Part shown: one piece after another, positions 1 to 64,000 of the stretch
Layout of the letters: every line of letters starts with the position of its first letter
Numbering within the stretch: the first letter of the stretch is position 1
Assembly (NCBI RefSeq): GCF_000182745.2
Contig: NC_016027.1
Span: forward strand, 1,952,001 to 2,016,000
DNA: 64,000 nt
Reading direction: 5' to 3'
Source of the DNA: Komagataeibacter medellinensis NBRC 3288
Lineage (GTDB): Bacteria > Pseudomonadota > Alphaproteobacteria > Acetobacterales > Acetobacteraceae
Made by a program: the position numbers and the translations under genes
The notes under the pieces: model-generated
The model's input: the letters and a program-made list of their open reading frames with translations, nothing else
The model's database searches: none
Told to the model about the DNA's origin: nothing

Positions 1-888
1 CCGCTGGTGCAGCTGACCGTCTCGCGCATGATCCGCGACGCTGCGGCGTCGTGCCTGCCGTTCTCGCAATTGGGCGGGATGGTGCTTGGCATCCGCGCCA
101 CATGTTCGAGCGACCTGTTTGCAGGAGCGAAGGGCCGGCATGTTGACGGGAGCGAGGCCGCCTGCGCCAACCTGGTGGACATCACCACCGAGGTGATGGG
201 CCAGATCCTGTTCATCCTGACCGCCGTGCTGTGCCTGGTCGCCCACCAGCAGTCCAGCCCGTTCGCCCGTCCCGTCATTATCGGGCTGGTGCTGCTCAGC
301 CTGGGAATCGGCGGGTTCATCTATACCCAGCGCCGTGGCGGCGACCTGCTCAAACGCGTGGGCCGCAAACTGGGCCACAACATGGCCGCCCAATGGCAGG
401 ACGCCATGCTCAGCAGCGCCGACAGCATACAGGAACGCTTCGACGCCATATGGTCACACCCCGGCCGCATCATTCAGGGCGCGCTCCTGCATTATGTGGG
501 CTGGCTGGGCAGTGCCGCCACCATCTGGATTGCCTATTATTTCCTGGGTGCGCATCTGGGCTTCAGCGGCGCCGTGGCGATCGAGGGCGTGGCCTGCGGC
601 ATCATGTCCGTCTCGTTCCTGGTGCCTGCGGGCCTGGGTGTGCAGGAAGCGGCCTATATCGCGCTGGGTTCGGCCTTTGGCATTGCGCCATCTGTCTCGC
701 TGGGACTGTCGCTGCTACGGCGCGGGCGGGAACTGGTCATTGGCATTCCCATGCTGCTGCTGTGGCAGGGCATGGAAATGCGTGCCCTACGCCGCAAGGA
801 AGGCAATATCCCGCCAGCGGAGGGGAATGGCGCACCTGCCGCCTCCCCCGTCGTGCTGCAAAAGCCCCACGACCCCACGCGCAAGTAA
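1..888 (+). CDS. HpnL-like integral membrane protein, 5' end outside the window
   Basis: The reading frame is open at base 1, so the N-terminus lies upstream. The visible part has several hydrophobic segments and the family block LVPAGLGVQEAAYIALG followed by LSLLRRGRELVIGIP. This is typical of the lysylphosphatidylglycerol synthase transmembrane-domain (UPF0104) family, which includes the hopanoid-associated protein HpnL. The last 35 or so residues are polar and probably cytoplasmic. A second member of the family lies at 7744-8754 beside hpnN, so this may be a paralogue with a role in envelope lipids. The exact function is not known. tyrC follows 45 bases downstream on the same strand and may be cotranscribed. 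Confidence 0.75.
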   Translation, partial: PLVQLTVSRMIRDAAASCLPFSQLGGMVLGIRATCSSDLFAGAKGRHVDGSEAACANLVDITTEVMGQILFILTAVLCLVAHQQSSPFARPVIIGLVLLSLGIGGFIYTQRRGGDLLKRVGRKLGHNMAAQWQDAMLSSADSIQERFDAIWSHPGRIIQGALLHYVGWLGSAATIWIAYYFLGAHLGFSGAVAIEGVACGIMSVSFLVPAGLGVQEAAYIALGSAFGIAPSVSLGLSLLRRGRELVIGIPMLLLWQGMEMRALRRKEGNIPPAEGNGAPAASPVVLQKPHDPTRK

Positions 889-933
889 CATTCCCCTCCC
901 GTGAACCCAAAAAGCCGGACAGACCACCGCGCC

Positions 934-1836
934 ATGACGGACCAGTCTTACCCCCTGTTTGATACACTGGCCGTTATCGGCCCTGGCCTGATCGGCTCAT
1001 CCATCCTGCGGCGCGCGATGGAAGACCGGCGCATCGCACGCAGGCTGGTGGCGTGCGACATCAACCCTGAAGTGCGCGCCCGCGTGGCCGAACTGGGCAT
1101 TGCCGACGCAGTGGAGGCCGACCCCGCCACGGCTGCGCGTGATGCGGACTGCGTGATCATATGCGTGCCGGTGGGTGCGATTGCCATGGTCGCGGCACAG
1201 GTCATGCCGACCATGAAACCCGGCGCCATCCTGAGCGAGGTGGGATCGGTCAAGATCACGGTCATGGAAGCGATGCAGCCGCTGCTGGCGCAGTATCCCG
1301 ATATTGCCTTCATCCCCGCACACCCCATGGCGGGCACGGAATTCTCCGGCCCCGATGCCGGTTTCGCCACCCTGTTCGAGGACAGGTGGTGCCTGCTGAC
1401 CCCACCGGCCAGTACCCCGGCCCCCGCCATCGCCCGCATCACCACCCTGTGGGAGATGATGGGTGCCCGCGTGCGCGACATGACGGTGGAACACCATGAC
1501 CGGGTATGCGCAATCGTAAGCCACCTGCCGCATCTGCTGGCTTTCACCATATGCGGGACGGCGGATGACCTGGCGGATGAAACCCGATCGGAAGTGCTGG
1601 ACTTCGCGGCATCGGGCTTTCGGGACTTCACGCGCATCGCAGCGTCGGACCCCACCATGTGGCGCGACATCTTTCTCAACAACCGCGAGGCGCTGCTGGA
1701 CATGCTCGACCGCTTCATTGCAGATGCGCAGGCCATGGGGGACGCCATCCGCACCGGTAATGAGGATGTGATCGTAAGCCGCATCCAGCGCGGCCGCGCC
1801 ATCCGGCGCAGCCTGATCGAGAATCGTCAGGCCTGA
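934..1836 (+). CDS. tyrC: Prephenate/arogenate dehydrogenase
   Basis: A 300-residue NAD(P)-dependent dehydrogenase of the TyrA family, which oxidatively decarboxylates prephenate or arogenate in tyrosine synthesis. The Rossmann motif GPGLIGSS is at residues 16-23. HPMAGTEFSG, from about residue 130, and EHHDRVCAIVSHLPHLLA, from about 186, are family substrate-binding signatures. There is no fused chorismate mutase or ACT domain, so this is the short monofunctional form common in alphaproteobacteria. An in-frame GTG at 901 would add 11 polar residues. I prefer ATG 934 because the Rossmann strand then begins close to the N-terminus; neither start has a clear ribosome binding site. Whether it prefers prephenate or arogenate cannot be read from the sequence. 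Confidence 0.88.
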   Translation: MTDQSYPLFDTLAVIGPGLIGSSILRRAMEDRRIARRLVACDINPEVRARVAELGIADAVEADPATAARDADCVIICVPVGAIAMVAAQVMPTMKPGAILSEVGSVKITVMEAMQPLLAQYPDIAFIPAHPMAGTEFSGPDAGFATLFEDRWCLLTPPASTPAPAIARITTLWEMMGARVRDMTVEHHDRVCAIVSHLPHLLAFTICGTADDLADETRSEVLDFAASGFRDFTRIAASDPTMWRDIFLNNREALLDMLDRFIADAQAMGDAIRTGNEDVIVSRIQRGRAIRRSLIENRQA

Positions 1837-1837
1837 A

Positions 1838-1869
1838 AACGAAAAGAAGTTTTTGGTGCAGCTTTTTGA
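1838..1869 (+). repeat. Truncated copy (a) of the dispersed three-way-junction repeat
   Basis: Only the left outer arm and part of the first hairpin (AAGTTTTTGGTGCAGCTTTTTGA) are present, starting at the tyrC stop codon. The IS5-type element at 1870 abuts it, so the insertion appears to have removed or displaced the rest of this copy. Confidence 0.7.
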
Positions 1870-2347
1870 GGCCTGTTTGGAATCGGGTTTTCTAAAGGGC
1901 CGCAATGCGTTTCAAAGTTGAGATGGATCGCTTCATCCTGACCGATGCCCAATGGGCGAAAATGGAACCGCTATGCCTTGGCAAGAAGACGGATCGGGGA
2001 TGCAGCGGGAAGGATAATCGCCTCTTTATCGAAGCGGTCTTATGGATAGCGCGGACCGGTGGATTTCGAGGGAATTCTTGCTGACAAGGCGTTTGACGTC
2101 CACTGGATCGTGGACGCCCTACACGCGCAAGGCACCTGCGTGGTTATTCCCCAGCGCAAAAACCGCATCGACAGGCGCCCCTTCGATGGCGCCCTGTTCA
2201 AAGCACGCCATCTCATCAAGAACGTCTTCTGCAAGCTCAAGGAGTTCAGCCGCATCGCCATGCGAAGCGAGAAGACTGACAGATCATGCGCAGCCATGAT
2301 CTCTCTCGTTAGCGCAGTCATCAATTCAAGATAATTCCCAACAGGCC
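1870..2347 (+). mobile_element. IS5-family insertion sequence, internally deleted copy
   Basis: The element is bounded by imperfect terminal inverted repeats GGCCTGTTTGGAAT (1870-1883) and ATTCCCAACAGGCC (2334-2347). It is 478 bp long. Compared with the second copy at 21460-22117 it lacks 340 bp between two 8-bp direct repeats CGGACCGG, of which one copy remains at 2052-2059. Restoring the 340 bp gives about 818 bp, a normal length for the two-frame IS5 subgroup. No clear target duplication is seen. It cannot encode a functional transposase. Confidence 0.85.
1905..2334 (+). pseudogene. IS5-family transposase remnant with internal deletion
   Basis: The N-terminal part reads MRFKVEMDRFILTDAQWAKM and continues to VLWIARTG. 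After the deletion joint at 2052-2059 the frame changes. The C-terminal part (2059-2334) gives GILADKAFDVHWIVDALHAQ, then HLIKNVFCKLKEFSRIAMR, the IS5-family catalytic-domain end. The central catalytic segment is lost, so this is a dead gene. Confidence 0.85.
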
Positions 2348-2363
2348 CGGATAAATATTAAAG

Positions 2364-2448
2364 TAAACAGTTTCTGGGTGCCCCCTTTTTTCAAAAAGCG
2401 GCGTTCTTTCAAAGCTTTTTGAAAAAATCTTCACCAAAAACTTTTCTC
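2364..2448 (-). repeat. Copy (b) of the dispersed three-way-junction repeat, inverted orientation
   Basis: The outer arms are GTTTCTGGGTG and CACCAAAAACTTTTC. Between them are a G+C-containing hairpin (CCCCTTTTTTCAAAAAGCGG) and an AAGCTTTTT-type hairpin, in the reverse order to copies c and i. It sits between the IS remnant and the radA promoter region. Confidence 0.75.
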
Positions 2449-2517
2449 CGTTTGGCTAAGCGGCCGGTTGTTCCATATATGTGATATACACGATCTGTTC
2501 TTGTCCAAGGAGCCATC

Positions 2518-3924
2518 ATGGCGCGTCGGCCCGCTAACCGTTTTGTCTGTCAGTCCTGCGGGGCGGTGTTTTCCAAGTGGTCGGGCCGGTGCGATGCCTG
2601 TGGTGCGTGGAACAGTATTGTCGAGGAAACGGTCGAACCCACCGCAACCGGCGGTACCAATGCCCGCAGGCGCACCGGCGCGCGGATCAATCTTGTGGGC
2701 CTTGGCGGGGATACGCCGCCGCCACCACGCATTGAAACCTGTATCGGTGAACTTGATCGCGTACTGGGCGGTGGGCTTGTGCCAGCATCGGTCGTGCTGG
2801 TGGGGGGGGATCCTGGTATCGGCAAGTCCACGTTGCTACTGCAGGGTGCGTGTGCGCTGGCGCGTGCCGGGCGCAAGGTCATGTACATTTCGGGCGAGGA
2901 AGCGGTGGACCAGATCCGCCTGCGTGCCCGCAGGCTGGGGCTGGAAGCGCCCACGCTGGAACTCGCCGCCGCTATCAACGTGGCCGATATTGCCGCAACA
3001 CTGGATGCGGAAAAGGATCTGGCGCTGGTCGTGATCGACTCGATCCAGACCATGTGGATGGAAACGGTGGAAAGCGCACCCGGCACCGTAAGCCAGGTCC
3101 GCGCCTGTGCGTTTGAACTGATCCGCCTGGCCAAGCAGCGCGGCTTCAGCCTGATCCTTGTGGGCCACGTGACCAAGGAAGGCGCACTGGCAGGCCCGCG
3201 CGTGCTGGAACACATGGTTGATGCGGTCATGTATTTTGAAGGCGATCGCGGGCACCAGTTCCGTATCCTGCGCGCGGCCAAGAACCGCTTTGGCGCAACT
3301 GACGAAATCGGCGTGTTCGCCATGACCGATCAGGGGTTGGAGGAAGTGCCCAATCCTTCCGCCCTGTTCCTGGCCGAACGGCGCGGGCATATCGCGGGCT
3401 CTGCCGTGTTCGCGGGCATGGAGGGTACGCGCCCCGTGCTGCTGGAAGTGCAGGCCCTGCTTTCCCCCAAGGCAGGGGATGGCGGGGCGCGGCGTGCGGT
3501 CGTGGGGTGGGATACCGGGCGGCTGAACATGCTGCTGGCCGTGCTGGAAGCCCGCTGTGGCATCAAGCTCAACGCCATGGATGTCCATCTCAATATCGCA
3601 GGCGGCCTGCGCGTTGGGGAGCCTGCGGCCGACATGGCCGTGGCCGCGGCCCTTGTGTCCGCCGCAACCGGTCAGCCCACCAGTGCCGGTTCGGTCTATT
3701 TTGGCGAGGTTGGCCTGTCAGGCGAGATCCGTCAGGTCTCGCAACCTGATACACGGCTTAAGGAAGCCCACAAGCTGGGCTTCGAGCACGCTTTCCTGCC
3801 GCGTCGTATCGCACGCGGTAACCGTAAGCCCACGGCCCCGGACGGTCTGGGCATACAGGAAATCGGCCATCTGGGAGATCTTGTCAGCCTGTTCACGGCC
3901 GGAATGGAGGAGGCCGAGGCGTGA
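2518..3924 (+). CDS. radA: DNA repair protein RadA (Sms)
   Basis: A RecA-related ATPase that helps branch migration of recombination intermediates in the cytoplasm. The 468 residues show the full family order: a four-cysteine zinc finger (C11, C14, C25, C28), Walker A GGDPGIGKS at 96-104, the RadA-specific KNRFG motif at 255-259, and a C-terminal Lon-like domain. The ATG is preceded by AAGGAG at about seven bases, which fixes the start. Its stop overlaps the GTG start of the next gene, so the two are translated in tandem. Confidence 0.97.
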   Translation: MARRPANRFVCQSCGAVFSKWSGRCDACGAWNSIVEETVEPTATGGTNARRRTGARINLVGLGGDTPPPPRIETCIGELDRVLGGGLVPASVVLVGGDPGIGKSTLLLQGACALARAGRKVMYISGEEAVDQIRLRARRLGLEAPTLELAAAINVADIAATLDAEKDLALVVIDSIQTMWMETVESAPGTVSQVRACAFELIRLAKQRGFSLILVGHVTKEGALAGPRVLEHMVDAVMYFEGDRGHQFRILRAAKNRFGATDEIGVFAMTDQGLEEVPNPSALFLAERRGHIAGSAVFAGMEGTRPVLLEVQALLSPKAGDGGARRAVVGWDTGRLNMLLAVLEARCGIKLNAMDVHLNIAGGLRVGEPAADMAVAAALVSAATGQPTSAGSVYFGEVGLSGEIRQVSQPDTRLKEAHKLGFEHAFLPRRIARGNRKPTAPDGLGIQEIGHLGDLVSLFTAGMEEAEA

Positions 3925-4547
3925 GCGCGCCCGAACGCTTCATGCTGCGTGAACCCGTAATGCTGGAGCGCGACATAAAGAAAAGTATATTTCTGGCACA
4001 GGCAGCCCCCGTTTCCACCCCGACGGAAGCCATGGAATTCATAGCCTCCGTCAGCGATCCCGACGCCACCCATAACTGCTGGGCCTACCTGATCGGCCAG
4101 ACCTATCGCAGTGATGATGCGGGGGAACCCGGCGGCACGGCGGGCCGCCCCATCCTGCAGGTGATCGAGGGGCAGGGTTTCGACCGCACCGTAGTCGTGG
4201 TTACGCGGTGGTTTGGCGGCACCAAGCTGGGGGTGGGCGGTCTGGTGCGTGCCTATGGCGGCACGGCGGCGGAATGCCTGCGTACTGCCCCCCGCGTCCC
4301 GATCGTGGACATGGTGGATCTGACCTTTACCTGCGGTTTTTCCGAACATGCCCTGCTGCGTGCGCGGCTGGAAAGCATGGACTGCCAGATCGTGGGCGAG
4401 GATTTTGGTGCGGCAGGTGTCGGCATGCATGTTGCTCTGCCCACGATACGAGAGGCGGAGGTCCGCACCCGCATTACCGACATCACCCGTGGGCAGGCGG
4501 TAATCCGCGTGGTGGAAGAAGATGTAGGTCAGGGTGTTGGAGACTAA
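3921..4547 (+). CDS. YigZ/IMPACT family protein (UPF0029)
   Basis: A 208-residue protein with the family signature GTAGRPILQVIEG followed by VVVVTRWFGGTKLGVGGLVR. Relatives are linked to control of translation or to proteolysis, but the molecular role is unsettled. The GTG start at 3921 overlaps the radA stop codon, indicating translational coupling. The C-terminal part resembles the second, ferredoxin-like domain of the family. Confidence 0.9.
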   Translation: MSAPERFMLREPVMLERDIKKSIFLAQAAPVSTPTEAMEFIASVSDPDATHNCWAYLIGQTYRSDDAGEPGGTAGRPILQVIEGQGFDRTVVVVTRWFGGTKLGVGGLVRAYGGTAAECLRTAPRVPIVDMVDLTFTCGFSEHALLRARLESMDCQIVGEDFGAAGVGMHVALPTIREAEVRTRITDITRGQAVIRVVEEDVGQGVGD

Positions 4548-4606
4548 CGGCATTGTCGCTATGTCAGACAGCGTTTCACGTTCAGCATACGGAAAAAAGA
4601 CAAGCC

Positions 4607-4858
4607 ATGACCGATACCCCGCCGGACCGTCTGTCCGTCAATCCCGCCAGCGCCTTTTATAACGAGTCCCTGCTTGATCGCGGCATTGGCGTGCGCTTCA
4701 AGGGCGTTGAGAAAACCAATGTCGAGGAATACTGCATCAGCGAAGGCTGGGTGCGCCTGGCGGTGGGGCGTGCCACGGACCGCTTTGGCAACCCGATGAC
4801 CATGAAGGTCACAGGTCCGGTCGAGGTCTGGTTCAAGACCAGCGCAGAAAGCGAATAA
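4607..4858 (+). CDS. DUF3297 family small protein
   Basis: An 83-residue protein starting MTDTPPDRLSVNPASAFYNE and continuing through GVRFKGVEKTNVEEYCISEG, a pattern I recognise as DUF3297, a family common in proteobacteria and of unknown function. It has no signal peptide or membrane segment. It follows the YigZ gene after 59 bases on the same strand and is followed at once by repeat copy c and a strong terminator. Confidence 0.85.
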   Translation: MTDTPPDRLSVNPASAFYNESLLDRGIGVRFKGVEKTNVEEYCISEGWVRLAVGRATDRFGNPMTMKVTGPVEVWFKTSAESE

Positions 4859-4864
4859 AAGGAT

Positions 4865-4944
4865 AAAAGTTTTTGGTGAAGCTTTTTTCAAAAAGCTTTG
4901 AAAGAATACCGCCTTTTTGAAAAATGGCGGCACCCAAAAATTTT
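4865..4944 (+). repeat. Copy (c) of the dispersed three-way-junction repeat
   Basis: An almost complete copy. The outer arms are AAAAGTTTTTGGTG and CACCCAAAAATTTTT. Hairpin 1 is AAGCTTTTTTCAAAAAGCTT; hairpin 2 is CCGCCTTTTTGAAAAATGG. It starts seven bases after the DUF3297 stop, in the junction with the convergent hpnN. Confidence 0.85.
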
Positions 4945-4950
4945 TCCATG

Positions 4951-4986
4951 AAAAAAGGCCGCCCCCATCGGGATGCGGCCTTTTTT
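4951..4986. terminator. Bidirectional rho-independent terminator
   Basis: A perfect stem AAAAAAGGCCGC / GCGGCCTTTTTT closes a 12-base loop, giving U-runs in both directions. It sits between the convergent DUF3297 gene and hpnN and can end both transcripts. Confidence 0.88.
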
Positions 4987-5006
4987 GTCTTCCCTGTTAG
5001 GGGGCG

Positions 5007-7601
5007 TCATTCCTTGTCGATCGCGCGCTTGGGCAGCAGGGCGGGCACAAAGACCAGCGTCGCCACCAGCGTGCAGGCCAGCGAGAGCAGTAGCAGGCGG
5101 CCCATACTGGCTGTGCCCGGATGGTGCGATGCCGCCAGCGAGCCGAACGCCGTGCCCGTGGTCAGCGCCGAGAACAGCACCGCGCGCGCCGTCGGGCTGG
5201 ACAGCGGCGAGGTGATGCCCGCCCGCCAGTTCATGACGAAGTAGATGTTGAACGACACACCCACCCCCAGCAGCAGGGGGAGTGCGATGATGTTGGCGAA
5301 GTTCAGCTGCTCGGGCACCACGATGATCAGGATGACCGTCATCAGTGCCGAGAGCAGCAGGGGGGCAAGCACCAGCGCCGTATCAAGCAGCCTGCGCAGG
5401 GCGACGGCCAGAATGATGGCGATCATGACAATGGCCGCCGCCGCCGCCGTGACAAAGGCGTGCACCATTGTTGCGGCACTCTGCACGATGTCGATGGCGG
5501 AACCCGCGGCCATCGGGGCAATCTTCTGGATCTCGCTGACATAGATATGCAGCGCGTGGTTGCCCTTCATCTCTTTTGTCGGGTGCACCTCGACCAGCGC
5601 GCGACCGTCAGGCAGCAGGTAGTCCCGTGCCAGTTGCTGCGGCACGTCGGTAATGCTGACCGGCTTGACCTGCAACATGTCGCGCAGCATGTCGAGCTGC
5701 ATGGGCAGGAAGCGCACCAGTGCTTCATTGGTGGCCAGGATACGCTTGTCATCCGTCTGGGACAGATGGGCAAGGGCGGACTGGATACGCCGCAGCGGGT
5801 CGCCTGCGGGCAGCTTGTCCAGTACGCCGCCCAGTGCAGCCGCGGTCTTGGCGGCGGCGGCCTTCAGTTCGGCCGCATCCGGTGCCGGTTTGGGGTTAGG
5901 TACGATCAGGGTGGGCAGCATAATGCTGGCGGCATCCTGTATCAGCGGCAGCTTGGTCTTCTGGTCGGCCGGCACGAGGGAGCCGAGCCACAGCGCGTCA
6001 TGCACCATCGGCAGGGCGGAAACCTTGTCCGACATGGCGGCGGCCTGATCCAGGCCGGGCATCAGGATATCCACTGTATAGGGCGAATACTGTGGTTCGG
6101 ACATCAGCATGCCCAGCGTGACCATACCTTCGGATTTCGGGTTCTTGGTATGCAGCGGGTCGGCATCGAAGGTCAGGCGCGGCACCAGCGCCACGCCCAC
6201 CAGCGCAACCGCGACAAATGCCGCCAGTATGGGCTTGCGGTGGTGGCGGATGGCCTTATCCACCGGGCGTGCCCAGCCAAAGCCGATTGTGCCATGCCCC
6301 GCCGTGGGGCGGAACAGCCGCAGCAGGGCAGGCAGCAGCGTAAGCGTGCACAGGAATGCAAACACCATGCCAAAGCCCGCGATCAGCCCAAGTTGGGCCA
6401 CGCCGACAAAGGCGGTGGGCGTAAAGGCCAGGAAGCCCGCCGATGTCGCCATGGCGGCAACAAGAATCTGGTGGCCGGTCTCGTTACCTGTCTGCTCCAG
6501 CGCCTGCACAATGCCCGGCGCCGACCCGTCGGGCAGCGCCTGCGCGCGAAAGCGGACCGAAAACTGGATGGCAAAATCCACTGCGATACCAACGAACAGG
6601 ATGGCGAACGCCACTGAGATCAGGTTCAGCTTGCCCACCACAATGGCCGCGAAGCCCGTGGTCAGCAGCAGGCCCGAGACCAGTGTGATGATGATGGGCA
6701 CGATTACCCGCCACGTATGCACGGCAAGGACCAGCCACAACGAGACCAGAACCAGAGAGCCGAGCAGCCCTGCCACCATGCCCTCGGCCACGGTGGCGAA
6801 TTCCTCGTCCGCGATCTGGGTGTCACCCGTTATATGGACATGTGCCCGCCCGCTTTTGACAAAGGGCAGAGCATTGGCGGCTTCGCGGATCGCATCGGCC
6901 GCGGCACCGCCGGGCTGGAAGGAATCATAATCTAGCTTGGGCTGGGTCACGACAAACTGGAACTTGCCCCCAAGGTCGGCCAGATCTCCCGCCAGCAGCC
7001 GCTCCCACGAAAGGGGTTCGGGCGTGCTGGACACGGCATGCTCCAGCGTGGTGGCAAAACCGTCCAGCGCCGGGCGGAAGGGGCCAAGGTCGGCCTGCCC
7101 CTGGTTTATGCCCAGCGCGATCAGGTTCAGCGCATCGAACAGCCCACGCCCCGATGGGTCGGCGGCCAGTTCGCTCAGGAAGGGCTGAGCGGTGATGGTG
7201 GTGTTGAGCACGCGCTCCAGTGCCTTGGGGTCAAGGAACATCAGCCCGTTGCGCACAAGGTAGGGATCGGTCTGCGGTGTGGTGACGTAATTGAAATGGG
7301 TGTGGTCATCGCGCAGCCTTGCCGCCAGCGCCAGCGCGGTCTGCTGGGCTTCCTCGGGCAGGGCGGCGTCGATTACGGCAACAAGCTGGTCCTGCTTCTG
7401 GGGGAACAGGCGACCCATCTCTTCGGAGCGTTTCTTCCAGTCCAGCGAGGACGAGAACATCTGGTCCGTATCGGTTGTGACACCAAGCAGCGCATAGCTG
7501 GCATAGGTCGCCCCCGTGATCAGGAGCGCAAAGGCCACCACGACCGCAATGGCATGACGGGAACAGAAAGCGACAAGACGCCCAAGCGGTACCGATAGCA
7601 T
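5007..7601 (-). CDS. hpnN: Hopanoid transporter HpnN (RND/MMPL family)
   Basis: An 864-residue inner-membrane protein with the two-repeat layout of MMPL/RND exporters: one N-terminal helix, a large periplasmic domain, five or six helices (for example ILFVGIAVDFAIQFSVRFR), then the same pattern again, ending in helices around IALPLLLGVGVSFNIYFVMN. The overall sequence matches HpnN, which moves hopanoids to the outer membrane. Its neighbour at 7744-8754 is HpnL-like, which supports the hopanoid assignment. Squalene-hopene cyclase and other hpn enzymes are not in the window. Confidence 0.88.
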   Translation of the reverse strand: MLSVPLGRLVAFCSRHAIAVVVAFALLITGATYASYALLGVTTDTDQMFSSSLDWKKRSEEMGRLFPQKQDQLVAVIDAALPEEAQQTALALAARLRDDHTHFNYVTTPQTDPYLVRNGLMFLDPKALERVLNTTITAQPFLSELAADPSGRGLFDALNLIALGINQGQADLGPFRPALDGFATTLEHAVSSTPEPLSWERLLAGDLADLGGKFQFVVTQPKLDYDSFQPGGAAADAIREAANALPFVKSGRAHVHITGDTQIADEEFATVAEGMVAGLLGSLVLVSLWLVLAVHTWRVIVPIIITLVSGLLLTTGFAAIVVGKLNLISVAFAILFVGIAVDFAIQFSVRFRAQALPDGSAPGIVQALEQTGNETGHQILVAAMATSAGFLAFTPTAFVGVAQLGLIAGFGMVFAFLCTLTLLPALLRLFRPTAGHGTIGFGWARPVDKAIRHHRKPILAAFVAVALVGVALVPRLTFDADPLHTKNPKSEGMVTLGMLMSEPQYSPYTVDILMPGLDQAAAMSDKVSALPMVHDALWLGSLVPADQKTKLPLIQDAASIMLPTLIVPNPKPAPDAAELKAAAAKTAAALGGVLDKLPAGDPLRRIQSALAHLSQTDDKRILATNEALVRFLPMQLDMLRDMLQVKPVSITDVPQQLARDYLLPDGRALVEVHPTKEMKGNHALHIYVSEIQKIAPMAAGSAIDIVQSAATMVHAFVTAAAAAIVMIAIILAVALRRLLDTALVLAPLLLSALMTVILIIVVPEQLNFANIIALPLLLGVGVSFNIYFVMNWRAGITSPLSSPTARAVLFSALTTGTAFGSLAASHHPGTASMGRLLLLSLACTLVATLVFVPALLPKRAIDKE

Positions 7602-7743
7602 GACGAGTATTCAGCCCTTCAGAAACCCACGCCGTGCCGCATGGAGCGCGGCAGTCGGTGAAGAAGCCCGGTTTGGCCCATGATGTGGCCCCTATGCAAG
7701 GTGGTTCTTTATTACACTCTGTACCGCGCGGCCCGTCATCACA

Positions 7744-8754
7744 TCATGACCGACCGGTCATGTGTATTTCCTTGGCGGTGGCAGGATCTGGGCGTACCCA
7801 GCGCATTTCCATCACCTGCCATGCCACGAGCGAGGGCAGCCCCCATGCAATCTCGCGCAGACGCTTGATGAGCGAGAGCGCGATGCCTGCCTGCGGGGAC
7901 AGCCCGAACAGCCCGCCGATGATGACATACCCCCCTTCCGACACGCCAAGAGCACCCGGTACGGCAAATCCCGCCGACTTCGCAGCCTGGCCCACGCTTT
8001 CGATCACAAAACTGTCAGCAAGGGAAAGCGGGTGCCTCATGGCGTGCAGGACCACGAAAACCTCGAACGTGCCAAGCGACCAGCCCAGCAGTTGCATCGC
8101 CCCCGCGCGCAGCGAATTCTCGTGCGTACGGTATAGTGTCAGGATCTCGTCATGCAGACCACGGATGTCTTCTACCCCGTCCCATCCCAGATGGGCGGCA
8201 ATGCGTACCAGCAGCTTTTCCACCACTGAAACGGCACCCAGGTACTGACTGCCCAGAAAGACCGCACCCAGCGCAATGGCGGCCCCGGCACTTTCCATAA
8301 GTTCATCGGTAAGGGGAGAGCGGTTGACGAGGCAGAACAGCAACCCCAGCCCGATCAGGGTAAAGGTGACCTGACTGAGCAGTTCGATGGTCAGGTCGCA
8401 TATCGTGGAAGCCGCTGCGCGCCTGATGCCCAGCCCCTCGCGCCGGGCCAGCAGGCGGGTGGTAATCACCTCGCCGCCTACCTGGGCTACGGGCAGCAGG
8501 TTGTTGATCCCTTCACGCGCGCAGCGCAGGACAAAGAAATCGGTAAAGGCAAGGGGCGCGCGCCCGGTCTGGGCCAGAAGCCGCCATGCCTGGGCGGACG
8601 CACAGACCTGTGTGGCATGGAACGCGATGATGGCAGGAATGCTCCATCCCCCAGCCGCGACCAGGCCCAGAATATCATGCAGGCCGAAGCGTGCCAGCAT
8701 CCAGACCGCAAGGCCGATACCGAATGTCCCGGCGATAAAGGTGAACTGCCGCAT
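7744..8754 (-). CDS. hpnL: HpnL-like integral membrane protein
   Basis: A 336-residue protein with about eight hydrophobic helices and the UPF0104/lysylphosphatidylglycerol synthase transmembrane motifs: INNLLPVAQVGGEVITTRLL, then FAVPGALGVSEGGYVIIGGL, then a C-terminal LREIAWGLPSLVAWQVMEMR. This fits the hopanoid-associated HpnL. hpnN lies downstream on the same strand after about 140 bases. ribH ends 75 bases upstream, so read-through from the riboflavin operon is possible. It is distinct from, but clearly similar to, the partial gene at the left edge. Confidence 0.8.
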   Translation of the reverse strand: MRQFTFIAGTFGIGLAVWMLARFGLHDILGLVAAGGWSIPAIIAFHATQVCASAQAWRLLAQTGRAPLAFTDFFVLRCAREGINNLLPVAQVGGEVITTRLLARREGLGIRRAAASTICDLTIELLSQVTFTLIGLGLLFCLVNRSPLTDELMESAGAAIALGAVFLGSQYLGAVSVVEKLLVRIAAHLGWDGVEDIRGLHDEILTLYRTHENSLRAGAMQLLGWSLGTFEVFVVLHAMRHPLSLADSFVIESVGQAAKSAGFAVPGALGVSEGGYVIIGGLFGLSPQAGIALSLIKRLREIAWGLPSLVAWQVMEMRWVRPDPATAKEIHMTGRS

Positions 8755-8829
8755 CCGCCATCCCCATTGCTGTCCCTACAGGACCATGAGAGGACTGTTT
8801 TCAGCCGTTTCGCATGGGCCTGTCGTATT

Positions 8830-9315
8830 TTAACAGCCTCTGATTTTATGAAGCAATGCGATACTTTCAACACAGGCGGCAACCGCCTCGCGGCCCTTGT
8901 TGTGCACGTCATCGCGTGAGCGGACCACGGCCTGCTCATCAGTGTAGGTGGTCAGCACGCCAAAGGCGATCGGCACTTCGGTATTGAGTGCCGCCTGCTG
9001 CAACCCGATCGTGGCACCAAGGCTGATGAACTCGAAATGTGCCGTATCCCCCTTGATCACGCAGCCAAGGCAGACCACGCCATCATACCGCCCCGTGCGT
9101 GCCAGTGTCTGGGCCAGCAGCGGCAGTTCGTACGCACCGGGTGCGTACAGGATGTCTTCGGCGCGCATGGCAATGTCATGCTCGCCCAGCCATGCCACCG
9201 CACCATCGCGCAGGCCGTGGGTCACGTCCTCGTTGAAGCGGCTGACCACGATGGCAAGGCGCGGCGGGTGGGCAAACTCAAGCCGGGCGGGCGTGGAAGG
9301 GATGTTGGTGCTCAT
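8830..9315 (-). CDS. ribH: 6,7-dimethyl-8-ribityllumazine synthase
   Basis: A 161-residue enzyme joining 5-amino-6-ribitylamino-uracil and dihydroxybutanone phosphate to give lumazine, the penultimate step of riboflavin synthesis. Family marks are IVVSRFNEDVTHGL near the N-terminus, VPGAYELP-like APGAYELPLLAQ, GCVIKGDTAHFEFIS and FGVLTTYTDEQA. I start at ATG 9315 (MSTNIPS). A longer in-frame extension upstream runs back into ribBA and has no family homology. It is the last gene of the ribD-E-BA-H operon. Confidence 0.95.
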   Translation of the reverse strand: MSTNIPSTPARLEFAHPPRLAIVVSRFNEDVTHGLRDGAVAWLGEHDIAMRAEDILYAPGAYELPLLAQTLARTGRYDGVVCLGCVIKGDTAHFEFISLGATIGLQQAALNTEVPIAFGVLTTYTDEQAVVRSRDDVHNKGREAVAACVESIALLHKIRGC

Positions 9316-9349
9316 GTCAGGCTTTTTCCGTCTTTGAATTATTATAAAT

Positions 9350-10615
9350 TCAGTGCGTGTCCGCCGTTGCCGGCGCGCACAGGGCATGACCCATCCGGGT
9401 GCGCTTGGCTTCCAGATAGGCGCGGTTGAAGGGGTTGGGTGCGATTGCAAGCGTCATGCGCTCGCGCACGTCAAAGCCATGTTTATTCAGGGCGCGCACC
9501 TTATCAGGGTTATTGGTCAGCAGGTCGAGCCGTTCTACCCCCAGCGCGCGCAGGATGGCGGCAGCCGCCTGCCAGTCGCGTGCATCGGTCTCGAAACCCA
9601 GCCGATGGTTGGCATCCACCGTATCCAGCCCTTCATCCTGCAGCGCATAGGCGCGGATCTTGTTGGCCAGCCCGATGCCACGGCCTTCATGCCCGCGCAC
9701 ATAGACCAGCACGCCGGATTCCGCCCGGCCAATCTGCTCCAGCGCGCTCTGTAGCTGCGCGCCGCAGTCACACCGCAGCGAACCCAGCGCATCGCCTGTC
9801 ACGCATTCGGAATGCAGGCGCACCAATGGCACGGTGCCGGGCCTGCCCGGCTGGCCCTTGACCATGGCCACATGTTCCGTTCCGTCTGGGGCACGGAAGG
9901 CATGGATCATCATGTCCGGCCCGCCAAAGCGGCTGGGCAGGTGGGCGCACGCGACCATCTCCACCGCTGGTTGGGCGTTCGCGCCGTCCGTGATCGGATT
10001 GTCCTTCAGCCAGCGCGCCAGTTCGGCAATCGACAGGATCTGCAGCCCGTGGCGCTTGGCATAGGGGCGCAGATCATCCATGCGCGCCATCGTGCCGTCC
10101 TCGTTCATGATCTCGCAGATCACGGCGGCCGGGATCAGCCCCGCCATACGCGCCAGATCAACCGAGGCTTCGGTATGGCCGGGCCGTACCACCGTGCCGC
10201 CGGGCACCGCGCGTAGCGGGAAGATATGCCCCGGTGAGACCAGGTCTGCGGGCTTTGCATCGGGCGCGGCCGCCACCAACACGGTTTCGGCGCGGTCGGC
10301 GGCCGAAATGCCGGTGGTCACACCTTCGCGCGCCTCAATGGAGACGGTGAACGCCGTACCACGCGGGCAGGTGTTCACCTGTGTCATCATGGGCAGGTTG
10401 AGCTGGGTGATCCGCGCAGGTGACATGGGCATACACACCAGCCCGCGTGCGTGGGTGACCATGAAGTTCATGGCCTGTGGCGTCATGAGTTCGGCGGCCA
10501 TTACCAGGTCGCCTTCGTTCTCGCGGTCCTCGTCATCCACAAGGATGATCATCCCGCCCCGGCGGATGGTCTCTATGGCCTGCGCCAGTGCCGGGGGCAT
10601 CAACGATACTGACAT
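9350..10615 (-). CDS. ribBA: Bifunctional DHBP synthase / GTP cyclohydrolase II
   Basis: A 421-residue fusion making both riboflavin precursors. The N-terminal dihydroxybutanone-phosphate synthase half has DDEDRENEGDL at 27-37. The C-terminal GTP cyclohydrolase II half has the zinc motif SECVTGDALGSLRCDCG, then RGHEGRGIGL and the LLTNNPDK block, so both active sites look intact. The start at ATG 10615 (MSVSLMPP) lies inside the end of ribE (16-base overlap), so translation is probably coupled. Longer in-frame starts would run deep into ribE and are rejected. Confidence 0.95.
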   Translation of the reverse strand: MSVSLMPPALAQAIETIRRGGMIILVDDEDRENEGDLVMAAELMTPQAMNFMVTHARGLVCMPMSPARITQLNLPMMTQVNTCPRGTAFTVSIEAREGVTTGISAADRAETVLVAAAPDAKPADLVSPGHIFPLRAVPGGTVVRPGHTEASVDLARMAGLIPAAVICEIMNEDGTMARMDDLRPYAKRHGLQILSIAELARWLKDNPITDGANAQPAVEMVACAHLPSRFGGPDMMIHAFRAPDGTEHVAMVKGQPGRPGTVPLVRLHSECVTGDALGSLRCDCGAQLQSALEQIGRAESGVLVYVRGHEGRGIGLANKIRAYALQDEGLDTVDANHRLGFETDARDWQAAAAILRALGVERLDLLTNNPDKVRALNKHGFDVRERMTLAIAPNPFNRAYLEAKRTRMGHALCAPATADTH

Positions 10616-11217
10616 ACGCTCTCCACATATTTGGCAATAACATCGACTTCGATGTTCACTGCGTCTCCTGCCTTCAGGGCACCAAGTGTCGTGTGTTCCC
10701 ATGTATGGGGAATGATCATGAGGGCGATGCGGAACGCATCGGGCGTACACCCCTCCGCGCCCGGTTCACCTACGGCGTTTAGCGTCAGGCTGATGCCATC
10801 GATCGTGATCGACCCTTTTTCCACCAGATAGCGGCGCAGCCGGGCAGGAATGGAAAAGGTGATGTGGCGGGCCTCGCCTGCCGGTTCCACCGCCAGCAGG
10901 TGGCCGGTGCCATCCACATGCCCCTGCACGATATGGCCCGACAGGCGGGTGGCGGGTGTGACCGCACGTTCGAGGTTGACGGTATGCCCTGCCCCGATCC
11001 GGCCCAGCGCCGTACGGTCCAGCGTTTCCGAACTGATGAAGAAGGTGGCGTTCCCCGCCGCGTCAAACGACGTGACCGTCAGGCACACGCCATTGACGGC
11101 AATGCTTTCGCCCAGGCTCAGGTCGGGAATGCCGGTCGCCACGGTAATGTCCAGGTCACGGTCAAGCCGCCGCGCGGCGCTGACGTGTCCCTGGTGCTCG
11201 ATGATGCCAGAAAACAT
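10600..11217 (-). CDS. ribE: Riboflavin synthase, alpha subunit
   Basis: A 205-residue enzyme that dismutates two lumazines to riboflavin. It starts MFSGIIE and shows the duplicated barrel signature, with VNGVCLTV in the first repeat and IDGISLTL in the second. It lies two bases after ribD and overlaps the start of ribBA, as expected in a tightly packed operon. Confidence 0.95.
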   Translation of the reverse strand: MFSGIIEHQGHVSAARRLDRDLDITVATGIPDLSLGESIAVNGVCLTVTSFDAAGNATFFISSETLDRTALGRIGAGHTVNLERAVTPATRLSGHIVQGHVDGTGHLLAVEPAGEARHITFSIPARLRRYLVEKGSITIDGISLTLNAVGEPGAEGCTPDAFRIALMIIPHTWEHTTLGALKAGDAVNIEVDVIAKYVESVCQYR

Positions 11218-11219
11218 GC

Positions 11220-12317
11220 TTACTCCTTCACGGCAGAAAATTCGGGCAGCAGGTGGAGCGGTGTCACATCCCCCCCGCGCACGCGGATGTTGTAGTGGTC
11301 CACGCCATCGGCACCTGCGGTAATGGTCAGCCAGTCATGCCACATGCTGCGGGCATCCAGTTCGGCCAGCAGGGCGGGACCCGCTTCCACCATTGCCCAG
11401 GTCACGCCTGCGCGGCCCAGCAGATCGGGCAGGGCGGCGAGATCGGTGCACAGGCGTACGTCAAAGCCACGGCTGCGGGCAGCATCCAGGTAGGCTTCAT
11501 CCACCTCCCCCGTACGGGTGCAGATGGCAAGGATACGGGGCGCGCGGCCTGCGTGGTCGGGCACGCGGCGCACGTCCAGCCCCGGCCGGTCGGCGCGCAC
11601 GGTGCCGCCTGCGGTAATCACCGCATCGGTTGCGCGGCGTAGGCGGTGCGCCAGATCGAGCGAGGCGGCGGAGGTGAACGTGGTGCGCCCCGGCGGTGGC
11701 AGCATGGCCCCCGTGGCGTCCACCGCCTGCTTGACCGTGATCCACGGCTGGCCGGTGCGGGTGAAATGGGCAAAAGGGGCCAGCAGGCTGCTGCACAGGT
11801 CGCGCGCGGCAGCCTGCGGGCCGGTAGGCTGGAGCACATGCACCCGCCGCCCATGGTCGCGCAGGTAATCTGCCCCGCCACCCGCAACATGGGGGTTGGG
11901 GTCCCGCAGCCCGATCCACACATTACGCACCGGGGTGGCCGCCAGCGCGTACGAACACGGGCCGGTGCGACCGGTATGGTTGCATGGTTCCAGGGTGACG
12001 ATGGCGGTATGGGCACGATCCAGCAGGCCGCGCGCGCGGCACTGGTTTATGGCCTGTATTTCGGCGTGCGGGGTGCCAGCGCGATGGTGGCCGCCAGTGG
12101 CAAGGATGGCGCCATCACGGTCCAGCAGCGTGCAGCCGACCGGCGGGTTGGGTGCCGTGGCACCCACATGGCGGGCAGCCTCGTTCACCGCGGCACGAAA
12201 ACCATGCGCGATAGCGGGGGGAAGGTCGGGGCCAGTCATGGCACTGGTGGCCTGTGGCAACGCATCCAAAACACACTTCTCCATCCATCCGGACGGACTC
12301 AGGGCGCGTAAAACCAT
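11220..12317 (-). CDS. ribD: Bifunctional diaminohydroxyphosphoribosylaminopyrimidine deaminase / reductase
   Basis: The deaminase half carries the zinc motifs HAEIQAI and PCNHTGRTGPC; the C-terminal half is a reductase domain (VKQAVDATGAML and later VEAGPALLAEL). I place the start at ATG 12317, giving 365 residues, because GGAAGG lies seven bases upstream of it. ATG codons at 12284 and 12239 are shorter alternatives; 12239 begins right before family homology (MTGPDLPPAI). The ribosome binding site of the 12317 start is buried in a hairpin downstream of the FMN riboswitch, which favours this start. First gene of the rib operon. Confidence 0.9.
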   Translation of the reverse strand: MVLRALSPSGWMEKCVLDALPQATSAMTGPDLPPAIAHGFRAAVNEAARHVGATAPNPPVGCTLLDRDGAILATGGHHRAGTPHAEIQAINQCRARGLLDRAHTAIVTLEPCNHTGRTGPCSYALAATPVRNVWIGLRDPNPHVAGGGADYLRDHGRRVHVLQPTGPQAAARDLCSSLLAPFAHFTRTGQPWITVKQAVDATGAMLPPPGRTTFTSAASLDLAHRLRRATDAVITAGGTVRADRPGLDVRRVPDHAGRAPRILAICTRTGEVDEAYLDAARSRGFDVRLCTDLAALPDLLGRAGVTWAMVEAGPALLAELDARSMWHDWLTITAGADGVDHYNIRVRGGDVTPLHLLPEFSAVKE

Positions 12318-12323
12318 CTTCCC

Positions 12324-12343
12324 GCCTTCCTTGAAGGGAAGGC
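12324..12343 (-). promoter_or_regulatory. Ribosome-binding-site-sequestering hairpin for ribD
   Basis: In the minus-strand RNA, GCCTTCC pairs with GGAAGGC across a six-base loop. The second arm contains the ribD Shine-Dalgarno sequence GGAAGG. It is positioned 17 bases after the conserved end of the FMN aptamer, so it is a likely expression platform blocking translation when FMN is bound. Confidence 0.7.
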
Positions 12344-12356
12344 TGGCCATAGTTTC

Positions 12357-12511
12357 CGTTCTCTTTCATCCGGACTGTAACCGTCGGTTCCGGAATCACA
12401 CCGGATCTGCTTGACCCCGGCCCCAGAGGGGGCCGGGCGCTCGCGGACTTATGCCCCTTGCAAAAGGGTGCAATCACCGCCGGTGGGGAATTTCGCCCCG
12501 CCCTGAGAACG
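12357..12511 (-). ncRNA. FMN riboswitch (RFN element)
   Basis: The minus-strand RNA carries the conserved RFN blocks in order: GGCGAAATTCCCCACCGGCG near the 5' end, then a variable G+C-rich hairpin, then GATCCGGTGTGATTCCGGAA, CCGACGGTTACAGTCCGGAT and the closing GAAAGAGA. It is directly upstream of ribD. In known systems FMN binding switches off riboflavin genes. Confidence 0.95.
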
Positions 12512-12554
12512 CCTGCGAACCGGGCAGGTGCCCGATTCGTTTTTCAGTAAGACG

Positions 12555-12583
12555 ATATTGGGAATAATTCTCGTTGATTGCAA
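12555..12583 (-). promoter_or_regulatory. Possible promoter of the rib operon
   Basis: On the minus strand TTGCAA (12578-12583) and CAATAT (12555-12560) are 17 bases apart. This places the transcription start some 30-40 bases before the FMN aptamer. Both boxes are imperfect matches to the sigma-70 consensus. Confidence 0.4.
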
Positions 12584-12608
12584 GTAGCGTATTTTTTAAT
12601 CACGCTAC

Positions 12609-13493
12609 TCAATCGTGATTAGACGCGTGCCGACCGGGGTGGAGAAGGGAAGGAACACGACCATGGTGGCCGAAATTGACCAGACGGGCTTCTTCTACCT
12701 CGATCCGGCCCAGCAGGCGCGAGCGCAGCAGCAAGACTGCCAGTGCCGCCCCCATAAATGGTCCCAACGCATAGATCCAGAACGATTCCCACTGTCCCGC
12801 TACCAGTGCGGGGCCAAAACTGCGGGCCAGGTTGGAGCTGTTGCCCGACAGCCATGCCGAAACCGGGTTGCACAGGCCGAAAAACACGCCGCCCGCCCAC
12901 GGTGTGAACCATTTCAGCACCGGATGGGCAGCCAGCGCATACAGCATGATGACCAACAGGCAGGTCAGCACCATTTCCGTTACCAATGGCCAGATGACTG
13001 CAACACCGGAAAACGGCACTGTAGCGGCAAATGTCGCGGCTCGCGCCATATCCCCCCATATGGGCAGCACATGGCCCAGACCTGCCAGCAGCAGGGCCGC
13101 AAGGCAGGCTCCCACCATCTGGGCGGCCACATACCCACACAGGTCCATGCCCGCCAGTTTTCCCGCAAGGCTGAACGCCAGCGAGACGGAGGGGCTGACA
13201 TGCGCCCCGCTTACACGCCCGAATGGCGTGTAAGCGGCTACCGTTCCCGCCAGACCGAAGAACACGCCGCACAGCATGGTCTGGATCTCGGGATGCGTGG
13301 CAAGCGCGCGCCCGACCGGGGTATAGGGCGCGGTCAGCACCGTGACCGACACGATGCCACACAGCATGAGCACCATGGTGGCCACCATCTCGCAGCCATA
13401 CAGTTTCCAGTGTAGCGGATGATCGGGGTGGGGGAGCCCGGCAAGCGGTCGGTCCGTGGGGGGCGGGGTATCCGGTGGCCGGGTTGCAGTCAT
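12609..13493 (-). CDS. Aquaporin/MIP-family channel with non-standard NPA boxes
   Basis: A 294-residue protein with six predicted membrane helices and the two half-helix loops of the major intrinsic protein family. Loop 1 reads SGAHVSPSVSLAF, so the NPA box is SPS (100-102). Loop 2 reads SGNSSNLARSFGPAL, so it is NLA (221-223). The flanking positions (SG.H and ARSFGPAL) are conserved, which argues against simple decay. Substrate cannot be predicted; water, glycerol or another small solute are possible. The N- and C-terminal tails are long and polar. It is divergent from the porin gene at 13767 with a 273-bp spacer that shows no other feature than two TTCCTATAT motifs. Confidence 0.8.
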   Translation of the reverse strand: MTATRPPDTPPPTDRPLAGLPHPDHPLHWKLYGCEMVATMVLMLCGIVSVTVLTAPYTPVGRALATHPEIQTMLCGVFFGLAGTVAAYTPFGRVSGAHVSPSVSLAFSLAGKLAGMDLCGYVAAQMVGACLAALLLAGLGHVLPIWGDMARAATFAATVPFSGVAVIWPLVTEMVLTCLLVIMLYALAAHPVLKWFTPWAGGVFFGLCNPVSAWLSGNSSNLARSFGPALVAGQWESFWIYALGPFMGAALAVLLLRSRLLGRIEVEEARLVNFGHHGRVPSLLHPGRHASNHD

Positions 13494-13766
13494 GGCGTAT
13501 ACTCCCTTACTGGCACATGTAGAGGTCTTGAATTACAGGAAGAAATGGTGTGTTATAAATATAATCATGCGAATATATGCCGTACATGAGACTGTTCAAT
13601 GCATGGCAGCTAAACGTTTTTCCTATATAGGGTGGAATCTGTTCCTATATTTCTGTTGCCATGCGGTACGCAGCGCTCTGTCGGTCCTGTCCATGCGGGC
13701 TGGCGGTAGATATTGTCGGATTCTTGTTTTGTTAACCCGGTATACAGGGGCAGGCGCGCCAGACTG

Positions 13767-15626
13767 ATGGATTGCTGTTGTAAAAAGGGCCATCCCGGCC
13801 GCCATGCAGATGCCTGCCATGCAGGTCGGCCAGCGCGGCCGGGTCTGTTGCTGGGGAGTATGGTCGCCATGCTGGGTGGGTTGGTGGCATCACCCGCCCA
13901 GGCGGACGACATGGCCGAGATCCGCGCCATCCATGCCGAAATGCGGCGGCTGGAAGCCAAGGTCGAGCAGCTTGAAGCCCATCACGGCATGAGCCGGGGC
14001 AGCCAGAACGTGGTGGCGGGCCGTACCTTGCGCTCGGGTCCGCATACGGGGGGGCGTGCTGTCTACAGCGCACCGTCAGGCCAGATCAGCGCTATGCCGG
14101 ACCTCTCGCAGCTGACTATTGGCGGTCCCGCCATGTCGGATGATGCGCAGGCGGCGGCAGCAGCCGAAAACACCATGACCGAGGCGATTATTCCCGCCCA
14201 GGCCAAGCTCGACCTTGATTCCTCCAGCCCGCTGGCCATTACCCAGACCGGCGTGGACAGCCTGCCGCCTGTCTTTCGCATTGGCGGCGTATCGGTAAGG
14301 TTGGGCGGGTTCATCGACTTTTCTAACATCTACCGCAGCAAGAACCTGACCAGCGGCCCCGCCACCAGCTGGGGCAGCTTTCCCTATGCCAATAGCCCCA
14401 ATGCCCATACGGGTGAGTACCGTCCCTCCGCGCAGCTGACGCGCCTGAGCGTGCTGTTGCAGGGCTCGCCCACCAAGGACGAGACGCTGTCGGGTTATAT
14501 CGAGACTGATTTCGGGGGCGCTGCCGGTACCGCCAACAGCTACCAGACCAACAGCTACACGCCGCGTATCCGGCAGGCGTACATGACCTACAGCAATACC
14601 AAATGGGGCTTCCACGTCCTGGCGGGGCAGGCATGGAGCCTGACTACAGGCTACACGCAGGGCCTGCTGTCACGCCATGAACAGCTGCCGCCGGTGGTCG
14701 ATAACAACCAGATCCCCGGCATCGTGTTCACCCGCGTGCCGCAGATCCGCTTCATCAAGGATTTCGGGCGCAAATGGTGGCTGGGGCTGTCATTTGAGGC
14801 ACCGCAGGTGGCCTATGCCACATCAGGCAGCGCGGGTGACCACCAGATGCTGAGCGGCGGGGACACGCTGGCATCCTCTGGCACGACTCTGCTGTACGGC
14901 AATGCCGGTTCCGGCATGCTCAACCCCAATGCAAAATACAGCATGGATGTCGCCCCCGATATCGTGCTCAAGGGCGCGCTGGATACCAAGCCCGCCCATT
15001 ACGAGATTTATGGTCTCGCGCGGTGGTTCAAGGCGATGTCGCAGTCATCCGTACCAGGCAGCCCCATCCGCGAACGTGTGTCCTTTGCAGGGGGCGTGGG
15101 GGGGGATGTGACGGTGCATGTCATTCCGCGCTACCTGCAGTTTACTGGTAACGTGCTGGCAGGCCAGGGCATTGGCCGTTACGGTCCCGCCATGCTGCCC
15201 GATGCCACGTTCAAGGCCAATGGCACGCCCGCTCCCATTCCCGAGATCATTGGCAGCATGGGGCTGATCGGCCATCCCACGCCCAACTTGCTGGTCTACC
15301 TGTATGGCGGCGTGGAAAGTGCGGGGCGGCGCAGTTATACCGGCACGGATGGCTACCAGTACGGTTATGGTGTGAATGATCTGGCACTGGCAAGCTGCAA
15401 TGTCGAACAGATCAGCGGTGGTAGCTGCGATGCCCAGACCCACACCATTGCCGATCTGACAGTGGGCGGCTGGTGGCATGTGCTGCAGGGGGGCTATGGC
15501 GCGGTAATGACGGGCGTGCAGTACACGTACCTGCGCAAATTCGCCTATAAGGGCGGCGATGGCACGGACCCCACCACGGGGGGGAACACCATTTACGTCA
15601 CGTTCCGCTATCTGCCCTTCCAGTAG
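13767..15626 (+). CDS. Outer-membrane beta-barrel porin
   Basis: A 619-residue exported protein. A signal sequence (LLLGSMVAMLGGLVASPAQA) is followed by a short charged helix, MAEIRAIHAEMRRLEAKVEQ, likely a periplasmic coiled coil. After a low-complexity linker come alternating amphipathic strands rich in G, Y, N and T, including GGFIDFSNIY, LSGYIETDFGG and YVTFRYLPFQ at the C-terminus. This resembles porins of the phosphate/OprO-like or DcaP-like type. The ATG at 13767 is chosen over an upstream TTG (13713). The stretch between the start and the signal core is unusually cysteine- and histidine-rich, so the true start could be later. Confidence 0.75.
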   Translation: MDCCCKKGHPGRHADACHAGRPARPGLLLGSMVAMLGGLVASPAQADDMAEIRAIHAEMRRLEAKVEQLEAHHGMSRGSQNVVAGRTLRSGPHTGGRAVYSAPSGQISAMPDLSQLTIGGPAMSDDAQAAAAAENTMTEAIIPAQAKLDLDSSSPLAITQTGVDSLPPVFRIGGVSVRLGGFIDFSNIYRSKNLTSGPATSWGSFPYANSPNAHTGEYRPSAQLTRLSVLLQGSPTKDETLSGYIETDFGGAAGTANSYQTNSYTPRIRQAYMTYSNTKWGFHVLAGQAWSLTTGYTQGLLSRHEQLPPVVDNNQIPGIVFTRVPQIRFIKDFGRKWWLGLSFEAPQVAYATSGSAGDHQMLSGGDTLASSGTTLLYGNAGSGMLNPNAKYSMDVAPDIVLKGALDTKPAHYEIYGLARWFKAMSQSSVPGSPIRERVSFAGGVGGDVTVHVIPRYLQFTGNVLAGQGIGRYGPAMLPDATFKANGTPAPIPEIIGSMGLIGHPTPNLLVYLYGGVESAGRRSYTGTDGYQYGYGVNDLALASCNVEQISGGSCDAQTHTIADLTVGGWWHVLQGGYGAVMTGVQYTYLRKFAYKGGDGTDPTTGGNTIYVTFRYLPFQ

Positions 15627-16158
15627 CAGTGCTGCCGGATAATGAGAGTGCAGCCGTACAGTCAGCCACCTGATGGGTCAGGTGGATGTCATGCACCATG
15701 CTGATGGCGCGGATGCTGCTGGTCCGCCAGCGGGTGGACATGCCATGGGGTGTGCATAGAGCGCCTGCGCCCAGTAGCGGCCCGTTACCGGGGTCCACTA
15801 CCGACAGAACGGCATGCGGGTTGCGCGGCAGGGCCTGCCGCAAGGCCGTGCGCAGGCTGCGCGCGGTGGGGTCATCCACATGGGCGATCAGTTCAGGCAC
15901 GAGAGTGACCCACCCATCCCATCCCGCTGCCACCGCACGACGTAGTTGGGGCCAGGATTTGCTGGTATCCAGCGCGTGGACCGTCGTCTCCGGGCCGTCC
16001 TCGTGGATCTGGCGGGCCAGGGCGCGCGCGCGCATGCCCATGCCCGCTTCGGTCGGAGCCCCGGCGGGGGGCAGGCTGGCGGCAAGAGCTGTCAGCCCCA
16101 CGGGAGGCGCAAGCAGGGCTACAAGCAGCATCAGCCGGGGAAAAGATCGTAAGTGCAT
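15598..16158 (-). CDS. Hypothetical secreted protein
   Basis: A 186-residue product with a clear signal peptide (MHLRSFPRLMLLVALLAPPV, then an Ala-rich cleavage region). The mature part contains TTVHALDTSKSWPQLRRAVA and a VLSVVDPGNGPLLGAGALC segment. I do not recognise a family. Its 3' end overlaps the convergent porin gene by 29 bases, which is unusual but possible. Probably periplasmic. Confidence 0.55.
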   Translation of the reverse strand: MHLRSFPRLMLLVALLAPPVGLTALAASLPPAGAPTEAGMGMRARALARQIHEDGPETTVHALDTSKSWPQLRRAVAAGWDGWVTLVPELIAHVDDPTARSLRTALRQALPRNPHAVLSVVDPGNGPLLGAGALCTPHGMSTRWRTSSIRAISMVHDIHLTHQVADCTAALSLSGSTATGRADSGT

Positions 16159-16423
16159 GGTCTTTGTTCTCCCTTCTTACTGGTGTTGCGGTATGGTCAA
16201 TGAAACAGGTCAATCGTGGCGCTGGCGCGGCGCGAGTGGGGAAAATCATGGGCACGCGGTTGCAGGTGTGGTGACATGTGCCTATAGCCTGCCCCGATGC
16301 CCGGTAACGGATAGGGCAACCGCGCGATCCTGACCGGACCGGCCACGCGCGTTAACCAGGGGGCCATGTCTGGCCCTGATCGTATTTCTGGCGGGTCCTG
16401 CCATTGTGGAGAACTGACGTTTC

Positions 16424-16651
16424 ATGACTGCCATGTCCTCTTCCGAAATTTCGCGCCTTCAGGTCTGCCTGCGTCGTCTGCTGGGTTCACCGGGCCTTAC
16501 GGTTAATGCACCACCGCGCGCCGGGCTGTCCGTTGAACTGGCAGTCAATGGTGAGGTGGTCGGTACCGTCCATCGTGACGAGGATGAAGGCGAAGTGTCC
16601 TACGCCGTCCACATGACCGTTCTTGAAGAAGACCTGCCCGCACCGAAATGA
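16424..16651 (+). CDS. DUF3126 family protein
   Basis: A 75-residue protein reading SEISRLQVCLRRLLGSPGLT and ending GEVSYAVHMTVLEEDLP, the pattern of DUF3126, a small alphaproteobacterial family of unknown function. It stands alone between two minus-strand genes. The 265-bp spacer upstream shows no other recognisable feature. Confidence 0.85.
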   Translation: MTAMSSSEISRLQVCLRRLLGSPGLTVNAPPRAGLSVELAVNGEVVGTVHRDEDEGEVSYAVHMTVLEEDLPAPK

Positions 16652-16665
16652 CCGGTCTAGTGGCG

Positions 16666-16687
16666 CGGCGGGTGTAAAGACCCGCCG
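16666..16687. terminator. Hairpin between convergent genes
   Basis: CGGCGGGT pairs with ACCCGCCG over a six-base loop, between the DUF3126 stop and the DUF2939 stop. There is no long U-run, so efficiency as an intrinsic terminator is uncertain. Confidence 0.5.
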
Positions 16688-16691
16688 TGCC

Positions 16692-17315
16692 TTAAGGCCG
16701 GGTCAGCGGTTGTGGCACCGGGCCGGCCGATGCCTCCACCAGCGGGTGGGAGCGCGGGGTCGGCAGGTCGATGTGGTGGATCTTCCATTGGAAGGCATGG
16801 ATGCGCATCTGCAGCCGCAGGGGCGTTTCATTCTCGTGCCCCGGCATCACCATGCTCGCCTCAAACACGCCTGGATGGGTGAAGTGCATGTGCACGCCGC
16901 GCAGCATGGCATACAGGCCAACATGCGCGCCGGGCTGCGGGGTCGGCATCAGGTGGTCCACCAGCGTGCCCAGCTTGTCGGGACGCACTTCCTCATCAAT
17001 GGCGTTGGAAACGGCGGATGATGCGAAGGACGAGCCGAATTCCGGCAGTTCATCATCGGCATGTGGCGGGCCGATCAGGCTGTCCACCACCTGGTTTTTC
17101 AGCCCGCTGCGTACCGATTCCCATTTCAGGCAGGTGTTCAGGCTGCCCATGTCATGACTGCGAACGGCCGAGGTAATGGACCATAGCGTGCAGACGGGGG
17201 AGGCCGCATAAAGCGTGCCAGCTGCGGCCAGCGTACCCGCGCAGACCCAGCGTGCCTGCTGGCGGCGCAATGCGGCAAGACCGGCAGGAATTTCCATGCG
17301 GGAAAAATATGACAT
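16692..17315 (-). CDS. DUF2939 domain protein, membrane-anchored
   Basis: A 207-residue protein with one N-terminal hydrophobic segment (VCAGTLAAAGTLYAASPVC) followed by the DUF2939-type block TSAVRSHDMGSLNTCLKWES and VRSGLKNQVVDSLIG. The rest is a polar domain, probably periplasmic. Function is unknown. The start at ATG 17315 (MSYFSRMEIP) is preferred over an in-frame codon at 17348. Confidence 0.75.
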   Translation of the reverse strand: MSYFSRMEIPAGLAALRRQQARWVCAGTLAAAGTLYAASPVCTLWSITSAVRSHDMGSLNTCLKWESVRSGLKNQVVDSLIGPPHADDELPEFGSSFASSAVSNAIDEEVRPDKLGTLVDHLMPTPQPGAHVGLYAMLRGVHMHFTHPGVFEASMVMPGHENETPLRLQMRIHAFQWKIHHIDLPTPRSHPLVEASAGPVPQPLTRP

Positions 17316-17517
17316 TAGAATTATACTCCCCCCCTCAATGGGCTTCACGCTTGAGATAGACTATACTGGAAACATATCCGGCATGCATTGGTTTCATGAT
17401 TGAGGTCAGGAATTATCACGTAATAGTGATATATAGCCTATTGCTTCCCGCTGTAGCCCCACAGTGACACAGTATATCCGTCCCGCATGGGCAACAGGGA
17501 CAGGGCAGGAAAGCAGG

Positions 17518-18342
17518 ATGAATTTTTCTGAGGAAGAGATCCAGCGCTACGCGCGCCACATCCTGCTGCCCGAGGTGGGTGGCACCGGCCAGCAGGCCCT
17601 GAAAAATGCCCGTGTTCTGGTGGTTGGCGCCGGTGGGCTCGGCTCTCCCGTTGCCCTCTACCTGGCAGCGGGGGGGGTGGGACAGATCGGATTGGTGGAT
17701 GATGACGTGGTTGACCTGTCCAACCTGCAGCGCCAGATCGCCCATGTGACCGATCGGGTTGGCCAGCCCAAGGTCGAATCGGCAGCCACTGCCCTGCGCG
17801 CGCTCAATCCAGGCACGCGGGTTGATTGTCATAACATTCGCCTTACGGCGGAAAATGCTCGCGCGCTGGTACGTGCTTACGATCTGGTGTGCGATGGCTC
17901 TGACAATTTCGCTACCCGTTACCTTGTGGCCGATGCCTGCGCGCTGGAAGGCCGCACCCTGATATCCGCTGCCGTGCTGCGCTTTGAGGGGCAGCTTTCC
18001 ACCTTCCGCCCTGGCGGGCCGTGCTACCGTTGCCTCTATCCCGAGGCCCCGCCCGCGGGCACCGTACCCTCCTGCGCGGAAGCCGGGGTGTTTGGTGCCG
18101 TAACCGGGGTAATGGGCACCCTGCAGGCCACCGAGGCGCTGAAGGAAATTCTTGGTATTGGCGAAAGCCTTGCAGGCCGCCTGCTGGTATGGGACGCACT
18201 GGCCATGCGTTTCCATACCATTGCCCTGCCGCCAGATCCTGACTGCGCGCTGTGTGGTACACACCGCACCATTCATGACCTGTCGGCCCATCACGGACCG
18301 GTTGGAAACGGTTGCCAGGTACCTGCGGGGGCCCCGTCATGA
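17518..18342 (+). CDS. moeB: HesA/MoeB/ThiF-family adenylyltransferase
   Basis: A 274-residue enzyme that adenylates the C-terminus of a ubiquitin-like sulfur carrier such as MoaD or ThiS. It has the nucleotide motif GAGGLGSP (37-44), DLSNLQRQ, the zinc pairs CYRC and CALC, and the cysteine segment PSCAEAGVFG. There is no rhodanese domain, so it is the short MoeB/ThiF form; which carrier it serves is not shown. Its stop overlaps the start of the DsrE gene (ATGA). Confidence 0.9.
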   Translation: MNFSEEEIQRYARHILLPEVGGTGQQALKNARVLVVGAGGLGSPVALYLAAGGVGQIGLVDDDVVDLSNLQRQIAHVTDRVGQPKVESAATALRALNPGTRVDCHNIRLTAENARALVRAYDLVCDGSDNFATRYLVADACALEGRTLISAAVLRFEGQLSTFRPGGPCYRCLYPEAPPAGTVPSCAEAGVFGAVTGVMGTLQATEALKEILGIGESLAGRLLVWDALAMRFHTIALPPDPDCALCGTHRTIHDLSAHHGPVGNGCQVPAGAPS

Positions 18343-18731
18343 CGGCGGACCACGCCGGGGGGGCGCTTGCCATACTGCTCTATGATGGCGCCTATGCGCG
18401 GGCGCATTATGCCTTTGTCATGGCGGCGGGGGCGCTGGCTATCGGGCGGCCTGTCCTCATGTTTGCTGCCGGTCGCGGGGTGCATGCACTGGCGCGTGAC
18501 TGGCGCGGGTTGCATGATGCGGGCGATGACGCGCAGGTGCGCGCACGGGGTGTTGCGGGTATGGACACCCTGCGCGATGCAGTTGTGGAACTGGACGCAA
18601 CCCTGATGGTCTGTGATGCTGCCCTACGATTGTGCGACCTTTCACCCGACCAGTTGCTTGATGGCGTGCAGGTGGCGGGTATCCCCACCTTTCTTGAAGC
18701 TGCCCAGGGGCGGCAGATCATAACCCTGTAA
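18339..18731 (+). CDS. DsrE/DsrF-like protein
   Basis: A 130-residue protein with the DsrE-like fold pattern: a short strand (LAILLYDGAYARAHYAFVMA), a helix, a strand (IGRPVLMFAAGRGVHAL), and a C-terminal LDGVQVAGIPTFLEAA. Related proteins pass sulfur or act as small peroxide-related proteins. It overlaps moeB by four bases, which suggests a joint sulfur-transfer role, but this is inference from position. Two cysteines (about 89 and 96) could be functional. Confidence 0.7.
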   Translation: MTADHAGGALAILLYDGAYARAHYAFVMAAGALAIGRPVLMFAAGRGVHALARDWRGLHDAGDDAQVRARGVAGMDTLRDAVVELDATLMVCDAALRLCDLSPDQLLDGVQVAGIPTFLEAAQGRQIITL

Positions 18732-18746
18732 GGATTGAAGAACACG

Positions 18747-19730
18747 ATGGCGCAGTGCGTGCGGCATGAACTCCTTGCGCGACAGGCCGGTGTGCCGTCC
18801 CGCACCCCCGCCCGGCGCGGGTCGTCATCTCTGGCAGCCTGCGCGGTGGCATTGCTTGTGTGGGGCGGCGTGGCCCATGCCGCCACCCCGACGGCAGCCC
18901 GTCACCACCATACGGCAGCGCATGCAAAGACCAGGGCCACGCATGCTGCGGCAGATGCCAAGAGCAGCCTGGGCCATGCTCATGTGCATGGTGCCAGGGA
19001 ACGGGAAAAGGGAAAAACCGCGACCGTGGCCCATCACCACCATGCGGTGGCGGCGGCGGCTGTGGCAGCGGGCGCTGGTGTGGCCGCAACGGCAGCCTCA
19101 CAGCCCGCTTCCGCCCGCCCGCCCGCAACAGCGGATGGCGTGCCGCCCGCGCCGGTGGACAATACCAAGGGCAGTGTGACCGGACTGCCGCTGCCACGCT
19201 TTGCTGCCTTCCGTGCCGATGAGGTCAACCTGCGCACCGGGCCGGGACAGCGCTACCCGATTGACTGGGTGTACCACCGCCGGGGCCTGCCGGTAAAAAT
19301 TGAACGGGAATTCGATGTCTGGCGTCTGGTCGAGGATTCGGACGGACAGAAGGGCTGGGTGCATCAGGCAACCCTGGTGGGAACCCGCACGTTTGTCATA
19401 CCGGGATTACCGCCCGAAGGAGACGCCCAGCAGGCCGGACAGCCAACTGCCAAGGAAACCGACGTGATCGGGCGGGCCGATACCCGAATTGTCGGGCATG
19501 TGGCGGATATGGCCGCAGCCGCGGGCGTGAAGGGGGCGGTTATGCTGCATGCGGATGCCTCCACCACATCGGCGGTTGTGGCTGTGTTGCGGCCGGGTGT
19601 TGTGGGCACGATCCGCCAGTGCGCGGCGGGAACGCCATGGTGCAAGGTGTCGGTCAAGCAGTACAGCGGCTGGCTGGAGCGTAGCGCCCTATGGGGATTA
19701 TTGCCGCAGGAGGTCGTATCACCTTCCTGA
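18747..19730 (+). CDS. Secreted bacterial SH3-domain protein with His-rich linker
   Basis: A 327-residue exported protein. A signal segment (AACAVALLVWGGVAHAATPT) is followed by a long Ala/His-rich linker with several HHH clusters that could bind metal. Then comes an SH3-like domain (ADEVNLRTGPGQRYPIDWVY to DGQKGWVHQATLVG). A second degenerate SH3 unit follows (VMLHADASTTSAVVAVLRPG to SGWLERSALWGLLP). Such domains bind cell wall or other periplasmic partners. The gene lies 15 bases after the DsrE gene and 33 before pyk. Confidence 0.75.
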   Translation: MAQCVRHELLARQAGVPSRTPARRGSSSLAACAVALLVWGGVAHAATPTAARHHHTAAHAKTRATHAAADAKSSLGHAHVHGAREREKGKTATVAHHHHAVAAAAVAAGAGVAATAASQPASARPPATADGVPPAPVDNTKGSVTGLPLPRFAAFRADEVNLRTGPGQRYPIDWVYHRRGLPVKIEREFDVWRLVEDSDGQKGWVHQATLVGTRTFVIPGLPPEGDAQQAGQPTAKETDVIGRADTRIVGHVADMAAAAGVKGAVMLHADASTTSAVVAVLRPGVVGTIRQCAAGTPWCKVSVKQYSGWLERSALWGLLPQEVVSPS

Positions 19731-19763
19731 AGGTTGCATGATATGAACAGACGGGAGAACAAA

Positions 19764-21203
19764 ATGCCGGATACACCCTATCGCGCCATGCGTCGGACCA
19801 AGATTGTCTCGACTCTTGGCCCCGCCACCTCCGACCATGCCACCATCCGCGCGTTGGCGGTGGCGGGGGTGGATGTGTTCCGGCTCAATTTCTCCCACGG
19901 TACGCATGACGATCATGCCGCCCGCCACGCCGTGATCCGTGATGTGGAAGCCGAACTGGGTCGCCCGCTGGGCATCCTGGCCGATGTGCAGGGGCCAAAG
20001 CTGCGGGTGGGCACGTTTGCCAATGGGCGCGTGCAACTCACACCGGGGGCGCGTTTCCGCCTCGACCTTGACCCCACGCCCGGCAATGAGACACGGGCCT
20101 GCCTGCCGCATCGTGAAATCCTTGCCGCAGCGCAGGAAGGTAGCACCCTACTGCTCGATGATGGGCGTCTGGCACTGAAGGTATGCGAACGCGGCCCCGA
20201 CTTCCTGCTGACGGAGGTGACGCTGGGCGGCGTGCTGTCAGACCACAAGGGCGTGAACGTACCCGACGTGATCCTGCCCATTCCCGCCCTGACGGACAAG
20301 GACCGCGCGGATATGGCCTTCGCGCTGGATCTGGGCATCGAGTATATCGGCCTGTCCTTCGTCCAGCGCCCCGAAGACGTGCGTGAGGCGCGCAGGTTGG
20401 CCGACGGACGGGCATGGATCATGACCAAGCTCGAAAAACCGCAGGCCATGGATAATCTGGAAGAGATTGTCACCCTGTCTGACGCGGTCATGGTGGCGCG
20501 TGGCGACCTGGGCGTGGAACTGCCACCCGAGCAGGTACCGCTGGCGCAGAAGCGCATCATCCGCACCGCCCGCAGGCTGGGCCGCCCGGTGGTGGTGGCG
20601 ACCCAGATGCTGGAAAGCATGGTTCACGCCCCCACCCCTACCCGCGCCGAGGCATCGGACGTGGCGACGGCAGTGTTCGACGGCGCGGATGCGGTCATGC
20701 TTTCAGCCGAGACGGCGGTGGGTGCCTACCCGCGTGAGGCGGTGGCGATCATGGACCGTATCGTGCGCCGGGTGGAGGAGGACGAGGTCTGGCGCCGCCA
20801 GCTTGATGCTTCCAGCCCCGAGGCGGACCATAACGTGGCCGGTGCGATTGCCGCCGCCGCCCGCCAGATCGTAGCCACGGTAGATGTGGCTGCCGTGGCC
20901 GCCTTTACGCTTTCGGGCCGGACCGCGCTACGCATTGCGCGCGAGCGGCCGGACTGCACCATCCTCGGCCTTGCGCCGAGTGATGAAGTCGCCCGCAGAC
21001 TGGCGGTGGCGTGGGGGGTACAGGCGGTCTCGGTCGGACAGGAGACACCGGTGCACACCATTGAAAGCGTGGTGGACCAGGCGCTGTCCATCATAAAGGC
21101 TGATGGCTACGGTGGTGTGGGCGATGCGGTGGTGATTGTAGCGGGCTTGCCCTTTGGGGTGGCGGGCAGCACCAATACGCTGCGGATTGCCACTATTACC
21201 TGA
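19764..21203 (+). CDS. pyk: Pyruvate kinase
   Basis: A 479-residue glycolytic enzyme converting phosphoenolpyruvate to pyruvate with ATP formation. It has TKIVSTLGPAT, FRLNFSHG, the metal-site motif IMTKLEKPQA, VMVARGDLGVELP and ATQMLESMV. The start at 19764 is set by GGGAG six bases upstream; two earlier in-frame ATG codons lack one. Full-length with an intact C-terminal domain. Confidence 0.96.
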   Translation: MPDTPYRAMRRTKIVSTLGPATSDHATIRALAVAGVDVFRLNFSHGTHDDHAARHAVIRDVEAELGRPLGILADVQGPKLRVGTFANGRVQLTPGARFRLDLDPTPGNETRACLPHREILAAAQEGSTLLLDDGRLALKVCERGPDFLLTEVTLGGVLSDHKGVNVPDVILPIPALTDKDRADMAFALDLGIEYIGLSFVQRPEDVREARRLADGRAWIMTKLEKPQAMDNLEEIVTLSDAVMVARGDLGVELPPEQVPLAQKRIIRTARRLGRPVVVATQMLESMVHAPTPTRAEASDVATAVFDGADAVMLSAETAVGAYPREAVAIMDRIVRRVEEDEVWRRQLDASSPEADHNVAGAIAAAARQIVATVDVAAVAAFTLSGRTALRIARERPDCTILGLAPSDEVARRLAVAWGVQAVSVGQETPVHTIESVVDQALSIIKADGYGGVGDAVVIVAGLPFGVAGSTNTLRIATIT

Positions 21204-21223
21204 TCATCAGGGAATAAAATTTG

Positions 21224-21466
21224 GGGCTGGCATAGGTAAGCTAATAAAGACTTGATATGTCATATGAAAGCACATCGTCGCAGTAGGCTGCCTGTCAGCA
21301 CCCAAAAACGCCTTCTGGAGCATTTCGTTGCGGGCACACCCGCCCGGAGCACCGCCGAACCTGTCGGCGTCAATCATAATACAGCGACCCTGTATTACCC
21401 GGAAATTGCGAGAGATCATCGCGGAACAGATTGCTCATGAGGCACCGATCTCGGGTGAAATCGAAG
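21224..21466 (+). mobile_element. IS1595-family fragment, left end only
   Basis: Begins with a terminal-repeat-like GGGGCTGGCATAGGTAAG, 20 bases after pyk, and contains the first ~65 codons of an IS1595-type transposase. It stops at 21460-21466, where IS5 sequence takes over. Confidence 0.7.
21264..21466 (+). pseudogene. IS1595-family transposase N-terminal remnant
   Basis: Frame one gives MKAHRRSRLPVSTQKRLLEH and then GVNHNTATLYY. A one-base shift there moves the homology to RKLREIIAEQIAHEAP and GEIE, after which the DDE motif normally expected (DESYFGG) is missing because the sequence switches to IS5. So it is both frameshifted and truncated. Confidence 0.75.
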
Positions 21467-22082
21467 GAGCGCCTGTCGAGGCGGTTTTTGCGCTGGGGAA
21501 TGACCACGCAGGCGCCTTGCGCGTGTAGGGCATCCACGATCCAGTGGACGTCAAACGCTTTGTCAGCAAGAATTCCCTCGGAATCCACCGGTCCGAGCAG
21601 GGGTGCAACGCCGACCGTGTCATAATGCTGGCCGGAGATGAGCGTAAAGCGGACCAGATTGCCCAGGGCATCGGTCATGGCGATGATCCTGGTCGACCAC
21701 CCTGTCACACTGCGTCCTGTCGCCTGGCTTTGGGGCACCCTTTTGCGCCCTGACCGTGGCGGTGAACCCGAATCACCGTGCTGTCGATCATCGCATAATC
21801 CATGTCGGCATCGTCAGAGACAGCTTCAGAAAGCCGTTTGAAAACACCGGCTTTCATCCAGTTACTGTAGCGGGAATAGACCGGGTTCCAATGTCCGAAA
21901 TACGTTGGCAGGTCCCGCCACGAACTGCCGGTCCGCGCTATCCATAAGACCGCTTCGATAAAGAGGCGATTATCCTTCCCGCTGCATCCCCGATCCGTCT
22001 TCTTGCCAAGGCATAGCGGTTCCATTTTCGCCTATTGGGCATCCGTCAGGATGAAGCGATCCATATCAATTTTGAAACGCAT
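21460..22082 (-). pseudogene. IS5-family transposase, nonsense-mutated and 3'-truncated
   Basis: The reading begins at ATG 22082. The codon that is TGG in the other copy (DAQWAKM) is TAG here, a nonsense change. The rest reads VLWIARTGSSWRDLPTYFGH, then DSTVIRVHRHGQGAKG. A frame change at a CAAAAGGG stretch gives a second frame (MTDALGNLVRFTLISG), as expected for IS5 members using -1 frameshifting. The C-terminal catalytic end is absent. Confidence 0.85.
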
Positions 22083-22117
22083 CACGGCCCTTTAGAAAAA
22101 TCAATTCCAAACAGGCC
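21460..22117 (-). mobile_element. IS5-family insertion sequence, truncated copy
   Basis: The left end, with terminal repeat GGCCTGTTTGGAAT, is at 22117 on the minus strand, four bases beyond the mlaF stop codon. The right end is missing: homology to the 1870-2347 copy ends at ATCGAAGG (21460-21467) where the IS1595 fragment begins. It keeps the 340-bp central part lost from the other copy. Confidence 0.85.
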
Positions 22118-22121
22118 TCAG

Positions 22122-22916
22122 TTAACTACGGACATCCACCTTGATCGGCCCTTCGCGGCGGCCATGAGTGAACTGGTCCACAACGGGATTGCCACTGTCA
22201 AACAGCGTAGACGGCTGCCCCTGCCAGATCAGTCTACCTTTGTATAGCATGCCCACCCGGTCGCCTATGCGCTGGGCGGAAGCCATATCGTGCGTGATGG
22301 CAATGGCGGTGGAGCCCAGCTTGCGCACACAATCGGCAATCAGCCCGTCAATCACGGCCCCCATGATGGGGTCGAGACCGGTTGTGGGTTCATCGAAAAA
22401 CAGGATTTCCGGCCGGGCGGCAATGGCGCGCGCCAGACCCACGCGCTTCTGCATGCCGCCAGACAGTTCGGAAGGTGAAAGAGCCCCCACGGCGGGGTCC
22501 ATACCTACCTGCTCCAGCAGTTCAGCCGCGCGCGCCTGCGCCTGCGCGCGCGTCAGGCGCGGGCCATGACCCATGCGGGCGGCCGCCGTCAGGCCAAAAG
22601 TCACGTTTTCCCACACGCTCAGGCTATCAAACAGCGCGCCGTTCTGGAACAGCATGCCGATCTTCGCCAGATACGGCTCGCGCTGGCGGGTGGACAGGGT
22701 GGTCACGTCCACACCATCAATCTCGATGGAACCGGCATCAGGCGTGATCAGCCCCAGTATGCAGCGTAGCAACACCGACTTGCCGGTACCTGAACCACCA
22801 ATGACCACGAATGACGTGCCACCCATCACATCAAGGTCCACCCCGTCCAGCACCACCTTGGGGCCGAACGCCTTCTTCAGGCCGCGAATACGGATCTTGG
22901 AGGTTGCATCGCTCAT
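22122..22916 (-). CDS. mlaF: Mla-type phospholipid ABC transporter, ATP-binding protein
   Basis: A 264-residue ATPase with Walker A GGSGTGKS (40-47), signature LSGGMQKR and Walker B ILFFDEPTTGLD. The sequence matches MlaF, which powers lipid transport between inner and outer membranes. Its ATG overlaps the mlaE stop (ATGA). The IS5 scar starts four bases after its stop, and no mlaD (MCE protein) follows in the window although mlaD commonly follows in this operon. Confidence 0.92.
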   Translation of the reverse strand: MSDATSKIRIRGLKKAFGPKVVLDGVDLDVMGGTSFVVIGGSGTGKSVLLRCILGLITPDAGSIEIDGVDVTTLSTRQREPYLAKIGMLFQNGALFDSLSVWENVTFGLTAAARMGHGPRLTRAQAQARAAELLEQVGMDPAVGALSPSELSGGMQKRVGLARAIAARPEILFFDEPTTGLDPIMGAVIDGLIADCVRKLGSTAIAITHDMASAQRIGDRVGMLYKGRLIWQGQPSTLFDSGNPVVDQFTHGRREGPIKVDVRS

Positions 22917-23698
22917 TGGGAAAAGAACACGTCTGTCAGGAGGTAATCAAACGTCAGCAGCAGGATCGAAGCTGCAACCACAGCCGCCGTGGTGGCCGCC
23001 CCTACCCCTTCGGCTCCGCCACGACTGTTATAGCCGTGGTAGCAGCCCATCAGCGCGATCAGGAACCCGAAGATCGCGGCCTTGACCAGCCCCACCGCCA
23101 CATCCATCACCTTGAGCGAGGCGATGGTGGCGGCAATGTAGGCGGAAGGCGAGAAATCCAGCTTCATCACGCATACGGTAAAGCCTCCCAGCACGCCCAG
23201 TATGTCAGCCACCAGAACCAGGAAGGGCAGCGCCAGCGTGCCCGCCACTAGCCGGGGCGTGACCAGGTATTTCATGGGGTTGGTGGACAGTGTGGTCAGC
23301 GCATCGATCTGGTCGGTCACGCGCATGGTTCCGATCTCGGCCGACATGGCGGCCCCTACCCGGCCCGCCACCATCAGCCCTGCCAGCACCGGCCCCAGTT
23401 CACGCGTGACAGCGAGGATGACAATCCCGGCAATGGCGTTCTGGGCATGGTACTGGGCAAAGCCGGTATAGGACTGCAACGCGATTACCCCGCCCGAAAA
23501 CAGGGCGGTCAGTGCCACGACAGGCAGGGAGAAGAAACCGATCTCCACCAGCGTGCCCCATAGGATACGCCAGTAGAAGGGAGGACGGACCACGTGCGAC
23601 AGGGCGACGGCGGCAAAAAGCGCCACCTTTCCCGCCATGCGGACAATATCCAGAACCGCGCGGCCCAATCCGGCAACAAAATCAAGAACGCCGTTCAC
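22913..23698 (-). CDS. mlaE: Mla-type ABC transporter permease
   Basis: A 261-residue inner-membrane permease of the MlaE family, with the conserved blocks RELGPVLAGLMVAGRVGAAM, AEIGTMRVTDQIDAL and NPMKYLVTPRL. The start is GTG 23698: AGGAGG precedes it by four bases, a better site than any upstream ATG. Partner of mlaF. Confidence 0.92.
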   Translation of the reverse strand: MNGVLDFVAGLGRAVLDIVRMAGKVALFAAVALSHVVRPPFYWRILWGTLVEIGFFSLPVVALTALFSGGVIALQSYTGFAQYHAQNAIAGIVILAVTRELGPVLAGLMVAGRVGAAMSAEIGTMRVTDQIDALTTLSTNPMKYLVTPRLVAGTLALPFLVLVADILGVLGGFTVCVMKLDFSPSAYIAATIASLKVMDVAVGLVKAAIFGFLIALMGCYHGYNSRGGAEGVGAATTAAVVAASILLLTFDYLLTDVFFSQ

Positions 23699-23821
23699 AA
23701 GGCCTCCTGCGCAGGGGGATGCTCGCCACGCCGGGCAGCACATACCGTGGACATGTTCCTGCCCTAGCGCGCAGCGTGCCGCACGTCAAAGCGAAAGCGC
23801 ATGATGTGCTCTGCGGTCCCG

Positions 23822-25060
23822 TCACGATACGCCATGGCTGGCCGCGCGCCGGTCGCATGCATGCCGCCACATGTTGCACACCACCATGCACACCACGCCC
23901 GCCGTGATCACCATGGCCAGCGGCGTCGGGCTGTGAAAGGGTACATGCCCCAGAATGAAGCCACTGGCCGCAGCAAGCGAGAACTGGATCGTGCCCATAA
24001 GCGCCGACGCACTGCCCGCCTGGTGGCCATGGTGGGTAAAGGCCATGACCGTGGCATTCGGCCCGATAAAGCCAAGGCAGCCGGTGATGCACATGACCAG
24101 AACGCAGACCAGCAGCGGGTGCGCGGCCCCCGCCACCCCGGCAAGCGACAGGACAAGGCACGCCACCGCCGCCACCAGCGCACACACCACCCCGCCATCG
24201 ACCAGCCGCGACAGGTCAATCCTGTGCACAAGGCGCGCATTGATCTGGGCCGCAAGGATGAACACGGCGGCATTCATGCCAAAAAACGCCCCGAACTGCC
24301 CCGGTGTAAAGCCCAGCAGGTGCTCGAACACCATAGGGGCGGAAGTGATGTAGGCAAACATGACAAAGGAAGAGAAGCTGTTGACCAGCGCGCTGGACAT
24401 GAATACCGGCTCACGCACCAGCCCTGCATAACGGGCGATCATGCCCACCAGCGAGAAAGCGATGCGCCGGTCCACCGGCATGGTGTCACGCAGCGTGGCC
24501 AGCACCGTCACCAGCCCCAGTGCGCCATAACCCACCGCGATCCAGAAAATCCACCGCCAGTGCCCGATCGACAGTACAAGGCTGCCCAGCGAGGGGGCGA
24601 GAATGGGCATGACGCCAAAGACCAGCATCAGCTGCGACATGATGCGCGCGCCCTGCGCACCGGTCGCCACATCGCGCACGATGGCGCGCGGCACCACCGC
24701 GCAGGCCGCACCACCCAGTGCTGCAATGAAACGGCACAGGCAGAACAGGCCGATCCCGCCAGCCAGCGCGCACCCGATGGAACCCGCAATGAACAGGACC
24801 AGCCCGCCCAGCAGCGGAACCCTGCGCCCCAACCGGTCGGAAATGGGGCCAAGGCTGAACTGCCCCACCGCCAGACCTGCAAACCATGCCGCCAGCGTAA
24901 TCTGGCTGGCCCCGGCATAACCGCCCGCCAGTTCATGATCCATCAGGGGAAAGGCGGGCAGGTACATGTCCGTCGCCAGCGGGCCGATTGCCGTAAGCAG
25001 CCCCAGCAGGGCGATCATCCAGTAAGGCATAAGGGCAGTGGGCGTACTACGGCGGGGCAT
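23822..25060 (-). CDS. Bcr/CflA-type drug-resistance MFS transporter
   Basis: A 412-residue protein with 12 predicted membrane helices. The opening LLGLLTAIGPLATDMYLPAF and the loop GPISDRLGRRVPLLGG are typical of the Bcr/CflA subfamily of proton-driven exporters. Substrate unknown; bicyclomycin, chloramphenicol or sulfonamide export are known for relatives. Same strand as mlaEF but with a 124-bp spacer. Confidence 0.88.
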   Translation of the reverse strand: MPRRSTPTALMPYWMIALLGLLTAIGPLATDMYLPAFPLMDHELAGGYAGASQITLAAWFAGLAVGQFSLGPISDRLGRRVPLLGGLVLFIAGSIGCALAGGIGLFCLCRFIAALGGAACAVVPRAIVRDVATGAQGARIMSQLMLVFGVMPILAPSLGSLVLSIGHWRWIFWIAVGYGALGLVTVLATLRDTMPVDRRIAFSLVGMIARYAGLVREPVFMSSALVNSFSSFVMFAYITSAPMVFEHLLGFTPGQFGAFFGMNAAVFILAAQINARLVHRIDLSRLVDGGVVCALVAAVACLVLSLAGVAGAAHPLLVCVLVMCITGCLGFIGPNATVMAFTHHGHQAGSASALMGTIQFSLAAASGFILGHVPFHSPTPLAMVITAGVVCMVVCNMWRHACDRRAASHGVS

Positions 25061-25205
25061 GGGAATCCGGCGGAGAATAAGGTGGCGCAGACGCGGCCTC
25101 AGGCCACGACCGTTGCATATCCGATAATTGCGACAGACTTGTCCACTGCCATATTATATGCACCCCATGCGCCCTGCGCGTACCCGCCCGCCGGAGACTG
25201 GTGGT

Positions 25206-25868
25206 TCAGACCCCGAATCCTGCCACCAGGGCCGCAAGCCCAACCTGCCGGTGGCGTTCCAGACGGGCGGCGACCAGTACGGCACGGGCTTCGGCTATGG
25301 CCTGGTCTAGTTCGGAATTGATGATGACGTGATCGAATTCATTCCAATGCGAGATCTCGTCGCGCGCGGCCTGCATGCGGCGCGCGATCTCATCGGCCTC
25401 ATCCGACGCACGGCCGGTCAGGCGACGCTCCAGCTCCGCGATGGAAGGTGGCAGGACAAACAGGCTGATCACATCATCGGGCAAGGCCGCGCGGATCTGC
25501 CGGTGGCCCTGCCAGTCAATATCGAATACCATGTCACGGCCTTCCGCCAGAGCCTGCTCCACCGGGGCGCGGGGGGTGCCATAACCACGACCGAACACGG
25601 TGGCCCATTCCAGCATCTCGCCCGCCTGCGCCATGCGCTCGAACTCTTCCATACTGCGGAAATGGTAATGGATGCCATCGCTCTCACCAGGACGGGGCTG
25701 GCGGGTGGTGATCGATACGGAATGCAGCAACTGCGGTTCGGACGCGCGCAACGCGTTGGCGATGGTGGACTTGCCTGCACCGGACGGGGCTGAAATAACC
25801 AGACAGACCCCCCTGCGCCGGACCGGCGGGGTGGCTGGATTACGGGGGGGGATGGATGTCGGGCTCAT
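25206..25868 (-). CDS. gmk: Guanylate kinase
   Basis: A 220-residue enzyme phosphorylating GMP to GDP. P-loop SAPSGAGKST (26-35), SVSITTRQPRPGE, GIHYHFRSMEEFE and VFDIDWQGHRQI are all present. The N-terminus is about 20 residues longer than usual, with proline-rich sequence; a later start is possible but there is no good ATG just before the homology. Confidence 0.94.
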   Translation of the reverse strand: MSPTSIPPRNPATPPVRRRGVCLVISAPSGAGKSTIANALRASEPQLLHSVSITTRQPRPGESDGIHYHFRSMEEFERMAQAGEMLEWATVFGRGYGTPRAPVEQALAEGRDMVFDIDWQGHRQIRAALPDDVISLFVLPPSIAELERRLTGRASDEADEIARRMQAARDEISHWNEFDHVIINSELDQAIAEARAVLVAARLERHRQVGLAALVAGFGV

Positions 25869-25961
25869 GCGGCTCTCCTTGGTCGTGGCGTCCCCCCAGG
25901 TGCAGACCGGGGGCGCAAACGGGCTAGCGCAGTTCTAACAGGGTGGATGTAATCTGCGAAT

Positions 25962-26798
25962 ATGAAACAGGATTCGATACTCATTACAGGTGCCTCGTCC
26001 GGGATCGGGCGCGGACTTGCCCTTGCCCTTGCCCGGCCAGGGCGCACACTCCACCTTGGCGGGCGCAATACAGGCAACCTGCGCGACGTGGCGGCACAGT
26101 GCATTGCCCGGGGTGCTGATGTCCGCGTGCGGGTACAGGACGTGCGCGAACAGGCGGGAATGGAAACGTGGATATCCACCGCAGGGCCGCTTGACCTTGT
26201 ATTCGCCTGCGCGGGCATTACCGCCTCCACGCGCGGGGGGGAGAAAGCGCCTTACGAACCCGATGACCAGATCCGCCGCATGTTCGCCACCAACGTCGAT
26301 GGCGTGTTGAACACGGTGCTGCCCGCCCTGCATGTCATGCTGCGCCAGCCGCGCGGGGCGGACGGGATGCGGGGGCGCATCTGCGCCATGGCCTCGGTCG
26401 CAGGGCTGGTCTCGTTTCCCGGCACGCCTTCTTACTGCGCGTCCAAGGCAGCGGTGGACCGCTTTATCGTGGCGACAGGCGGCAACATGGCGCGCGCGGG
26501 CATTGCCCTGTCCAGTGTGACCTGCGGCTTTGTGGCAACCCCCATGACCACGCAGAACCGCTTTCCCATGCCCGGCCTGACCCAGACGGGCGACGCCGTG
26601 CAGGCCATCCTTAATGGGGTGGCGCGCGGGAAGCGGCGCATTTCCTTCCCATGGTGGCTGGCGGCCGGATCGCGCTTCATGGACCTGCTGCCGATCAGGA
26701 TCGCGGAGTCCTACTATTTCCGCCAGCCCGCCGGGCAGGCGGGCACCATGGCCGAAACGGGGCGGGAGGAAACCGCAGGCCCCGTGCCCGCGACATGA
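25962..26798 (+). CDS. Short-chain dehydrogenase/reductase
   Basis: A 278-residue classical SDR with cofactor motif GASSGIGRG (10-18), a CAG motif (FACAGI, in place of NAG) and the catalytic YxxxK (Y158, K162) after a serine-containing strand (MASVAGLVS). The C-terminus has a hydrophobic patch. Substrate cannot be inferred. It is followed after 37 bases by the RND permease, so the two may be cotranscribed. Confidence 0.88.
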   Translation: MKQDSILITGASSGIGRGLALALARPGRTLHLGGRNTGNLRDVAAQCIARGADVRVRVQDVREQAGMETWISTAGPLDLVFACAGITASTRGGEKAPYEPDDQIRRMFATNVDGVLNTVLPALHVMLRQPRGADGMRGRICAMASVAGLVSFPGTPSYCASKAAVDRFIVATGGNMARAGIALSSVTCGFVATPMTTQNRFPMPGLTQTGDAVQAILNGVARGKRRISFPWWLAAGSRFMDLLPIRIAESYYFRQPAGQAGTMAETGREETAGPVPAT

Positions 26799-26835
26799 AG
26801 GCAACATACCTGAACGCACGGGGCGGGTTGCGCGC

Positions 26836-29800
26836 GTGAACCTGTGTCGTGTTTTCATCCTGCGCCCGGTGGCGACCACCCTGCTGGCGGCGGCCATGCT
26901 GCTGGCGGGGCTGCTGGCCTACCGCACGCTGCCGGTGGGCGACCTGCCCGATATTGCTGTGCCGGTCATCTATGTCATGGCCACCCAGCCCGGTGCCTCG
27001 CCACAGCAGATGGCCAGTTCCGTCACCACACCGCTCGAGCGCAGGCTGGGGCAGGTTGCCGGACTGAGCGAGATCGAGTCCGATTCCAGCCAGGACAACG
27101 CCTTCATCCTGCTGACCTTCAATGAATCGACCAACATCGATTCCGCCGCCAATGATGTGGAGGCCGCCCTGCGCGCCGCCCGCGCGGACATGCCGGCAAC
27201 ACTCCAGTCCCAGCCGGAATACTGGAAGGCCAACCCCTCCGACAACCCGATCATGATTCTGGCGCTGACATCGGACACGCAGCCGGTGTCCGAACTGTAT
27301 GACATTGCCAAGACCCGCCTTCAGCCCCTGCTCGCGCAGGTACAGGGCGTAGGCTGGGTGGAGATTGCAGGCAGTTCGGCCCCTGCCGTGCGGGTGGAGA
27401 TCAACCCGTGGCCGCTGTTCAAATACGGGCTGGGGTTCGAGGACATCCGCTCTGCACTGGCCTCGGCCAATGCCAACACGCCCAAGGGCATCATAGAAAA
27501 CGACACCACCCGCTACACGCTGGCCACCAATGACCAGGCGCGCACCGCCGCCCAGTACCGTGACCTGGTGATCGGCTACCGCAGTGGCCGCCCCGTGCGC
27601 CTGAGCGACGTGGCCTCCGTACATAACGGGGTGGAGAACGAACGGCTGGCGGGATTCCTGAACGGGCACACGGCTGTCATGGCGATCATCCGCCCGCGCG
27701 CGGGGGCCAACGTCATCCACGTGATTGACGAGATCAAGGGCCGCCTGCCCGCCCTGCGCGCAGCATTGCCCGGCGGGGTCGTGCTAACGCCCGCCATGGA
27801 CCGCTCGATCACCATCCGTGCCTCCCTGGCTGATACGCAGTGGACGCTGCTGGCCTCCGTCGTGCTGGTGGTGGCGGTAGTGCTGGTGTTTCTGCGCACG
27901 CCACGTTCCACGCTGATCCCGGCCATTACCGTGCCCATCTCGCTGGCGGGTACGCTGGCGCTCATGGCACTGTTCCACTTCTCGCTCGATATCCTCTCGC
28001 TCATGGCGCTGACGATTGCCACCGGTTTTGTGGTCGATGATGCGATCGTGGTGCTGGAGAATATCGCCCGCCACATGGAAGCAGGCATGAACCGCTTTGA
28101 CGCCGCCCTCCAGGGCTCGCGCGAGATCGGGTTTACCGTGCTGTCCATCACCATATCGCTGGTGGCGGTATTCCTGCCACTGCTGCTGCTGGGCGGCACG
28201 CCGGGAAAGGTGTTCTTCGAGTTTTCCATGACACTGGCGATCACCGTCACCGTATCGCTGGTACTCGCACTCAGTCTGACGCCGATGATGTGCAGCCTGT
28301 TCCTGGAAGTGGGCGAACCGGCCCCCCCGCCCCCCACGGCACCATGGTGGCGGCGCTGGCCGCGCGCCACGGGCGACTGGCTGGAGGCGGGCTACCAGCA
28401 TCTGCTGCGCTTTTACGAGCGCACGCTGGCGGTAGCACTGCGCCACCATGTGCTGACGGCACTGAGCCTGCCGCTCAGCCTTGCGGTAATGGTCGGTGTG
28501 ATCGTGCTCATGCCCAAGGGTATCCTGCCCAAGGAGGATGTGGCTATGGTCATGAGCTTCTTCCGCGCCGACCAGACCACCTCCTTCCCCGCCATGAAGG
28601 AGAAGATCCGCGCCATAAGTAACGCGATGATGGCCGACCCCGACACGCAGGAGGTCGTCGCCTTCTCCGGTGACACCAGTATTGAAGGGCAGGCCTTCGC
28701 CCAGATGGTCGACCGCACGCAGCGCAGCGACGGACCGGATGAGATGATCGCGCGCATCCACAAACGGCTGGAGAACATTCCGGGGCTGGATGTCTCGATG
28801 TTCTCGGCAGGCGACATCAGCGGTGGCGGAGGCCGCCAGAAGGAAGGTGCCTACCGTTACCTGCTGACCAGTGACAGTGCCGAGGACATCTATACCTGGG
28901 CCCCACGCCTGGTGGCCGCCCTGCGCGCTTCCCCCACCCTGCGCGACGTGACGACGGATGTCATGAACAATGGCGCCGCCATCCATGCCGACATCATCCG
29001 TGATCTTGCCGCGCGCTACCTGATTACCCCGCAACTGGTCAGCAACACGTTGTATGACGCCTTTGGCCAGCGCATCGCCTCGAACATTTCCACATCGCTC
29101 GCCACCTATCATGTGGTGATGGAGGTGGCTGACCCGTACCGCACATCACCCGATATCCTGCACTCCTTCCGCATTTCCACATCGGGCGGGACAGCGGGCG
29201 GCGGCACGGTATCCAATACCGTGCGGGTGAAGGCGGATGGCACGGCAAGCCGCAGCACGCAGCTCAGCCAGCAGTCTTTCCGCAACCAGATCGAGAACCG
29301 GCTGGCAGGTGGTGCCGGAGCTTCCAGCGGGTCGGCGGTGTCATCCTCAACAGAGACAATGATCCCGCTTTCCGACGTAACACAACTCGTGTCGCGCCCC
29401 ACCTCCATTACCGTATCGCACAAGGGCGGGTTCGTCTCGGCGGCCATTTCCTTCAACCTGGCCCCCGGCATGGCGCTGAGCGATGCATCGGCCACGGTGG
29501 AAGAGACCATGATCCGCCTGCATGTGCCACCTTCCATCCACGGTGGCTTTAGCGGGCAGGCGGCGCAGTTCCAGTCCGCCATCATCAACGAGGTCCTGAT
29601 CTTCATCGCCGCCCTGGTCACGATCTATGTGACGCTGGGTATCCTGTATGAAAGCTACATCCACCCGCTGACCATCATGTCCACCCTGCCCTCCGCCGGG
29701 GTGGGAGCTGTGCTGGGGTTGTGGGTGACGAGGCAGGAGTTCTCCCTCATCACCATGATCGGGATGATCCTGCTGGTGGGCATCGTGAAGAAGAACGCCA

Positions 29801-30141
29801 TCCTGATCGTGGATTTTGCGCTCCATGCCGAACGCGACCGGGGGCTGGCCCCGCAGGTGGCCATACGCGATGCATGCATCCAGCGCTTCCGCCCCATCCT
29901 GATGACCACGCTGGCGGCCGCCCTTGGGGCGGTGCCGCTCATTACCAATGGCGGCTATGGCGTGGAGATGCGCCGCCCGCTGGGCATTACGGTTGTAGGT
30001 GGGCTGATGATGAGCCAGTTGCTTACGCTCTACACCACGCCGGTCATCTACCTGTACATGGAACAGATACGTAACTGGACTGTACGCCATGCCAGACGGC
30101 TGATTGCGCGGGGGGGCGTAAAAAAATCTTTCGATAGTTGA
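26836..30141 (+). CDS. RND-type multidrug efflux permease (MdtB/MdtC-like)
   Basis: An inner-membrane proton-driven exporter of about 1101 residues. It opens VNLCRVFILRPVATTLLAAA from GTG 26836, the usual N-terminus of MdtB/MdtC pumps. Key transmembrane motifs include GFVVDDAIVVLENI in helix 4 with the two proton-relay aspartates, and MIGMILLVGIVKKNAILIVD in helix 10. A Ser/Gly/Thr-rich insert of about 30 residues (around GGAGASSGSAVSSS) lies in the second periplasmic loop. No adaptor or outer-membrane channel gene flanks it. Confidence 0.92.
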   Translation: MNLCRVFILRPVATTLLAAAMLLAGLLAYRTLPVGDLPDIAVPVIYVMATQPGASPQQMASSVTTPLERRLGQVAGLSEIESDSSQDNAFILLTFNESTNIDSAANDVEAALRAARADMPATLQSQPEYWKANPSDNPIMILALTSDTQPVSELYDIAKTRLQPLLAQVQGVGWVEIAGSSAPAVRVEINPWPLFKYGLGFEDIRSALASANANTPKGIIENDTTRYTLATNDQARTAAQYRDLVIGYRSGRPVRLSDVASVHNGVENERLAGFLNGHTAVMAIIRPRAGANVIHVIDEIKGRLPALRAALPGGVVLTPAMDRSITIRASLADTQWTLLASVVLVVAVVLVFLRTPRSTLIPAITVPISLAGTLALMALFHFSLDILSLMALTIATGFVVDDAIVVLENIARHMEAGMNRFDAALQGSREIGFTVLSITISLVAVFLPLLLLGGTPGKVFFEFSMTLAITVTVSLVLALSLTPMMCSLFLEVGEPAPPPPTAPWWRRWPRATGDWLEAGYQHLLRFYERTLAVALRHHVLTALSLPLSLAVMVGVIVLMPKGILPKEDVAMVMSFFRADQTTSFPAMKEKIRAISNAMMADPDTQEVVAFSGDTSIEGQAFAQMVDRTQRSDGPDEMIARIHKRLENIPGLDVSMFSAGDISGGGGRQKEGAYRYLLTSDSAEDIYTWAPRLVAALRASPTLRDVTTDVMNNGAAIHADIIRDLAARYLITPQLVSNTLYDAFGQRIASNISTSLATYHVVMEVADPYRTSPDILHSFRISTSGGTAGGGTVSNTVRVKADGTASRSTQLSQQSFRNQIENRLAGGAGASSGSAVSSSTETMIPLSDVTQLVSRPTSITVSHKGGFVSAAISFNLAPGMALSDASATVEETMIRLHVPPSIHGGFSGQAAQFQSAIINEVLIFIAALVTIYVTLGILYESYIHPLTIMSTLPSAGVGAVLGLWVTRQEFSLITMIGMILLVGIVKKNAILIVDFALHAERDRGLAPQVAIRDACIQRFRPILMTTLAAALGAVPLITNGGYGVEMRRPLGITVVGGLMMSQLLTLYTTPVIYLYMEQIRNWTVRHARRLIARGGVKKSFDS

Positions 30142-30192
30142 AAAAAGGGGGTTGCCGGGTCCCGGACTGTCGGCTAAAAGCCCCCTCACGAC

Positions 30193-30269
30193 GCACCCGT
30201 AGCTCAACTGGATAGAGCACCAGACTACGAATCTGGGGGTTAGAGGTTCGAGTCCTTTCGGGTGCGCCA
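30193..30269 (+). tRNA. tRNA-Arg (anticodon ACG)
   Basis: A 77-base cloverleaf: acceptor GCACCCG pairs with CGGGTGC; D arm GCTC..GAGC; anticodon loop CTACGAA with anticodon ACG; T loop TTCGAGT; encoded CCA at 30267-30269. Located just after the RND gene. Confidence 0.97.
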
Positions 30270-30330
30270 TTCTCCTTAAAAATGTAATTTCGTTTCTGAA
30301 TGGCGCTTTTCGGCAGCCGGCGCATGAAAC

Positions 30331-30387
30331 GTAAAAAAGTTTTTAGTGAAGCTTTTTTGGAAAAAGCCGACACTTAAAAACTTTTAT
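30331..30387 (+). repeat. Shortened copy (d) of the three-way-junction repeat
   Basis: Outer arms AAAAAGTTTTTAGTG and CACTTAAAAACTTTTA are present, but the two inner hairpins are merged into one (AAGCTTTTTTGGAAAAAGCC), so about 25 bases are missing compared with copy c. Confidence 0.75.
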
Positions 30388-30421
30388 CCTTTTTTCAGCA
30401 CATTCCCTGAACATGGTATGG

Positions 30422-30480
30422 AAAAAAAGATCAGGTGCCTGCACCCTGCAGGGCTGCTACACCATAGCTGATCTTTTTTT
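30422..30480. terminator. Large rho-independent terminator-like stem-loop
   Basis: A 13-bp perfect stem AAAAAAAGATCAG / CTGATCTTTTTTT encloses a second hairpin (CCTGCA / TGCAGG). It has U-runs on both strands and ends 22 bases before the cytochrome b start, so it separates that gene from the tRNA side. Confidence 0.75.
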
Positions 30481-30502
30481 CGTCTGAATTCAGGAACCAG
30501 GA

Positions 30503-31714
30503 ATGAGCGGGTCCAGCCTTCCCGAAAACATGCCCCCGCACGGACAGCCGGAACCGCCTGGCGGCCTTCTTTCGTGGATCGACCGCAGGCTGCCGGTCAT
30601 TACCGCGCTGCGAAAGGAATATGTCGATTTTCCCATGCCGCGTAACCTCAACGCGCTGTGGAATTTCGGGGCGATCCTAAGCGTGGTGCTGGTCATCATG
30701 CTGGCAAGCGGCATCTTCCTGGCCATGAGCTATACCCCCACCGCACAGGGCGCCTTCATGTCGATCGAGATGATCGAACGCCAGGTGTCTGGTGGCTGGA
30801 TGCTGCGCGCGCTGCATGTGACGGGGGCGAGCCTGTTCATGGCGGCCCTTTATATCCACCTCTTCCGCGGGCTGTATTATGGCTCCTACAAGCAGCCGCG
30901 CGAGATCCTGTGGCTGACCGGGCTTGTACTGCTGGTCATGGTCATGGTCACAGCCTTTGCGGGTTATGTGCTGCCATGGGGGCAGATGTCCTACTGGGGG
31001 GCGGATGTCGCGGGCAAGGCGGTCGGCGCCGTGCCGGTTATCGGGCCTGTGCTTGAACACATCATGGAAGGCAGCGACCAGTTGGGGGATATCTTCATCC
31101 ACCGCTTTTTCGTGCTGCACTTCGTCATGGCCTTCGCCATTGTGGGGATCGTAGTTCTGCATGTGGCAGCCCTGCATGTGAGCGGGCCGAACAATCCTAC
31201 CGGCCAGCCCGTACCTGCTCACGAGACGGTACCCTTCCATCCCTACTACACCACCAAGGACGTAACGGGCCTTGTGCTGTTCGCACTGGTATTCGCAGCC
31301 CTTGCCTTCCTGTGGCCTGACCTGCTGGCCGAGCCGGAAAATTACCGCCCCGCCAACCCCATGCACACACCCACCGATATTGAGCCGGAATGGTATTTCC
31401 TGCCCTTCTACGGGCTGCTGCAATCCGTACCCTCCAAGTTTGGCGGACTGCTGGCGGCGGGTGCATCGATCGGCGTGCTGTTCGTGGTACCGTGGCTGGA
31501 CCGCTCGCCCATACGTTCGGCCCGTGCGCGCCCGCTGTGCCGGGTGGGCATGGCGGCGGTTGTGATCTCGTTCGCGCTAATGGGACTGGTTGGCCGCCAC
31601 CATGCGCAAGGAGGCTGGATGATGGTGGGGCGCATCGCGGCGCTGTGCTATTTCGGCTACTTCCTTGTACTGCTGCCGTTATGCGCGCGGCGTGAGATGC
31701 ACCACGAACGATAA
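30503..31714 (+). CDS. petB: Cytochrome b subunit of a bc1-type complex, solitary
   Basis: A 403-residue cytochrome b with paired heme ligands H105/H119 and H206/H220, and the quinol-site motif PEWY at 295-298. Helices continue to the C-terminus, so it is a fused full-length (mitochondrial-type) cytochrome b. Normally the Rieske protein gene precedes it and cytochrome c1 follows; here a terminator and tRNA-Arg precede it and a repeat and thiamine-type gene follow. RBS AGGAA upstream of ATG. Confidence 0.93.
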   Translation: MSGSSLPENMPPHGQPEPPGGLLSWIDRRLPVITALRKEYVDFPMPRNLNALWNFGAILSVVLVIMLASGIFLAMSYTPTAQGAFMSIEMIERQVSGGWMLRALHVTGASLFMAALYIHLFRGLYYGSYKQPREILWLTGLVLLVMVMVTAFAGYVLPWGQMSYWGADVAGKAVGAVPVIGPVLEHIMEGSDQLGDIFIHRFFVLHFVMAFAIVGIVVLHVAALHVSGPNNPTGQPVPAHETVPFHPYYTTKDVTGLVLFALVFAALAFLWPDLLAEPENYRPANPMHTPTDIEPEWYFLPFYGLLQSVPSKFGGLLAAGASIGVLFVVPWLDRSPIRSARARPLCRVGMAAVVISFALMGLVGRHHAQGGWMMVGRIAALCYFGYFLVLLPLCARREMHHER

Positions 31715-31796
31715 AAGCTTCTGGTTACCGCCTTTTTTGAAAAGGCGGCGTTCTTCAAAGCTTTTTGAAAAAAGCTTCACCAAAAACTTCTTTATG
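31712..31796 (-). repeat. Copy (e) of the three-way-junction repeat, inverted orientation
   Basis: Starts at the cytochrome b stop codon. The arms are ATAAAAGCTTCTGGT and TTCACCAAAAACTTC, with hairpins ACCGCCTTTTTTGAAAAGGC and AAAGCTTTTTGAAAAAAGCT. A GTTTCAAACGGGC end-like motif follows at 31806. Confidence 0.75.
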
Positions 31797-31852
31797 TTTT
31801 GGTACTGTTTCAAACGGGCTTTACTTGACGGGTGCGGATCAGGCCCACACTT

Positions 31853-31935
31853 TCATCTGACCGGGGTGCCTACACCGTGTGGGCTGAGATCATACCCGTT
31901 GAACCTGATCTGGGTCATGCCAGCGAAGGGAGGCT
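31853..31935 (+). ncRNA. TPP riboswitch (THI element)
   Basis: The conserved aptamer blocks are in order: CCGGGGTGCC, then GGGCTGAGATCATACCCGTT, GAACCTGATCTGGGTCATGC and CAGCGAAGGGAG. It precedes the binding-protein gene at 32012. Thiamine pyrophosphate binding in such elements lowers expression. Confidence 0.96.
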
Positions 31936-31972
31936 GTTCCATATGACACGGAACCCGCACGCCTGCCACCTG

Positions 31973-31998
31973 CCTGCCATGGATCGCGAACATGCAGG
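31973..31998 (+). promoter_or_regulatory. Hairpin covering part of the ribosome binding site
   Basis: CCTGC-ATG (one bulged C) pairs with CATGCAGG. The last GG is the beginning of the AGGAAGGA ribosome binding site of the 32012 gene, so it is a plausible translational output of the TPP aptamer. Confidence 0.5.
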
Positions 31999-32011
31999 AA
32001 GGAAACCACTC

Positions 32012-32977
32012 ATGCACATGATCATGCGCACCCTCGGGCTTGCGGCATTTCTGGCCTGCGCCATGATGGGCCGCCCCGCCATGGCTGCCTCCTGGCAGAT
32101 TACGGTCGTGCTGGACTGGTTCCTCAATGCCGACCATGCCAGCCTGCTTGCTGCGCAGTACAGCGGCGCCTTTGCCCGCCACGGGCTGGATGTAAAGCTG
32201 ATTGCGCCCTCCGATCCCGGCTCCCCCGCCCGCCTGGTCGCAGCGGGACAGGCAGAGATGGCCGTATCCTACCAGACCCAGCTTGGCATGCTGGCCGACC
32301 AGAACATACCGCTTGTGCGCGTAGGCACGCTAATCGACACACCGCTGAACGTGCTGATCACGCGTGGGGAAATAGGCGATCTCGCCAGCCTGAAGGGAAA
32401 GACAATTGGCATTTCCATGCCCGGCGTGGATGATGCCGCCCTTGATGCCATGCTGCATTCAGCCGGGCTGGGTCTTGGGGACGTGCATCAGGTCAATGTC
32501 AATTTCCAGCTTGAACAGGCGATCATGAGCCATGCGGTGGATGGCGTGATCGGGGCGGTGCGCACCTATGAACTGATCGACCTGCAGCAGAAGGGCCTGC
32601 ATGTCTCTGCCTTCTTTCCCGAAGAACATGGCGTGCCCATGTCCGATGAACTGATCTTTCTGGTCGGCCGCGCCCATGTGCGCGACGGATGGATCAGGCC
32701 CTTCATGGAAGCATTGGCGGAGGGGGCCAACACGCTGATCAACCACCCCGACACCATACTGGCGCAGGCCATCCACGATCACCCGGAACTTGATACGCCA
32801 CTTAACCGCGCCGCATGGCAGGCCACCCTGCCGCATGTGTGCAAGCAGCCTGCCCTGCTCAACGTACCCCGTTACGAAGCCTTTGCCACGTTCCTGCATG
32901 CCCACGGCATCATGACCCATGATGTCGCACTCGGACAGTATGCGGTGGACCCGTTTGCCCTGCCTTCCGCTCCCTGA
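32012..32977 (+). CDS. thiY: ABC transporter substrate-binding protein, thiamine-precursor (ThiY/NMT1) type
   Basis: A 321-residue periplasmic binding protein with signal peptide (LAAFLACAMMGRPAMA). The mature start ITVVLDWFLNADHASLLAAQ is the NMT1/THI5-like signature of proteins that bind pyrimidine precursors of thiamine such as formylaminopyrimidine. The TPP riboswitch directly upstream strongly supports this. ATG 32012 has AGGAAGGA upstream; longer starts would run through the riboswitch. No permease (ThiX) or ATPase (ThiZ) gene is adjacent. Confidence 0.85.
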   Translation: MHMIMRTLGLAAFLACAMMGRPAMAASWQITVVLDWFLNADHASLLAAQYSGAFARHGLDVKLIAPSDPGSPARLVAAGQAEMAVSYQTQLGMLADQNIPLVRVGTLIDTPLNVLITRGEIGDLASLKGKTIGISMPGVDDAALDAMLHSAGLGLGDVHQVNVNFQLEQAIMSHAVDGVIGAVRTYELIDLQQKGLHVSAFFPEEHGVPMSDELIFLVGRAHVRDGWIRPFMEALAEGANTLINHPDTILAQAIHDHPELDTPLNRAAWQATLPHVCKQPALLNVPRYEAFATFLHAHGIMTHDVALGQYAVDPFALPSAP

Positions 32978-32999
32978 GAGACTGCGGAGGAAGTCATTG

Positions 33000-33038
33000 G
33001 AAAGTTTTTGGTACAAGACGACACCCAAAAACTTTTAT
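33000..33038 (+). repeat. Minimal copy (f) of the three-way-junction repeat
   Basis: Only the outer arms remain (AAAGTTTTTGGT and ACACCCAAAAACTTTTA) with a short loop. A TTTCAAACAGCC end-like motif is at 33060-33071. Lies between the convergent thiY-type gene and DUF2721. Confidence 0.7.
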
Positions 33039-33073
33039 TGTTTTTCATCAATACGTTGATTTCAAACAGCCGT

Positions 33074-33595
33074 TCAATCCTGTGGTGTGATGGCGGTCAG
33101 CAGGTCGCGCTTGTGCGGCAAGAAAATGGTCACGCGCAGGCCGTGCCACGCCACGATGCTGTCACCAAGGAACATGGCCAGCGCAATGACGGTGCACACA
33201 AGCGCATTGCCGAACATGAGCACCAGCCACCACGCCACGGCAGAATCCCGTACACTACCAAGGAACAGCGCAAAGGCCGAACCACAGGCCGAGGCCCCGC
33301 CCACACCGCCAAACAGGATCGCGGCATCAAGCAGCAGGGTGCGGTAATGCAGCAGCGCCAGCCGTTTGAGCAGCGCGCGCGCGTCCTTGCCAGTCTTGTC
33401 GTCCGTGCTTTCCAGCTTGTCGCGCACGGTCTCGATCCGGTCGCTGACCCGTGCAAGCCGCGTGTTAAACATATTGAGCAGCGTGCCGATGCCCGACAGC
33501 ATGAAAACCGGCGTCAGCGCAGTCTGGATCAGATGGGCGACACCATCGATTGATTCATCGGGAATAAGGCCGGGGAAGGCAGACACGGCAGGCAT
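33074..33595 (-). CDS. DUF2721 family membrane protein
   Basis: A 173-residue protein with the family opening VAHLIQTALTPVFMLSGIGT, a charged segment NTRLARVSDRIETVRDKLE, and two C-terminal helices (SAVAWWLVLMFGNALVCTVI). Function unknown. Convergent to the thiY-type gene. Confidence 0.87.
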   Translation of the reverse strand: MPAVSAFPGLIPDESIDGVAHLIQTALTPVFMLSGIGTLLNMFNTRLARVSDRIETVRDKLESTDDKTGKDARALLKRLALLHYRTLLLDAAILFGGVGGASACGSAFALFLGSVRDSAVAWWLVLMFGNALVCTVIALAMFLGDSIVAWHGLRVTIFLPHKRDLLTAITPQD

Positions 33596-33688
33596 TTCCT
33601 TGGCTGGCGGAGGGGGATGCGTTTTTTGGGCTTATCGTGCCCTCCGTCAAGAGGCAGAATCCCCCCAGTGCAGCCCAAGGAGCCGGCA

Positions 33689-33949
33689 ATGTCCCATAAT
33701 TACGCAACACCGCTCACCCCGGAAAAACGCCTGGCCCGCGTACTTGCCCGCATTCCCGCTGACTGGCCGCTTGAGATCGAACGCCAGCCCGCCACAGGTT
33801 GGCGTGCACGACTGACCCTGCCCGTGCACGGCGTACGGGACTGGACCCCACCCCAACCCACCATGCTCGCGGCGCTAGAAGCCGCATGGCGCGATGCCCG
33901 CGAAAGCGTGGCAACAGATCCGAGCAAGGGAGAGACAGTCAAGAAATAA
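33689..33949 (+). CDS. Small hypothetical protein
   Basis: An 86-residue soluble protein (MSHNYATPLTPEKRLARVLA). ATG 33689 is preceded by AAGGAG at six bases, which makes it a credible gene. I do not recognise a family; it has no signal or membrane segment. Confidence 0.6.
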   Translation: MSHNYATPLTPEKRLARVLARIPADWPLEIERQPATGWRARLTLPVHGVRDWTPPQPTMLAALEAAWRDARESVATDPSKGETVKK

Positions 33950-34393
33950 GTTAAGTAAATATAAACACAGATACGTGATTATCTGCTTTGTATTATCCGC
34001 CTGATGCACCGTGGACCGGTACTGGTTTTATTGTCACAGGCACAGGAATTCAGATGCACACGATTGTTTGATGCCTACCGCTACCTGTGGCCCATACGCA
34101 TCCCGACATAGAAAAAAGCGTACTATCATTCCGCAATATCGTACAGCCCGATGCCGGAAACGTACATGTGTCCAAGCTGACCACATTTTGAACATTGTAT
34201 AAAAAAAAAGGATATTTGCTAACAAATCCCGTGCGTTCCCGCCTGTGACCCACCACAGACCGCAGAGACGGCGGGAGAAATCCCTCCGCTATCGCCACCA
34301 TGGCATGCCCACGCACCAGCTTGTTTGCACCCATGAGGGCCATTGACCCGCCGGACTTTATACAACAGGAATGCGGACAGGGAGTTCAATACT
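33950..34393. other. Gene-free spacer before the second porin
   Basis: A 444-bp A/T-richer spacer. No convincing ORF, tRNA or terminator is seen. There are three GTAC tetramers close together (about 34109, 34141 and 34163) and a poly-A run with TATAAAA near 34196-34205 that may be a promoter region for the porin. Confidence 0.5.
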
Positions 34394-36160
34394 ATGTCGG
34401 CAGTAAAATTGGCGCGTATCGGCGCGATGGTTGTCATGGCAACTGGCAGTGCATCCATTGCCTGCCCCGATGGGGCACGGGCTGATGATTACAGTGAACT
34501 CCTTGATATCCTCAAGGCCAAGGGCAGCCTGACGCAAGGTGAGTACAAGGGCCTGCTGACCCACCACATGCAGCATGTACGTGAGGCTACGGCAGCCAGC
34601 CGTCCGCAATACGTACCCGCCCAGCGCCACATGGCTACCCCCACATCCACCCATGCCCAGGTGCGCACCGCCATGGGCCATGACGTGCAGCCCCCCGGTC
34701 AGATCGAGATTGGCGGCGGCGGCATGGACCCCGATTATGTACTGGCACAGGCGCAGCAGGCAGCAGCCAACGCGCAGGCCAGTGCGGCATCGGCTGAGTC
34801 CACATGGCTTGCCACCCAGCATTCCATGGGCCTTGGTGGCGGCGACTCCTTTGTGCGCATGGCGAAATATGAACCCGGCAAGGGCCTGACCTTCAAGGCC
34901 GGACCGATCAACATCAACCTCTCGGGCTTCATCAACGGGTTCTATACCTATAACAGCCCGGCAGGCGGCATGCCGGTTGCCGGTGGCGTCTCGACCGGGG
35001 CGAGCGGTTTCGACTCTTCCGCCCTGCGCAACGGCCTGCTGCCCGCGGGTCTGATCCTCAAGCTCTCGACCACTCAGAACGGCATCGACCTTGCTGCCGT
35101 CATGGGCATGTATCCCGGCATCGACAATGCCAAGAACGGCGCCTTCAACGCCAATACCGGCGGCAGTCCGGTGGGCCTTGGTACCGCCGGCATCGACTTT
35201 CGTCAGGTTTACGTAACGGCGGGCAACAAGAAGTGGGGCACGTTCAAGATCGGGCGTGACCTTGGCATCTTTGGTGGCGATGCCATTCTTGATGACGCGA
35301 CCCTGCTTAGCGTCGGTTCCACGGGCAGCAACTCGGCGCCGGGCAACACCTCACTGGGCCGCATCGGTGTCGGTTACGTGTATGCTGACTGGATTCCGCA
35401 GATTTCCTACCAGTCACCCACCATCAAGGGCTTCCAGGGCACGATCGGTATCCTTCAGCCGCTGGACGAGTTCGATTTCTCCGGCTCGGACCCCAACGGC
35501 ACCGCCTATTCGGCCGGTTCCACCCAGCACAGTTCGCCCATGATCCAGGGCAAGATCACCTATGACTTCAAGATCGGTGGCCTGAGTGCGCGCATCTGGG
35601 CCAGTTTCCTGACCCAGCACCAGCAGAACCTGACGGTTAGCCGCACAATGACCGTGCATACGGCCCTGCTTGAAGCCAATGGCGGGATTTATGACATGGC
35701 CACCACCACCACGACGGATGATGCGGTCAATCCGGGCCAGAAACGTGGTGTTACAGCAGAAGCGGGCGAAATCGGCACCAAGCTGACATATGGGCCGGCG
35801 CAGTTCGTGGGCTACTACTACCGTGGCAGCGGCTTGGGCACGACTGGCCTGTTCTTTGACGGCGTAGCCAATAACGGCCACAAGCGTGCATCGGAAGGCT
35901 ACTATGTCCAGATGATGTACAACTTCACCAAGAAGTTCAAACTGGTAGGAAGCTACGGTGTCAGTAACCTCTACCTTGCGCCAGGCGAGACCAATCCCGA
36001 CCTTGTTCGCCGCAATGAATCGGAAGTGGGCGCGGCCTACTACAAGATGACCGACTGGCTGAACCTGGTGGCGGAATACGCCCATACCAGTTCGGCGGCA
36101 CACGGTCCGTACAAGGAAAGCGACAACAGCGCATCAGGCGGCATGATCCTGCTTTTCTGA
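34394..36160 (+). CDS. Outer-membrane porin
   Basis: A 588-residue exported porin-like protein. It has a signal peptide (GAMVVMATGSASIACPDGAR region), then the helical segment SELLDILKAKGSLTQGEYKG, a Gln/Ala-rich helix, and a long region of amphipathic strands such as LSGFINGFYTYN and KLTYGPAQFVGYYYRG. It ends in phenylalanine (GGMILLF), the standard outer-membrane assembly signal. AGGGAG lies about nine bases before ATG 34394. Substrate unknown. Confidence 0.82.
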   Translation: MSAVKLARIGAMVVMATGSASIACPDGARADDYSELLDILKAKGSLTQGEYKGLLTHHMQHVREATAASRPQYVPAQRHMATPTSTHAQVRTAMGHDVQPPGQIEIGGGGMDPDYVLAQAQQAAANAQASAASAESTWLATQHSMGLGGGDSFVRMAKYEPGKGLTFKAGPININLSGFINGFYTYNSPAGGMPVAGGVSTGASGFDSSALRNGLLPAGLILKLSTTQNGIDLAAVMGMYPGIDNAKNGAFNANTGGSPVGLGTAGIDFRQVYVTAGNKKWGTFKIGRDLGIFGGDAILDDATLLSVGSTGSNSAPGNTSLGRIGVGYVYADWIPQISYQSPTIKGFQGTIGILQPLDEFDFSGSDPNGTAYSAGSTQHSSPMIQGKITYDFKIGGLSARIWASFLTQHQQNLTVSRTMTVHTALLEANGGIYDMATTTTTDDAVNPGQKRGVTAEAGEIGTKLTYGPAQFVGYYYRGSGLGTTGLFFDGVANNGHKRASEGYYVQMMYNFTKKFKLVGSYGVSNLYLAPGETNPDLVRRNESEVGAAYYKMTDWLNLVAEYAHTSSAAHGPYKESDNSASGGMILLF

Positions 36161-36169
36161 ACGCTATCC

Positions 36170-36194
36170 GGGCCGGAGAATCAGGGACCGGCCC
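36170..36194. terminator. Hairpin after porin gene
   Basis: GGGCCGG pairs with CCGGCCC across an 11-base loop, starting ten bases after the porin stop. No U-run follows, so intrinsic termination is uncertain. Confidence 0.45.
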
Positions 36195-36277
36195 CAACTT
36201 GTTCATGGCTTCTTCTCTTTTTCATGTCAGGTTTCCGGCCATAGTCGGAACCTGAACCGGAAAGGGAGGAAAACCAC

Positions 36278-37366
36278 ATGCCCAACCCGCACCGCTGGCC
36301 CCTGCGTGTCGGACTTGTCGGGTACGGCTTTGCCGGGCGTATCTTCCATGCCCCCCTGATCCACGCCACACCGGGGCTGGAACTGGCGGCCATCTGTTCC
36401 AGCAGGCGTAGCGATGTGCTGGCGGAGTGGCCCCACCTGCCGGTTGTCAGCACGCCAGAGGCATTGTTTGCCCAGCCCGACCTGGATCTTGTCGTCATCG
36501 CCACACCCAACAGGACCCACGCCCCGCTGGCCACTGCCGCTCTGCGCACCGGGCTGCATGTAGTGGTGGACAAGCCGTTTACCCTGACCGTGGCACAGGC
36601 CCGCGAAGTCGCTGCGGTGGCACAGGCGCATGGACGCGTGCTATCCGTTTTCCAGAACCGGCGCTGGGACAGTGACTTCCTGGGGATCCGCCACCATATC
36701 CGCAGCGGAGTAATCGGTCGCGTGACCGAACTGGAATCCCGCATGGACCGCTTCCGCCCGCAGGTGCGCGCGCGCTGGCGGGAAACGGATGCACCGGGTA
36801 GCGGGCTGTGGTTCGACCTTGGCCCGCACATGGCCGACCAGGTGCTGCAACTGTTTGGTCTGCCCGACAGCATTCAGGCCAGCATGACCCAACAGCGCGA
36901 TCATGCCAGCGGCACGGACTGGGCACAGGTCATATTCTCATACGGGGCGCTGCGCGTCAGCCTGCATTGCAGCCTGCTGGCGGCATGGTCTGGCCCGCGT
37001 TTTATAGTGCATGGCACGCAGGGCTCCCTGCTCAAGCATCATGGTGACCAGCAAGAAAACCAGCTTCGTACCGGCCATCTACCCGGCGCATCTGGTTGGG
37101 GTCATGACCCGGATGACATCATGCTGTTCGATGGCACGGACAGGCCCCGCCCCCTGTCCGCCCCGCCGGGTGACTACCGGATCTATTACGCACTGGTGCG
37201 CGATGCGATCATGAAGCGTGGCCCCAATCCGGTGCCACCCATACAGGCCATTGCCCTTATGGCGGTACTGGAAACCGCCGTGGCCTCCAGCGAAGCTGGC
37301 AAGGCACTTTCCCTGCCCCTGACCGGGATGGAATGCCAGCAATGGGCGCAAAGCATTGATAAATAA
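36278..37366 (+). CDS. Gfo/Idh/MocA-family oxidoreductase
   Basis: A 362-residue NAD(P)-dependent oxidoreductase. The N-terminal Rossmann motif GLVGYGFAGRIFH is followed by VVIATPNRTHAPLA and VVDKPFTLT (the family EKP-like catalytic lysine site). The C-terminal half is the substrate domain (GSGLWFDLGPHMADQVLQLF). It probably acts on a sugar or polyol derivative. Stands alone; followed by repeat g. Confidence 0.9.
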   Translation: MPNPHRWPLRVGLVGYGFAGRIFHAPLIHATPGLELAAICSSRRSDVLAEWPHLPVVSTPEALFAQPDLDLVVIATPNRTHAPLATAALRTGLHVVVDKPFTLTVAQAREVAAVAQAHGRVLSVFQNRRWDSDFLGIRHHIRSGVIGRVTELESRMDRFRPQVRARWRETDAPGSGLWFDLGPHMADQVLQLFGLPDSIQASMTQQRDHASGTDWAQVIFSYGALRVSLHCSLLAAWSGPRFIVHGTQGSLLKHHGDQQENQLRTGHLPGASGWGHDPDDIMLFDGTDRPRPLSAPPGDYRIYYALVRDAIMKRGPNPVPPIQAIALMAVLETAVASSEAGKALSLPLTGMECQQWAQSIDK

Positions 37367-37369
37367 TAA

Positions 37370-37449
37370 AAAGTTTTTGGGTGCCGCCTTTTTTTAAAAG
37401 GCGGCGTTCTTTAAAGCTGCTTGAAAAAAGCTTCACCAGAAACTTCTTT
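37370..37449 (-). repeat. Copy (g) of the three-way-junction repeat, inverted orientation
   Basis: Outer arms AAAAGTTTTTGGGTG and CACCAGAAACTTC. Inner hairpins GCCGCCTTTTTTTAAAAGGC and AAAGCTGCTTGAAAAAAGCT. It fills the junction between two convergent genes, 36278-37366 and 37455-39122. Confidence 0.8.
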
Positions 37450-37454
37450 ACGGT

Positions 37455-39122
37455 TTAAGGCCCTGAGGGGCTGACCACGGCATACAGACCGATTTCCAGG
37501 TGCTTGCCGGTGGAGTAATTCAGCCCCTGCTCCTGCCCCAGTTCATGCACATCCAGCCCATCATGCAGGGCGCGGGCACCAAAGGTGGCCAGATCCTGTG
37601 CGCCCACCAGGGCCATGCCGCATTTCTGGTTCTGTTGCAGAAAATCGGCTGCCGCTGCCGCATTGACCAGCCGTGTATCCTGCCCCAGCAGGAACACAAG
37701 GCTGGGTTCCGAATCAGATGTGGATGCCACAATGGTCTGCGCGCAGGGCCGGTGTGCTGCCACAAGCCCCGCCAGCCGCGGGCTAAGCCATATCGTGTGC
37801 AGTTGCGGGATGACCGTAACGAATAACCCAACATGGATGATGACTGCCGCCGCCACCGCCGCCATGACCGCACGCAGCATGTCCCGGTGCAGAATCATGT
37901 ACCCCGCCATGACCAGCAACGGCAGGGCACCAGCCGGAATCAGCATCGCCGCCCACGGCACGATCCCCTCCATGCGCCACAGCAGCACCGGACCGGCAAA
38001 GGCCAGCACGGAGCCAACCGTAAACCAGACCAGACCATACGCCGCCAGCAAGCCACGCGCCCACAGGGCCCGGGGCCATTCCCAATTGGTGGGAAAGGAG
38101 ACGATCGCCGCTGCCGTCAGGATGGCAATGGCCGGATAGGTCGGCAGCACGTAATGCGGCAGTTTGGTCGCAATCGCCTCAAACACCAGCCAGTGCGGTA
38201 CGATCCAGCACAGCAGGTAGCGCACATGCGGCTGGAAACGCTGTGCCCAGATGAAGGGCAGGCTCATGGCCGCGAAAATCGATCCCGGCCAGAACGCAAT
38301 GGCAAAGACGCCCAGATGGTAGCCCGGCGGCAGGCCATGCGTTTCCTGTCCGCTCGCCACCTTACCCAGAAAGTTACGCCCCACCGCGCGAGAAAAGAAA
38401 TCGCCGTGGCTGATCACGCCAATGGCAATACACCACGGCAGCACGATCGCCAGCATGACCAGCCACCCCCATGCCGGGCGCAGGCGATGCCACCAGTCAA
38501 TCCGCCGCTCCACCAGCGCAAGCGCCAGCGGGGTGCCAAAACCGGGAATCAGCACGACCGGCCCCTTGAGCATGAGGCCACACCCCAGCGCTACCCAATA
38601 CAGCAGGGCAGCGGCAAGAGGGGTTGCAAGGTCGCGCTCCCGGTCCAGATAGGCACGCAGTAGCCCGCATTGTGCCAGCAGCACGGATAACAGTAGGGTC
38701 GTATCAATGGTGGCCATCCGCCCTTCCGCCGTCATCAGCACGGATACGGCCAGAAGGGCTGCGGCCAGAAGACCACAGGTCGGGCCGAACAGGGCGGCCC
38801 CGATCCATGCCGTCAGCACGGCAGCAACGGTAACGGCCAGAAGCGAGGGAATACGATAGGGCCAGGTGGCGTGCTGGTCCTGCATGCCGGTCAGGCGGAC
38901 AGCAGCCGCTTCCAGCCAGTAGATCCCGGCGGGCTGGAGATAACGCGGCTGGTCAAGGAACCGGACATCAACATAGTTGCCGCTATGCAGCATCTGGGCC
39001 GTGGCTTCCATATAGCGCGGTTCATCACGGTCCAATGGCGGCAGCGATGCACGGCCCGGCAGGAACAGGACAAACACGGACAGCGCCACAAATATGTAGT
39101 GGCGCAGTGTCAGGCGCGTCAT
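37455..39122 (-). CDS. ArnT-like GT39 family glycosyltransferase
   Basis: A 555-residue membrane protein with about 11-12 helices. The first periplasmic loop contains LDRDEPRYMEA with the catalytic-type Asp-Glu pair of PMT/ArnT enzymes, which use polyprenyl-phosphate sugars to modify lipid A or proteins. The C-terminal 150 residues form a soluble periplasmic domain. The GT2 gene 12 bases upstream could make the donor lipid. Confidence 0.85.
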   Translation of the reverse strand: MTRLTLRHYIFVALSVFVLFLPGRASLPPLDRDEPRYMEATAQMLHSGNYVDVRFLDQPRYLQPAGIYWLEAAAVRLTGMQDQHATWPYRIPSLLAVTVAAVLTAWIGAALFGPTCGLLAAALLAVSVLMTAEGRMATIDTTLLLSVLLAQCGLLRAYLDRERDLATPLAAALLYWVALGCGLMLKGPVVLIPGFGTPLALALVERRIDWWHRLRPAWGWLVMLAIVLPWCIAIGVISHGDFFSRAVGRNFLGKVASGQETHGLPPGYHLGVFAIAFWPGSIFAAMSLPFIWAQRFQPHVRYLLCWIVPHWLVFEAIATKLPHYVLPTYPAIAILTAAAIVSFPTNWEWPRALWARGLLAAYGLVWFTVGSVLAFAGPVLLWRMEGIVPWAAMLIPAGALPLLVMAGYMILHRDMLRAVMAAVAAAVIIHVGLFVTVIPQLHTIWLSPRLAGLVAAHRPCAQTIVASTSDSEPSLVFLLGQDTRLVNAAAAADFLQQNQKCGMALVGAQDLATFGARALHDGLDVHELGQEQGLNYSTGKHLEIGLYAVVSPSGP

Positions 39123-39134
39123 GGCACGATCCCT

Positions 39135-39893
39135 TCAGCGTTCGGTAACGCGTTTCGGTATCCTGGCGCGGTTGTTAAGCCACATCACACCCAATATGTC
39201 CCGAATGCCGACAATGGCCCGGTTTAAATTGGTGTATTTGGAAGAACCATGCAGTCGGTTGCGGTGATGGACCGGCACACAGACTAGCGGCACGCCCCGT
39301 TGCCCCATAAGGGAAGGCAGGAAGCGATGCAGGCCTTCAAACTGCGGCAGGCCCAGGAAATCGGTACGCCGGAACGCCTTGAGCGAGGCTCCCGTATCCG
39401 GGCAGCCATCATTGAGAAGACGACTCCGCAGCCGGTTTGCAAAGCGCGAAGCTAGCCTGCGCGACAGGGTATCCTGCCGCTTGGTCCGCACCCCCACGAC
39501 GAGCGGCGCACGCTCCCCTATGGTGGCACGACACAATTCCAGCATGGAGATGAAATCGGCAGGATCGTCCTGTCCGTCACCATCAAGCAGGATGACCCAT
39601 TCACCTCGGGCGGCTTCCACCCCCGTGCGCAGCCCTGCCGATTTACCACAAGCCGTGTTGTGGGAAAGGATACGCAGCCCTGGCAGAATGCCGTCATGCC
39701 TTACGGCTTCCAACTCCGTGACCGTTGCATCCGTACTGCCATCATTTACAAAAATGACTTCAGCCGGAGGCAACTGTCCCAGTACTGCTGCAATTTCCTG
39801 ACAGAGAGGACGGATATTGTCCCCTTCATTCAGCACGGCTGAAATGATGGAAACAACGGGGCGGGTTTCCACCCCGTTTCCTGTTTCCTGCAT
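39135..39893 (-). CDS. GT2 family polyprenyl-phosphate glycosyltransferase (DPM1-like)
   Basis: A 252-residue enzyme with VVSIISAVLNEGDNI, FVNDGSTDAT and the DGDGQDDP catalytic motif of dolichyl/undecaprenyl-phosphate sugar synthases. No C-terminal membrane helices follow, unlike ArnC. It probably supplies a lipid-linked sugar to the downstream GT39 enzyme. It begins 21 bases after atpF, so it may be read from the ATP synthase operon. Confidence 0.87.
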   Translation of the reverse strand: MQETGNGVETRPVVSIISAVLNEGDNIRPLCQEIAAVLGQLPPAEVIFVNDGSTDATVTELEAVRHDGILPGLRILSHNTACGKSAGLRTGVEAARGEWVILLDGDGQDDPADFISMLELCRATIGERAPLVVGVRTKRQDTLSRRLASRFANRLRSRLLNDGCPDTGASLKAFRRTDFLGLPQFEGLHRFLPSLMGQRGVPLVCVPVHHRNRLHGSSKYTNLNRAIVGIRDILGVMWLNNRARIPKRVTER

Positions 39894-39914
39894 TCCGTCT
39901 TTCAGCAACGACAA

Positions 39915-40415
39915 TCAGGCAGCACGCTGTGAAAGGGCGCCCGGTAGGTCGTTGATCGATTTGTCAACGATCTTGCCATCCACATCGGCATCGGACTGCA
40001 GGCTTGCGGCAAGCGTTTCACGCGTGGCCTGGATGGCGATGTCCACCGCCGTCTCACGCACCTCACGCAGTGCAGAACGCTCGGCCTGAGAAATACGGTC
40101 CTTGGCCATCTGTTCGCGACGGGTGGCTGTGTCCTCGGCATCCTTGCGGGCCTGGGCTGCGATATTGGCAGCTTCACGCAGGGAGTGTTCAACCAGTTCC
40201 TTGGCTTCGGCCAGTGCAGCTTCGCGGTCGCGCGTTGCGTCCTCAAGCATCTGCTCCGCCTCACGGCGCAGGCGTGCTGCTTCATCAAGCTCGGCACGAA
40301 TACGCTCTGCCCGCCCATCCAGCGCGTTCACCAGGGGTTTCCACAGTGAACGCCCGAACAGGACAAAGAACAGGACAAAGGCAACAGCCGACCAGAAACG
40401 GGGATCATGAAACAT
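39915..40415 (-). CDS. atpF: ATP synthase F0 subunit b
   Basis: A 166-residue stator subunit: one N-terminal membrane helix (FWSAVAFVLFFVLFG) followed by a long charged helix (RAERIRAELDEAARLRREAE) that dimerises with b'. Last gene of the F0 cluster. Confidence 0.93.
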   Translation of the reverse strand: MFHDPRFWSAVAFVLFFVLFGRSLWKPLVNALDGRAERIRAELDEAARLRREAEQMLEDATRDREAALAEAKELVEHSLREAANIAAQARKDAEDTATRREQMAKDRISQAERSALREVRETAVDIAIQATRETLAASLQSDADVDGKIVDKSINDLPGALSQRAA

Positions 40416-40445
40416 GATTATGACCTGTCTGTCTTGGGCAGCGGG

Positions 40446-41060
40446 TCAGAGACCACGGGCCGCCGCAGCAGAACCAACCTTTGCCGTCACTAAATCGGCC
40501 GGGGCGGCAATGCCGGATAACTGATGGATCAGCGTTTCCGCCGTCGTTGTGGAAATCTCACGCACGGAGGCCAGAGCCTGGCTCCGGGCCTGTTCGATGC
40601 GCGTCTCGGCATCCTTGATTTCCGCAGCCAGGCGGGCATTCATTTCCTCGGTCTGCCGGGCCGCGGTAAGGCGCGCCTCCTCGACAACCTTGTCCACATT
40701 GGCCTGTGCTTCGGCCAGCGCCTTGCGGCGTGCCTCATACAGTTCGGCCACGGCTTCATCAGCACGGGCTTTGGCCTTGTGGGCAATGCCCAGATCCGTC
40801 TCGATCGTCTGGCGACGCAGTGAGAGAACCTTTTCCACCTTCGGCAGGGCCGAACGGCTCAGCAGAAGATAGAGTACCAGAAAAATGCCAGCGCCCCACA
40901 CCACCTGACCGATGACATAGGGATTGCCGAAATCAAGCTGTGGCATGCCCTCGGCGCGCGCGCCAGGGGCAACCATGGCCATCAGCGGCAGAGCCAGCGC
41001 GGACGTGGCCATGAAAGACCCCGCCCTTCGGATGTTGTCATACATCACGGCGCGCGCCAT
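40446..41060 (-). CDS. atpG: ATP synthase F0 subunit b'
   Basis: A 204-residue stator subunit. An N-terminal extension that looks like a signal peptide (SALALPLMAMVAPGARAEG) precedes the membrane helix (VVWGAGIFLVLYLLLSRSAL) and the long charged helix. The presence of both b and b' is typical of alphaproteobacteria and photosynthetic bacteria. Confidence 0.92.
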   Translation of the reverse strand: MARAVMYDNIRRAGSFMATSALALPLMAMVAPGARAEGMPQLDFGNPYVIGQVVWGAGIFLVLYLLLSRSALPKVEKVLSLRRQTIETDLGIAHKAKARADEAVAELYEARRKALAEAQANVDKVVEEARLTAARQTEEMNARLAAEIKDAETRIEQARSQALASVREISTTTAETLIHQLSGIAAPADLVTAKVGSAAAARGL

Positions 41061-41076
41061 GTTCGCCTCCTGTGTA

Positions 41077-41301
41077 TTAGACGAACAGGATCAGGAAGGC
41101 GATCAGCAGCGCATACAGGGCAACGGCTTCTGTCAGGGCGAAGCCCAGCATGCCGAGACCGAACACGTGCGGGCGTGCGGACGGGTTGCGCGCGATGCTG
41201 CTGACCAGCGTGGAGAAGATGTTACCCAGGCCAATGCCAACGCCAGCGAGGGCGATAACGGCGATACCGGCACCAATTTCACGGGCTGCTGCGATATCCA
41301 T
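41077..41301 (-). CDS. atpE: ATP synthase F0 subunit c
   Basis: A 74-residue hairpin of two helices with the glycine-rich first helix ([17 protein letters not shown]), the RNPSARP loop, and the proton-binding glutamate E58 in [13 protein letters not shown]. It is proton-type; the sodium-binding Gln/Thr set is not seen. Confidence 0.96.
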
Positions 41302-41362
41302 GTCTTGTTTTCCTTGTTTCAGACGTTCTGGATTGAAATAGATGGAAGCGGGTTAGTGGCCC

Positions 41363-42112
41363 TTAGTGAGCCACCGCTTCCCTCAGATAGATGCAGGTAA
41401 GGATGGCAAACACATAGGCCTGCAATGCACCCACCAGCAATTCGAGTGCCATCAGCGCGACATTGATGACCACGGGACCAACGGCGATGATGTCACCGAA
41501 GAAGCCCAGACCGGCCAGCATGATCGTGAAGGCGGCAAACATGTCGAACATCACGTGACCGGCGACCATGTTGGCAAACAGACGGATCGACAGGCTCACG
41601 GGACGTGACAGGAAGGAAAGAATCTCGATCGGGATCAGCAGCGGGGCCAGAGCCTTGGGGGCGCCAGCGGGCATGAAGTGGGCGAAGAACTTCGCCCCCT
41701 GCACCTTGAGCGACACGATGATCGAGAGGCAGAACACCATCAGTGCCAGCGCCAGAGTCACGGCGATATGGCTGGTGAAGGCGAAGGAGAAGGGCAGCAG
41801 GCCAAGATAATTACCGGCCAGGATGAAGAAGAACAGCGTAAACACGAAGGGGAAGAAGGCCCGGCCCTCAACACCAATCGTATCGACCGCCATATTGTAG
41901 ATGAAATCGTAGCACATTTCCGCTGCCGACTGCAGCCGACCCGGCACCACCGCCGCAGGCCGCATGCCCACGTACAGGAACGCCAGAACCACAATGGCGG
42001 CAACAATCATCATCATGGGGGACTGGCTGAACCGCAGGGATTCGCCTAGTGCACCCAGAACTGGATGGAGCTCGAACTGACCGAGCGCGTCGATGGATGA
42101 TCCGGCCGCCAA
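41363..42112 (-). CDS. atpB: ATP synthase F0 subunit a
   Basis: A 249-residue membrane protein with the conserved helix containing the essential arginine (VSLSIRLFANMVAGH) and the final helix ELLVGALQAYVFAILTCIYL. Partner of subunit c for proton passage. Confidence 0.96.
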   Translation of the reverse strand: MAAGSSIDALGQFELHPVLGALGESLRFSQSPMMMIVAAIVVLAFLYVGMRPAAVVPGRLQSAAEMCYDFIYNMAVDTIGVEGRAFFPFVFTLFFFILAGNYLGLLPFSFAFTSHIAVTLALALMVFCLSIIVSLKVQGAKFFAHFMPAGAPKALAPLLIPIEILSFLSRPVSLSIRLFANMVAGHVMFDMFAAFTIMLAGLGFFGDIIAVGPVVINVALMALELLVGALQAYVFAILTCIYLREAVAH

Positions 42113-42124
42113 CTTCGTTCTTCC

Positions 42125-42478
42125 CTATAACCGTCCAGAGCCGCTATCCGGCCCGTCTGCCTTAGTGTTCATGGCATCGGGCCTGACGAGACGCCAGACA
42201 TTAAGCACACCTGCCACGCCCCCAAGAAGCGAAAAAACGATAAGGAACCAAGGCTTTGTATGCAGCCAATGGTCCAACCCCCAGCCCATGGCAACCCCAA
42301 CCACCAGCGCCGAGACAAGCTCCGTCCCCGACCTGATGACCAGACCGAGATCAGATAGTGTCCCACCGCTTTCCTGTTCAGCGGGCCTGCGCGGTTCAAT
42401 GCGCTCACGGGCCGCCTGCAGTCTCCGGTTGAAGGACTCGCCTGAAGGGTCGTTATCCTTATCCAAATTCTCGCACAT
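42125..42478 (-). CDS. atpI: ATP synthase accessory protein AtpI/AtpZ
   Basis: A 117-residue protein with a charged N-terminal half and two helices (VSALVVGVAMGWGLDHWL and FLIVFSLLGGVAGVLNVW), typical of AtpI/AtpZ that assist c-ring assembly. First gene of the operon. ATG 42478 is chosen; an in-frame upstream extension contains no homology. F1 genes are not in the window, in line with split F0/F1 operons. Confidence 0.87.
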   Translation of the reverse strand: MCENLDKDNDPSGESFNRRLQAARERIEPRRPAEQESGGTLSDLGLVIRSGTELVSALVVGVAMGWGLDHWLHTKPWFLIVFSLLGGVAGVLNVWRLVRPDAMNTKADGPDSGSGRL

Positions 42479-42589
42479 CCCTAGGTGCAGCCGGTAGCTA
42501 CCGGTGCTGCAATAACCTGTCAAGCAAGCGGTGGCAAACAAAGACGCCACCGCCGCATCTTTTTTGTGCTTCGCGCGTTTTGTGCGGCC

Positions 42590-43357
42590 TTATTCAGCCG
42601 TTGAGCCACCGGGAATGACATCATAGCCTGAACTGCCGGGAAAGGCACCAGGCGGCGGTGCGTCGGCCGGTTCCACATGGATCGCCTGGTTCACGTCCGG
42701 TCCGATCTCACGCGCGTTGATGGCCGTGCCCCGCTCACCCGCCACCCCCGTGCCTATGGCGTGCAATGTCGCCCCCGGTTTGAACCAGGCGGCAAGGCGG
42801 CTGGCATTGGTCTCACCCACATACACCACGGCATGGTTGCGCATGATCACGCCCTGCACCTTGCCCTGCATGTCGTAAAGCGGGGCAAGGATGATGCCAT
42901 CCACCGGCACATCAGGCCCGATGCTGGGGGAGTCGTAGGGAATTACGGCCCCTTCCACCCTTACATCGGCAATCCGCCGCCCGCGCGGGCCGGTTACGGC
43001 ATAGGCGCGCACGATCGGGCGGCCAGCGCCCTTCAGGCCGTTGATGCTCACCTGCTCGCCGGGGTGGACGATGCCGGGCAGGCTGTCGCCCAGTTCACGA
43101 GGACAGAAAACCTGCGTGCCATCCGCCAGCAGCAGACCCGCGACCTGCCCCGATGGCGTGAGGATGAACTGCACCAGTTGCCCGGTGGTGACGGGCAGCG
43201 GGGCCATGTCGAATACGGGTGCGACCTGCGCCACGGGTGCCGGGGCGGCAGCAGGGGGCGCCCCCCTGGTGGCTGCATGGGCGCTACCCGCTGCCAGGCT
43301 GCCAGCTACAAGCACGCCCGCAAGCAGGCGGCAGGAGGAACGTCGATGAATGTCCAT
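42590..43357 (-). CDS. Hypothetical secreted protein
   Basis: A 255-residue exported protein. Signal peptide [20 protein letters not shown] is followed by a Pro/Ala-rich linker and a domain with repeated beta-like stretches ([35 protein letters not shown]). I do not recognise the family. The start at ATG 43357 puts the signal peptide at the N-terminus. Confidence 0.6.
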
Positions 43358-43457
43358 GCAGGTACCCGTCTTTCGTCTGTCTTGGTCCGGCCTTGCGCCG
43401 GGGATGGCGTCCATCTCATGCCATCCCCGGCTTACAGGCAAGTGGCCAGTGCTGGGA

Positions 43458-45038
43458 TCAGTGCCGGAAATGGCGCATACCTGTGAAGACCATGGCAATG
43501 CCCGCCCTGTCGGCGGCGGCAATCACCTCATCATCACGGATCGAGCCACCGGGCTGGATCACGGCAGTGGCACCGGCAGCAATGGCCGCTTCCAGCCCAT
43601 CGGCAAAGGGGAAGAACGCGTCCGATGCCACCACGGATCCCTGTGTCAGGGGATGATCGACACCGGCCGCCTTCGCGGCATCAGCGCTTTTGGTGGCGGC
43701 GATGCGCGCGGAGTCCACGCGGCTCATCTGCCCTGCCCCAATGCCCACCGTGCTGTGATCCTTTACATACACGATGGCGTTGGACTTGACGTGTTTGGCC
43801 ACGCGGAAGGCAAAGATCAGGTCAGCCATTTCGGCTGGTGTCGGCGCGCGCTTTGTCACTACTTTCAACGCATCGGGGGCAATACGCCCGTTATCGCGCG
43901 TCTGGGCCAGGAAGCCACCGGCGACCGAACGCACCACAACCCCACCCTGTGCGGGATCAGGGAGGGCACCGGTCAGCAGCAGGCGCAGGTTCTTCTTGCG
44001 CGCCAGAATCTGGCAGGCTTCCTCGGTTGCATCGGGGGCGACGATCACTTCGGTGAACAGGGTCGCGATACGGGTCGCGGCCTCCGCCTCCAGCGTGCGG
44101 TTAAGGGCCACGATGCCACCAAAGGCGGAAACCGGGTCACAGCGCAGCGCCCGGTCCCACGCTTCGGCCTGTGTCGCGGCTGTGGCAACACCACAGGGAT
44201 TGGCGTGCTTGACGATCACAACAGCAGGTTCATCAAATTCGGCCACGGCCTCGAACGCCGCATCCGTGTCGTTGATGTTGTTGTAGGAGAGCGCCTTACC
44301 CTGCACCTGCCGGGCCGTGGCCACGCCGGGACGGGTGGTGCCATCGATATAGAAGGCGGCTTTCTGGTGCGGGTTCTCGCCGTAACGCAGGCTCTCGCGC
44401 TTCTCGCCCGCCACGATCATACGCTGGGGCAGGTCCTCGCCTTCCTGGCCTGCAAACCATTTTGCAATGGCGGCATCGTAGGCGGCGGTGCGGGCATAGG
44501 CCGCACCGGCCAGCTTCGTGCGCTGGTCCAGCGTGGTGCCACCATTTTCCAGTGCGGTGATGATGCCCGCATACTGGGCCGGGTCGGTCACGATCGCCAC
44601 ATGGGCGTGGTTCTTGGCGGCGGCGCGGATCAGGGCGGGGCCACCGATATCGATGTTCTCGATACAGTCTTCCGGCCCCGCACCTGATGCCACCGTGGCC
44701 TCGAACGGATAAAGGTTGACGGCCACGAGGTCGATGGGAGCAATGGCGTGCTCTTCCATCTGGCGCACATGCGCGGGCAGGTCGCGCCGACCCAGGATGC
44801 CGCCATGCACCTGCGGCACCAGCGTCTTGACGCGGCCATCAAGGATTTCGGGGAACCCGGTATGTTCGGACACGTCGCGCACGGGAATGCCGGCCTCGCG
44901 CAGCGTGCGGGCGGAACCGCCTGTCGAGAGGATTTCCGCACCATGGGCGACAAGGGCACGGGCAAGGTCAAGCAGGCCGTTCTTGTCGGATACGGAAATC
45001 AGGGCACGCCGGACCGGCACGGTGGTGGGGGGGGTCAT
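43458..45038 (-). CDS. purH: Bifunctional AICAR formyltransferase / IMP cyclohydrolase
   Basis: A 526-residue enzyme for the last two steps of IMP synthesis. The N-terminal cyclohydrolase half has [19 protein letters not shown] and [14 protein letters not shown]. The formyltransferase half has the [12 protein letters not shown] catalytic motif and ends [16 protein letters not shown]. Start at ATG 45038; an upstream TTG would add seven residues. Confidence 0.96.
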
Positions 45039-45151
45039 CAACAGTGACCTTTCACGCAAGCTGGAAATGAGCCAATGCGGCCTGAATTAGTCCAACCCCG
45101 TTACGATGGGCAATAAGCGAAATGCCATGACTGGCCTGTGCGGGGCGGAAT

Positions 45152-45961
45152 TCAGCGCCATGCACAGGCGCGCAGGGCTGCCAGCAGGTCGGGCCTGCGC
45201 GCTACGGCACAGCCATCGAGGCCCGCCACCTCACGTAAGCCAAGGCTGTTGCAGGTGAACAGGGCTTCAGCCTGCAGCAGGGCGGAAACCGTGATGCGCC
45301 CGACCCTTACCATCCCCGCATCCACCAGCACGCCACGCACCGTGCCGGGTAGCGCGCCGTCGCTGATGGGCGGTGTTACGGGCTGACCACCAAGGCAGGC
45401 GATCAGGGTGCTGGCGCTGGTCTCGGCCACATGGCCCGCATGGTTGAGCAGGAGCGCATCGTCCGCGCCCATGGCCGCAGCCTCCATGCGCGCAAGGATG
45501 GAAGGTAGGTAATTCAGGCTCTTGATACGCGAAAGCACACTGCCTGCATCGCGCCGGTGCGTGGCCATGACCAGCCTGACCGGTGTGGCGGGCGGCGTAG
45601 TGGCAGTAGCGGTAATGAGGCAGGTGGGCCTGACATGGGCTGGCGGCAACAGGCCGCGCGGGCCGGTGCCGCGTGTCAGCGTCAATCGCAGGGAGCCAGA
45701 TCCCAGCGCGCAGGCGGCCAGCAGGCTTTCCACCCCGGCGGCAAGGGCGACCCTGTCGGGCGGAGGCATGTGCAGCACGGCCGCACCGTGTTCCAGCCGA
45801 TCCATATGCCGCGTAAAGTGACAGAGCGCCCCCCCTGCCACCCGCATGGTCTCAAACACGCCATCGCCCAGTAAAAAACCCCGGTCAGCAGGGTCTATAC
45901 GCGCTTTGGCAGCAGGCAGGATCTGGCCATCAAGCCAGATGGGCAGGGGGGCTTCTGTCAT
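45152..45961 (-). CDS. pabC: Class IV aminotransferase, probable 4-amino-4-deoxychorismate lyase
   Basis: A 269-residue PLP enzyme; the Schiff-base lysine is K147 in RIKSLNYLP. It overlaps pabB (ATGA), which makes the PabC role (aminodeoxychorismate to p-aminobenzoate) likely. D-alanine or branched-chain aminotransferase activity cannot be excluded by sequence alone. Confidence 0.85.
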   Translation of the reverse strand: MTEAPLPIWLDGQILPAAKARIDPADRGFLLGDGVFETMRVAGGALCHFTRHMDRLEHGAAVLHMPPPDRVALAAGVESLLAACALGSGSLRLTLTRGTGPRGLLPPAHVRPTCLITATATTPPATPVRLVMATHRRDAGSVLSRIKSLNYLPSILARMEAAAMGADDALLLNHAGHVAETSASTLIACLGGQPVTPPISDGALPGTVRGVLVDAGMVRVGRITVSALLQAEALFTCNSLGLREVAGLDGCAVARRPDLLAALRACAWR

Positions 45962-47331
45962 GGCAGATTGGCCGGTTTATCGCCAAAGATCGCCAGCAGG
46001 CCCGCAATCTTCAGTTGCATTTCATGATATTCACGCATGGGATCGGATTCATGGGTAATACCACCGCCCGCCGCCGCTGTAATATGTGCAGAGGTCATGA
46101 CCAGCGTGCGGATGATGACGCTGCTGTCCATGCCGCCATCATGGCCAATGCGGACCACCGTGCCGCAATAGGCACCACGTGGCGAGGCCTCCAGTTCATC
46201 AATGATCTGCATGGCGTGATGCTTGGGTGCCCCCGTAACCGAACCCGGTGGCAGGGTTGCGGCCAACAGGTCAAACACATCGCAGTCGGAGCGCAGCCGC
46301 CCTGTTACTTCCGATACCAGATGATGGACATGCGTGAAGCGCTCCACCCCAAACAGTTCGCTCACCCCCATGCTGCCCAGTGCCGCAACGCGCCCGATAT
46401 CGTTGCGCATGAGATCGACGATCATCAGGTTTTCCGCCCGTTCCTTGTCATCATGACGCAGGCGGTGCGCAAGGGCCTCATCTTCCGCCGCATTCCCGCC
46501 GCGTGGGGCAGTGCCCTTTATGGGCCGGGTGCGCACCGTGCCATCCGGCTCAAGGCTGAGAAAACGCTCGGGCGAAGCACCAAGCAGGGCAAACCCGTCC
46601 ACCCCCGACAGAAATGCCCCGAAAGGTGCAGGCGACCCCACCCGCAACGCACGATAGGCATCTACTGCCCGCAGGCCTTCAGGCCGCAGTACCCCCATGC
46701 GCCCGGTCACGTTGACCTGAAAGACTTCCCCCGCTGCAATCCGTTCCACCGCGTGCGCCACGGTGGCCCGATAGGCCGGGCCGGTCTGATCCGGGAGAAA
46801 GAACAGGCGGGGCAATGCGGGCAGGGGGACAGCCGGGCCAATAGCTTCCCACCGTGCCACCAGAGCTGCAATACGGGCCGGAGCCAGTTGTGTGGGGGCG
46901 GCAAGCCAGGCCTGCCCGGTCATGCGGTCCAGAAGGCAGGCATGATCGTAAATGCCGAATGCGGCCTCGGGCTCCTCCGGGTCTGCTGCATGGCGCGTGG
47001 CGATCCCTTCTACCCGCAGGCCAGCGCCATAGCCGATGAACCCGACCGCGCCACCCGCAAATGGCACGCCGTCCGGGCAGGTCCGTGCGGGCAGGTGCTG
47101 GCGCAGCAGTTCGGGCAGGGGCTGCGATACGGGTTGGCCATCGCGCCAGCAGGTGCCGCCACGCTGAACAATCACATGCACCGGATCACGGCATACGATT
47201 ACCCAACGCGCACGCGGACTGACATCTCCCCCGCTATCCAGACAGGCCAGCCAGGGCAGATGGCCCCATGCGGCCAGGATATCATCCCCCTCGCGCCATG
47301 GCAGGGGGTGCAACGTACCGGTGCTATCCAT
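45958..47331 (-). CDS. pabB: Aminodeoxychorismate synthase component I
   Basis: A 457-residue chorismate-binding enzyme for folate synthesis. Family blocks include GEVFQVNVTGRM, the PIKGTAPRGGN motif, MIVDLMRNDIGRVA, and PGSVTGAPKHHAM. The start at ATG 47331 is preceded by AGGGTGAGG and overlaps the end of ptsI by eight bases. Confidence 0.92.
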   Translation of the reverse strand: MDSTGTLHPLPWREGDDILAAWGHLPWLACLDSGGDVSPRARWVIVCRDPVHVIVQRGGTCWRDGQPVSQPLPELLRQHLPARTCPDGVPFAGGAVGFIGYGAGLRVEGIATRHAADPEEPEAAFGIYDHACLLDRMTGQAWLAAPTQLAPARIAALVARWEAIGPAVPLPALPRLFFLPDQTGPAYRATVAHAVERIAAGEVFQVNVTGRMGVLRPEGLRAVDAYRALRVGSPAPFGAFLSGVDGFALLGASPERFLSLEPDGTVRTRPIKGTAPRGGNAAEDEALAHRLRHDDKERAENLMIVDLMRNDIGRVAALGSMGVSELFGVERFTHVHHLVSEVTGRLRSDCDVFDLLAATLPPGSVTGAPKHHAMQIIDELEASPRGAYCGTVVRIGHDGGMDSSVIIRTLVMTSAHITAAAGGGITHESDPMREYHEMQLKIAGLLAIFGDKPANLP

Positions 47332-49153
47332 CCTCACCCTGCCGCAGGTCTTCGGCATAGGCCGCGAGCATGGCGGTGACTTCCTGCCCGTCAGCTGCTT
47401 CCAGCGCACGGGCGGCCATGCGGCGACAGTCATCCATGCCTACCGCCCGAATGGCCTGCTTGACCCGGGGCACGGCAGAGGCATGCATGGAAAATGCGCG
47501 TATCCCCAACCCCACCAGCAGCGGTACGCAACGCGGGTCGGACGCCATTTCCCCACACAGGGAAACCGGCCTGCGCTGGCGCAGCCCCGCATCCGCCGCC
47601 ATACGCACAAGGCGCAGCACGGCGGGATGCAACGGGTCGTACAGAGCCGCAACATCATGCGCCGCGCGGTCGGCTGCGAGCGTGTACATGGTCAGGTCAT
47701 TGGTGCCGATGGCCAGGAATTCCGCATCCTGCGCCAGCACATCCGCCATCAGGGCGGCAGCCGGTGTCTCGACCATGATGCCAAGCGGGGGCAGCGGGTC
47801 GGGAACGCTTACCCCCCTACGTCGCAACCTGCGTCCAATGCGGGCATAGAGATCTCGTGCGGCGCGCATTTCCCCCATCGAAGACACCATAGGCAACAGC
47901 ACCCGCACCGGCCCGGCCGTGGCTGCGCGCAGGATAGCGGCGAACTGGGTTTCAAGCAGACCACGGTGCTGGAGCAAAAGCCTTATGCCGCGTATGCCCA
48001 GCGCGGGATTGATTTCTCCTGCATCGCCAATACCCATGTGGGAGAGCACATCGCTGTTCTTCTCGCTACCCCAGTCCACCACGCGGATAGTGACCGGATC
48101 GCCCGCCATGGCCTCGATCAGGGGGCGATAGACGGCTTCCTGCTGGTCTTCATCGGGGAGGGCCTGAGCATTCATGAACAGGAATTCGCTGCGCAGCAGT
48201 CCGATGCCCGCGGCACCAGACTGGGCGATCATGGGCAGTTCGGCCGGTATTTCCAGATTGGCCTGCAACGTCACGACTTCCCCGCTGGAAAGGCGGGCAG
48301 GCAGGCGGCGCAGGCGGCCCAGCATCTGCCGCTCGCGGGCATAGGCGGCAACCTCCACCCGTGCAGCCGCCGCCGTGCGGGTAGAAGGCCGGATGATGAC
48401 CCGCCCGGTCATGCCATCAACCACAAGACGCGTGCGCCGCCCCATCTGCGCCAGCACCCCGTGAGCGGCCAGCACCGCCGGGATGCCAAGGGCGCGTAGC
48501 AGGATGGCAGTATGACCGGTGCTACCGCCTTCCTCCGTTACCACGGCGGCAATGCGAGAAGGGTCGATCAGGGCGGCATCAGCGGGGCGTAACTGTTCGG
48601 CCACCAGAATGGCGCCATCGGGCAACGTGGAAAAGGACCGGTAGGGCGTGCCGCTGAGGTTGCGTATCAGCCTGCGCCCGATCTCACGGAACTCGCCCGC
48701 CCGCCTGCGAGCCGCGACCGCGTCCTCCCCCTCGGGTGCCGGGCGACCGGGGGGGCTGAGCATGATGGCGGCCAGTGCCTCGGTTTCCTGCAGCACGGCC
48801 GCTTCCGCCAGCATGCCCTGCACAAGCCGAACCTCAATGCCACGGCGCAGGCGCGAGGGACCAAGCATGCGGCGATAGACTTCCAGCAGCGAGCCGATTT
48901 CCACCTGCCCGTCCTCGGGCAGCAGGGCAAGACGCTCGTGCAGCCGGCGCAACTGGGCGGCGGAGCGGCTGATCGCCTCGTGCAGGCGGGTGCGTTCATG
49001 CGCGGGGTCACAGTCACACCGCGCGGTATCGACCAACGGGGGAGCAGGCTCATGGGCGACCGTGGCATGACCGATGGCCACACCGGGAGAGACTGGCTGC
49101 CCCGCCAGACGGACCTCACCACTGCGCGACGGGCGGCGTTCAGTCGCCTTCAT
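47324..49153 (-). CDS. ptsI: Phosphoenolpyruvate-protein phosphotransferase (enzyme I)
   Basis: A 609-residue EI of the PTS. It has the phospho-histidine motif GGSTGHTAILLRALGIPA, LRSEFLFMN, and the C-terminal catalytic CGEMASDP. There is no N-terminal GAF domain, so it is not the nitrogen-type EI. It overlaps ptsH by 14 bases. Confidence 0.93.
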   Translation of the reverse strand: MKATERRPSRSGEVRLAGQPVSPGVAIGHATVAHEPAPPLVDTARCDCDPAHERTRLHEAISRSAAQLRRLHERLALLPEDGQVEIGSLLEVYRRMLGPSRLRRGIEVRLVQGMLAEAAVLQETEALAAIMLSPPGRPAPEGEDAVAARRRAGEFREIGRRLIRNLSGTPYRSFSTLPDGAILVAEQLRPADAALIDPSRIAAVVTEEGGSTGHTAILLRALGIPAVLAAHGVLAQMGRRTRLVVDGMTGRVIIRPSTRTAAAARVEVAAYARERQMLGRLRRLPARLSSGEVVTLQANLEIPAELPMIAQSGAAGIGLLRSEFLFMNAQALPDEDQQEAVYRPLIEAMAGDPVTIRVVDWGSEKNSDVLSHMGIGDAGEINPALGIRGIRLLLQHRGLLETQFAAILRAATAGPVRVLLPMVSSMGEMRAARDLYARIGRRLRRRGVSVPDPLPPLGIMVETPAAALMADVLAQDAEFLAIGTNDLTMYTLAADRAAHDVAALYDPLHPAVLRLVRMAADAGLRQRRPVSLCGEMASDPRCVPLLVGLGIRAFSMHASAVPRVKQAIRAVGMDDCRRMAARALEAADGQEVTAMLAAYAEDLRQGEDG

Positions 49154-49430
49154 CAAACCCGGCCCCGACCAGGGCAACAAGGGCTGCCAGTGCGAGCGCT
49201 GCCTGCGGACCACGGGCAGTCATGCCGATTGTCTCGCCCCTGCCCGCCCCCAGCATCATAAGCCCCATGATCGAATGCCCCGATACCGTCATGCCCGCAT
49301 GGGTCACATCGATTTCCGCCGTGAATTTTTCCGCCACCGTCACGAATTTCGCGGCAGCCCGCGCATGCAGCCCGCGCTGGTTCACGATCTCCACATCCAC
49401 AGGCCCACGGGTTGCCTGCGGGTCAACCAC
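49140..49430 (-). CDS. ptsH: HPr family phosphocarrier
   Basis: A 96-residue carrier with active histidine H22 in NQRGLHARAAAKF and the regulatory serine region GHSIMGLMML, the target of HprK. GTG 49430 overlaps the end of the EIIA gene by eight bases. An ATG at 49478 is in frame but would overlap much more. Confidence 0.9.
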   Translation of the reverse strand: MVDPQATRGPVDVEIVNQRGLHARAAAKFVTVAEKFTAEIDVTHAGMTVSGHSIMGLMMLGAGRGETIGMTARGPQAALALAALVALVGAGFDEGD

Positions 49431-49884
49431 CGTGGCCCGCCACACTATCGACCGTGCCCGCCATGCATTCCCCCACACCCGTCAGGCACGCGGCCGGTAG
49501 GTGGGAAGCAACGGAGATATAGCGCCGCCCGGCCTCTTCCGCCCCGCTCAGGCATTCGCGCATGCCGGCATGGCCGCGCATCTGCGCAAGCTTGACCAGC
49601 ATGGGCATGTTCACCCCCGCCAGCACTTCCACCCGGTCGTTCTCCAGCACGGAGACCGCGACATTGGAAGGTGTGCTGCCAAACATGTCGGTCAGCAGGA
49701 TGACGCCCTTCCCGCTATCAACCGAATCGATGGCCTGCTGCAGGGCAAGCCTGCATGTGCCGGGCAGCGTGGTTGCGGTTACGTTGAACACGGCCGCCTG
49801 TAACTGCGGGCCAACAACATGCTCGAGTTCCCCCTTCAGGGTCTCGCCCAGGACACCATGCATAACAAATACAAGACCGATCAT
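49423..49884 (-). CDS. PTS EIIA component, mannose type
   Basis: A 153-residue EIIA with phospho-histidine H9 (VFVMHGVLGE) and LLTDMFGSTPSNVA. No EIIB, EIIC or EIID gene accompanies it, so it is probably a regulatory EIIA as in other alphaproteobacteria. It overlaps rapZ by four bases. Confidence 0.9.
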   Translation of the reverse strand: MIGLVFVMHGVLGETLKGELEHVVGPQLQAAVFNVTATTLPGTCRLALQQAIDSVDSGKGVILLTDMFGSTPSNVAVSVLENDRVEVLAGVNMPMLVKLAQMRGHAGMRECLSGAEEAGRRYISVASHLPAACLTGVGECMAGTVDSVAGHGG

Positions 49885-50861
49885 TTCCGGGGTATCTGCT
49901 CCGTTGTTGTAGCCTGCGCGCGCGGGCGGCTGGCCCAGCGCCAGCTGCTGCGGCCCTGCCGGGCCAGTTCACGATGCATGATCACCACTGGCCAGACCTC
50001 ATGATGGGTACCGCCAGCCTGCCGTGCAAGCCTGAGCGCCATGGCCTCAACCAGCGTGACCGAGCGATGCCGCCCGCCCGAACAGCCTATGGCGATGGTG
50101 GCGTATTTCTTCCCCTCACGCACGAAGCGCGGCAGAACCAGTTCCAGCAGGCCGACCATCCGGTCGAGGAATTCCTGATAATCAGGGTCACGGGCCACAT
50201 ATTCCGCCACGGGCGCATCCAGCCCGGTCATGGCGGAAAGTGCCGGGTCATAATAAGGATTGGTCAGGAAACGGGCATCGAACACCATGTCCGCCTCCCG
50301 CGGGAGGCCGGCGGGGAAGGCAAACGACATCAGCGCCACCGTAAGCCCATCCAGCCCGCCTGCCGACCATTCTCCAAACCGCGCTTCCACCAGTTGGCGC
50401 AGTTCAGGCGGAGGCAGGTCGGACGTGTCGATCACCACATCGGCCACTTCCCGCAGGGGGGATGTCAGCGCGATTTCGGCCTCGATCCCTTCCTTCACGG
50501 TGCCATGCACCGCCTGCGGGTGGCGCCTGCGGGTGGCAGTATAGCGGCGCAGGAGCACGCTTTCCTCTGCCGTGGCGTAAATCAGTTCCGCATGCAGTGC
50601 CGGGTTGACGCGCAGCCTTGCCAGGGCAGCCAGCACGGCAGAGGCATCGAAGCCGCGCGTGCGCGAATCCACACCGACCGCCACCGGGCGCTCGGCGCGG
50701 GCGACGATCTCGTCAAGCATGCCAAGGGGAGGATTGTCGATCACCTCGTGGCCCAGATCCTCCAGAATGCGGAGAATCGAGGACTTTCCCGCCCCGGATA
50801 AGCCGGTCACAAGCAGGATGCGACGGGGGTGAGGTGTGTCTTCAACCATGGTGTCGGTCAC
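49881..50861 (-). CDS. rapZ: RNase adapter protein RapZ
   Basis: A 326-residue P-loop protein: GLSGAGKSS (20-28), VDSRTRGF and the C-terminal GCSGGRHRSVTLVEA motif. In enterobacteria it controls small RNA decay. The GTG at 50861 with AGGG upstream is taken as start; ATG 50849 is an alternative. Confidence 0.92.
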   Translation of the reverse strand: MTDTMVEDTPHPRRILLVTGLSGAGKSSILRILEDLGHEVIDNPPLGMLDEIVARAERPVAVGVDSRTRGFDASAVLAALARLRVNPALHAELIYATAEESVLLRRYTATRRRHPQAVHGTVKEGIEAEIALTSPLREVADVVIDTSDLPPPELRQLVEARFGEWSAGGLDGLTVALMSFAFPAGLPREADMVFDARFLTNPYYDPALSAMTGLDAPVAEYVARDPDYQEFLDRMVGLLELVLPRFVREGKKYATIAIGCSGGRHRSVTLVEAMALRLARQAGGTHHEVWPVVIMHRELARQGRSSWRWASRPRAQATTTEQIPRK

Positions 50862-50983
50862 GCAAAACCCTGTTTCCTGTCAGCCCGATGCCAGATGACG
50901 CATTGCTGTATCATGGTGGTGCCGAAACATGTCCCAGATCCCATTCTCTACTGAATGGCCCATAATAAAAAGGGGATACGGCA

Positions 50984-51433
50984 TCACATCTGGCCATCAT
51001 CAAGCAAGGCCCTGTTCCCGGCAACACAATCCAGGATCAGTTCCACCCGCGCCACGGCGGAAGGAAGAGCCGGATCAAGGAAGAATTCCAGCTGGCCCGT
51101 CATCCTGTCACGCCCCGGCAGGGGCGGCAGCCGGGGGGGATATCCGGGCGGAGACACCAGCCTGGCCACGGCCGCAACCCGCACCCGTTCCCGCCACGCC
51201 ATGCGCACGATCCCGATGCCCCGCACCTCCATCAAACCCGCAAGGACCGGTGGCGCGCTGGCCCATGATCCATTGAGGCAGACACGGTCATCGGCCACCA
51301 GATCAAAGCCCGCCTGTACCAGACGCAGCAGCAGGTCTGATTTGCCCACCCCGGATGGGCCGACAAGCAGGATGCCCTGCTCCCCCCGCGCGGCACAGGA
51401 TGCATGGATCTGGGTGAGGTCACACATGCGCAA
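50984..51433 (-). CDS. hprK: HPr kinase/phosphorylase, short form
   Basis: A 149-residue protein made only of the kinase domain, with Walker A GPSGVGKSD (25-33) and GLMEVRGIGIV, the usual short alphaproteobacterial HprK. It phosphorylates HPr serine. First gene of the PTS operon. Confidence 0.9.
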   Translation of the reverse strand: MRMCDLTQIHASCAARGEQGILLVGPSGVGKSDLLLRLVQAGFDLVADDRVCLNGSWASAPPVLAGLMEVRGIGIVRMAWRERVRVAAVARLVSPPGYPPRLPPLPGRDRMTGQLEFFLDPALPSAVARVELILDCVAGNRALLDDGQM

Positions 51434-51513
51434 GGCTTAACGCAGCGCCATCAACAGAAGGAAAGAAATTTTTTTTATGGACAAAACATGACCACTTTGT
51501 GATTCTGCCGTTA

Positions 51514-51882
51514 ATGGAAGAAAATACACCATTCCCCCCCCCGGCAGAGATCCAAATCCGGCATCTGACTGGCGCGGATCCCCAGACCGGCAGCTTTTCT
51601 CCCGAACTGTTCGCCCAGATCCGCCGGGCACTGGGGGCGGGTATGACCCGTCTGGCCGAACAGGGCATGACGGCGGAAAACGTGACCCGTATCATCTTCA
51701 CGCTTTCTACCACCGATGGTTTCAATACCTGCTTCCCGCTGCTCAACGACCTGTTCAGCCAGACCTGCCCGGCAACCACGCTCAGGCTGGTCAATGAATT
51801 TTCACAGCCCGGACAGTTGGTGGCAATCGACCTGATCGCCCAGCCCGTGCACGACCCGTGCCATGGCCTAGAAACGGTCTAG
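51514..51882 (+). CDS. RidA/YjgF-like protein
   Basis: A 122-residue protein with a trimeric RidA-like pattern ([40 protein letters not shown]). Related enzymes hydrolyse reactive imines. The key arginine lies in a region different from true RidA, so activity is uncertain. Confidence 0.75.
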
Positions 51883-51909
51883 CGGATTATTTTTGGAAAT
51901 CGAGGAGAG

Positions 51910-51985
51910 TGGTGGAGCTGAGGGGAATCGAACCCCTGACCTCCTCATTGCGAACGAGGCGCTCTCCCATCTGAGCTACAGCCCC
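51910..51985 (-). tRNA. tRNA-Ala (anticodon CGC)
   Basis: A 76-base cloverleaf on the minus strand: acceptor GGGGCTG / CAGCTCC, anticodon loop TTCGCAA with anticodon CGC, T loop TTCGATT, encoded CCA at 51912-51910. Confidence 0.96.
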
Positions 51986-52128
51986 ACAATCCTCGCGCGA
52001 TAAATACCCCGCGTACGCGGCAAGTCAAGAAGCATTCTTGCCCCTGCCCGCTTTTTCTGTCCGCTACAGCGTGCTCATGGTGGTTGTATGGGAACCCTGC
52101 GGACACTAGATTCAGCTTTCCGTGCTTC

Positions 52129-52449
52129 ATGAAAGTTGGCCCGTTGGTTTCCATCATTTTCAATCTGCTGTTTGAGCTTATCCAACTCTACACCTGGGTG
52201 GTGCTGGCGGCGTGCATCTTCAGCTTCCTGCTGGGGTTTGGCATCCTGGACCCGCGCAACCGGATCGTGTGGAACATCTCGAACTTCCTGTATCGCATGA
52301 CAGAACCCGTCCTGCAGCCCATCCGCAACATGCTGCCCAACATCGCCAATATTGACCTCAGCCCGCTCGTGCTGCTGCTGCTGATCCAGTACGTGCTGAC
52401 GCCGCTGCTGGCCAAAATCTACGGCATGCTTATGGTCGGAATTGCATAA
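52129..52449 (+). CDS. YggT family membrane protein
   Basis: A 106-residue protein with two helix pairs (ELIQLYTWVVLAACIFSFLL) and the YggT motif EPVLQPIRNMLPNI. Implicated in membrane or division functions; unsettled. Start at ATG 52129. Confidence 0.88.
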   Translation: MKVGPLVSIIFNLLFELIQLYTWVVLAACIFSFLLGFGILDPRNRIVWNISNFLYRMTEPVLQPIRNMLPNIANIDLSPLVLLLLIQYVLTPLLAKIYGMLMVGIA

Positions 52450-52547
52450 ATGCCATGGCTGCAGGCTATCGTCGCAGCCAGCGCGAAGGTTATGATCGGC
52501 CGAAGGCCGTGGGGTCCCGTCGGCCGGATTTCAGGAGTTGTGTTTAA

Positions 52548-53000
52548 ATGAAAAAATCGAACCGTTTTCTGGCGATGATCGCAGCCCTGCCGCTCGCGGC
52601 GGCACTGTCGGGCGCACCGGCTCACGCTCAGGGTTTTGGCGGTCTGGGTGGCGGCTCCTCTTCCGGTGGGCTGGGTAATGCTGCGAGCCTGCTTTCGGGC
52701 AGCGGGATCAACATTCCCTCCGTCTCGTCCCTGCCCATGCCCAACGTCACGGGCCTGCTGAGCTACTGCGTGCAGAACAACTACCTGGACGGCAACAGTC
52801 CTTCCACGCTGCTGTCCTCGCTCAAGCAGAAATCCGGGCTTGATACATCAGGCAGCCAGTACTCCAACGGCCAGAACGGTATTCTCGATACCGGCAATGG
52901 CAACACCTTTTCGCTCTCCTCGCTTACGGGCAACCTGAAGCAGAAAATCACCAAGAAGGTGTGTAATGCGGTAATGAAGCAGGGCCAGTCCCTGCTTTAA
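52548..53000 (+). CDS. DUF2501 family secreted protein
   Basis: A 150-residue exported protein with signal MIAALPLAAALSGAPAHAQ, a Gly/Ser-rich stretch and the DUF2501-like core (VTGLLSYCVQNNYLDGN, KITKKVCNAVMKQGQSLL). Two cysteines may form a disulfide. Function unknown. Confidence 0.85.
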   Translation: MKKSNRFLAMIAALPLAAALSGAPAHAQGFGGLGGGSSSGGLGNAASLLSGSGINIPSVSSLPMPNVTGLLSYCVQNNYLDGNSPSTLLSSLKQKSGLDTSGSQYSNGQNGILDTGNGNTFSLSSLTGNLKQKITKKVCNAVMKQGQSLL

Positions 53001-53015
53001 GCCAGAACAGATGTG

Positions 53016-53040
53016 CCGCCCGTTCACTCAGAACGGGCGG
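53016..53040. terminator. Hairpin shared by converging DUF2501 and hemJ
   Basis: CCGCCCGTTC pairs perfectly with GAACGGGCGG. The hemJ stop codon falls in and just beside the five-base loop, so the last hemJ codons form part of the stem. No U-run is present. Confidence 0.55.
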
Positions 53041-53477
53041 ACCACCACCATGATCACGATGATCATCATGAGAACGGTCGGCACTTCGTTTGCCATACGG
53101 TAGAACCGTTCGGGCCGCGTATTGCGGTCATTGGCAAAATCCCGCCGCCACCGCCCGCAGGCCCCGTTAAAACCCGCCATGGCCAGCACGCAGGCCAGCT
53201 TGGTCAGCCACCAGCCGGAATGCCAGTCCACCAGTCCCGGAATGGATGACAGCAGGCCACCAAAGACAAACGTGCTGATCATCGCAGGCGTGGTGATGAA
53301 GCGCAGCAGCTTGTATTCCATCACCTGGAATCGCGCGGACTCCGCCGATCCGGCTGCCACCTGGCAATGATAGACAAACAGGCGCGGCAGGTAGAACAGC
53401 CCCGCCATCCACGCAATGAACGACATGATGTGAAACGCCTTGAGCCACAGCATCCACGGCGCAAGCACGTCAAGCAT
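53028..53477 (-). CDS. hemJ: Protoporphyrinogen oxidase HemJ
   Basis: A 149-residue four-helix membrane protein; WLKAFHIMSFIAWMAGLFYL and its following YLPRLFVYH are typical of HemJ, the oxygen-independent protoporphyrinogen oxidase. It overlaps the HAD gene, with hemE upstream. Confidence 0.92.
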   Translation of the reverse strand: MLDVLAPWMLWLKAFHIMSFIAWMAGLFYLPRLFVYHCQVAAGSAESARFQVMEYKLLRFITTPAMISTFVFGGLLSSIPGLVDWHSGWWLTKLACVLAMAGFNGACGRWRRDFANDRNTRPERFYRMANEVPTVLMMIIVIMVVVRPF

Positions 53478-54183
53478 GCGCGCCCTCTCCCCTGCCCTGG
53501 GTGGTCAGGATGCGGCGCAGCAGCGGCACGAATTCATCCAGATGCGCAATGCGCAGCAGCCCCGGCCATGTTGGTGCGGGCAGGTCGGCTGGGCGCAGCA
53601 GTACGCAGCCCATACCGGCTGCCTGTGCGGCGCGCGCTCCGGTATCGGTATCTTCCAGCACGATGCAGTTGCCAGGCGATACGCCCTGCGCCTTGGCTCC
53701 GGCCAGATAGACCGCAGGGTCAGGCTTGGGTTGGCCCATGTCACGCGCGGAATGGATGTATTGCGGTGCAATCAGCACATCCAGCCCCGTGCGGCCGAAT
53801 TTGGCCTCCATCTCTGCTACCGAGGAATTAGAACCGATCCGATATGGCAGGCCGAGGCCTGCCACACCACGCAGCATGGCAGGGGCGCCATCAATGGTTT
53901 CCGCCTCATTGCGCATGAGGGTGACAAGGTTGCGCTGCATCCGCGCAGGCCAGTCCCCGGGTAGGGCGATGCCTTCCGCCTGCTCGATCTCGTGCTTGAG
54001 CGCGGTCAACGCGTGGCCTGCGAAGCGGTGGATGGCCTCATCATCACTGATCTCGCGGCCATACTGACGCAGGTCATGGGCAATCATGCGGCATGAAGGG
54101 CCTTCACTGTCGATCAGGACCCCGTCACAGTCAAAAATGACCAGTTCAAGCGCGCCATCGGGGCGCAGTGCGGCAGGCAGCAT
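53470..54183 (-). CDS. HAD-superfamily hydrolase
   Basis: A 237-residue phosphatase-like protein: motif I LVIFDCDGVLIDSE, motif III KPDPAVYL, motif IV VLEDTDTGARAA. The cap domain is alpha-helical as in beta-phosphoglucomutase/phosphoglycolate phosphatase types. Substrate unknown; lies between hemE and hemJ. Confidence 0.88.
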   Translation of the reverse strand: MLPAALRPDGALELVIFDCDGVLIDSEGPSCRMIAHDLRQYGREISDDEAIHRFAGHALTALKHEIEQAEGIALPGDWPARMQRNLVTLMRNEAETIDGAPAMLRGVAGLGLPYRIGSNSSVAEMEAKFGRTGLDVLIAPQYIHSARDMGQPKPDPAVYLAGAKAQGVSPGNCIVLEDTDTGARAAQAAGMGCVLLRPADLPAPTWPGLLRIAHLDEFVPLLRRILTTQGRGEGAHA

Positions 54184-54185
54184 GT

Positions 54186-55247
54186 TCAGACATCCCTTAT
54201 GGTGCGGATCAGGTCGCCCACATGTTCGGGCGGGGTGGAGGGGATCACGCCATGGCCAAGGTTGAACACATGGGGGCGCCCCTTCATGGCATCACGGATG
54301 GCGCGGGCTTCGGCGCGCATGCCTTCACCGCCTGCCAGCACGCGGATGGGGTCAAGATTGCCCTGTAGCACCAGCGTTTCGGGTACCTTTTCCGCCACGG
54401 CCTTCATGTCAGCCCCGGTATCGAGCGCCATGGCGTTCACGCCCGTTTTGTGCCCGTATTCGATGGCCATGAGCCCGCCCAGCCGGGGAAAGCCTATAAC
54501 CGGCACGCCGGGGTGGCGGGCATTGATGATTTCGGTAATACGCCGCGCGGGTTCGATGACATGCTGGCGGAACTGCGAGGGCGGCAACAGGCCGGACCAG
54601 CTGTCAAACAGCATCACGGCTTCGGCCCCGGCTTCGATCTGGGCACAGAGCATGTCGGCTGTGGATGTGGTAAGCAGGTCAATCAGCCGGTCAAAGAAGA
54701 CAGGATCAGTATAGGCCAGCCTGCGTGTCTCCTCGAACTCACGCGAACCATGACCTTCCACCATGTAGCAGGCCACCGTAAACGGCGCACCCGCGAACCC
54801 GATCAGCGTGACCTGTCCAGGTCTGGCCGGACCGATCGCCTCGGGTCCGTCAACAGCTTTGCGCAGCCGCCCCAGCGTTTCCATGACTGGCTGGACCGCT
54901 TTTGCAACGCGCTGGGGATCAAGACGCTCCAGATCCGCCATCGAGCGCACTGGCCCCAGCACCGGGCCGCGTCCATGCACAAACTCCAGCGACTGCCCCA
55001 TCGCCCATGGCAGGATGAGGATATCGGAAAACAGGATGGCTCCATCCATGCCAAAACGGCGGATGGGCTGTAGCGTGATGTCCACCGCCATATCGGGGGT
55101 CATGCAACGGGTTATGAAATCGGCCTTTTCACGCAGGGCACGGAATTCTGGCAGGAACCGGCCCGCCTGTCGCATCAGCCATACCGGAGGTGGCCATGTT
55201 GCCTCTCCCAACAGGGTGGCGAGCAGGGGTTTGCGTGTTTCAGTCAT
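54186..55247 (-). CDS. hemE: Uroporphyrinogen decarboxylase
   Basis: A 353-residue enzyme with MRQAGR at 25-30, GFAGAPFTVACYM, and GNLDPIRVLAG near the C-terminus. It converts uroporphyrinogen III to coproporphyrinogen III. Start at ATG 55247. In many alphaproteobacteria hemE flanks the chromosomal origin. Confidence 0.95.
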   Translation of the reverse strand: MTETRKPLLATLLGEATWPPPVWLMRQAGRFLPEFRALREKADFITRCMTPDMAVDITLQPIRRFGMDGAILFSDILILPWAMGQSLEFVHGRGPVLGPVRSMADLERLDPQRVAKAVQPVMETLGRLRKAVDGPEAIGPARPGQVTLIGFAGAPFTVACYMVEGHGSREFEETRRLAYTDPVFFDRLIDLLTTSTADMLCAQIEAGAEAVMLFDSWSGLLPPSQFRQHVIEPARRITEIINARHPGVPVIGFPRLGGLMAIEYGHKTGVNAMALDTGADMKAVAEKVPETLVLQGNLDPIRVLAGGEGMRAEARAIRDAMKGRPHVFNLGHGVIPSTPPEHVGDLIRTIRDV

Positions 55248-55330
55248 TGATCCGTCGTTCTGTTTCGTTGTGGCCGGACTATCTCGTACTTTCCCAGCCA
55301 CGGATAGCGGGCAGGGACAACGCGCGCGCC

Positions 55331-55645
55331 TCTTTCAAAACAATAAAAGAAAAGAGAAAGAAATTTTTTGAGGTGTTTTAAGTGCTGTGAGTCATGGGGT
55401 ACCCACGTTTCCGAAAATGTACCCCACTTTTCCCACAGGGTGTACAGTTTCCGACTCCAAGGTTTTCCGTGGGTGTGGGCGGTTATCCAGATTGTACCGA
55501 CATAAGGCTGTGTACAACCCACCGCGAATGGACCTGTACCCATTGTCCCCGGTACTCGGTACGACGGAGAATCATTTGGAGTACTATCCCCATGTACCCC
55601 AGTACTCCTGCTGCCCGAATTTTATCTTTCACTTCCACAGTACGG
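55331..55645. other. Candidate chromosomal replication origin (oriC)
   Basis: The hemE-maf spacer holds an A/T- and purine-rich tract (55331-55380), a DnaA-box-like TTATCCAGA (55483-55491, one mismatch from TTATCCACA), weaker boxes TTTCCCACA (55429-55437) and TGTGTACAA (55510-55518, reverse type), and twelve GTAC tetramers between 55399 and 55643. The conserved hemE/maf context of known alphaproteobacterial origins supports this. Genes on the left run mostly away from it. Not proven; GC-skew was not computed. Confidence 0.6.
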
Positions 55646-55653
55646 AACGCGTG

Positions 55654-56298
55654 ATGGCTGACGACTCGAATTTAGTACTAAAACCCGCATCGTTACAGGC
55701 GGAGTCGCCGCCGATAGTACTCGCCAGCCGCTCCAGTGCACGGCGCGCCATGCTGGAATCGGCCGGGATCCGGGCGGCATACCGGGCCGCGGATGTGGAT
55801 GAGCACGCCATTCGCACCACCTGCAGGGCGCAGGGGCTGGATGCCGACCGGACGGCACTCGAACTGGCCGGAGCAAAGGCACAGGCCATGACTGTCCCCC
55901 CCGGCACGCTCGTGATCGGGGCGGATCAGATACTGACGTGTAACGGCACATGGTTCGACAAGCCGACAGACAGGGCACAGGCGCGCACCCACCTCCGCCA
56001 GTTGCGCGGGCAGTCCCATACCCTGCATACGGCGGTGGTGATGATGCGGGATGGATGCACGGTGTGGCAGCATGTCGCCCGCCCCATGCTGCATATGCGC
56101 GCGTTCAGCGATACTTTTGTGGAGCGCTATCTCCAGCTTGAGGGGGATGCCATCCTGTCCTGCGTGGGGTGTTACCGGCTGGAGGGGCCGGGCATCCATC
56201 TTTTTTCACGCATTGAGGGAGAACATTCCGCCATTGTGGGTCTGCCATTGCTGCCCCTGCTCGGTGCCCTGCGGGCGCAGGGAAGTATCGTGCAATAA
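55654..56298 (+). CDS. maf: Maf-family nucleotide pyrophosphatase
   Basis: A 214-residue Maf protein with VLASRSSARRAMLESAGI, GADQIL and GCYRLEGPGIHLF, which hydrolyses non-standard or excess nucleoside triphosphates. ATG 55654 is used; GTG 55651 is adjacent. A longer in-frame extension through the origin-like spacer is rejected. Confidence 0.92.
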   Translation: MADDSNLVLKPASLQAESPPIVLASRSSARRAMLESAGIRAAYRAADVDEHAIRTTCRAQGLDADRTALELAGAKAQAMTVPPGTLVIGADQILTCNGTWFDKPTDRAQARTHLRQLRGQSHTLHTAVVMMRDGCTVWQHVARPMLHMRAFSDTFVERYLQLEGDAILSCVGCYRLEGPGIHLFSRIEGEHSAIVGLPLLPLLGALRAQGSIVQ

Positions 56299-56395
56299 AA
56301 TGATGGGAGGGGGTTGCATTGCCCGTGACGTATGGTTATACCCCGCGAACCGGACCACGGCAGGCTACAAGATCAGGTCAGCCGATGGAACAAGT

Positions 56396-56471
56396 GGGGC
56401 CATAGCTCAGTTGGGAGAGCGCCTGAATGGCATTCAGGAGGTCAGGGGTTCGACTCCCCTTGGCTCCACCA
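56396..56471 (+). tRNA. tRNA-Ala (anticodon GGC)
   Basis: A 76-base cloverleaf: acceptor GGGGCCA / TGGCTCC, anticodon loop ATGGCAT with anticodon GGC, T loop TTCGACT, encoded CCA at 56469-56471. About 100 bases after maf. Confidence 0.96.
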
Positions 56472-56560
56472 GATTCCTCATCTGGTACCCCCTAAATCAA
56501 TATAAACTGCATACAGATTTTCTATCATGGTTGGTGTATTTTCATCACGCCTTGAAAGTT

Positions 56561-56653
56561 GTCTGAAAAGTATAAGAAAGTTTATGGCGAAGCTTTTTTC
56601 AAAAAGCTTCGAAAAATGTCGTGTTTCTTATCAATGGGTTGTTTCAAACAGTC
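56561..56653 (+). repeat. Copy (h) of the dispersed repeat with outer inverted ends
   Basis: A perfect hairpin GAAGCTTTTTTCAAAAAGCTTC-type core sits inside arms AAGAAAGTTTATGG and CGTGTTTCTTA, with outer end motifs GTCTGAAAAG and GTTTCAAACAGTC. The G+C hairpin is missing. Confidence 0.7.
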
Positions 56654-56712
56654 TCTTAATGGGTTTGTAACGCCTGCCCGCTAAAAGCTGCATTCCAGAG
56701 TAATGAAACGAA

Positions 56713-56744
56713 AACCGCGCTGGCCCGTTAAGGGCAGCGCGGTT
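56713..56744 (-). terminator. Strong hairpin with U-run on the minus strand
   Basis: AACCGCGCTG pairs with CAGCGCGGTT; with inner CCC/GGG pairs the stem is nearly 14 bp. On the minus strand it is followed by TTTTCGTTT. Read that way it would stop a transcript running antisense to the RmlC-like gene. Confidence 0.55.
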
Positions 56745-56777
56745 GCGGGGCAACCTGAATGCAGATCCATGTAAGGT

Positions 56778-57455
56778 ATGAACGCCTGCCTATCGGTAAT
56801 GGCCAGGCCCCGATTGTTCGGTGCCGATATGCCTGAGCACGGGCCTCTTCCTTCCCTTTTCCCACCTGTTGCGCCATCCGTATCAGCTGAAGATGGCGTG
56901 GTGTTTCGTTCCCTGCCGATCGAAGGTCCACTCCTGCTGGCCCCTGCGGCCCGCAATGGGCAGGTCAGCCGCCGCGCGGCCTGCGCGGCCCTTGTTCACG
57001 AGGGCATTGCCCTGAGCGAACATTTCATGCGTAGCGACCGGACCGAGCGGTATGACCGGCATGTCGTGCGCGGACTGTATTGTCAGGTACCGCCCCATGC
57101 GCAGGGCCGTCTCATGCAGTGCAGCCAGGGGGCTGTATGGGTGGTAGGCGTGGATGTGCGGACGGGTTCACCCAGCTTCGGGCAATGGGCGGGCGTTACC
57201 CTGAGTGCCGAAAATGCCTGCCAGTTCTGGCTTCCTCCCGGCTTCCTGCATGGTCTGTGTAGCCTGGCTGATGATACGGAGGTCAGGCACCGAGACACCC
57301 GGCCAGAGACGGCGGTATGTGCACGCACCATACGCTGGAATGACGAGACACTGGGCATTGAATGGCCGGTCAGGGATCATCAGGCCATCCTTTTGCAACC
57401 CGATGACCATGCCCCTTCCTTTGCCAATGTCATTGACTGGTTTCTTTACGGATGA
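56778..57455 (+). CDS. RmlC-like (dTDP-sugar epimerase family) protein
   Basis: A 225-residue cupin of the dTDP-4-dehydrorhamnose 3,5-epimerase family: VVGVDVRTGSPSFGQWAGV, LPPGFLHGL and IRWNDETLGIEWP. The catalytic histidine of RGLHYQ is replaced by tyrosine (RGLYCQ, Y101), so ordinary epimerase chemistry is doubtful. No rfbA, rfbB or rfbD is nearby. ATG 56778 is used but ATG 56799 and 56829 are alternatives. Confidence 0.75.
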   Translation: MNACLSVMARPRLFGADMPEHGPLPSLFPPVAPSVSAEDGVVFRSLPIEGPLLLAPAARNGQVSRRAACAALVHEGIALSEHFMRSDRTERYDRHVVRGLYCQVPPHAQGRLMQCSQGAVWVVGVDVRTGSPSFGQWAGVTLSAENACQFWLPPGFLHGLCSLADDTEVRHRDTRPETAVCARTIRWNDETLGIEWPVRDHQAILLQPDDHAPSFANVIDWFLYG

Positions 57456-57471
57456 CGGCATGCCCGTCCGC

Positions 57472-58905
57472 TCAGGTGGAATGATCGAGTTCATCCAGTT
57501 CGATCAGTCCGGCCTCGCCGGTCTGGGGAGGGGGAATGACGGGCATGGCATGTTCCGTGGCCCGGTCGCCCGGATGCAGCCTGCGCACCACGGTAAAGGC
57601 GGTCATGACCGCGCAGGAGCCGAACAGCACGCTTCCCAGCACCTGGCCTACCTGCACCCCTCCGGGGCCGAATTTCATGCCGAACCAGACAAAGGGTATG
57701 GTCCCCAGTGTGGCCCGCCCCCAGTTAAACAGGGCAGAATAAAGCGGAAAGCCCAGATTGTTGAAGGCGGCATTGGCCACGAACAGCATGCCGATAAAGA
57801 CATAACCCGCAATCGTCCAGTTGCAGAACAGGTGGATCAGCATGGCGGCGGTGCCCTGCGCGGAAAAGGCCCGGATCACCATGTCCTGAGTCAGGAACAG
57901 GATGGCCCATGTCAGCGCGACACACCCTGCCACCAGCCATAGCGAGGCCACCAGTGTTGCCCGCACCCGCTCCAGCCTGCCCGCGCCAAGGTTCTGGGAC
58001 ATGATGGGACCGACCGATCCCGTCAGTGCAAACACGAGCGCGAAGGCCACTGGCACGATTCGCTCAATGGTGGCCTGCCCCGCTATGGCCGCAAGTCCGA
58101 ACCCTGCCATGGCGTGGGTGACGAATATGCTGCTGACCGGTGTGGCCAGGTTGGTCAGGATGGCAGGCATGGCCACCTGCCCCACCAGCTTCGTGTCGGT
58201 CAGCACATGCGTGCGGATGGGCCATGCCAGCAGGCCGTGCTGGCGGGCGCGGTGAAAGCCCATGAAGGCCACGAACCCGCGTGAAAACAGGGTGCTGATT
58301 GCCGCTCCCTCAAGCCCCAGTCCCAGCCCTATGATCAGCAGCGGGTCCAGTATGGCCGAAATCAGTGCACCCAGCAGCGTGACATTCATGGAAATGCGGG
58401 CAGCCCCTATGGCACGCAGCAGGCCCGAGCACCCCATGCCCGCCGCGATCAGCGGCAGGCCGGGCGATATGATCTCGAGAAAGGTGGCGGCCTGGCGCGC
58501 GGCTTCCCCGCCTGCGCCAAGCAGCGTCAGGATGGAGGTGGCCAACCACGCCGTGATCAGGCCGATCAGCAGGCAGAGCACCATCATGACAATACCGAAC
58601 GAGGACGCGACGCGCCGTGCCTGCTCGATCCGACCCGCGCCGATCAGCCTACCGCTGATGGCCCCTATCCCGATCGACAGCCCGATGGAGACGGCGATCT
58701 GCACATAACTCACCACGCCCGAAAAGCCGATCGCCGCCGTAAGGGCCGGATTGCCCAGCCATGCAATGTAGAAAAGGTTCAGCAGGTCGACCACGAACAC
58801 GGCCATGAGGCCGATGGCCCCGGTTCCTGCCATCACCACGACATGACGTAAGATACTGCCCGTGCAGAATTTGGCCTGAGGTCGTGGTGCGGGTTCTGCC
58901 CCCAT
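57472..58905 (-). CDS. MATE-family efflux transporter
   Basis: A 477-residue protein with 12 helices in two similar halves; the N-terminal half has DLLNLFYIAWLGNPALTAAI and the second VGPIMSQNLGAGRLERVRAT. Sodium- or proton-driven export of cationic compounds is expected. ATG 58905 is preceded by AGGA at eight bases. Confidence 0.9.
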   Translation of the reverse strand: MGAEPAPRPQAKFCTGSILRHVVVMAGTGAIGLMAVFVVDLLNLFYIAWLGNPALTAAIGFSGVVSYVQIAVSIGLSIGIGAISGRLIGAGRIEQARRVASSFGIVMMVLCLLIGLITAWLATSILTLLGAGGEAARQAATFLEIISPGLPLIAAGMGCSGLLRAIGAARISMNVTLLGALISAILDPLLIIGLGLGLEGAAISTLFSRGFVAFMGFHRARQHGLLAWPIRTHVLTDTKLVGQVAMPAILTNLATPVSSIFVTHAMAGFGLAAIAGQATIERIVPVAFALVFALTGSVGPIMSQNLGAGRLERVRATLVASLWLVAGCVALTWAILFLTQDMVIRAFSAQGTAAMLIHLFCNWTIAGYVFIGMLFVANAAFNNLGFPLYSALFNWGRATLGTIPFVWFGMKFGPGGVQVGQVLGSVLFGSCAVMTAFTVVRRLHPGDRATEHAMPVIPPPQTGEAGLIELDELDHST

Positions 58906-59060
58906 TAGGGTGTCCTGTCTGCTGGGCGTTCGTGAGCTTTTTGCCAGTGTGGCGCCGATATGATGCGGGGCAATGAAATCCGGCACAAGGCCCCAGCCTG
59001 CACCGTTTTTTGTGCGATGGCAGGAAAGTGGCGCGTTGTTCTTTATATATTAACCGCACA

Positions 59061-59102
59061 TTGTGCACTGCAAAATAACAGGAAGAATTGTGCAGTGCAA
59101 AA
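59061..59102. promoter_or_regulatory. Tandem operator-like sites
   Basis: TTGTGCACTGCAAAA (59061-59075) and TTGTGCAGTGCAAAA (59088-59102) are 14/15 identical, 27 bases apart, and each has GCA/TGC symmetry. They lie upstream of the promoter at 59136, a position suited to a regulator. Confidence 0.5.
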
Positions 59103-59135
59103 AAAGTAAAATCGTGTTTTTATTTATATTTATTG

Positions 59136-59166
59136 TTGACCTGTTAAAATAATTCTGCCATATAGA
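59136..59166 (+). promoter_or_regulatory. Putative promoter for the candidate small RNA
   Basis: TTGACC at 59136-59141 matches a -35 box. TATAGA at 59161-59166 (19-base gap) or CATATA at 59159 (17-base gap) can serve as -10. The start would be near 59172. Confidence 0.55.
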
Positions 59167-59171
59167 ATTAC

Positions 59172-59297
59172 ACGAGGCCAGCAGGCTTCCATAAATACCA
59201 AAAATATCCGGTAAGAATACCGGGTTGGATGCTGTGCATAGATGCGTCAGTGTCCCACTGACAGGGTCTTCCTTTATTGGGAGGCCCTGTTTTTTTG
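59172..59297 (+). ncRNA. Candidate structured small RNA
   Basis: About 126 bases with four successive stem-loops and no credible ORF: GAGGCC/GGCTTC (59174-59189), CCGGTA/TACCGG with AGAA loop (59208-59223), TCAGTG/CACTGA (59247-59261), and a 12-bp terminator stem (59261-59290) followed by seven T. I do not recognise it as a known RNA family. It could instead be an attenuated leader for the gene at 59418. Confidence 0.6.
59261..59296 (+). terminator. Rho-independent terminator
   Basis: ACAGGGTCTTCC pairs with GGGAGGCCCTGT (two G-U pairs) across the TTTATT loop, followed by TTTTTTT. A strong intrinsic terminator on the plus strand. Confidence 0.88.
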
Positions 59298-59417
59298 CGT
59301 ATGGCATAAGTAATGGGGAGCCATCCGTCTTTTACGCATCTGGTGCGTTCCGGCTTTCACTACGCTGTGGCGTGCTGGCGACCTGCTGGCACCATTTTTG
59401 TGTAGGGAGCCATACCC

Positions 59418-59621
59418 ATGTCCAGACTGACTGCCGCCGAACGCAATGCTCTGCCTGATTCCGCCTTCGCCCTGCCCGGTCGGCGTTACCCCATACCCGA
59501 TGTGACTCATGCACGCGATGCCCTGGCCCGCGCCAGCGAAATGCTGCATCGCGGTGACCTGACACAGGAAGAATACGATACGGTCGTGGCCCGCGCCCAT
59601 GCCGTGCTGGAAAATGAATAG
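59418..59621 (+). CDS. Small conserved protein (DUF6582-like)
   Basis: A 67-residue protein: TAAERNALPDSAFALPGRRY, then PIPDVTHARDALARASEM. The NALPDSAFA...YPI motif is widespread in small bacterial and phage-related proteins of unknown function. ATG 59418 is preceded by TAGGGAG at ten bases. Confidence 0.75.
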   Translation: MSRLTAAERNALPDSAFALPGRRYPIPDVTHARDALARASEMLHRGDLTQEEYDTVVARAHAVLENE

Positions 59622-59632
59622 TCACGCATAAA

Positions 59633-59665
59633 AAAAGGGATGCGGACCTGCGCCCGCACTCCCTT
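59633..59665. terminator. Bidirectional terminator
   Basis: AAAAGGGA-TGCGG pairs with CCGCACTCCCTTTT with one bulge, just after the 59418-59621 gene, with U-rich ends in both directions. Confidence 0.7.
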
Positions 59666-59667
59666 TT

Positions 59668-59778
59668 GAGGCTGTTTGAAAAGCCTGTAATCGTAAAAAG
59701 TTTTTGGTGAAGCTTTTTTCAAAAAGCTTCAGGGAACACCGCCTTTTTGAAAAAAAGGCGGCACCCAAAAACTTTTAT
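59668..59778 (+). repeat. Copy (i) of the dispersed repeat, most complete
   Basis: Outer end GAGGCTGTTTGAAAA (59668-59682), then arms AAAAAGTTTTTGGTG and CACCCAAAAACTTTTA around hairpins AAGCTTTTTTCAAAAAGCTT and CCGCCTTTTTGAAAAAAAGG. Lies between the convergent 59418-59621 gene and etfA. Confidence 0.85.
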
Positions 59779-59809
59779 TCTTTTTATCAAGACATAGATG
59801 ACGTGGGCT

Positions 59810-60748
59810 TCAGCCCGCCTTGTCCAGTTCCGCCTCAAGCTGCGGCAGGATAGTGAACAGATCGCCTACAATCCCGTAATCAGCCACCTGGAAGATCGGC
59901 GCTTCGGGGTCTTTGTTGACAGCCACGATCACCTTGCTGTCCTTCATGCCCGCAAGGTGCTGGATCGCCCCCGAGATACCCAGCGCGATATACAGTTCCG
60001 GCGCCACGATCTTGCCGGTCTGGCCAACCTGGTATTCGTTGGACACAAAGCCCTTGTCCACCGCTGCGCGGGAAGCGCCAATGGCGGCACCCAGCCGGTC
60101 GGCCAGCGGTTCGAGCAGCTTGAAGTTTTCCTCATTCTGCATGCCGTTACCGCCCGAGACCACAACACGGGCGGATTCCAGCTCCGGCCGCTCGGACTTG
60201 GACAGTTCGGTGCTGACAAAGGTCGAACCACCGGGGCCTGCGGGCAGGGTCACGTCCTCGATCACCGCATTGCCGCCCTCGGCCGCCACCGGCTCGAAGG
60301 AGGAGGCACGCACGGTGATCACCTTCTTCGCATCCGCCGATTTTACCGTTGCCAGCGCGCTGCCCGCATAGATCGGGCGGACAAAGGTGTCGGCATCGTT
60401 GATGGCCACGATATCAGGGATTGGCTGCACATCAAGCAGGGCCGCCGTACGCGGCAGCACGTTCTTGGCCGTGGCCGAAGACGTGGCGAGGATATGGGTA
60501 TAACCATCCGCAAGCTGCGCCAGCAGGGCGGCAACCGGCTCTGCCAGTTCGCTGTTGCCGGTGGTATCGGTCACCTGCAGTACTTTCTTCACGCCGGGAA
60601 TGGCCGCAGCCGAATTTGCGGCGGCTGCCGCGTCAGGGCCGGTGACCAGCACATCGACATCACCCAGCCTGGCCGCCGCCGCAATGGCCGAACGCGAAGC
60701 CTGCCGGATCACGCCGCCTTCATGGTCAAGGAAAACAAGTACGGTCAT
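59810..60748 (-). CDS. etfA: Electron transfer flavoprotein alpha subunit
   Basis: A 312-residue FAD-binding subunit with [20 protein letters not shown] and the C-terminal FAD site ([40 protein letters not shown]). Receives electrons from acyl-CoA and related dehydrogenases. Two bases after etfB. Confidence 0.96.
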
Positions 60749-60750
60749 GA

Positions 60751-61500
60751 TCAGATCACCTTTGCTTCGTTACGCAGACGCGACACCAGTTCCGCCGCCG
60801 AGTCGAGCTTGATGCCCGCCTTGCGTTCCGGTGGTTCTGTAACCGAGACCACGCTCAGGCGCGGCGTCATGTCCACGCCCAGGTCGGCCGGCGTGATCTT
60901 TTCCATAGGCTTCTTGCGTGCCTTCATGATGTTGGGCAGCGAGGCATAGCGCGGTTCGTTCAGGCGCAGGTCGGCGGTAATAATGGCAGGCAGCGCCAGC
61001 TTTACGGTCTGGGCGCCGCCATCAATCTCGCGGGTTACGGTAACCGCGCCATCGGCAACGTCCACCTTGGAGGCGAAGGTGGCCTGCGGGCGGTCCAGCA
61101 GTCCTGCCAGCATCTGGCCGGTGGCGTTCATGTCATCATCAATCGCCTGCTTGCCCAGAATCACAAGGTCAGGCTTTTCCTTTTCCACCAGCGCCTTGAG
61201 CACCTTGGCTACCGCCAGCGGTTCGGTCACCACGTCGGTTTCCACCAGAATGGAGCGGTCCGCACCCATGGCCATGGCCGTGCGCAGCGTGTCCTGCGCC
61301 TTGGCCTCGCCAATGGAGACGGCAATGATCTCGCTTACCACGCCTTTTTCCTTCAGGCGTACGGCTTCCTCGACCGCAATCTCATCAAACGGATTCATTG
61401 ACATCTTGACGCCAGCGGTCTCCACGCCGGAACCATCGGCCTTCACGCGCGGCTTGATGTTGTAATCAATCACGCGCTTAACGGGTACAAGAACCTTCAT
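60751..61500 (-). CDS. etfB: Electron transfer flavoprotein beta subunit
   Basis: A 249-residue subunit: [20 protein letters not shown] at the start, then [20 protein letters not shown] and the recognition-loop region ([20 protein letters not shown]). Binds AMP in known structures. Confidence 0.96.
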
Positions 61501-61571
61501 TGCATATTTGCCTGTCTGTCTTCGGATAAGGGCAATCGGTGTGGCGGATACATACCGTACCCGCCGCCCAA

Positions 61572-63212
61572 TTACATCCCACCCGGATAGTTCGGCCCAC
61601 CTGAACCCTCCGGCGTGACCCAGTCTATGTTCTGGGTCGGGTCCTTGATGTCACAGGTCTTGCAGTGCACGCAGTTCTGGGCGTTGATTTGCAGCTTCGG
61701 ATCGGTCTCTTCATCGGCTACTTCATACACGCCCGCCGGGCAGTAACGACTTTCGGGTGCGCGGAACACGTCCCAGTTCACCGTCTTCCACAGCGCCATA
61801 TTGCGGACCTTCAGGTGGACGGGTTGGTCCTCCTCATGGTTGGTACTGGACAGGAACACGGACGAGAGGCGGTCGAAGGTGATTTTGCCGTCCGGCCTGG
61901 GGTAGTCGATCCTGGGTGAGATCGAGGCGGGTTCCAGTACCTCGTTATCGGCATGGCGAGTGTGCAGCGTCCACGGTGCGCGGCCACGCAGCAGCATGGC
62001 GTCGATGCCGGAATACAGCGCGCCGCCCTTCATGCCGAATTTGGCGAAGGCCGGGCGGATATTGCGCACTGCACGCAATTCGTCCCACAGCCACGAATCC
62101 TTGACGCGCCGGGTGTAGGAGCCGGGTTCGACCCGGTTGGTGGCCAGTGCTTCGGCCACAGCTTCGGCGGCCAGCATGCCGGACTTCATGGCCGTATGGG
62201 TACCCTTGATCTTGGGCACGTTGAGGAAACCTGCCGTATCACCGATCAGCGCCCCACCGGGGAAGGTCAGGCGCGGGATGGACTGGATGCCGCCTTCGGA
62301 CAGGGCGCGCGCGCCATAGGCGATGCGGCGTCCACCCTCGAAATACGGGCGGAAGGCCGGGTGCAGCTTCACGCGCTGCATCTCATCAAACGGGGAGAGC
62401 CATGTGTTGGGGTAATCCAGCCCCACCACAAACCCGTAGGAGACGAGGTTTTCCCCAAAATGGTACATCCACGCTCCGCCATAGGTCCGGTCATCAAGCG
62501 GCCAGCCAAAGCTGTGCTGCACCAGGCCGGGGCGGTGCATTTCCTTGGGGATTTCCCACAGTTCCTTGATGCCCAGCCCGTAGGTCTGCGGGTCCACGCC
62601 CTTGCGCAGGTTGTACATCGCGGTGACCTGCTTGGTCAGCGAGCCGCGGCAGCCTTCGGCGAACAGGGTATATTTCGCGCGCAGTTCCATGCCCGGCGCG
62701 TAATTGTCACCCGGCTTGCCGTCACGGCCCACGCCCATGTCACCCGTGGCTACACCGGTCACGCGGCCGCTGTCATCCACCAGCACTTCGGCACCGGCAA
62801 AGCCGGGATAGATCTCGACGCCGAGTTCCTCCGCCCGGCCCGCAAGCCAGCGGCACAGGTCGCCCAGGCTGGTGATGTAGTTGCCGTGGTTGCTCATATG
62901 CGGCATCACACGCTCAAGGTAGGGCACTTCCATGCTGCCCGTCCGGGTCAGGTAGAGCATCTGCTCTTCTGTCACTGGCGTGTTGAGCGGGGCGCCTTCC
63001 TCACGCCAGTGGGGCAGGAGTTCTTCCAGCGCACGCGGCTCGATCACGGCACCGGACAGAATATGGGCGCCAATCTCGCTGCCTTTTTCGATCAGGCAAA
63101 CACTGGCCTCCGGGGCGACCTGTCGCAGCCGGATCGCGGCAGCCAGCCCCGACGGGCCGCCACCAACGATGACGACATCGAATTCCATAGTCTCGCGCGT
63201 GGTCTCGCTCAT
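61572..63212 (-). CDS. etfD: Electron-transfer flavoprotein-ubiquinone oxidoreductase
   Basis: A 546-residue membrane-associated enzyme passing electrons from ETF to ubiquinone. It has the FAD motif [38 protein letters not shown], and the C-terminal 4Fe-4S cluster [17 protein letters not shown] use ATG 63212 with AGAGG just upstream; ATG 63236 would add eight residues. Heads the etfD-etfB-etfA set. Confidence 0.95.
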
Positions 63213-63282
63213 ACCTCTGTTGTCCTCTTGCGTCATGACCGGGATGACATGGGATAAAAGTTACACCGGGTAGACGTGCTTC

Positions 63283-63996
63283 CTAGAACCGTTTGGTGCC
63301 TGAATAAAGGCTTGTCATGCATTCCGTTTCCGCTGGGGCGCAATCTGGCTTTTCCCGGCATGCATGGGTGGGCATGGCCAGTTCGTCCGTAGCTTCCCAT
63401 TCGGGGCCGACGTAATTGACGATGAGCGTGCGCCGCACGCCGTTCAGTGGCCGCGGCACGAAGCCATGCCATGACCGGGCGGACGGGATGAACAGCAACC
63501 CGGAATTAAACGCGCCCGATGCACGGGCCACGGGTATGCCCCCGGCCGTCATGATGTCCGTGCCCCACTGTGCTGCCTGCGCCCCCATGGAAAGCGCTAT
63601 GAGCAGCGTCAGCCGCTTGGCGCCGATATCGGTATGGGGTTCGAGCCAGAACCCGTTGGTATCAAGGCACAGTTCAAGGCGCAGGGCGGCGTGTTCAAGG
63701 CGTGCTGCGCATTGGGTGCTGAACGCAGCACGGGTCTGCGGAGCATCAAACAGCCGGGCCAGACGGTCCATGGCGGGACTTGTCGCGCGCAGGGCCGGGG
63801 TGATGAACAGTCGCTGCCCGTTGCGCCCTGACCGCTGGCCGCCACTATCTCCGCCGATAAATCGCGCATCGGGCCGCCATGCCATCAGGGCTGTGGCCAC
63901 CGGGGCGGGCAGTACGTCGTGCAACTGCCAGTGGGGATAAGGCCATTCAGTGGTTGGGCTGGCCTGCAGGGCGGCAATGACGCAGTTGGTTTGCAT
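63283..63996 (-). CDS. 2-oxoglutarate/Fe(II)-dependent oxygenase-like protein
   Basis: A 237-residue protein with the iron triad H121-x-D123 (EPHTDIGAK) and H177 (SARSWHGFVPRP), plus the 2-oxoglutarate arginine near R188/R189 (GVRRTLIVNYVG). It resembles prolyl-hydroxylase-type oxygenases. Substrate unknown. It lies 70 bases upstream of etfD on the same strand. Confidence 0.8.
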   Translation of the reverse strand: MQTNCVIAALQASPTTEWPYPHWQLHDVLPAPVATALMAWRPDARFIGGDSGGQRSGRNGQRLFITPALRATSPAMDRLARLFDAPQTRAAFSTQCAARLEHAALRLELCLDTNGFWLEPHTDIGAKRLTLLIALSMGAQAAQWGTDIMTAGGIPVARASGAFNSGLLFIPSARSWHGFVPRPLNGVRRTLIVNYVGPEWEATDELAMPTHACREKPDCAPAETECMTSLYSGTKRF

Positions 63997-64000
63997 GGCG

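Follow-up and report, generated by a model that had tools for sequence, protein, structure and literature searches.

The small folded repeat described here is a real family that occurs far above chance, and its three-way-junction core was shown to be the inside of a ~160-bp non-autonomous MITE of IS5 type. Judging from placement and retention, the best reading, at about even odds, is that the core persists as a 3'-end element that works in either orientation and from both sides.

Copies in the window and across genomes

The window is the whole stretch of 64,000 nt that was analysed, from Komagataeibacter medellinensis NBRC 3288 (NC_016027.1, 1,952,001-2,016,000, forward strand). A sequence-only reading had reported nine copies of a repeat here, an observation that was partly confirmed. 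All nine are present (Table 1), copy a by its left half only, and the start given for copy i (59668) proved to mark where a transposon end begins, ~26 bp outward of the arm. The left-arm 13-mer had 13 matches in the window with ≤2 mismatches (0.55 expected) and the right-arm 15-mer had 11 with ≤3 mismatches (0.58 expected). A covariance model trained on the five full copies b, c, e, g and i also detected h (E 1.8e-9), d (2.9e-8) and f (1.4e-5); copy a was not among its matches.

Table 1. Repeat copies and neighbouring features in the window
Feature	Position	Strand	Description
Copy a	1842..1868	+	Left arm and start of A/T hairpin only; rest cut off by IS
Degenerate IS5/DUF4096-type IS remnant	1869..2347	.	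Separates copies a and b; boundaries approximate, set by eye
Copy b	2362..2449	-	Full core, 92.4 bits; comes after IS remnant
Copy c	4861..4949	+	Full core, 96.1 bits; convergent junction
Ordinary intrinsic-terminator-like hairpin	4951..4986	.	Adjoins copy c
Copy d	30331..30389	+	Single inner hairpin remains, 33.0 bits; past tRNA-Arg
Copy e	31709..31795	-	Full core, 102.5 bits; between ORF 30503-31714 and TPP riboswitch 31852-31948
Copy f	32996..33040	+	Arms only, both inner hairpins gone, 25.1 bits; convergent
Copy g	37365..37451	-	Full core, 102.3 bits; occupies entire convergent gap 37366 to 37455
Copy h	56572..56647	+	A/T hairpin intact, G+C hairpin and right arm degraded, 36.5 bits
Transposon terminal inverted repeat GAGACTGTTTGAAA	56642..56655	-	Beside copy h (G000:C3:2008642-2008655)
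Ordinary terminator-like hairpin	59641..59658	+	Upstream of copy i in window coordinates
Transposon terminal inverted repeat GAGGCTGTTTGAAAA	59668..59682	+	Left end of copy i (G000:C3:2011668-2011682)
Copy i	59692..59780	+	Full core, 100.9 bits; convergent junction

The location of c, f, g and i in convergent junctions and the occurrence of both orientations were confirmed. The statement that every copy closely follows a gene end did not hold for b, which follows the IS remnant (partial DUF4096 match at window 1938-2060, G000:C3:1953938-1954060), nor for d and h, ~64 and ~102 bp past tRNA genes. At copy e, the arm itself supplies the TAA stop of the upstream ORF. Copy f is followed by a transposon-end remnant, TTTCAAACAGCC. 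The junction of copy c (4858-5007) was scored as holding another terminator-like hairpin, and relatives without the copy i element have a hairpin at the place corresponding to the one upstream of copy i.

Genome-wide, 147 model matches at E≤1 were obtained (150 of 745 candidates were scored, and one place matched on both strands); 144 distinct copies were recovered. The family is thus dispersed, as first described, and rarity in the genome is excluded. Each of the 18 further genomes searched within the genus carried it in high copy, as did some Acetobacter; per-genome copy numbers in acetic acid bacteria are often >100. A known Rfam RNA was rejected, as none of the five Rfam matches in the window lay at the nine copies and copy i gave sub-threshold matches only, none above the gathering score. 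A phage origin was also rejected (no match in the phage collection). Full-text literature searching, judged by title or abstract start, found no earlier description of the repeat.

The core and its parent transposon

The core comprises ~87-100 bp in the order A-tract, outer arm, A/T hairpin, G+C hairpin, outer arm, T-tract, with the edges AAAAC / TTTTTTATC. The MITE around it has the ends GAGRCTGTTTGAAAA and target duplications of TNA. Four complete units of 159-161 bp were found in the studied genome; complete units overall had GAGRCTGTTTGAAAA-type ends and mostly measured 159-164 bp, a length that leaves no room for a transposase gene. Of the 16 end pairs that matched best in the loci examined, 12 were flanked by exact 3-bp duplications, all TNA; over all 33 pairs the number was 16. 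In one relative, G005, exact duplications flanked 18 of 25 end pairs (17 TNA, one TTG), not counting one chance overlapping pair (L387); this set and the best-pair set have some units in common. G005 carries >30 copies with 90-98% identity. Mobility at TA targets (IS630-like), suggested by the TAAAAG...CTTTTA edges, was dropped in view of the ~160-bp units with TNA duplications.

The earlier suggestion that the repeat may be mobile is therefore strongly supported by terminal inverted repeats, TNA duplications and the dozens of near-alike full units in one relative. Copies on plasmids and differences in presence at orthologous sites agree with it. Presence or absence was clear at many such sites, with flanks too diverged for the exact empty site to be read. 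DUF4096 matches numbered 82 in three genomes. Among 30 loci scanned, no autonomous IS had exactly the ends of the MITE; pairs of similar, inexact ends were found only at L347 and L349, and the IS at L349 has a TAA duplication.

Transposon ends were clear in only ~6 of 114 full-core copies of the studied genome and not clearly recognisable in ~108. Hence, the core appears to have lasted longer than the transposon. That the core-only copies arose from MITEs by trimming, and do not move as a unit of their own, is suggested by the edge sequence they have in common and by scattered end remnants.

Four full copies were folded against shuffles. The z-scores on the two strands were -5.6 and -6.8 for copy i, -5.2 and -1.9 for e, -3.7 and -3.8 for c, and -4.6 and -3.6 for g. 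The three-way junction first proposed is not the best fold throughout: copy b, and copy c on the + strand, were most stable as one long imperfect hairpin. Two-sided pair changes, counted without 29 truncated copies of 144, numbered 59 against a shuffle mean of 31 and maximum of 52 (300 shuffles). Compensatory stem changes are thus present, at a modest level. Covariation in the outer stem was not above shuffles, and one-sided pair breaks were common (395 of 3433 cells). The model-fitted alignment A2 was set aside because it contains reverse-strand matches.

The RNA-level tests were weak or negative. Wobble pairs showed no preference for the transcribed strand (49 versus 44) and no 3'-sided T-tract was seen at the element, so selection through either signal was rejected. 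A T-rich stretch (≥8 T in 16 nt from the arm end) was present on the + strand in 89 and on the - strand in 82 of the 115 full copies; these are raw figures without a null model, with strands counted separately. Selection on structure, as proposed initially, has limited support: the modest excess of two-sided changes speaks for it, and the lack of an outer-stem excess and of a wobble preference against it.

Simple scans of copies i and g called no classical intrinsic terminator in the core, where the T-rich stretch comes after the A/T-rich outer stem, not after a G+C-rich stem. Ordinary terminators occurred in 30 of the 92 convergent junctions that hold a copy and in 6 of the 31 that hold none; the corresponding values for tandem junctions were 9 of 45 and 19 of 253. 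Since the detector missed copy f, its junction is among the 31 and is counted as element-free here and in the placement analysis. Ordinary terminators were not depleted beside the element, and a simple replacement of them was rejected.

Placement, retention and orientation

Of the 144 copies, 92 lay in convergent and 47 in tandem junctions, three in divergent ones, and two overlapped ORFs. Intergenic space predicts 22.7 convergent, 79.6 tandem and 39.7 divergent (n=142). Even within stop-proximal space, a convergent share of 36% was expected and 92 of 139 were observed. Stop codons no more than 150 bp from a copy numbered 218, and 139 of them lay 0-34 nt before the core edge (154 at -5 to 34). 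Gene calls are codon-model calls of this analysis rather than curated ones, and the background junctions were drawn from stretches chosen around copies. The near-universal position past gene ends, mostly convergent, hints at a possible role as a stop signal for gene reading from both sides. The terminator or mRNA-stability role first proposed fits this placement.

The same placement might be produced at the DNA level. Supercoil accumulates at convergent genes, and the palindrome could extrude there as a cruciform under positive supercoil or bind nucleoid protein or gyrase. Besides the convergent bias, the missing RNA-strand signal, the tolerance of both orientations and the strand symmetry at tandem sites (core oriented with the gene in 23 and against it in 24) agree with such an element, and passages of PMC3733652 hypothesise a supercoiling role for REPs. 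We consider it improbable, as the T-tract edge and the proximity to stop codons are more typical of an RNA 3'-end element.

The copies could also be neutral MITE debris, inserted into A+T-rich intergenic DNA, purged from promoters and genes, tolerated at gene ends and without function; their apparent conservation would then come from likeness-based detection and continued re-seeding of the family. The 25 young full MITEs of G005 were already intergenic, with 12 in convergent, 13 in tandem and none in divergent junctions. A good part of the placement may thus be due to insertion preference or early purging. Of 13 full units in other genomes, five were convergent, four tandem, one divergent and one ORF-overlapping, with two at contig ends. 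The lack of an RNA-strand signal and the persistence of ordinary terminators are also in line with debris. It accounts poorly for the convergent excess in stop-proximal space and for a whole core in 115 of 144 detected copies when recognisable ends are so rare. Overall, we regard debris as rather unlikely.

Orthologous sites bear on both retention and orientation. Divergence and orientation counts leave out copies <45 bits, and copies decayed past detection are uncounted, which biases the result towards retention. In most copies, sequence conservation ended ~5-9 bp beyond the core. Core divergence was 0.107 within clades and 0.112 between clades, whereas flank divergence rose from 0.129 to 0.194. 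That flanks diverge further between clades and the core does not is at odds with debris. Within the three clades, divergence of the core and of the next 40 bp was 0.102 versus 0.099, 0.145 versus 0.151, and 0.094 versus 0.140; the core rate thus resembled that of nearby DNA in two of three clades, as debris would predict.

Of 16 orthologous sites, 7 hold the core in one orientation or the other depending on the genome, including that of copy c, where G002, G003 and G005 have the opposite orientation. Copy i was present in G013 and absent from G002, G003 and G012. The identity of flipped cores gave no proof of in-place inversion, since a non-orthologous best match was closer in three of four comparisons. 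This result, the levelling-off of core divergence near 11% and the larger distance of flipped pairs within clades (0.146 versus 0.110 for same-orientation pairs) would all be expected if ectopic gene conversion or template switching, not selection, kept the cores alike, with flips arising by conversion from an oppositely oriented copy. Ectopic gene conversion could give the plateau too. As same-orientation orthologues (mean 0.105-0.110) were closer than non-orthologous copies (0.160), however, homogenisation is incomplete, and conversion leaves the placement unexplained. We consider this account quite improbable.

Proposed function and known systems

Taken together, the interpretation given with the first description is partly supported. 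For a bidirectional 3'-end element, RNA from either side could form a branched hairpin that runs into a U-rich tail. The folded core would stop transcription or block trimming by 3' exonuclease, and would prevent two convergent genes from reading into one another. Copies inserted upstream of genes would disappear, we propose because they block expression. The near-symmetric unit could invert at its site with its function unharmed.

A broader reading is tentative and rather doubtful: that the MITE-spread, trimmed core forms a lineage-wide two-way punctuation at a large share of convergent junctions, an orientation-free terminator or 3' cap that flips between its own arms. If true, bacteria that make cellulose and vinegar owe a large part of their transcription punctuation to a transposon, a natural domestication of a bacterial mobile element with >100 replicate loci per genome. 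The engineering of these hosts would gain a ready set of two-way insulators, and flips between short inverted arms could be studied in bacteria. Even with a functionless core, naming the family keeps much intergenic sequence of Acetobacteraceae from being misread as 'structured RNA'.

Among the closest known systems are the IS1031-group IS (IS5 family) of Acetobacter and Komagataeibacter, with which the repeat has in common the end motif GAGnCTGTTTGrAA and the TNA duplication, both traits of that group; its unit is far too short for their transposase. Bacterial MITEs include NEMIS, RUP, ERIC, Bcr1, Nezha and EFAR, as listed in passages of PMC3733652. Like the repeat, they fall within 70-300 bp, have terminal inverted repeats, make target duplications, occur between genes in many copies and could form hairpins when transcribed. 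Unlike in these, the abundant form here is a three-way-junction core without recognisable ends, found in both orientations at conserved sites.

REP/BIME elements are likewise high-copy palindromes past gene ends, chiefly at convergent and unidirectional junctions according to the same passages (PMC3733652), which also report CGTC repeats as missing from Acetobacteraceae. REPs measure 20-40 bp and carry a GTAG or CGTC tag, whereas the present repeat has 87-100 bp and MITE ends; REP membership was rejected on size and on the absence of either tag from the consensus, judged by eye.

Bidirectional intrinsic terminators resemble the repeat in presenting A-tract, hairpin and T-tract alike from both sides and in the position mostly 0-34 nt past stops. 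They differ in that the stem next to the T-tract of the repeat is A/T-rich and branched, and scans miss it in copies i and g. The small hairpin-associated inversions of intergenic chloroplast DNA also have the sequence between short inverted arms in both orientations, within conserved flanks. In contrast to them, the repeat described here is dispersed and bacterial.

Copies in the window and in other genomes

All nine copies claimed in the sequence-only reading are present in the window (62% G+C; G000:C3:1952001–2016000, on C3, the main contig of the source genome), with some details corrected. The motifs of the two outer arms occurred 13 and 11 times, against 0.55 and 0.58 expected. A covariance model of the three-way-junction part (the core), built from the aligned five full copies, also recovered d, f and h but missed the half copy a.

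Features with coordinates in the window and in related loci
Feature	Location	Strand	Remark
FMN riboswitch	window 12354–12514	-	110.5 bits
DUF4096 (IS5-type) transposase match	window 21831–22049 (G000:C3:1973831–1974049)	-	one internal stop
TAA stop of upstream ORF	window 31712–31714		provided by the arm of copy e
TPP riboswitch	window 31852–31948	+	3' of copy e
IS5-type insertion sequence	L272 1500–2336		adjoins end of a MITE
Full MITE, K. nataicola plasmid	L362 3000–3161		TTA duplication
Full MITE, N. hansenii plasmid	L363 3001–3162		TTA duplication

Copy e sits between the upstream gene and the gene led by the TPP riboswitch. The DUF4096 match is the second IS remnant of the window.

The family is high-copy across the genome (3.51 Mb in 8 contigs; C3, 3.14 Mb). 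Among the best 150 of 745 candidates, at least 147 core matches were found at E≤1, one place matching on both strands. These matches were all on C3; among the candidates scored, the other contigs (0.38 Mb) held none, with ~16 expected by length. We recovered 144 distinct copies, 115 with a full core.

Every one of the 18 other genomes of the genus had at least 34 core matches, with up to 74 scored per genome. In the other genera of the family, matches occurred in one of 17 genomes (four matches), and in other families in none of 24. Loci listed for an exact 32-mer (at least 80) included some from Komagataeibacter, Novacetimonas, Gluconacetobacter entanii, Acetobacter and Gluconobacter. In 17 genomes picked for carrying it (E≤1e-4), the matches numbered at least 150 in A. 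musti and G. entanii, 140 in A. garciniae, 48 in Acetobacter sp. UBA5411 and 2 in A. orleanensis. Three Novacetimonas genomes had 135 to at least 150 each, six Komagataeibacter genomes 72 to at least 150 and three Gluconobacter genomes 6–8. Six plasmid records matched the full MITE unit and five the core, all from Komagataeibacter or Novacetimonas; the phage collection gave no match.

Transposon ends and core-only copies

The repeat is very probably the core of a MITE family, a reading that is well supported. In a young subfamily of the source genome, the core lies in a larger unit, GAGGCTGTTTGAAAA...core...TTTTCAAACAATCTC. Mobility had been suggested earlier, and units with terminal ends and TNA duplications were indeed found; four complete units of 159–161 bp occur in the source genome. 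Scanning the examined loci for end pairs (spacing 110–230 bp, ≤3 mismatches per end) gave 33 pairs, of which 31 enclosed a short motif of the core, by a permissive criterion, and 16 had an exact 3-bp duplication, every one TNA. With ≤1 mismatch per end, 12 of 16 pairs had an exact TNA duplication.

The relative G005 had 63 exact end motifs, compared with 5 in the source genome. It carries more than 30 MITE copies (L372–L391) that are 90–98% identical across the whole or most of the unit, likely a recent burst. Among 25 full G005 units retrieved, exact duplications were present at 18, and 17 of these were TNA. The K. nataicola and N. hansenii plasmids carrying MITEs were typed as conjugative. 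The K. nataicola plasmid MITE abuts the 3' end of an aldo/keto reductase gene.

Both the TNA target and the end motif agree with the traits of IS1031-type IS5 elements. DUF4096 transposases are abundant in the source genome (47 matches), and the insertion sequence in L272 has repeat-like sequence on its far side. No IS with ends identical to those of the MITE was found among the 30 loci scanned.

Most copies are core only. Position-wise, conservation among 114 full-core copies extended ~5 bp to the left of the core (AAAAC) and ~9 bp to the right (TTTTTTATC). Clear transposon ends remained on the left in six and on the right in five, and perhaps a dozen further copies had weak remnants. From these sequences we infer that core-only copies are trimmed MITEs; alternatively, the core may move independently of the MITE.

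Orthologous sites and inverted cores

Comparing syntenic stretches across 18 relatives showed presence/absence variation at orthologous sites. Copy f was absent in five genomes (G001, G002, G011, G012 and G013) and copy i in three (G002, G003 and G012). At the copy i site, all three carry a hairpin of the terminator type; by eye, that of G002 lacks a clear T-run. The window retains a terminator-type hairpin at this site, and the element follows it.

Of 16 sites represented by two or more full copies, seven had both orientations; one site occupied in 14 genomes had a single orientation throughout. At the copy c site, the G003 core runs opposite to those of G015, G008 and G018. The inverted core is 95–96% identical, the left flank and arm 95–98% and the right side 78–80%. 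For window copy c and G002, the flanks are 83% and 88% and the inverted core 91% identical. The remaining flipped pairs had poorer flanks, down to ~30% on one side. In-place inversion would be the simplest reading of the best sites. As the cores are very alike, a flipped core may also have been converted by another copy or replaced with one.

Placement at gene ends and tests of selection

By our own codon-model gene calls, 92 of the 144 copies were convergent, 47 tandem and 3 divergent, and 2 overlapped an ORF. Weighted by element-free intergenic space (the window and 60 source-genome stretches), the numbers expected among 142 copies were 22.7, 79.6 and 39.7, respectively (p 9e-39, 4e-8 and 3e-16). 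Within stop-proximal space only, 92 of 139 were convergent against 36% expected. Occupied junctions in these stretches, which were chosen around copies, were 76 of 112 (convergent), 37 of 359 (tandem) and 2 of 82 (divergent); in the window, copies held four of nine convergent junctions (copy f added by hand). Tandem copies had the orientation of the gene in 23 cases and the opposite one in 24.

Among 218 stop codons ≤150 bp from a copy, 139 lay 0–34 nt from the core edge and 154 at -5 to 34; the counts fell sharply beyond 34 nt. Eighteen stops, 13 of them TAA, lay inside the element edge. The 25 young G005 MITEs were convergent (12) or tandem (13) and never divergent, which places the origin of the bias against promoters at insertion or shortly afterwards. 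Their median distances to the stop, computed by hand, were ~48 bp (convergent, nearer stop) and ~231 bp (tandem), compared with 9 and 22 for source-genome cores. The core may thus come to lie next to the stop codon through subsequent trimming.

The core is a candidate bidirectional 3'-end element, a role that we judge about evenly balanced and that rests on placement, core retention with A-/T-tracts, and symmetry. Copies as neutral debris are rather unlikely. Compensatory changes exceeded the shuffles in both inner hairpins, but not in the outer stem. An alignment of 115 copies, made without reference to structure, had 88.5% of its 3433 cells paired (shuffles: mean 87.4, maximum 88.0), with 59 two-sided changes (31, maximum 52). 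The G+C hairpin had 28 (11.8, maximum 23), the A/T hairpin 14 (5.8, maximum 13) and the outer stem 17 (13.5, maximum 40). Sliding partners by one column dropped pairing to ~65%, with 60 and 31 two-sided changes. The support is modest because related copies share changes.

Orthologous cores diverged by 0.107 within and 0.112 between clades and flanks by 0.129 and 0.194 (shuffled flanks 0.31), figures that leave out copies below the detection limit, which counts against selection. Same-orientation orthologous cores were closer than non-orthologous copies (0.16). Within clades, the core and the next 40 bp diverged by 0.102 and 0.099, 0.145 and 0.151, and 0.094 and 0.140; the core thus changed about as fast in two of three clades. 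This counts against selection, as do the absence of wobble preference on the transcribed strand (49 vs 44, 31 tandem copies) and a T-tract that is not one-sided. Nor were other terminators depleted: they occurred at 30 of the 92 convergent junctions that hold a copy and at 6 of the 31 that lack one, leaving 62 and 25 with no other recognised terminator.

No earlier description of the repeat was found in the full-text literature searched, which mostly excludes subscription journals. Gene-end MITEs and REPs are already known as kinds; distinctive here is a core standing without transposon ends, in both orientations at conserved sites.
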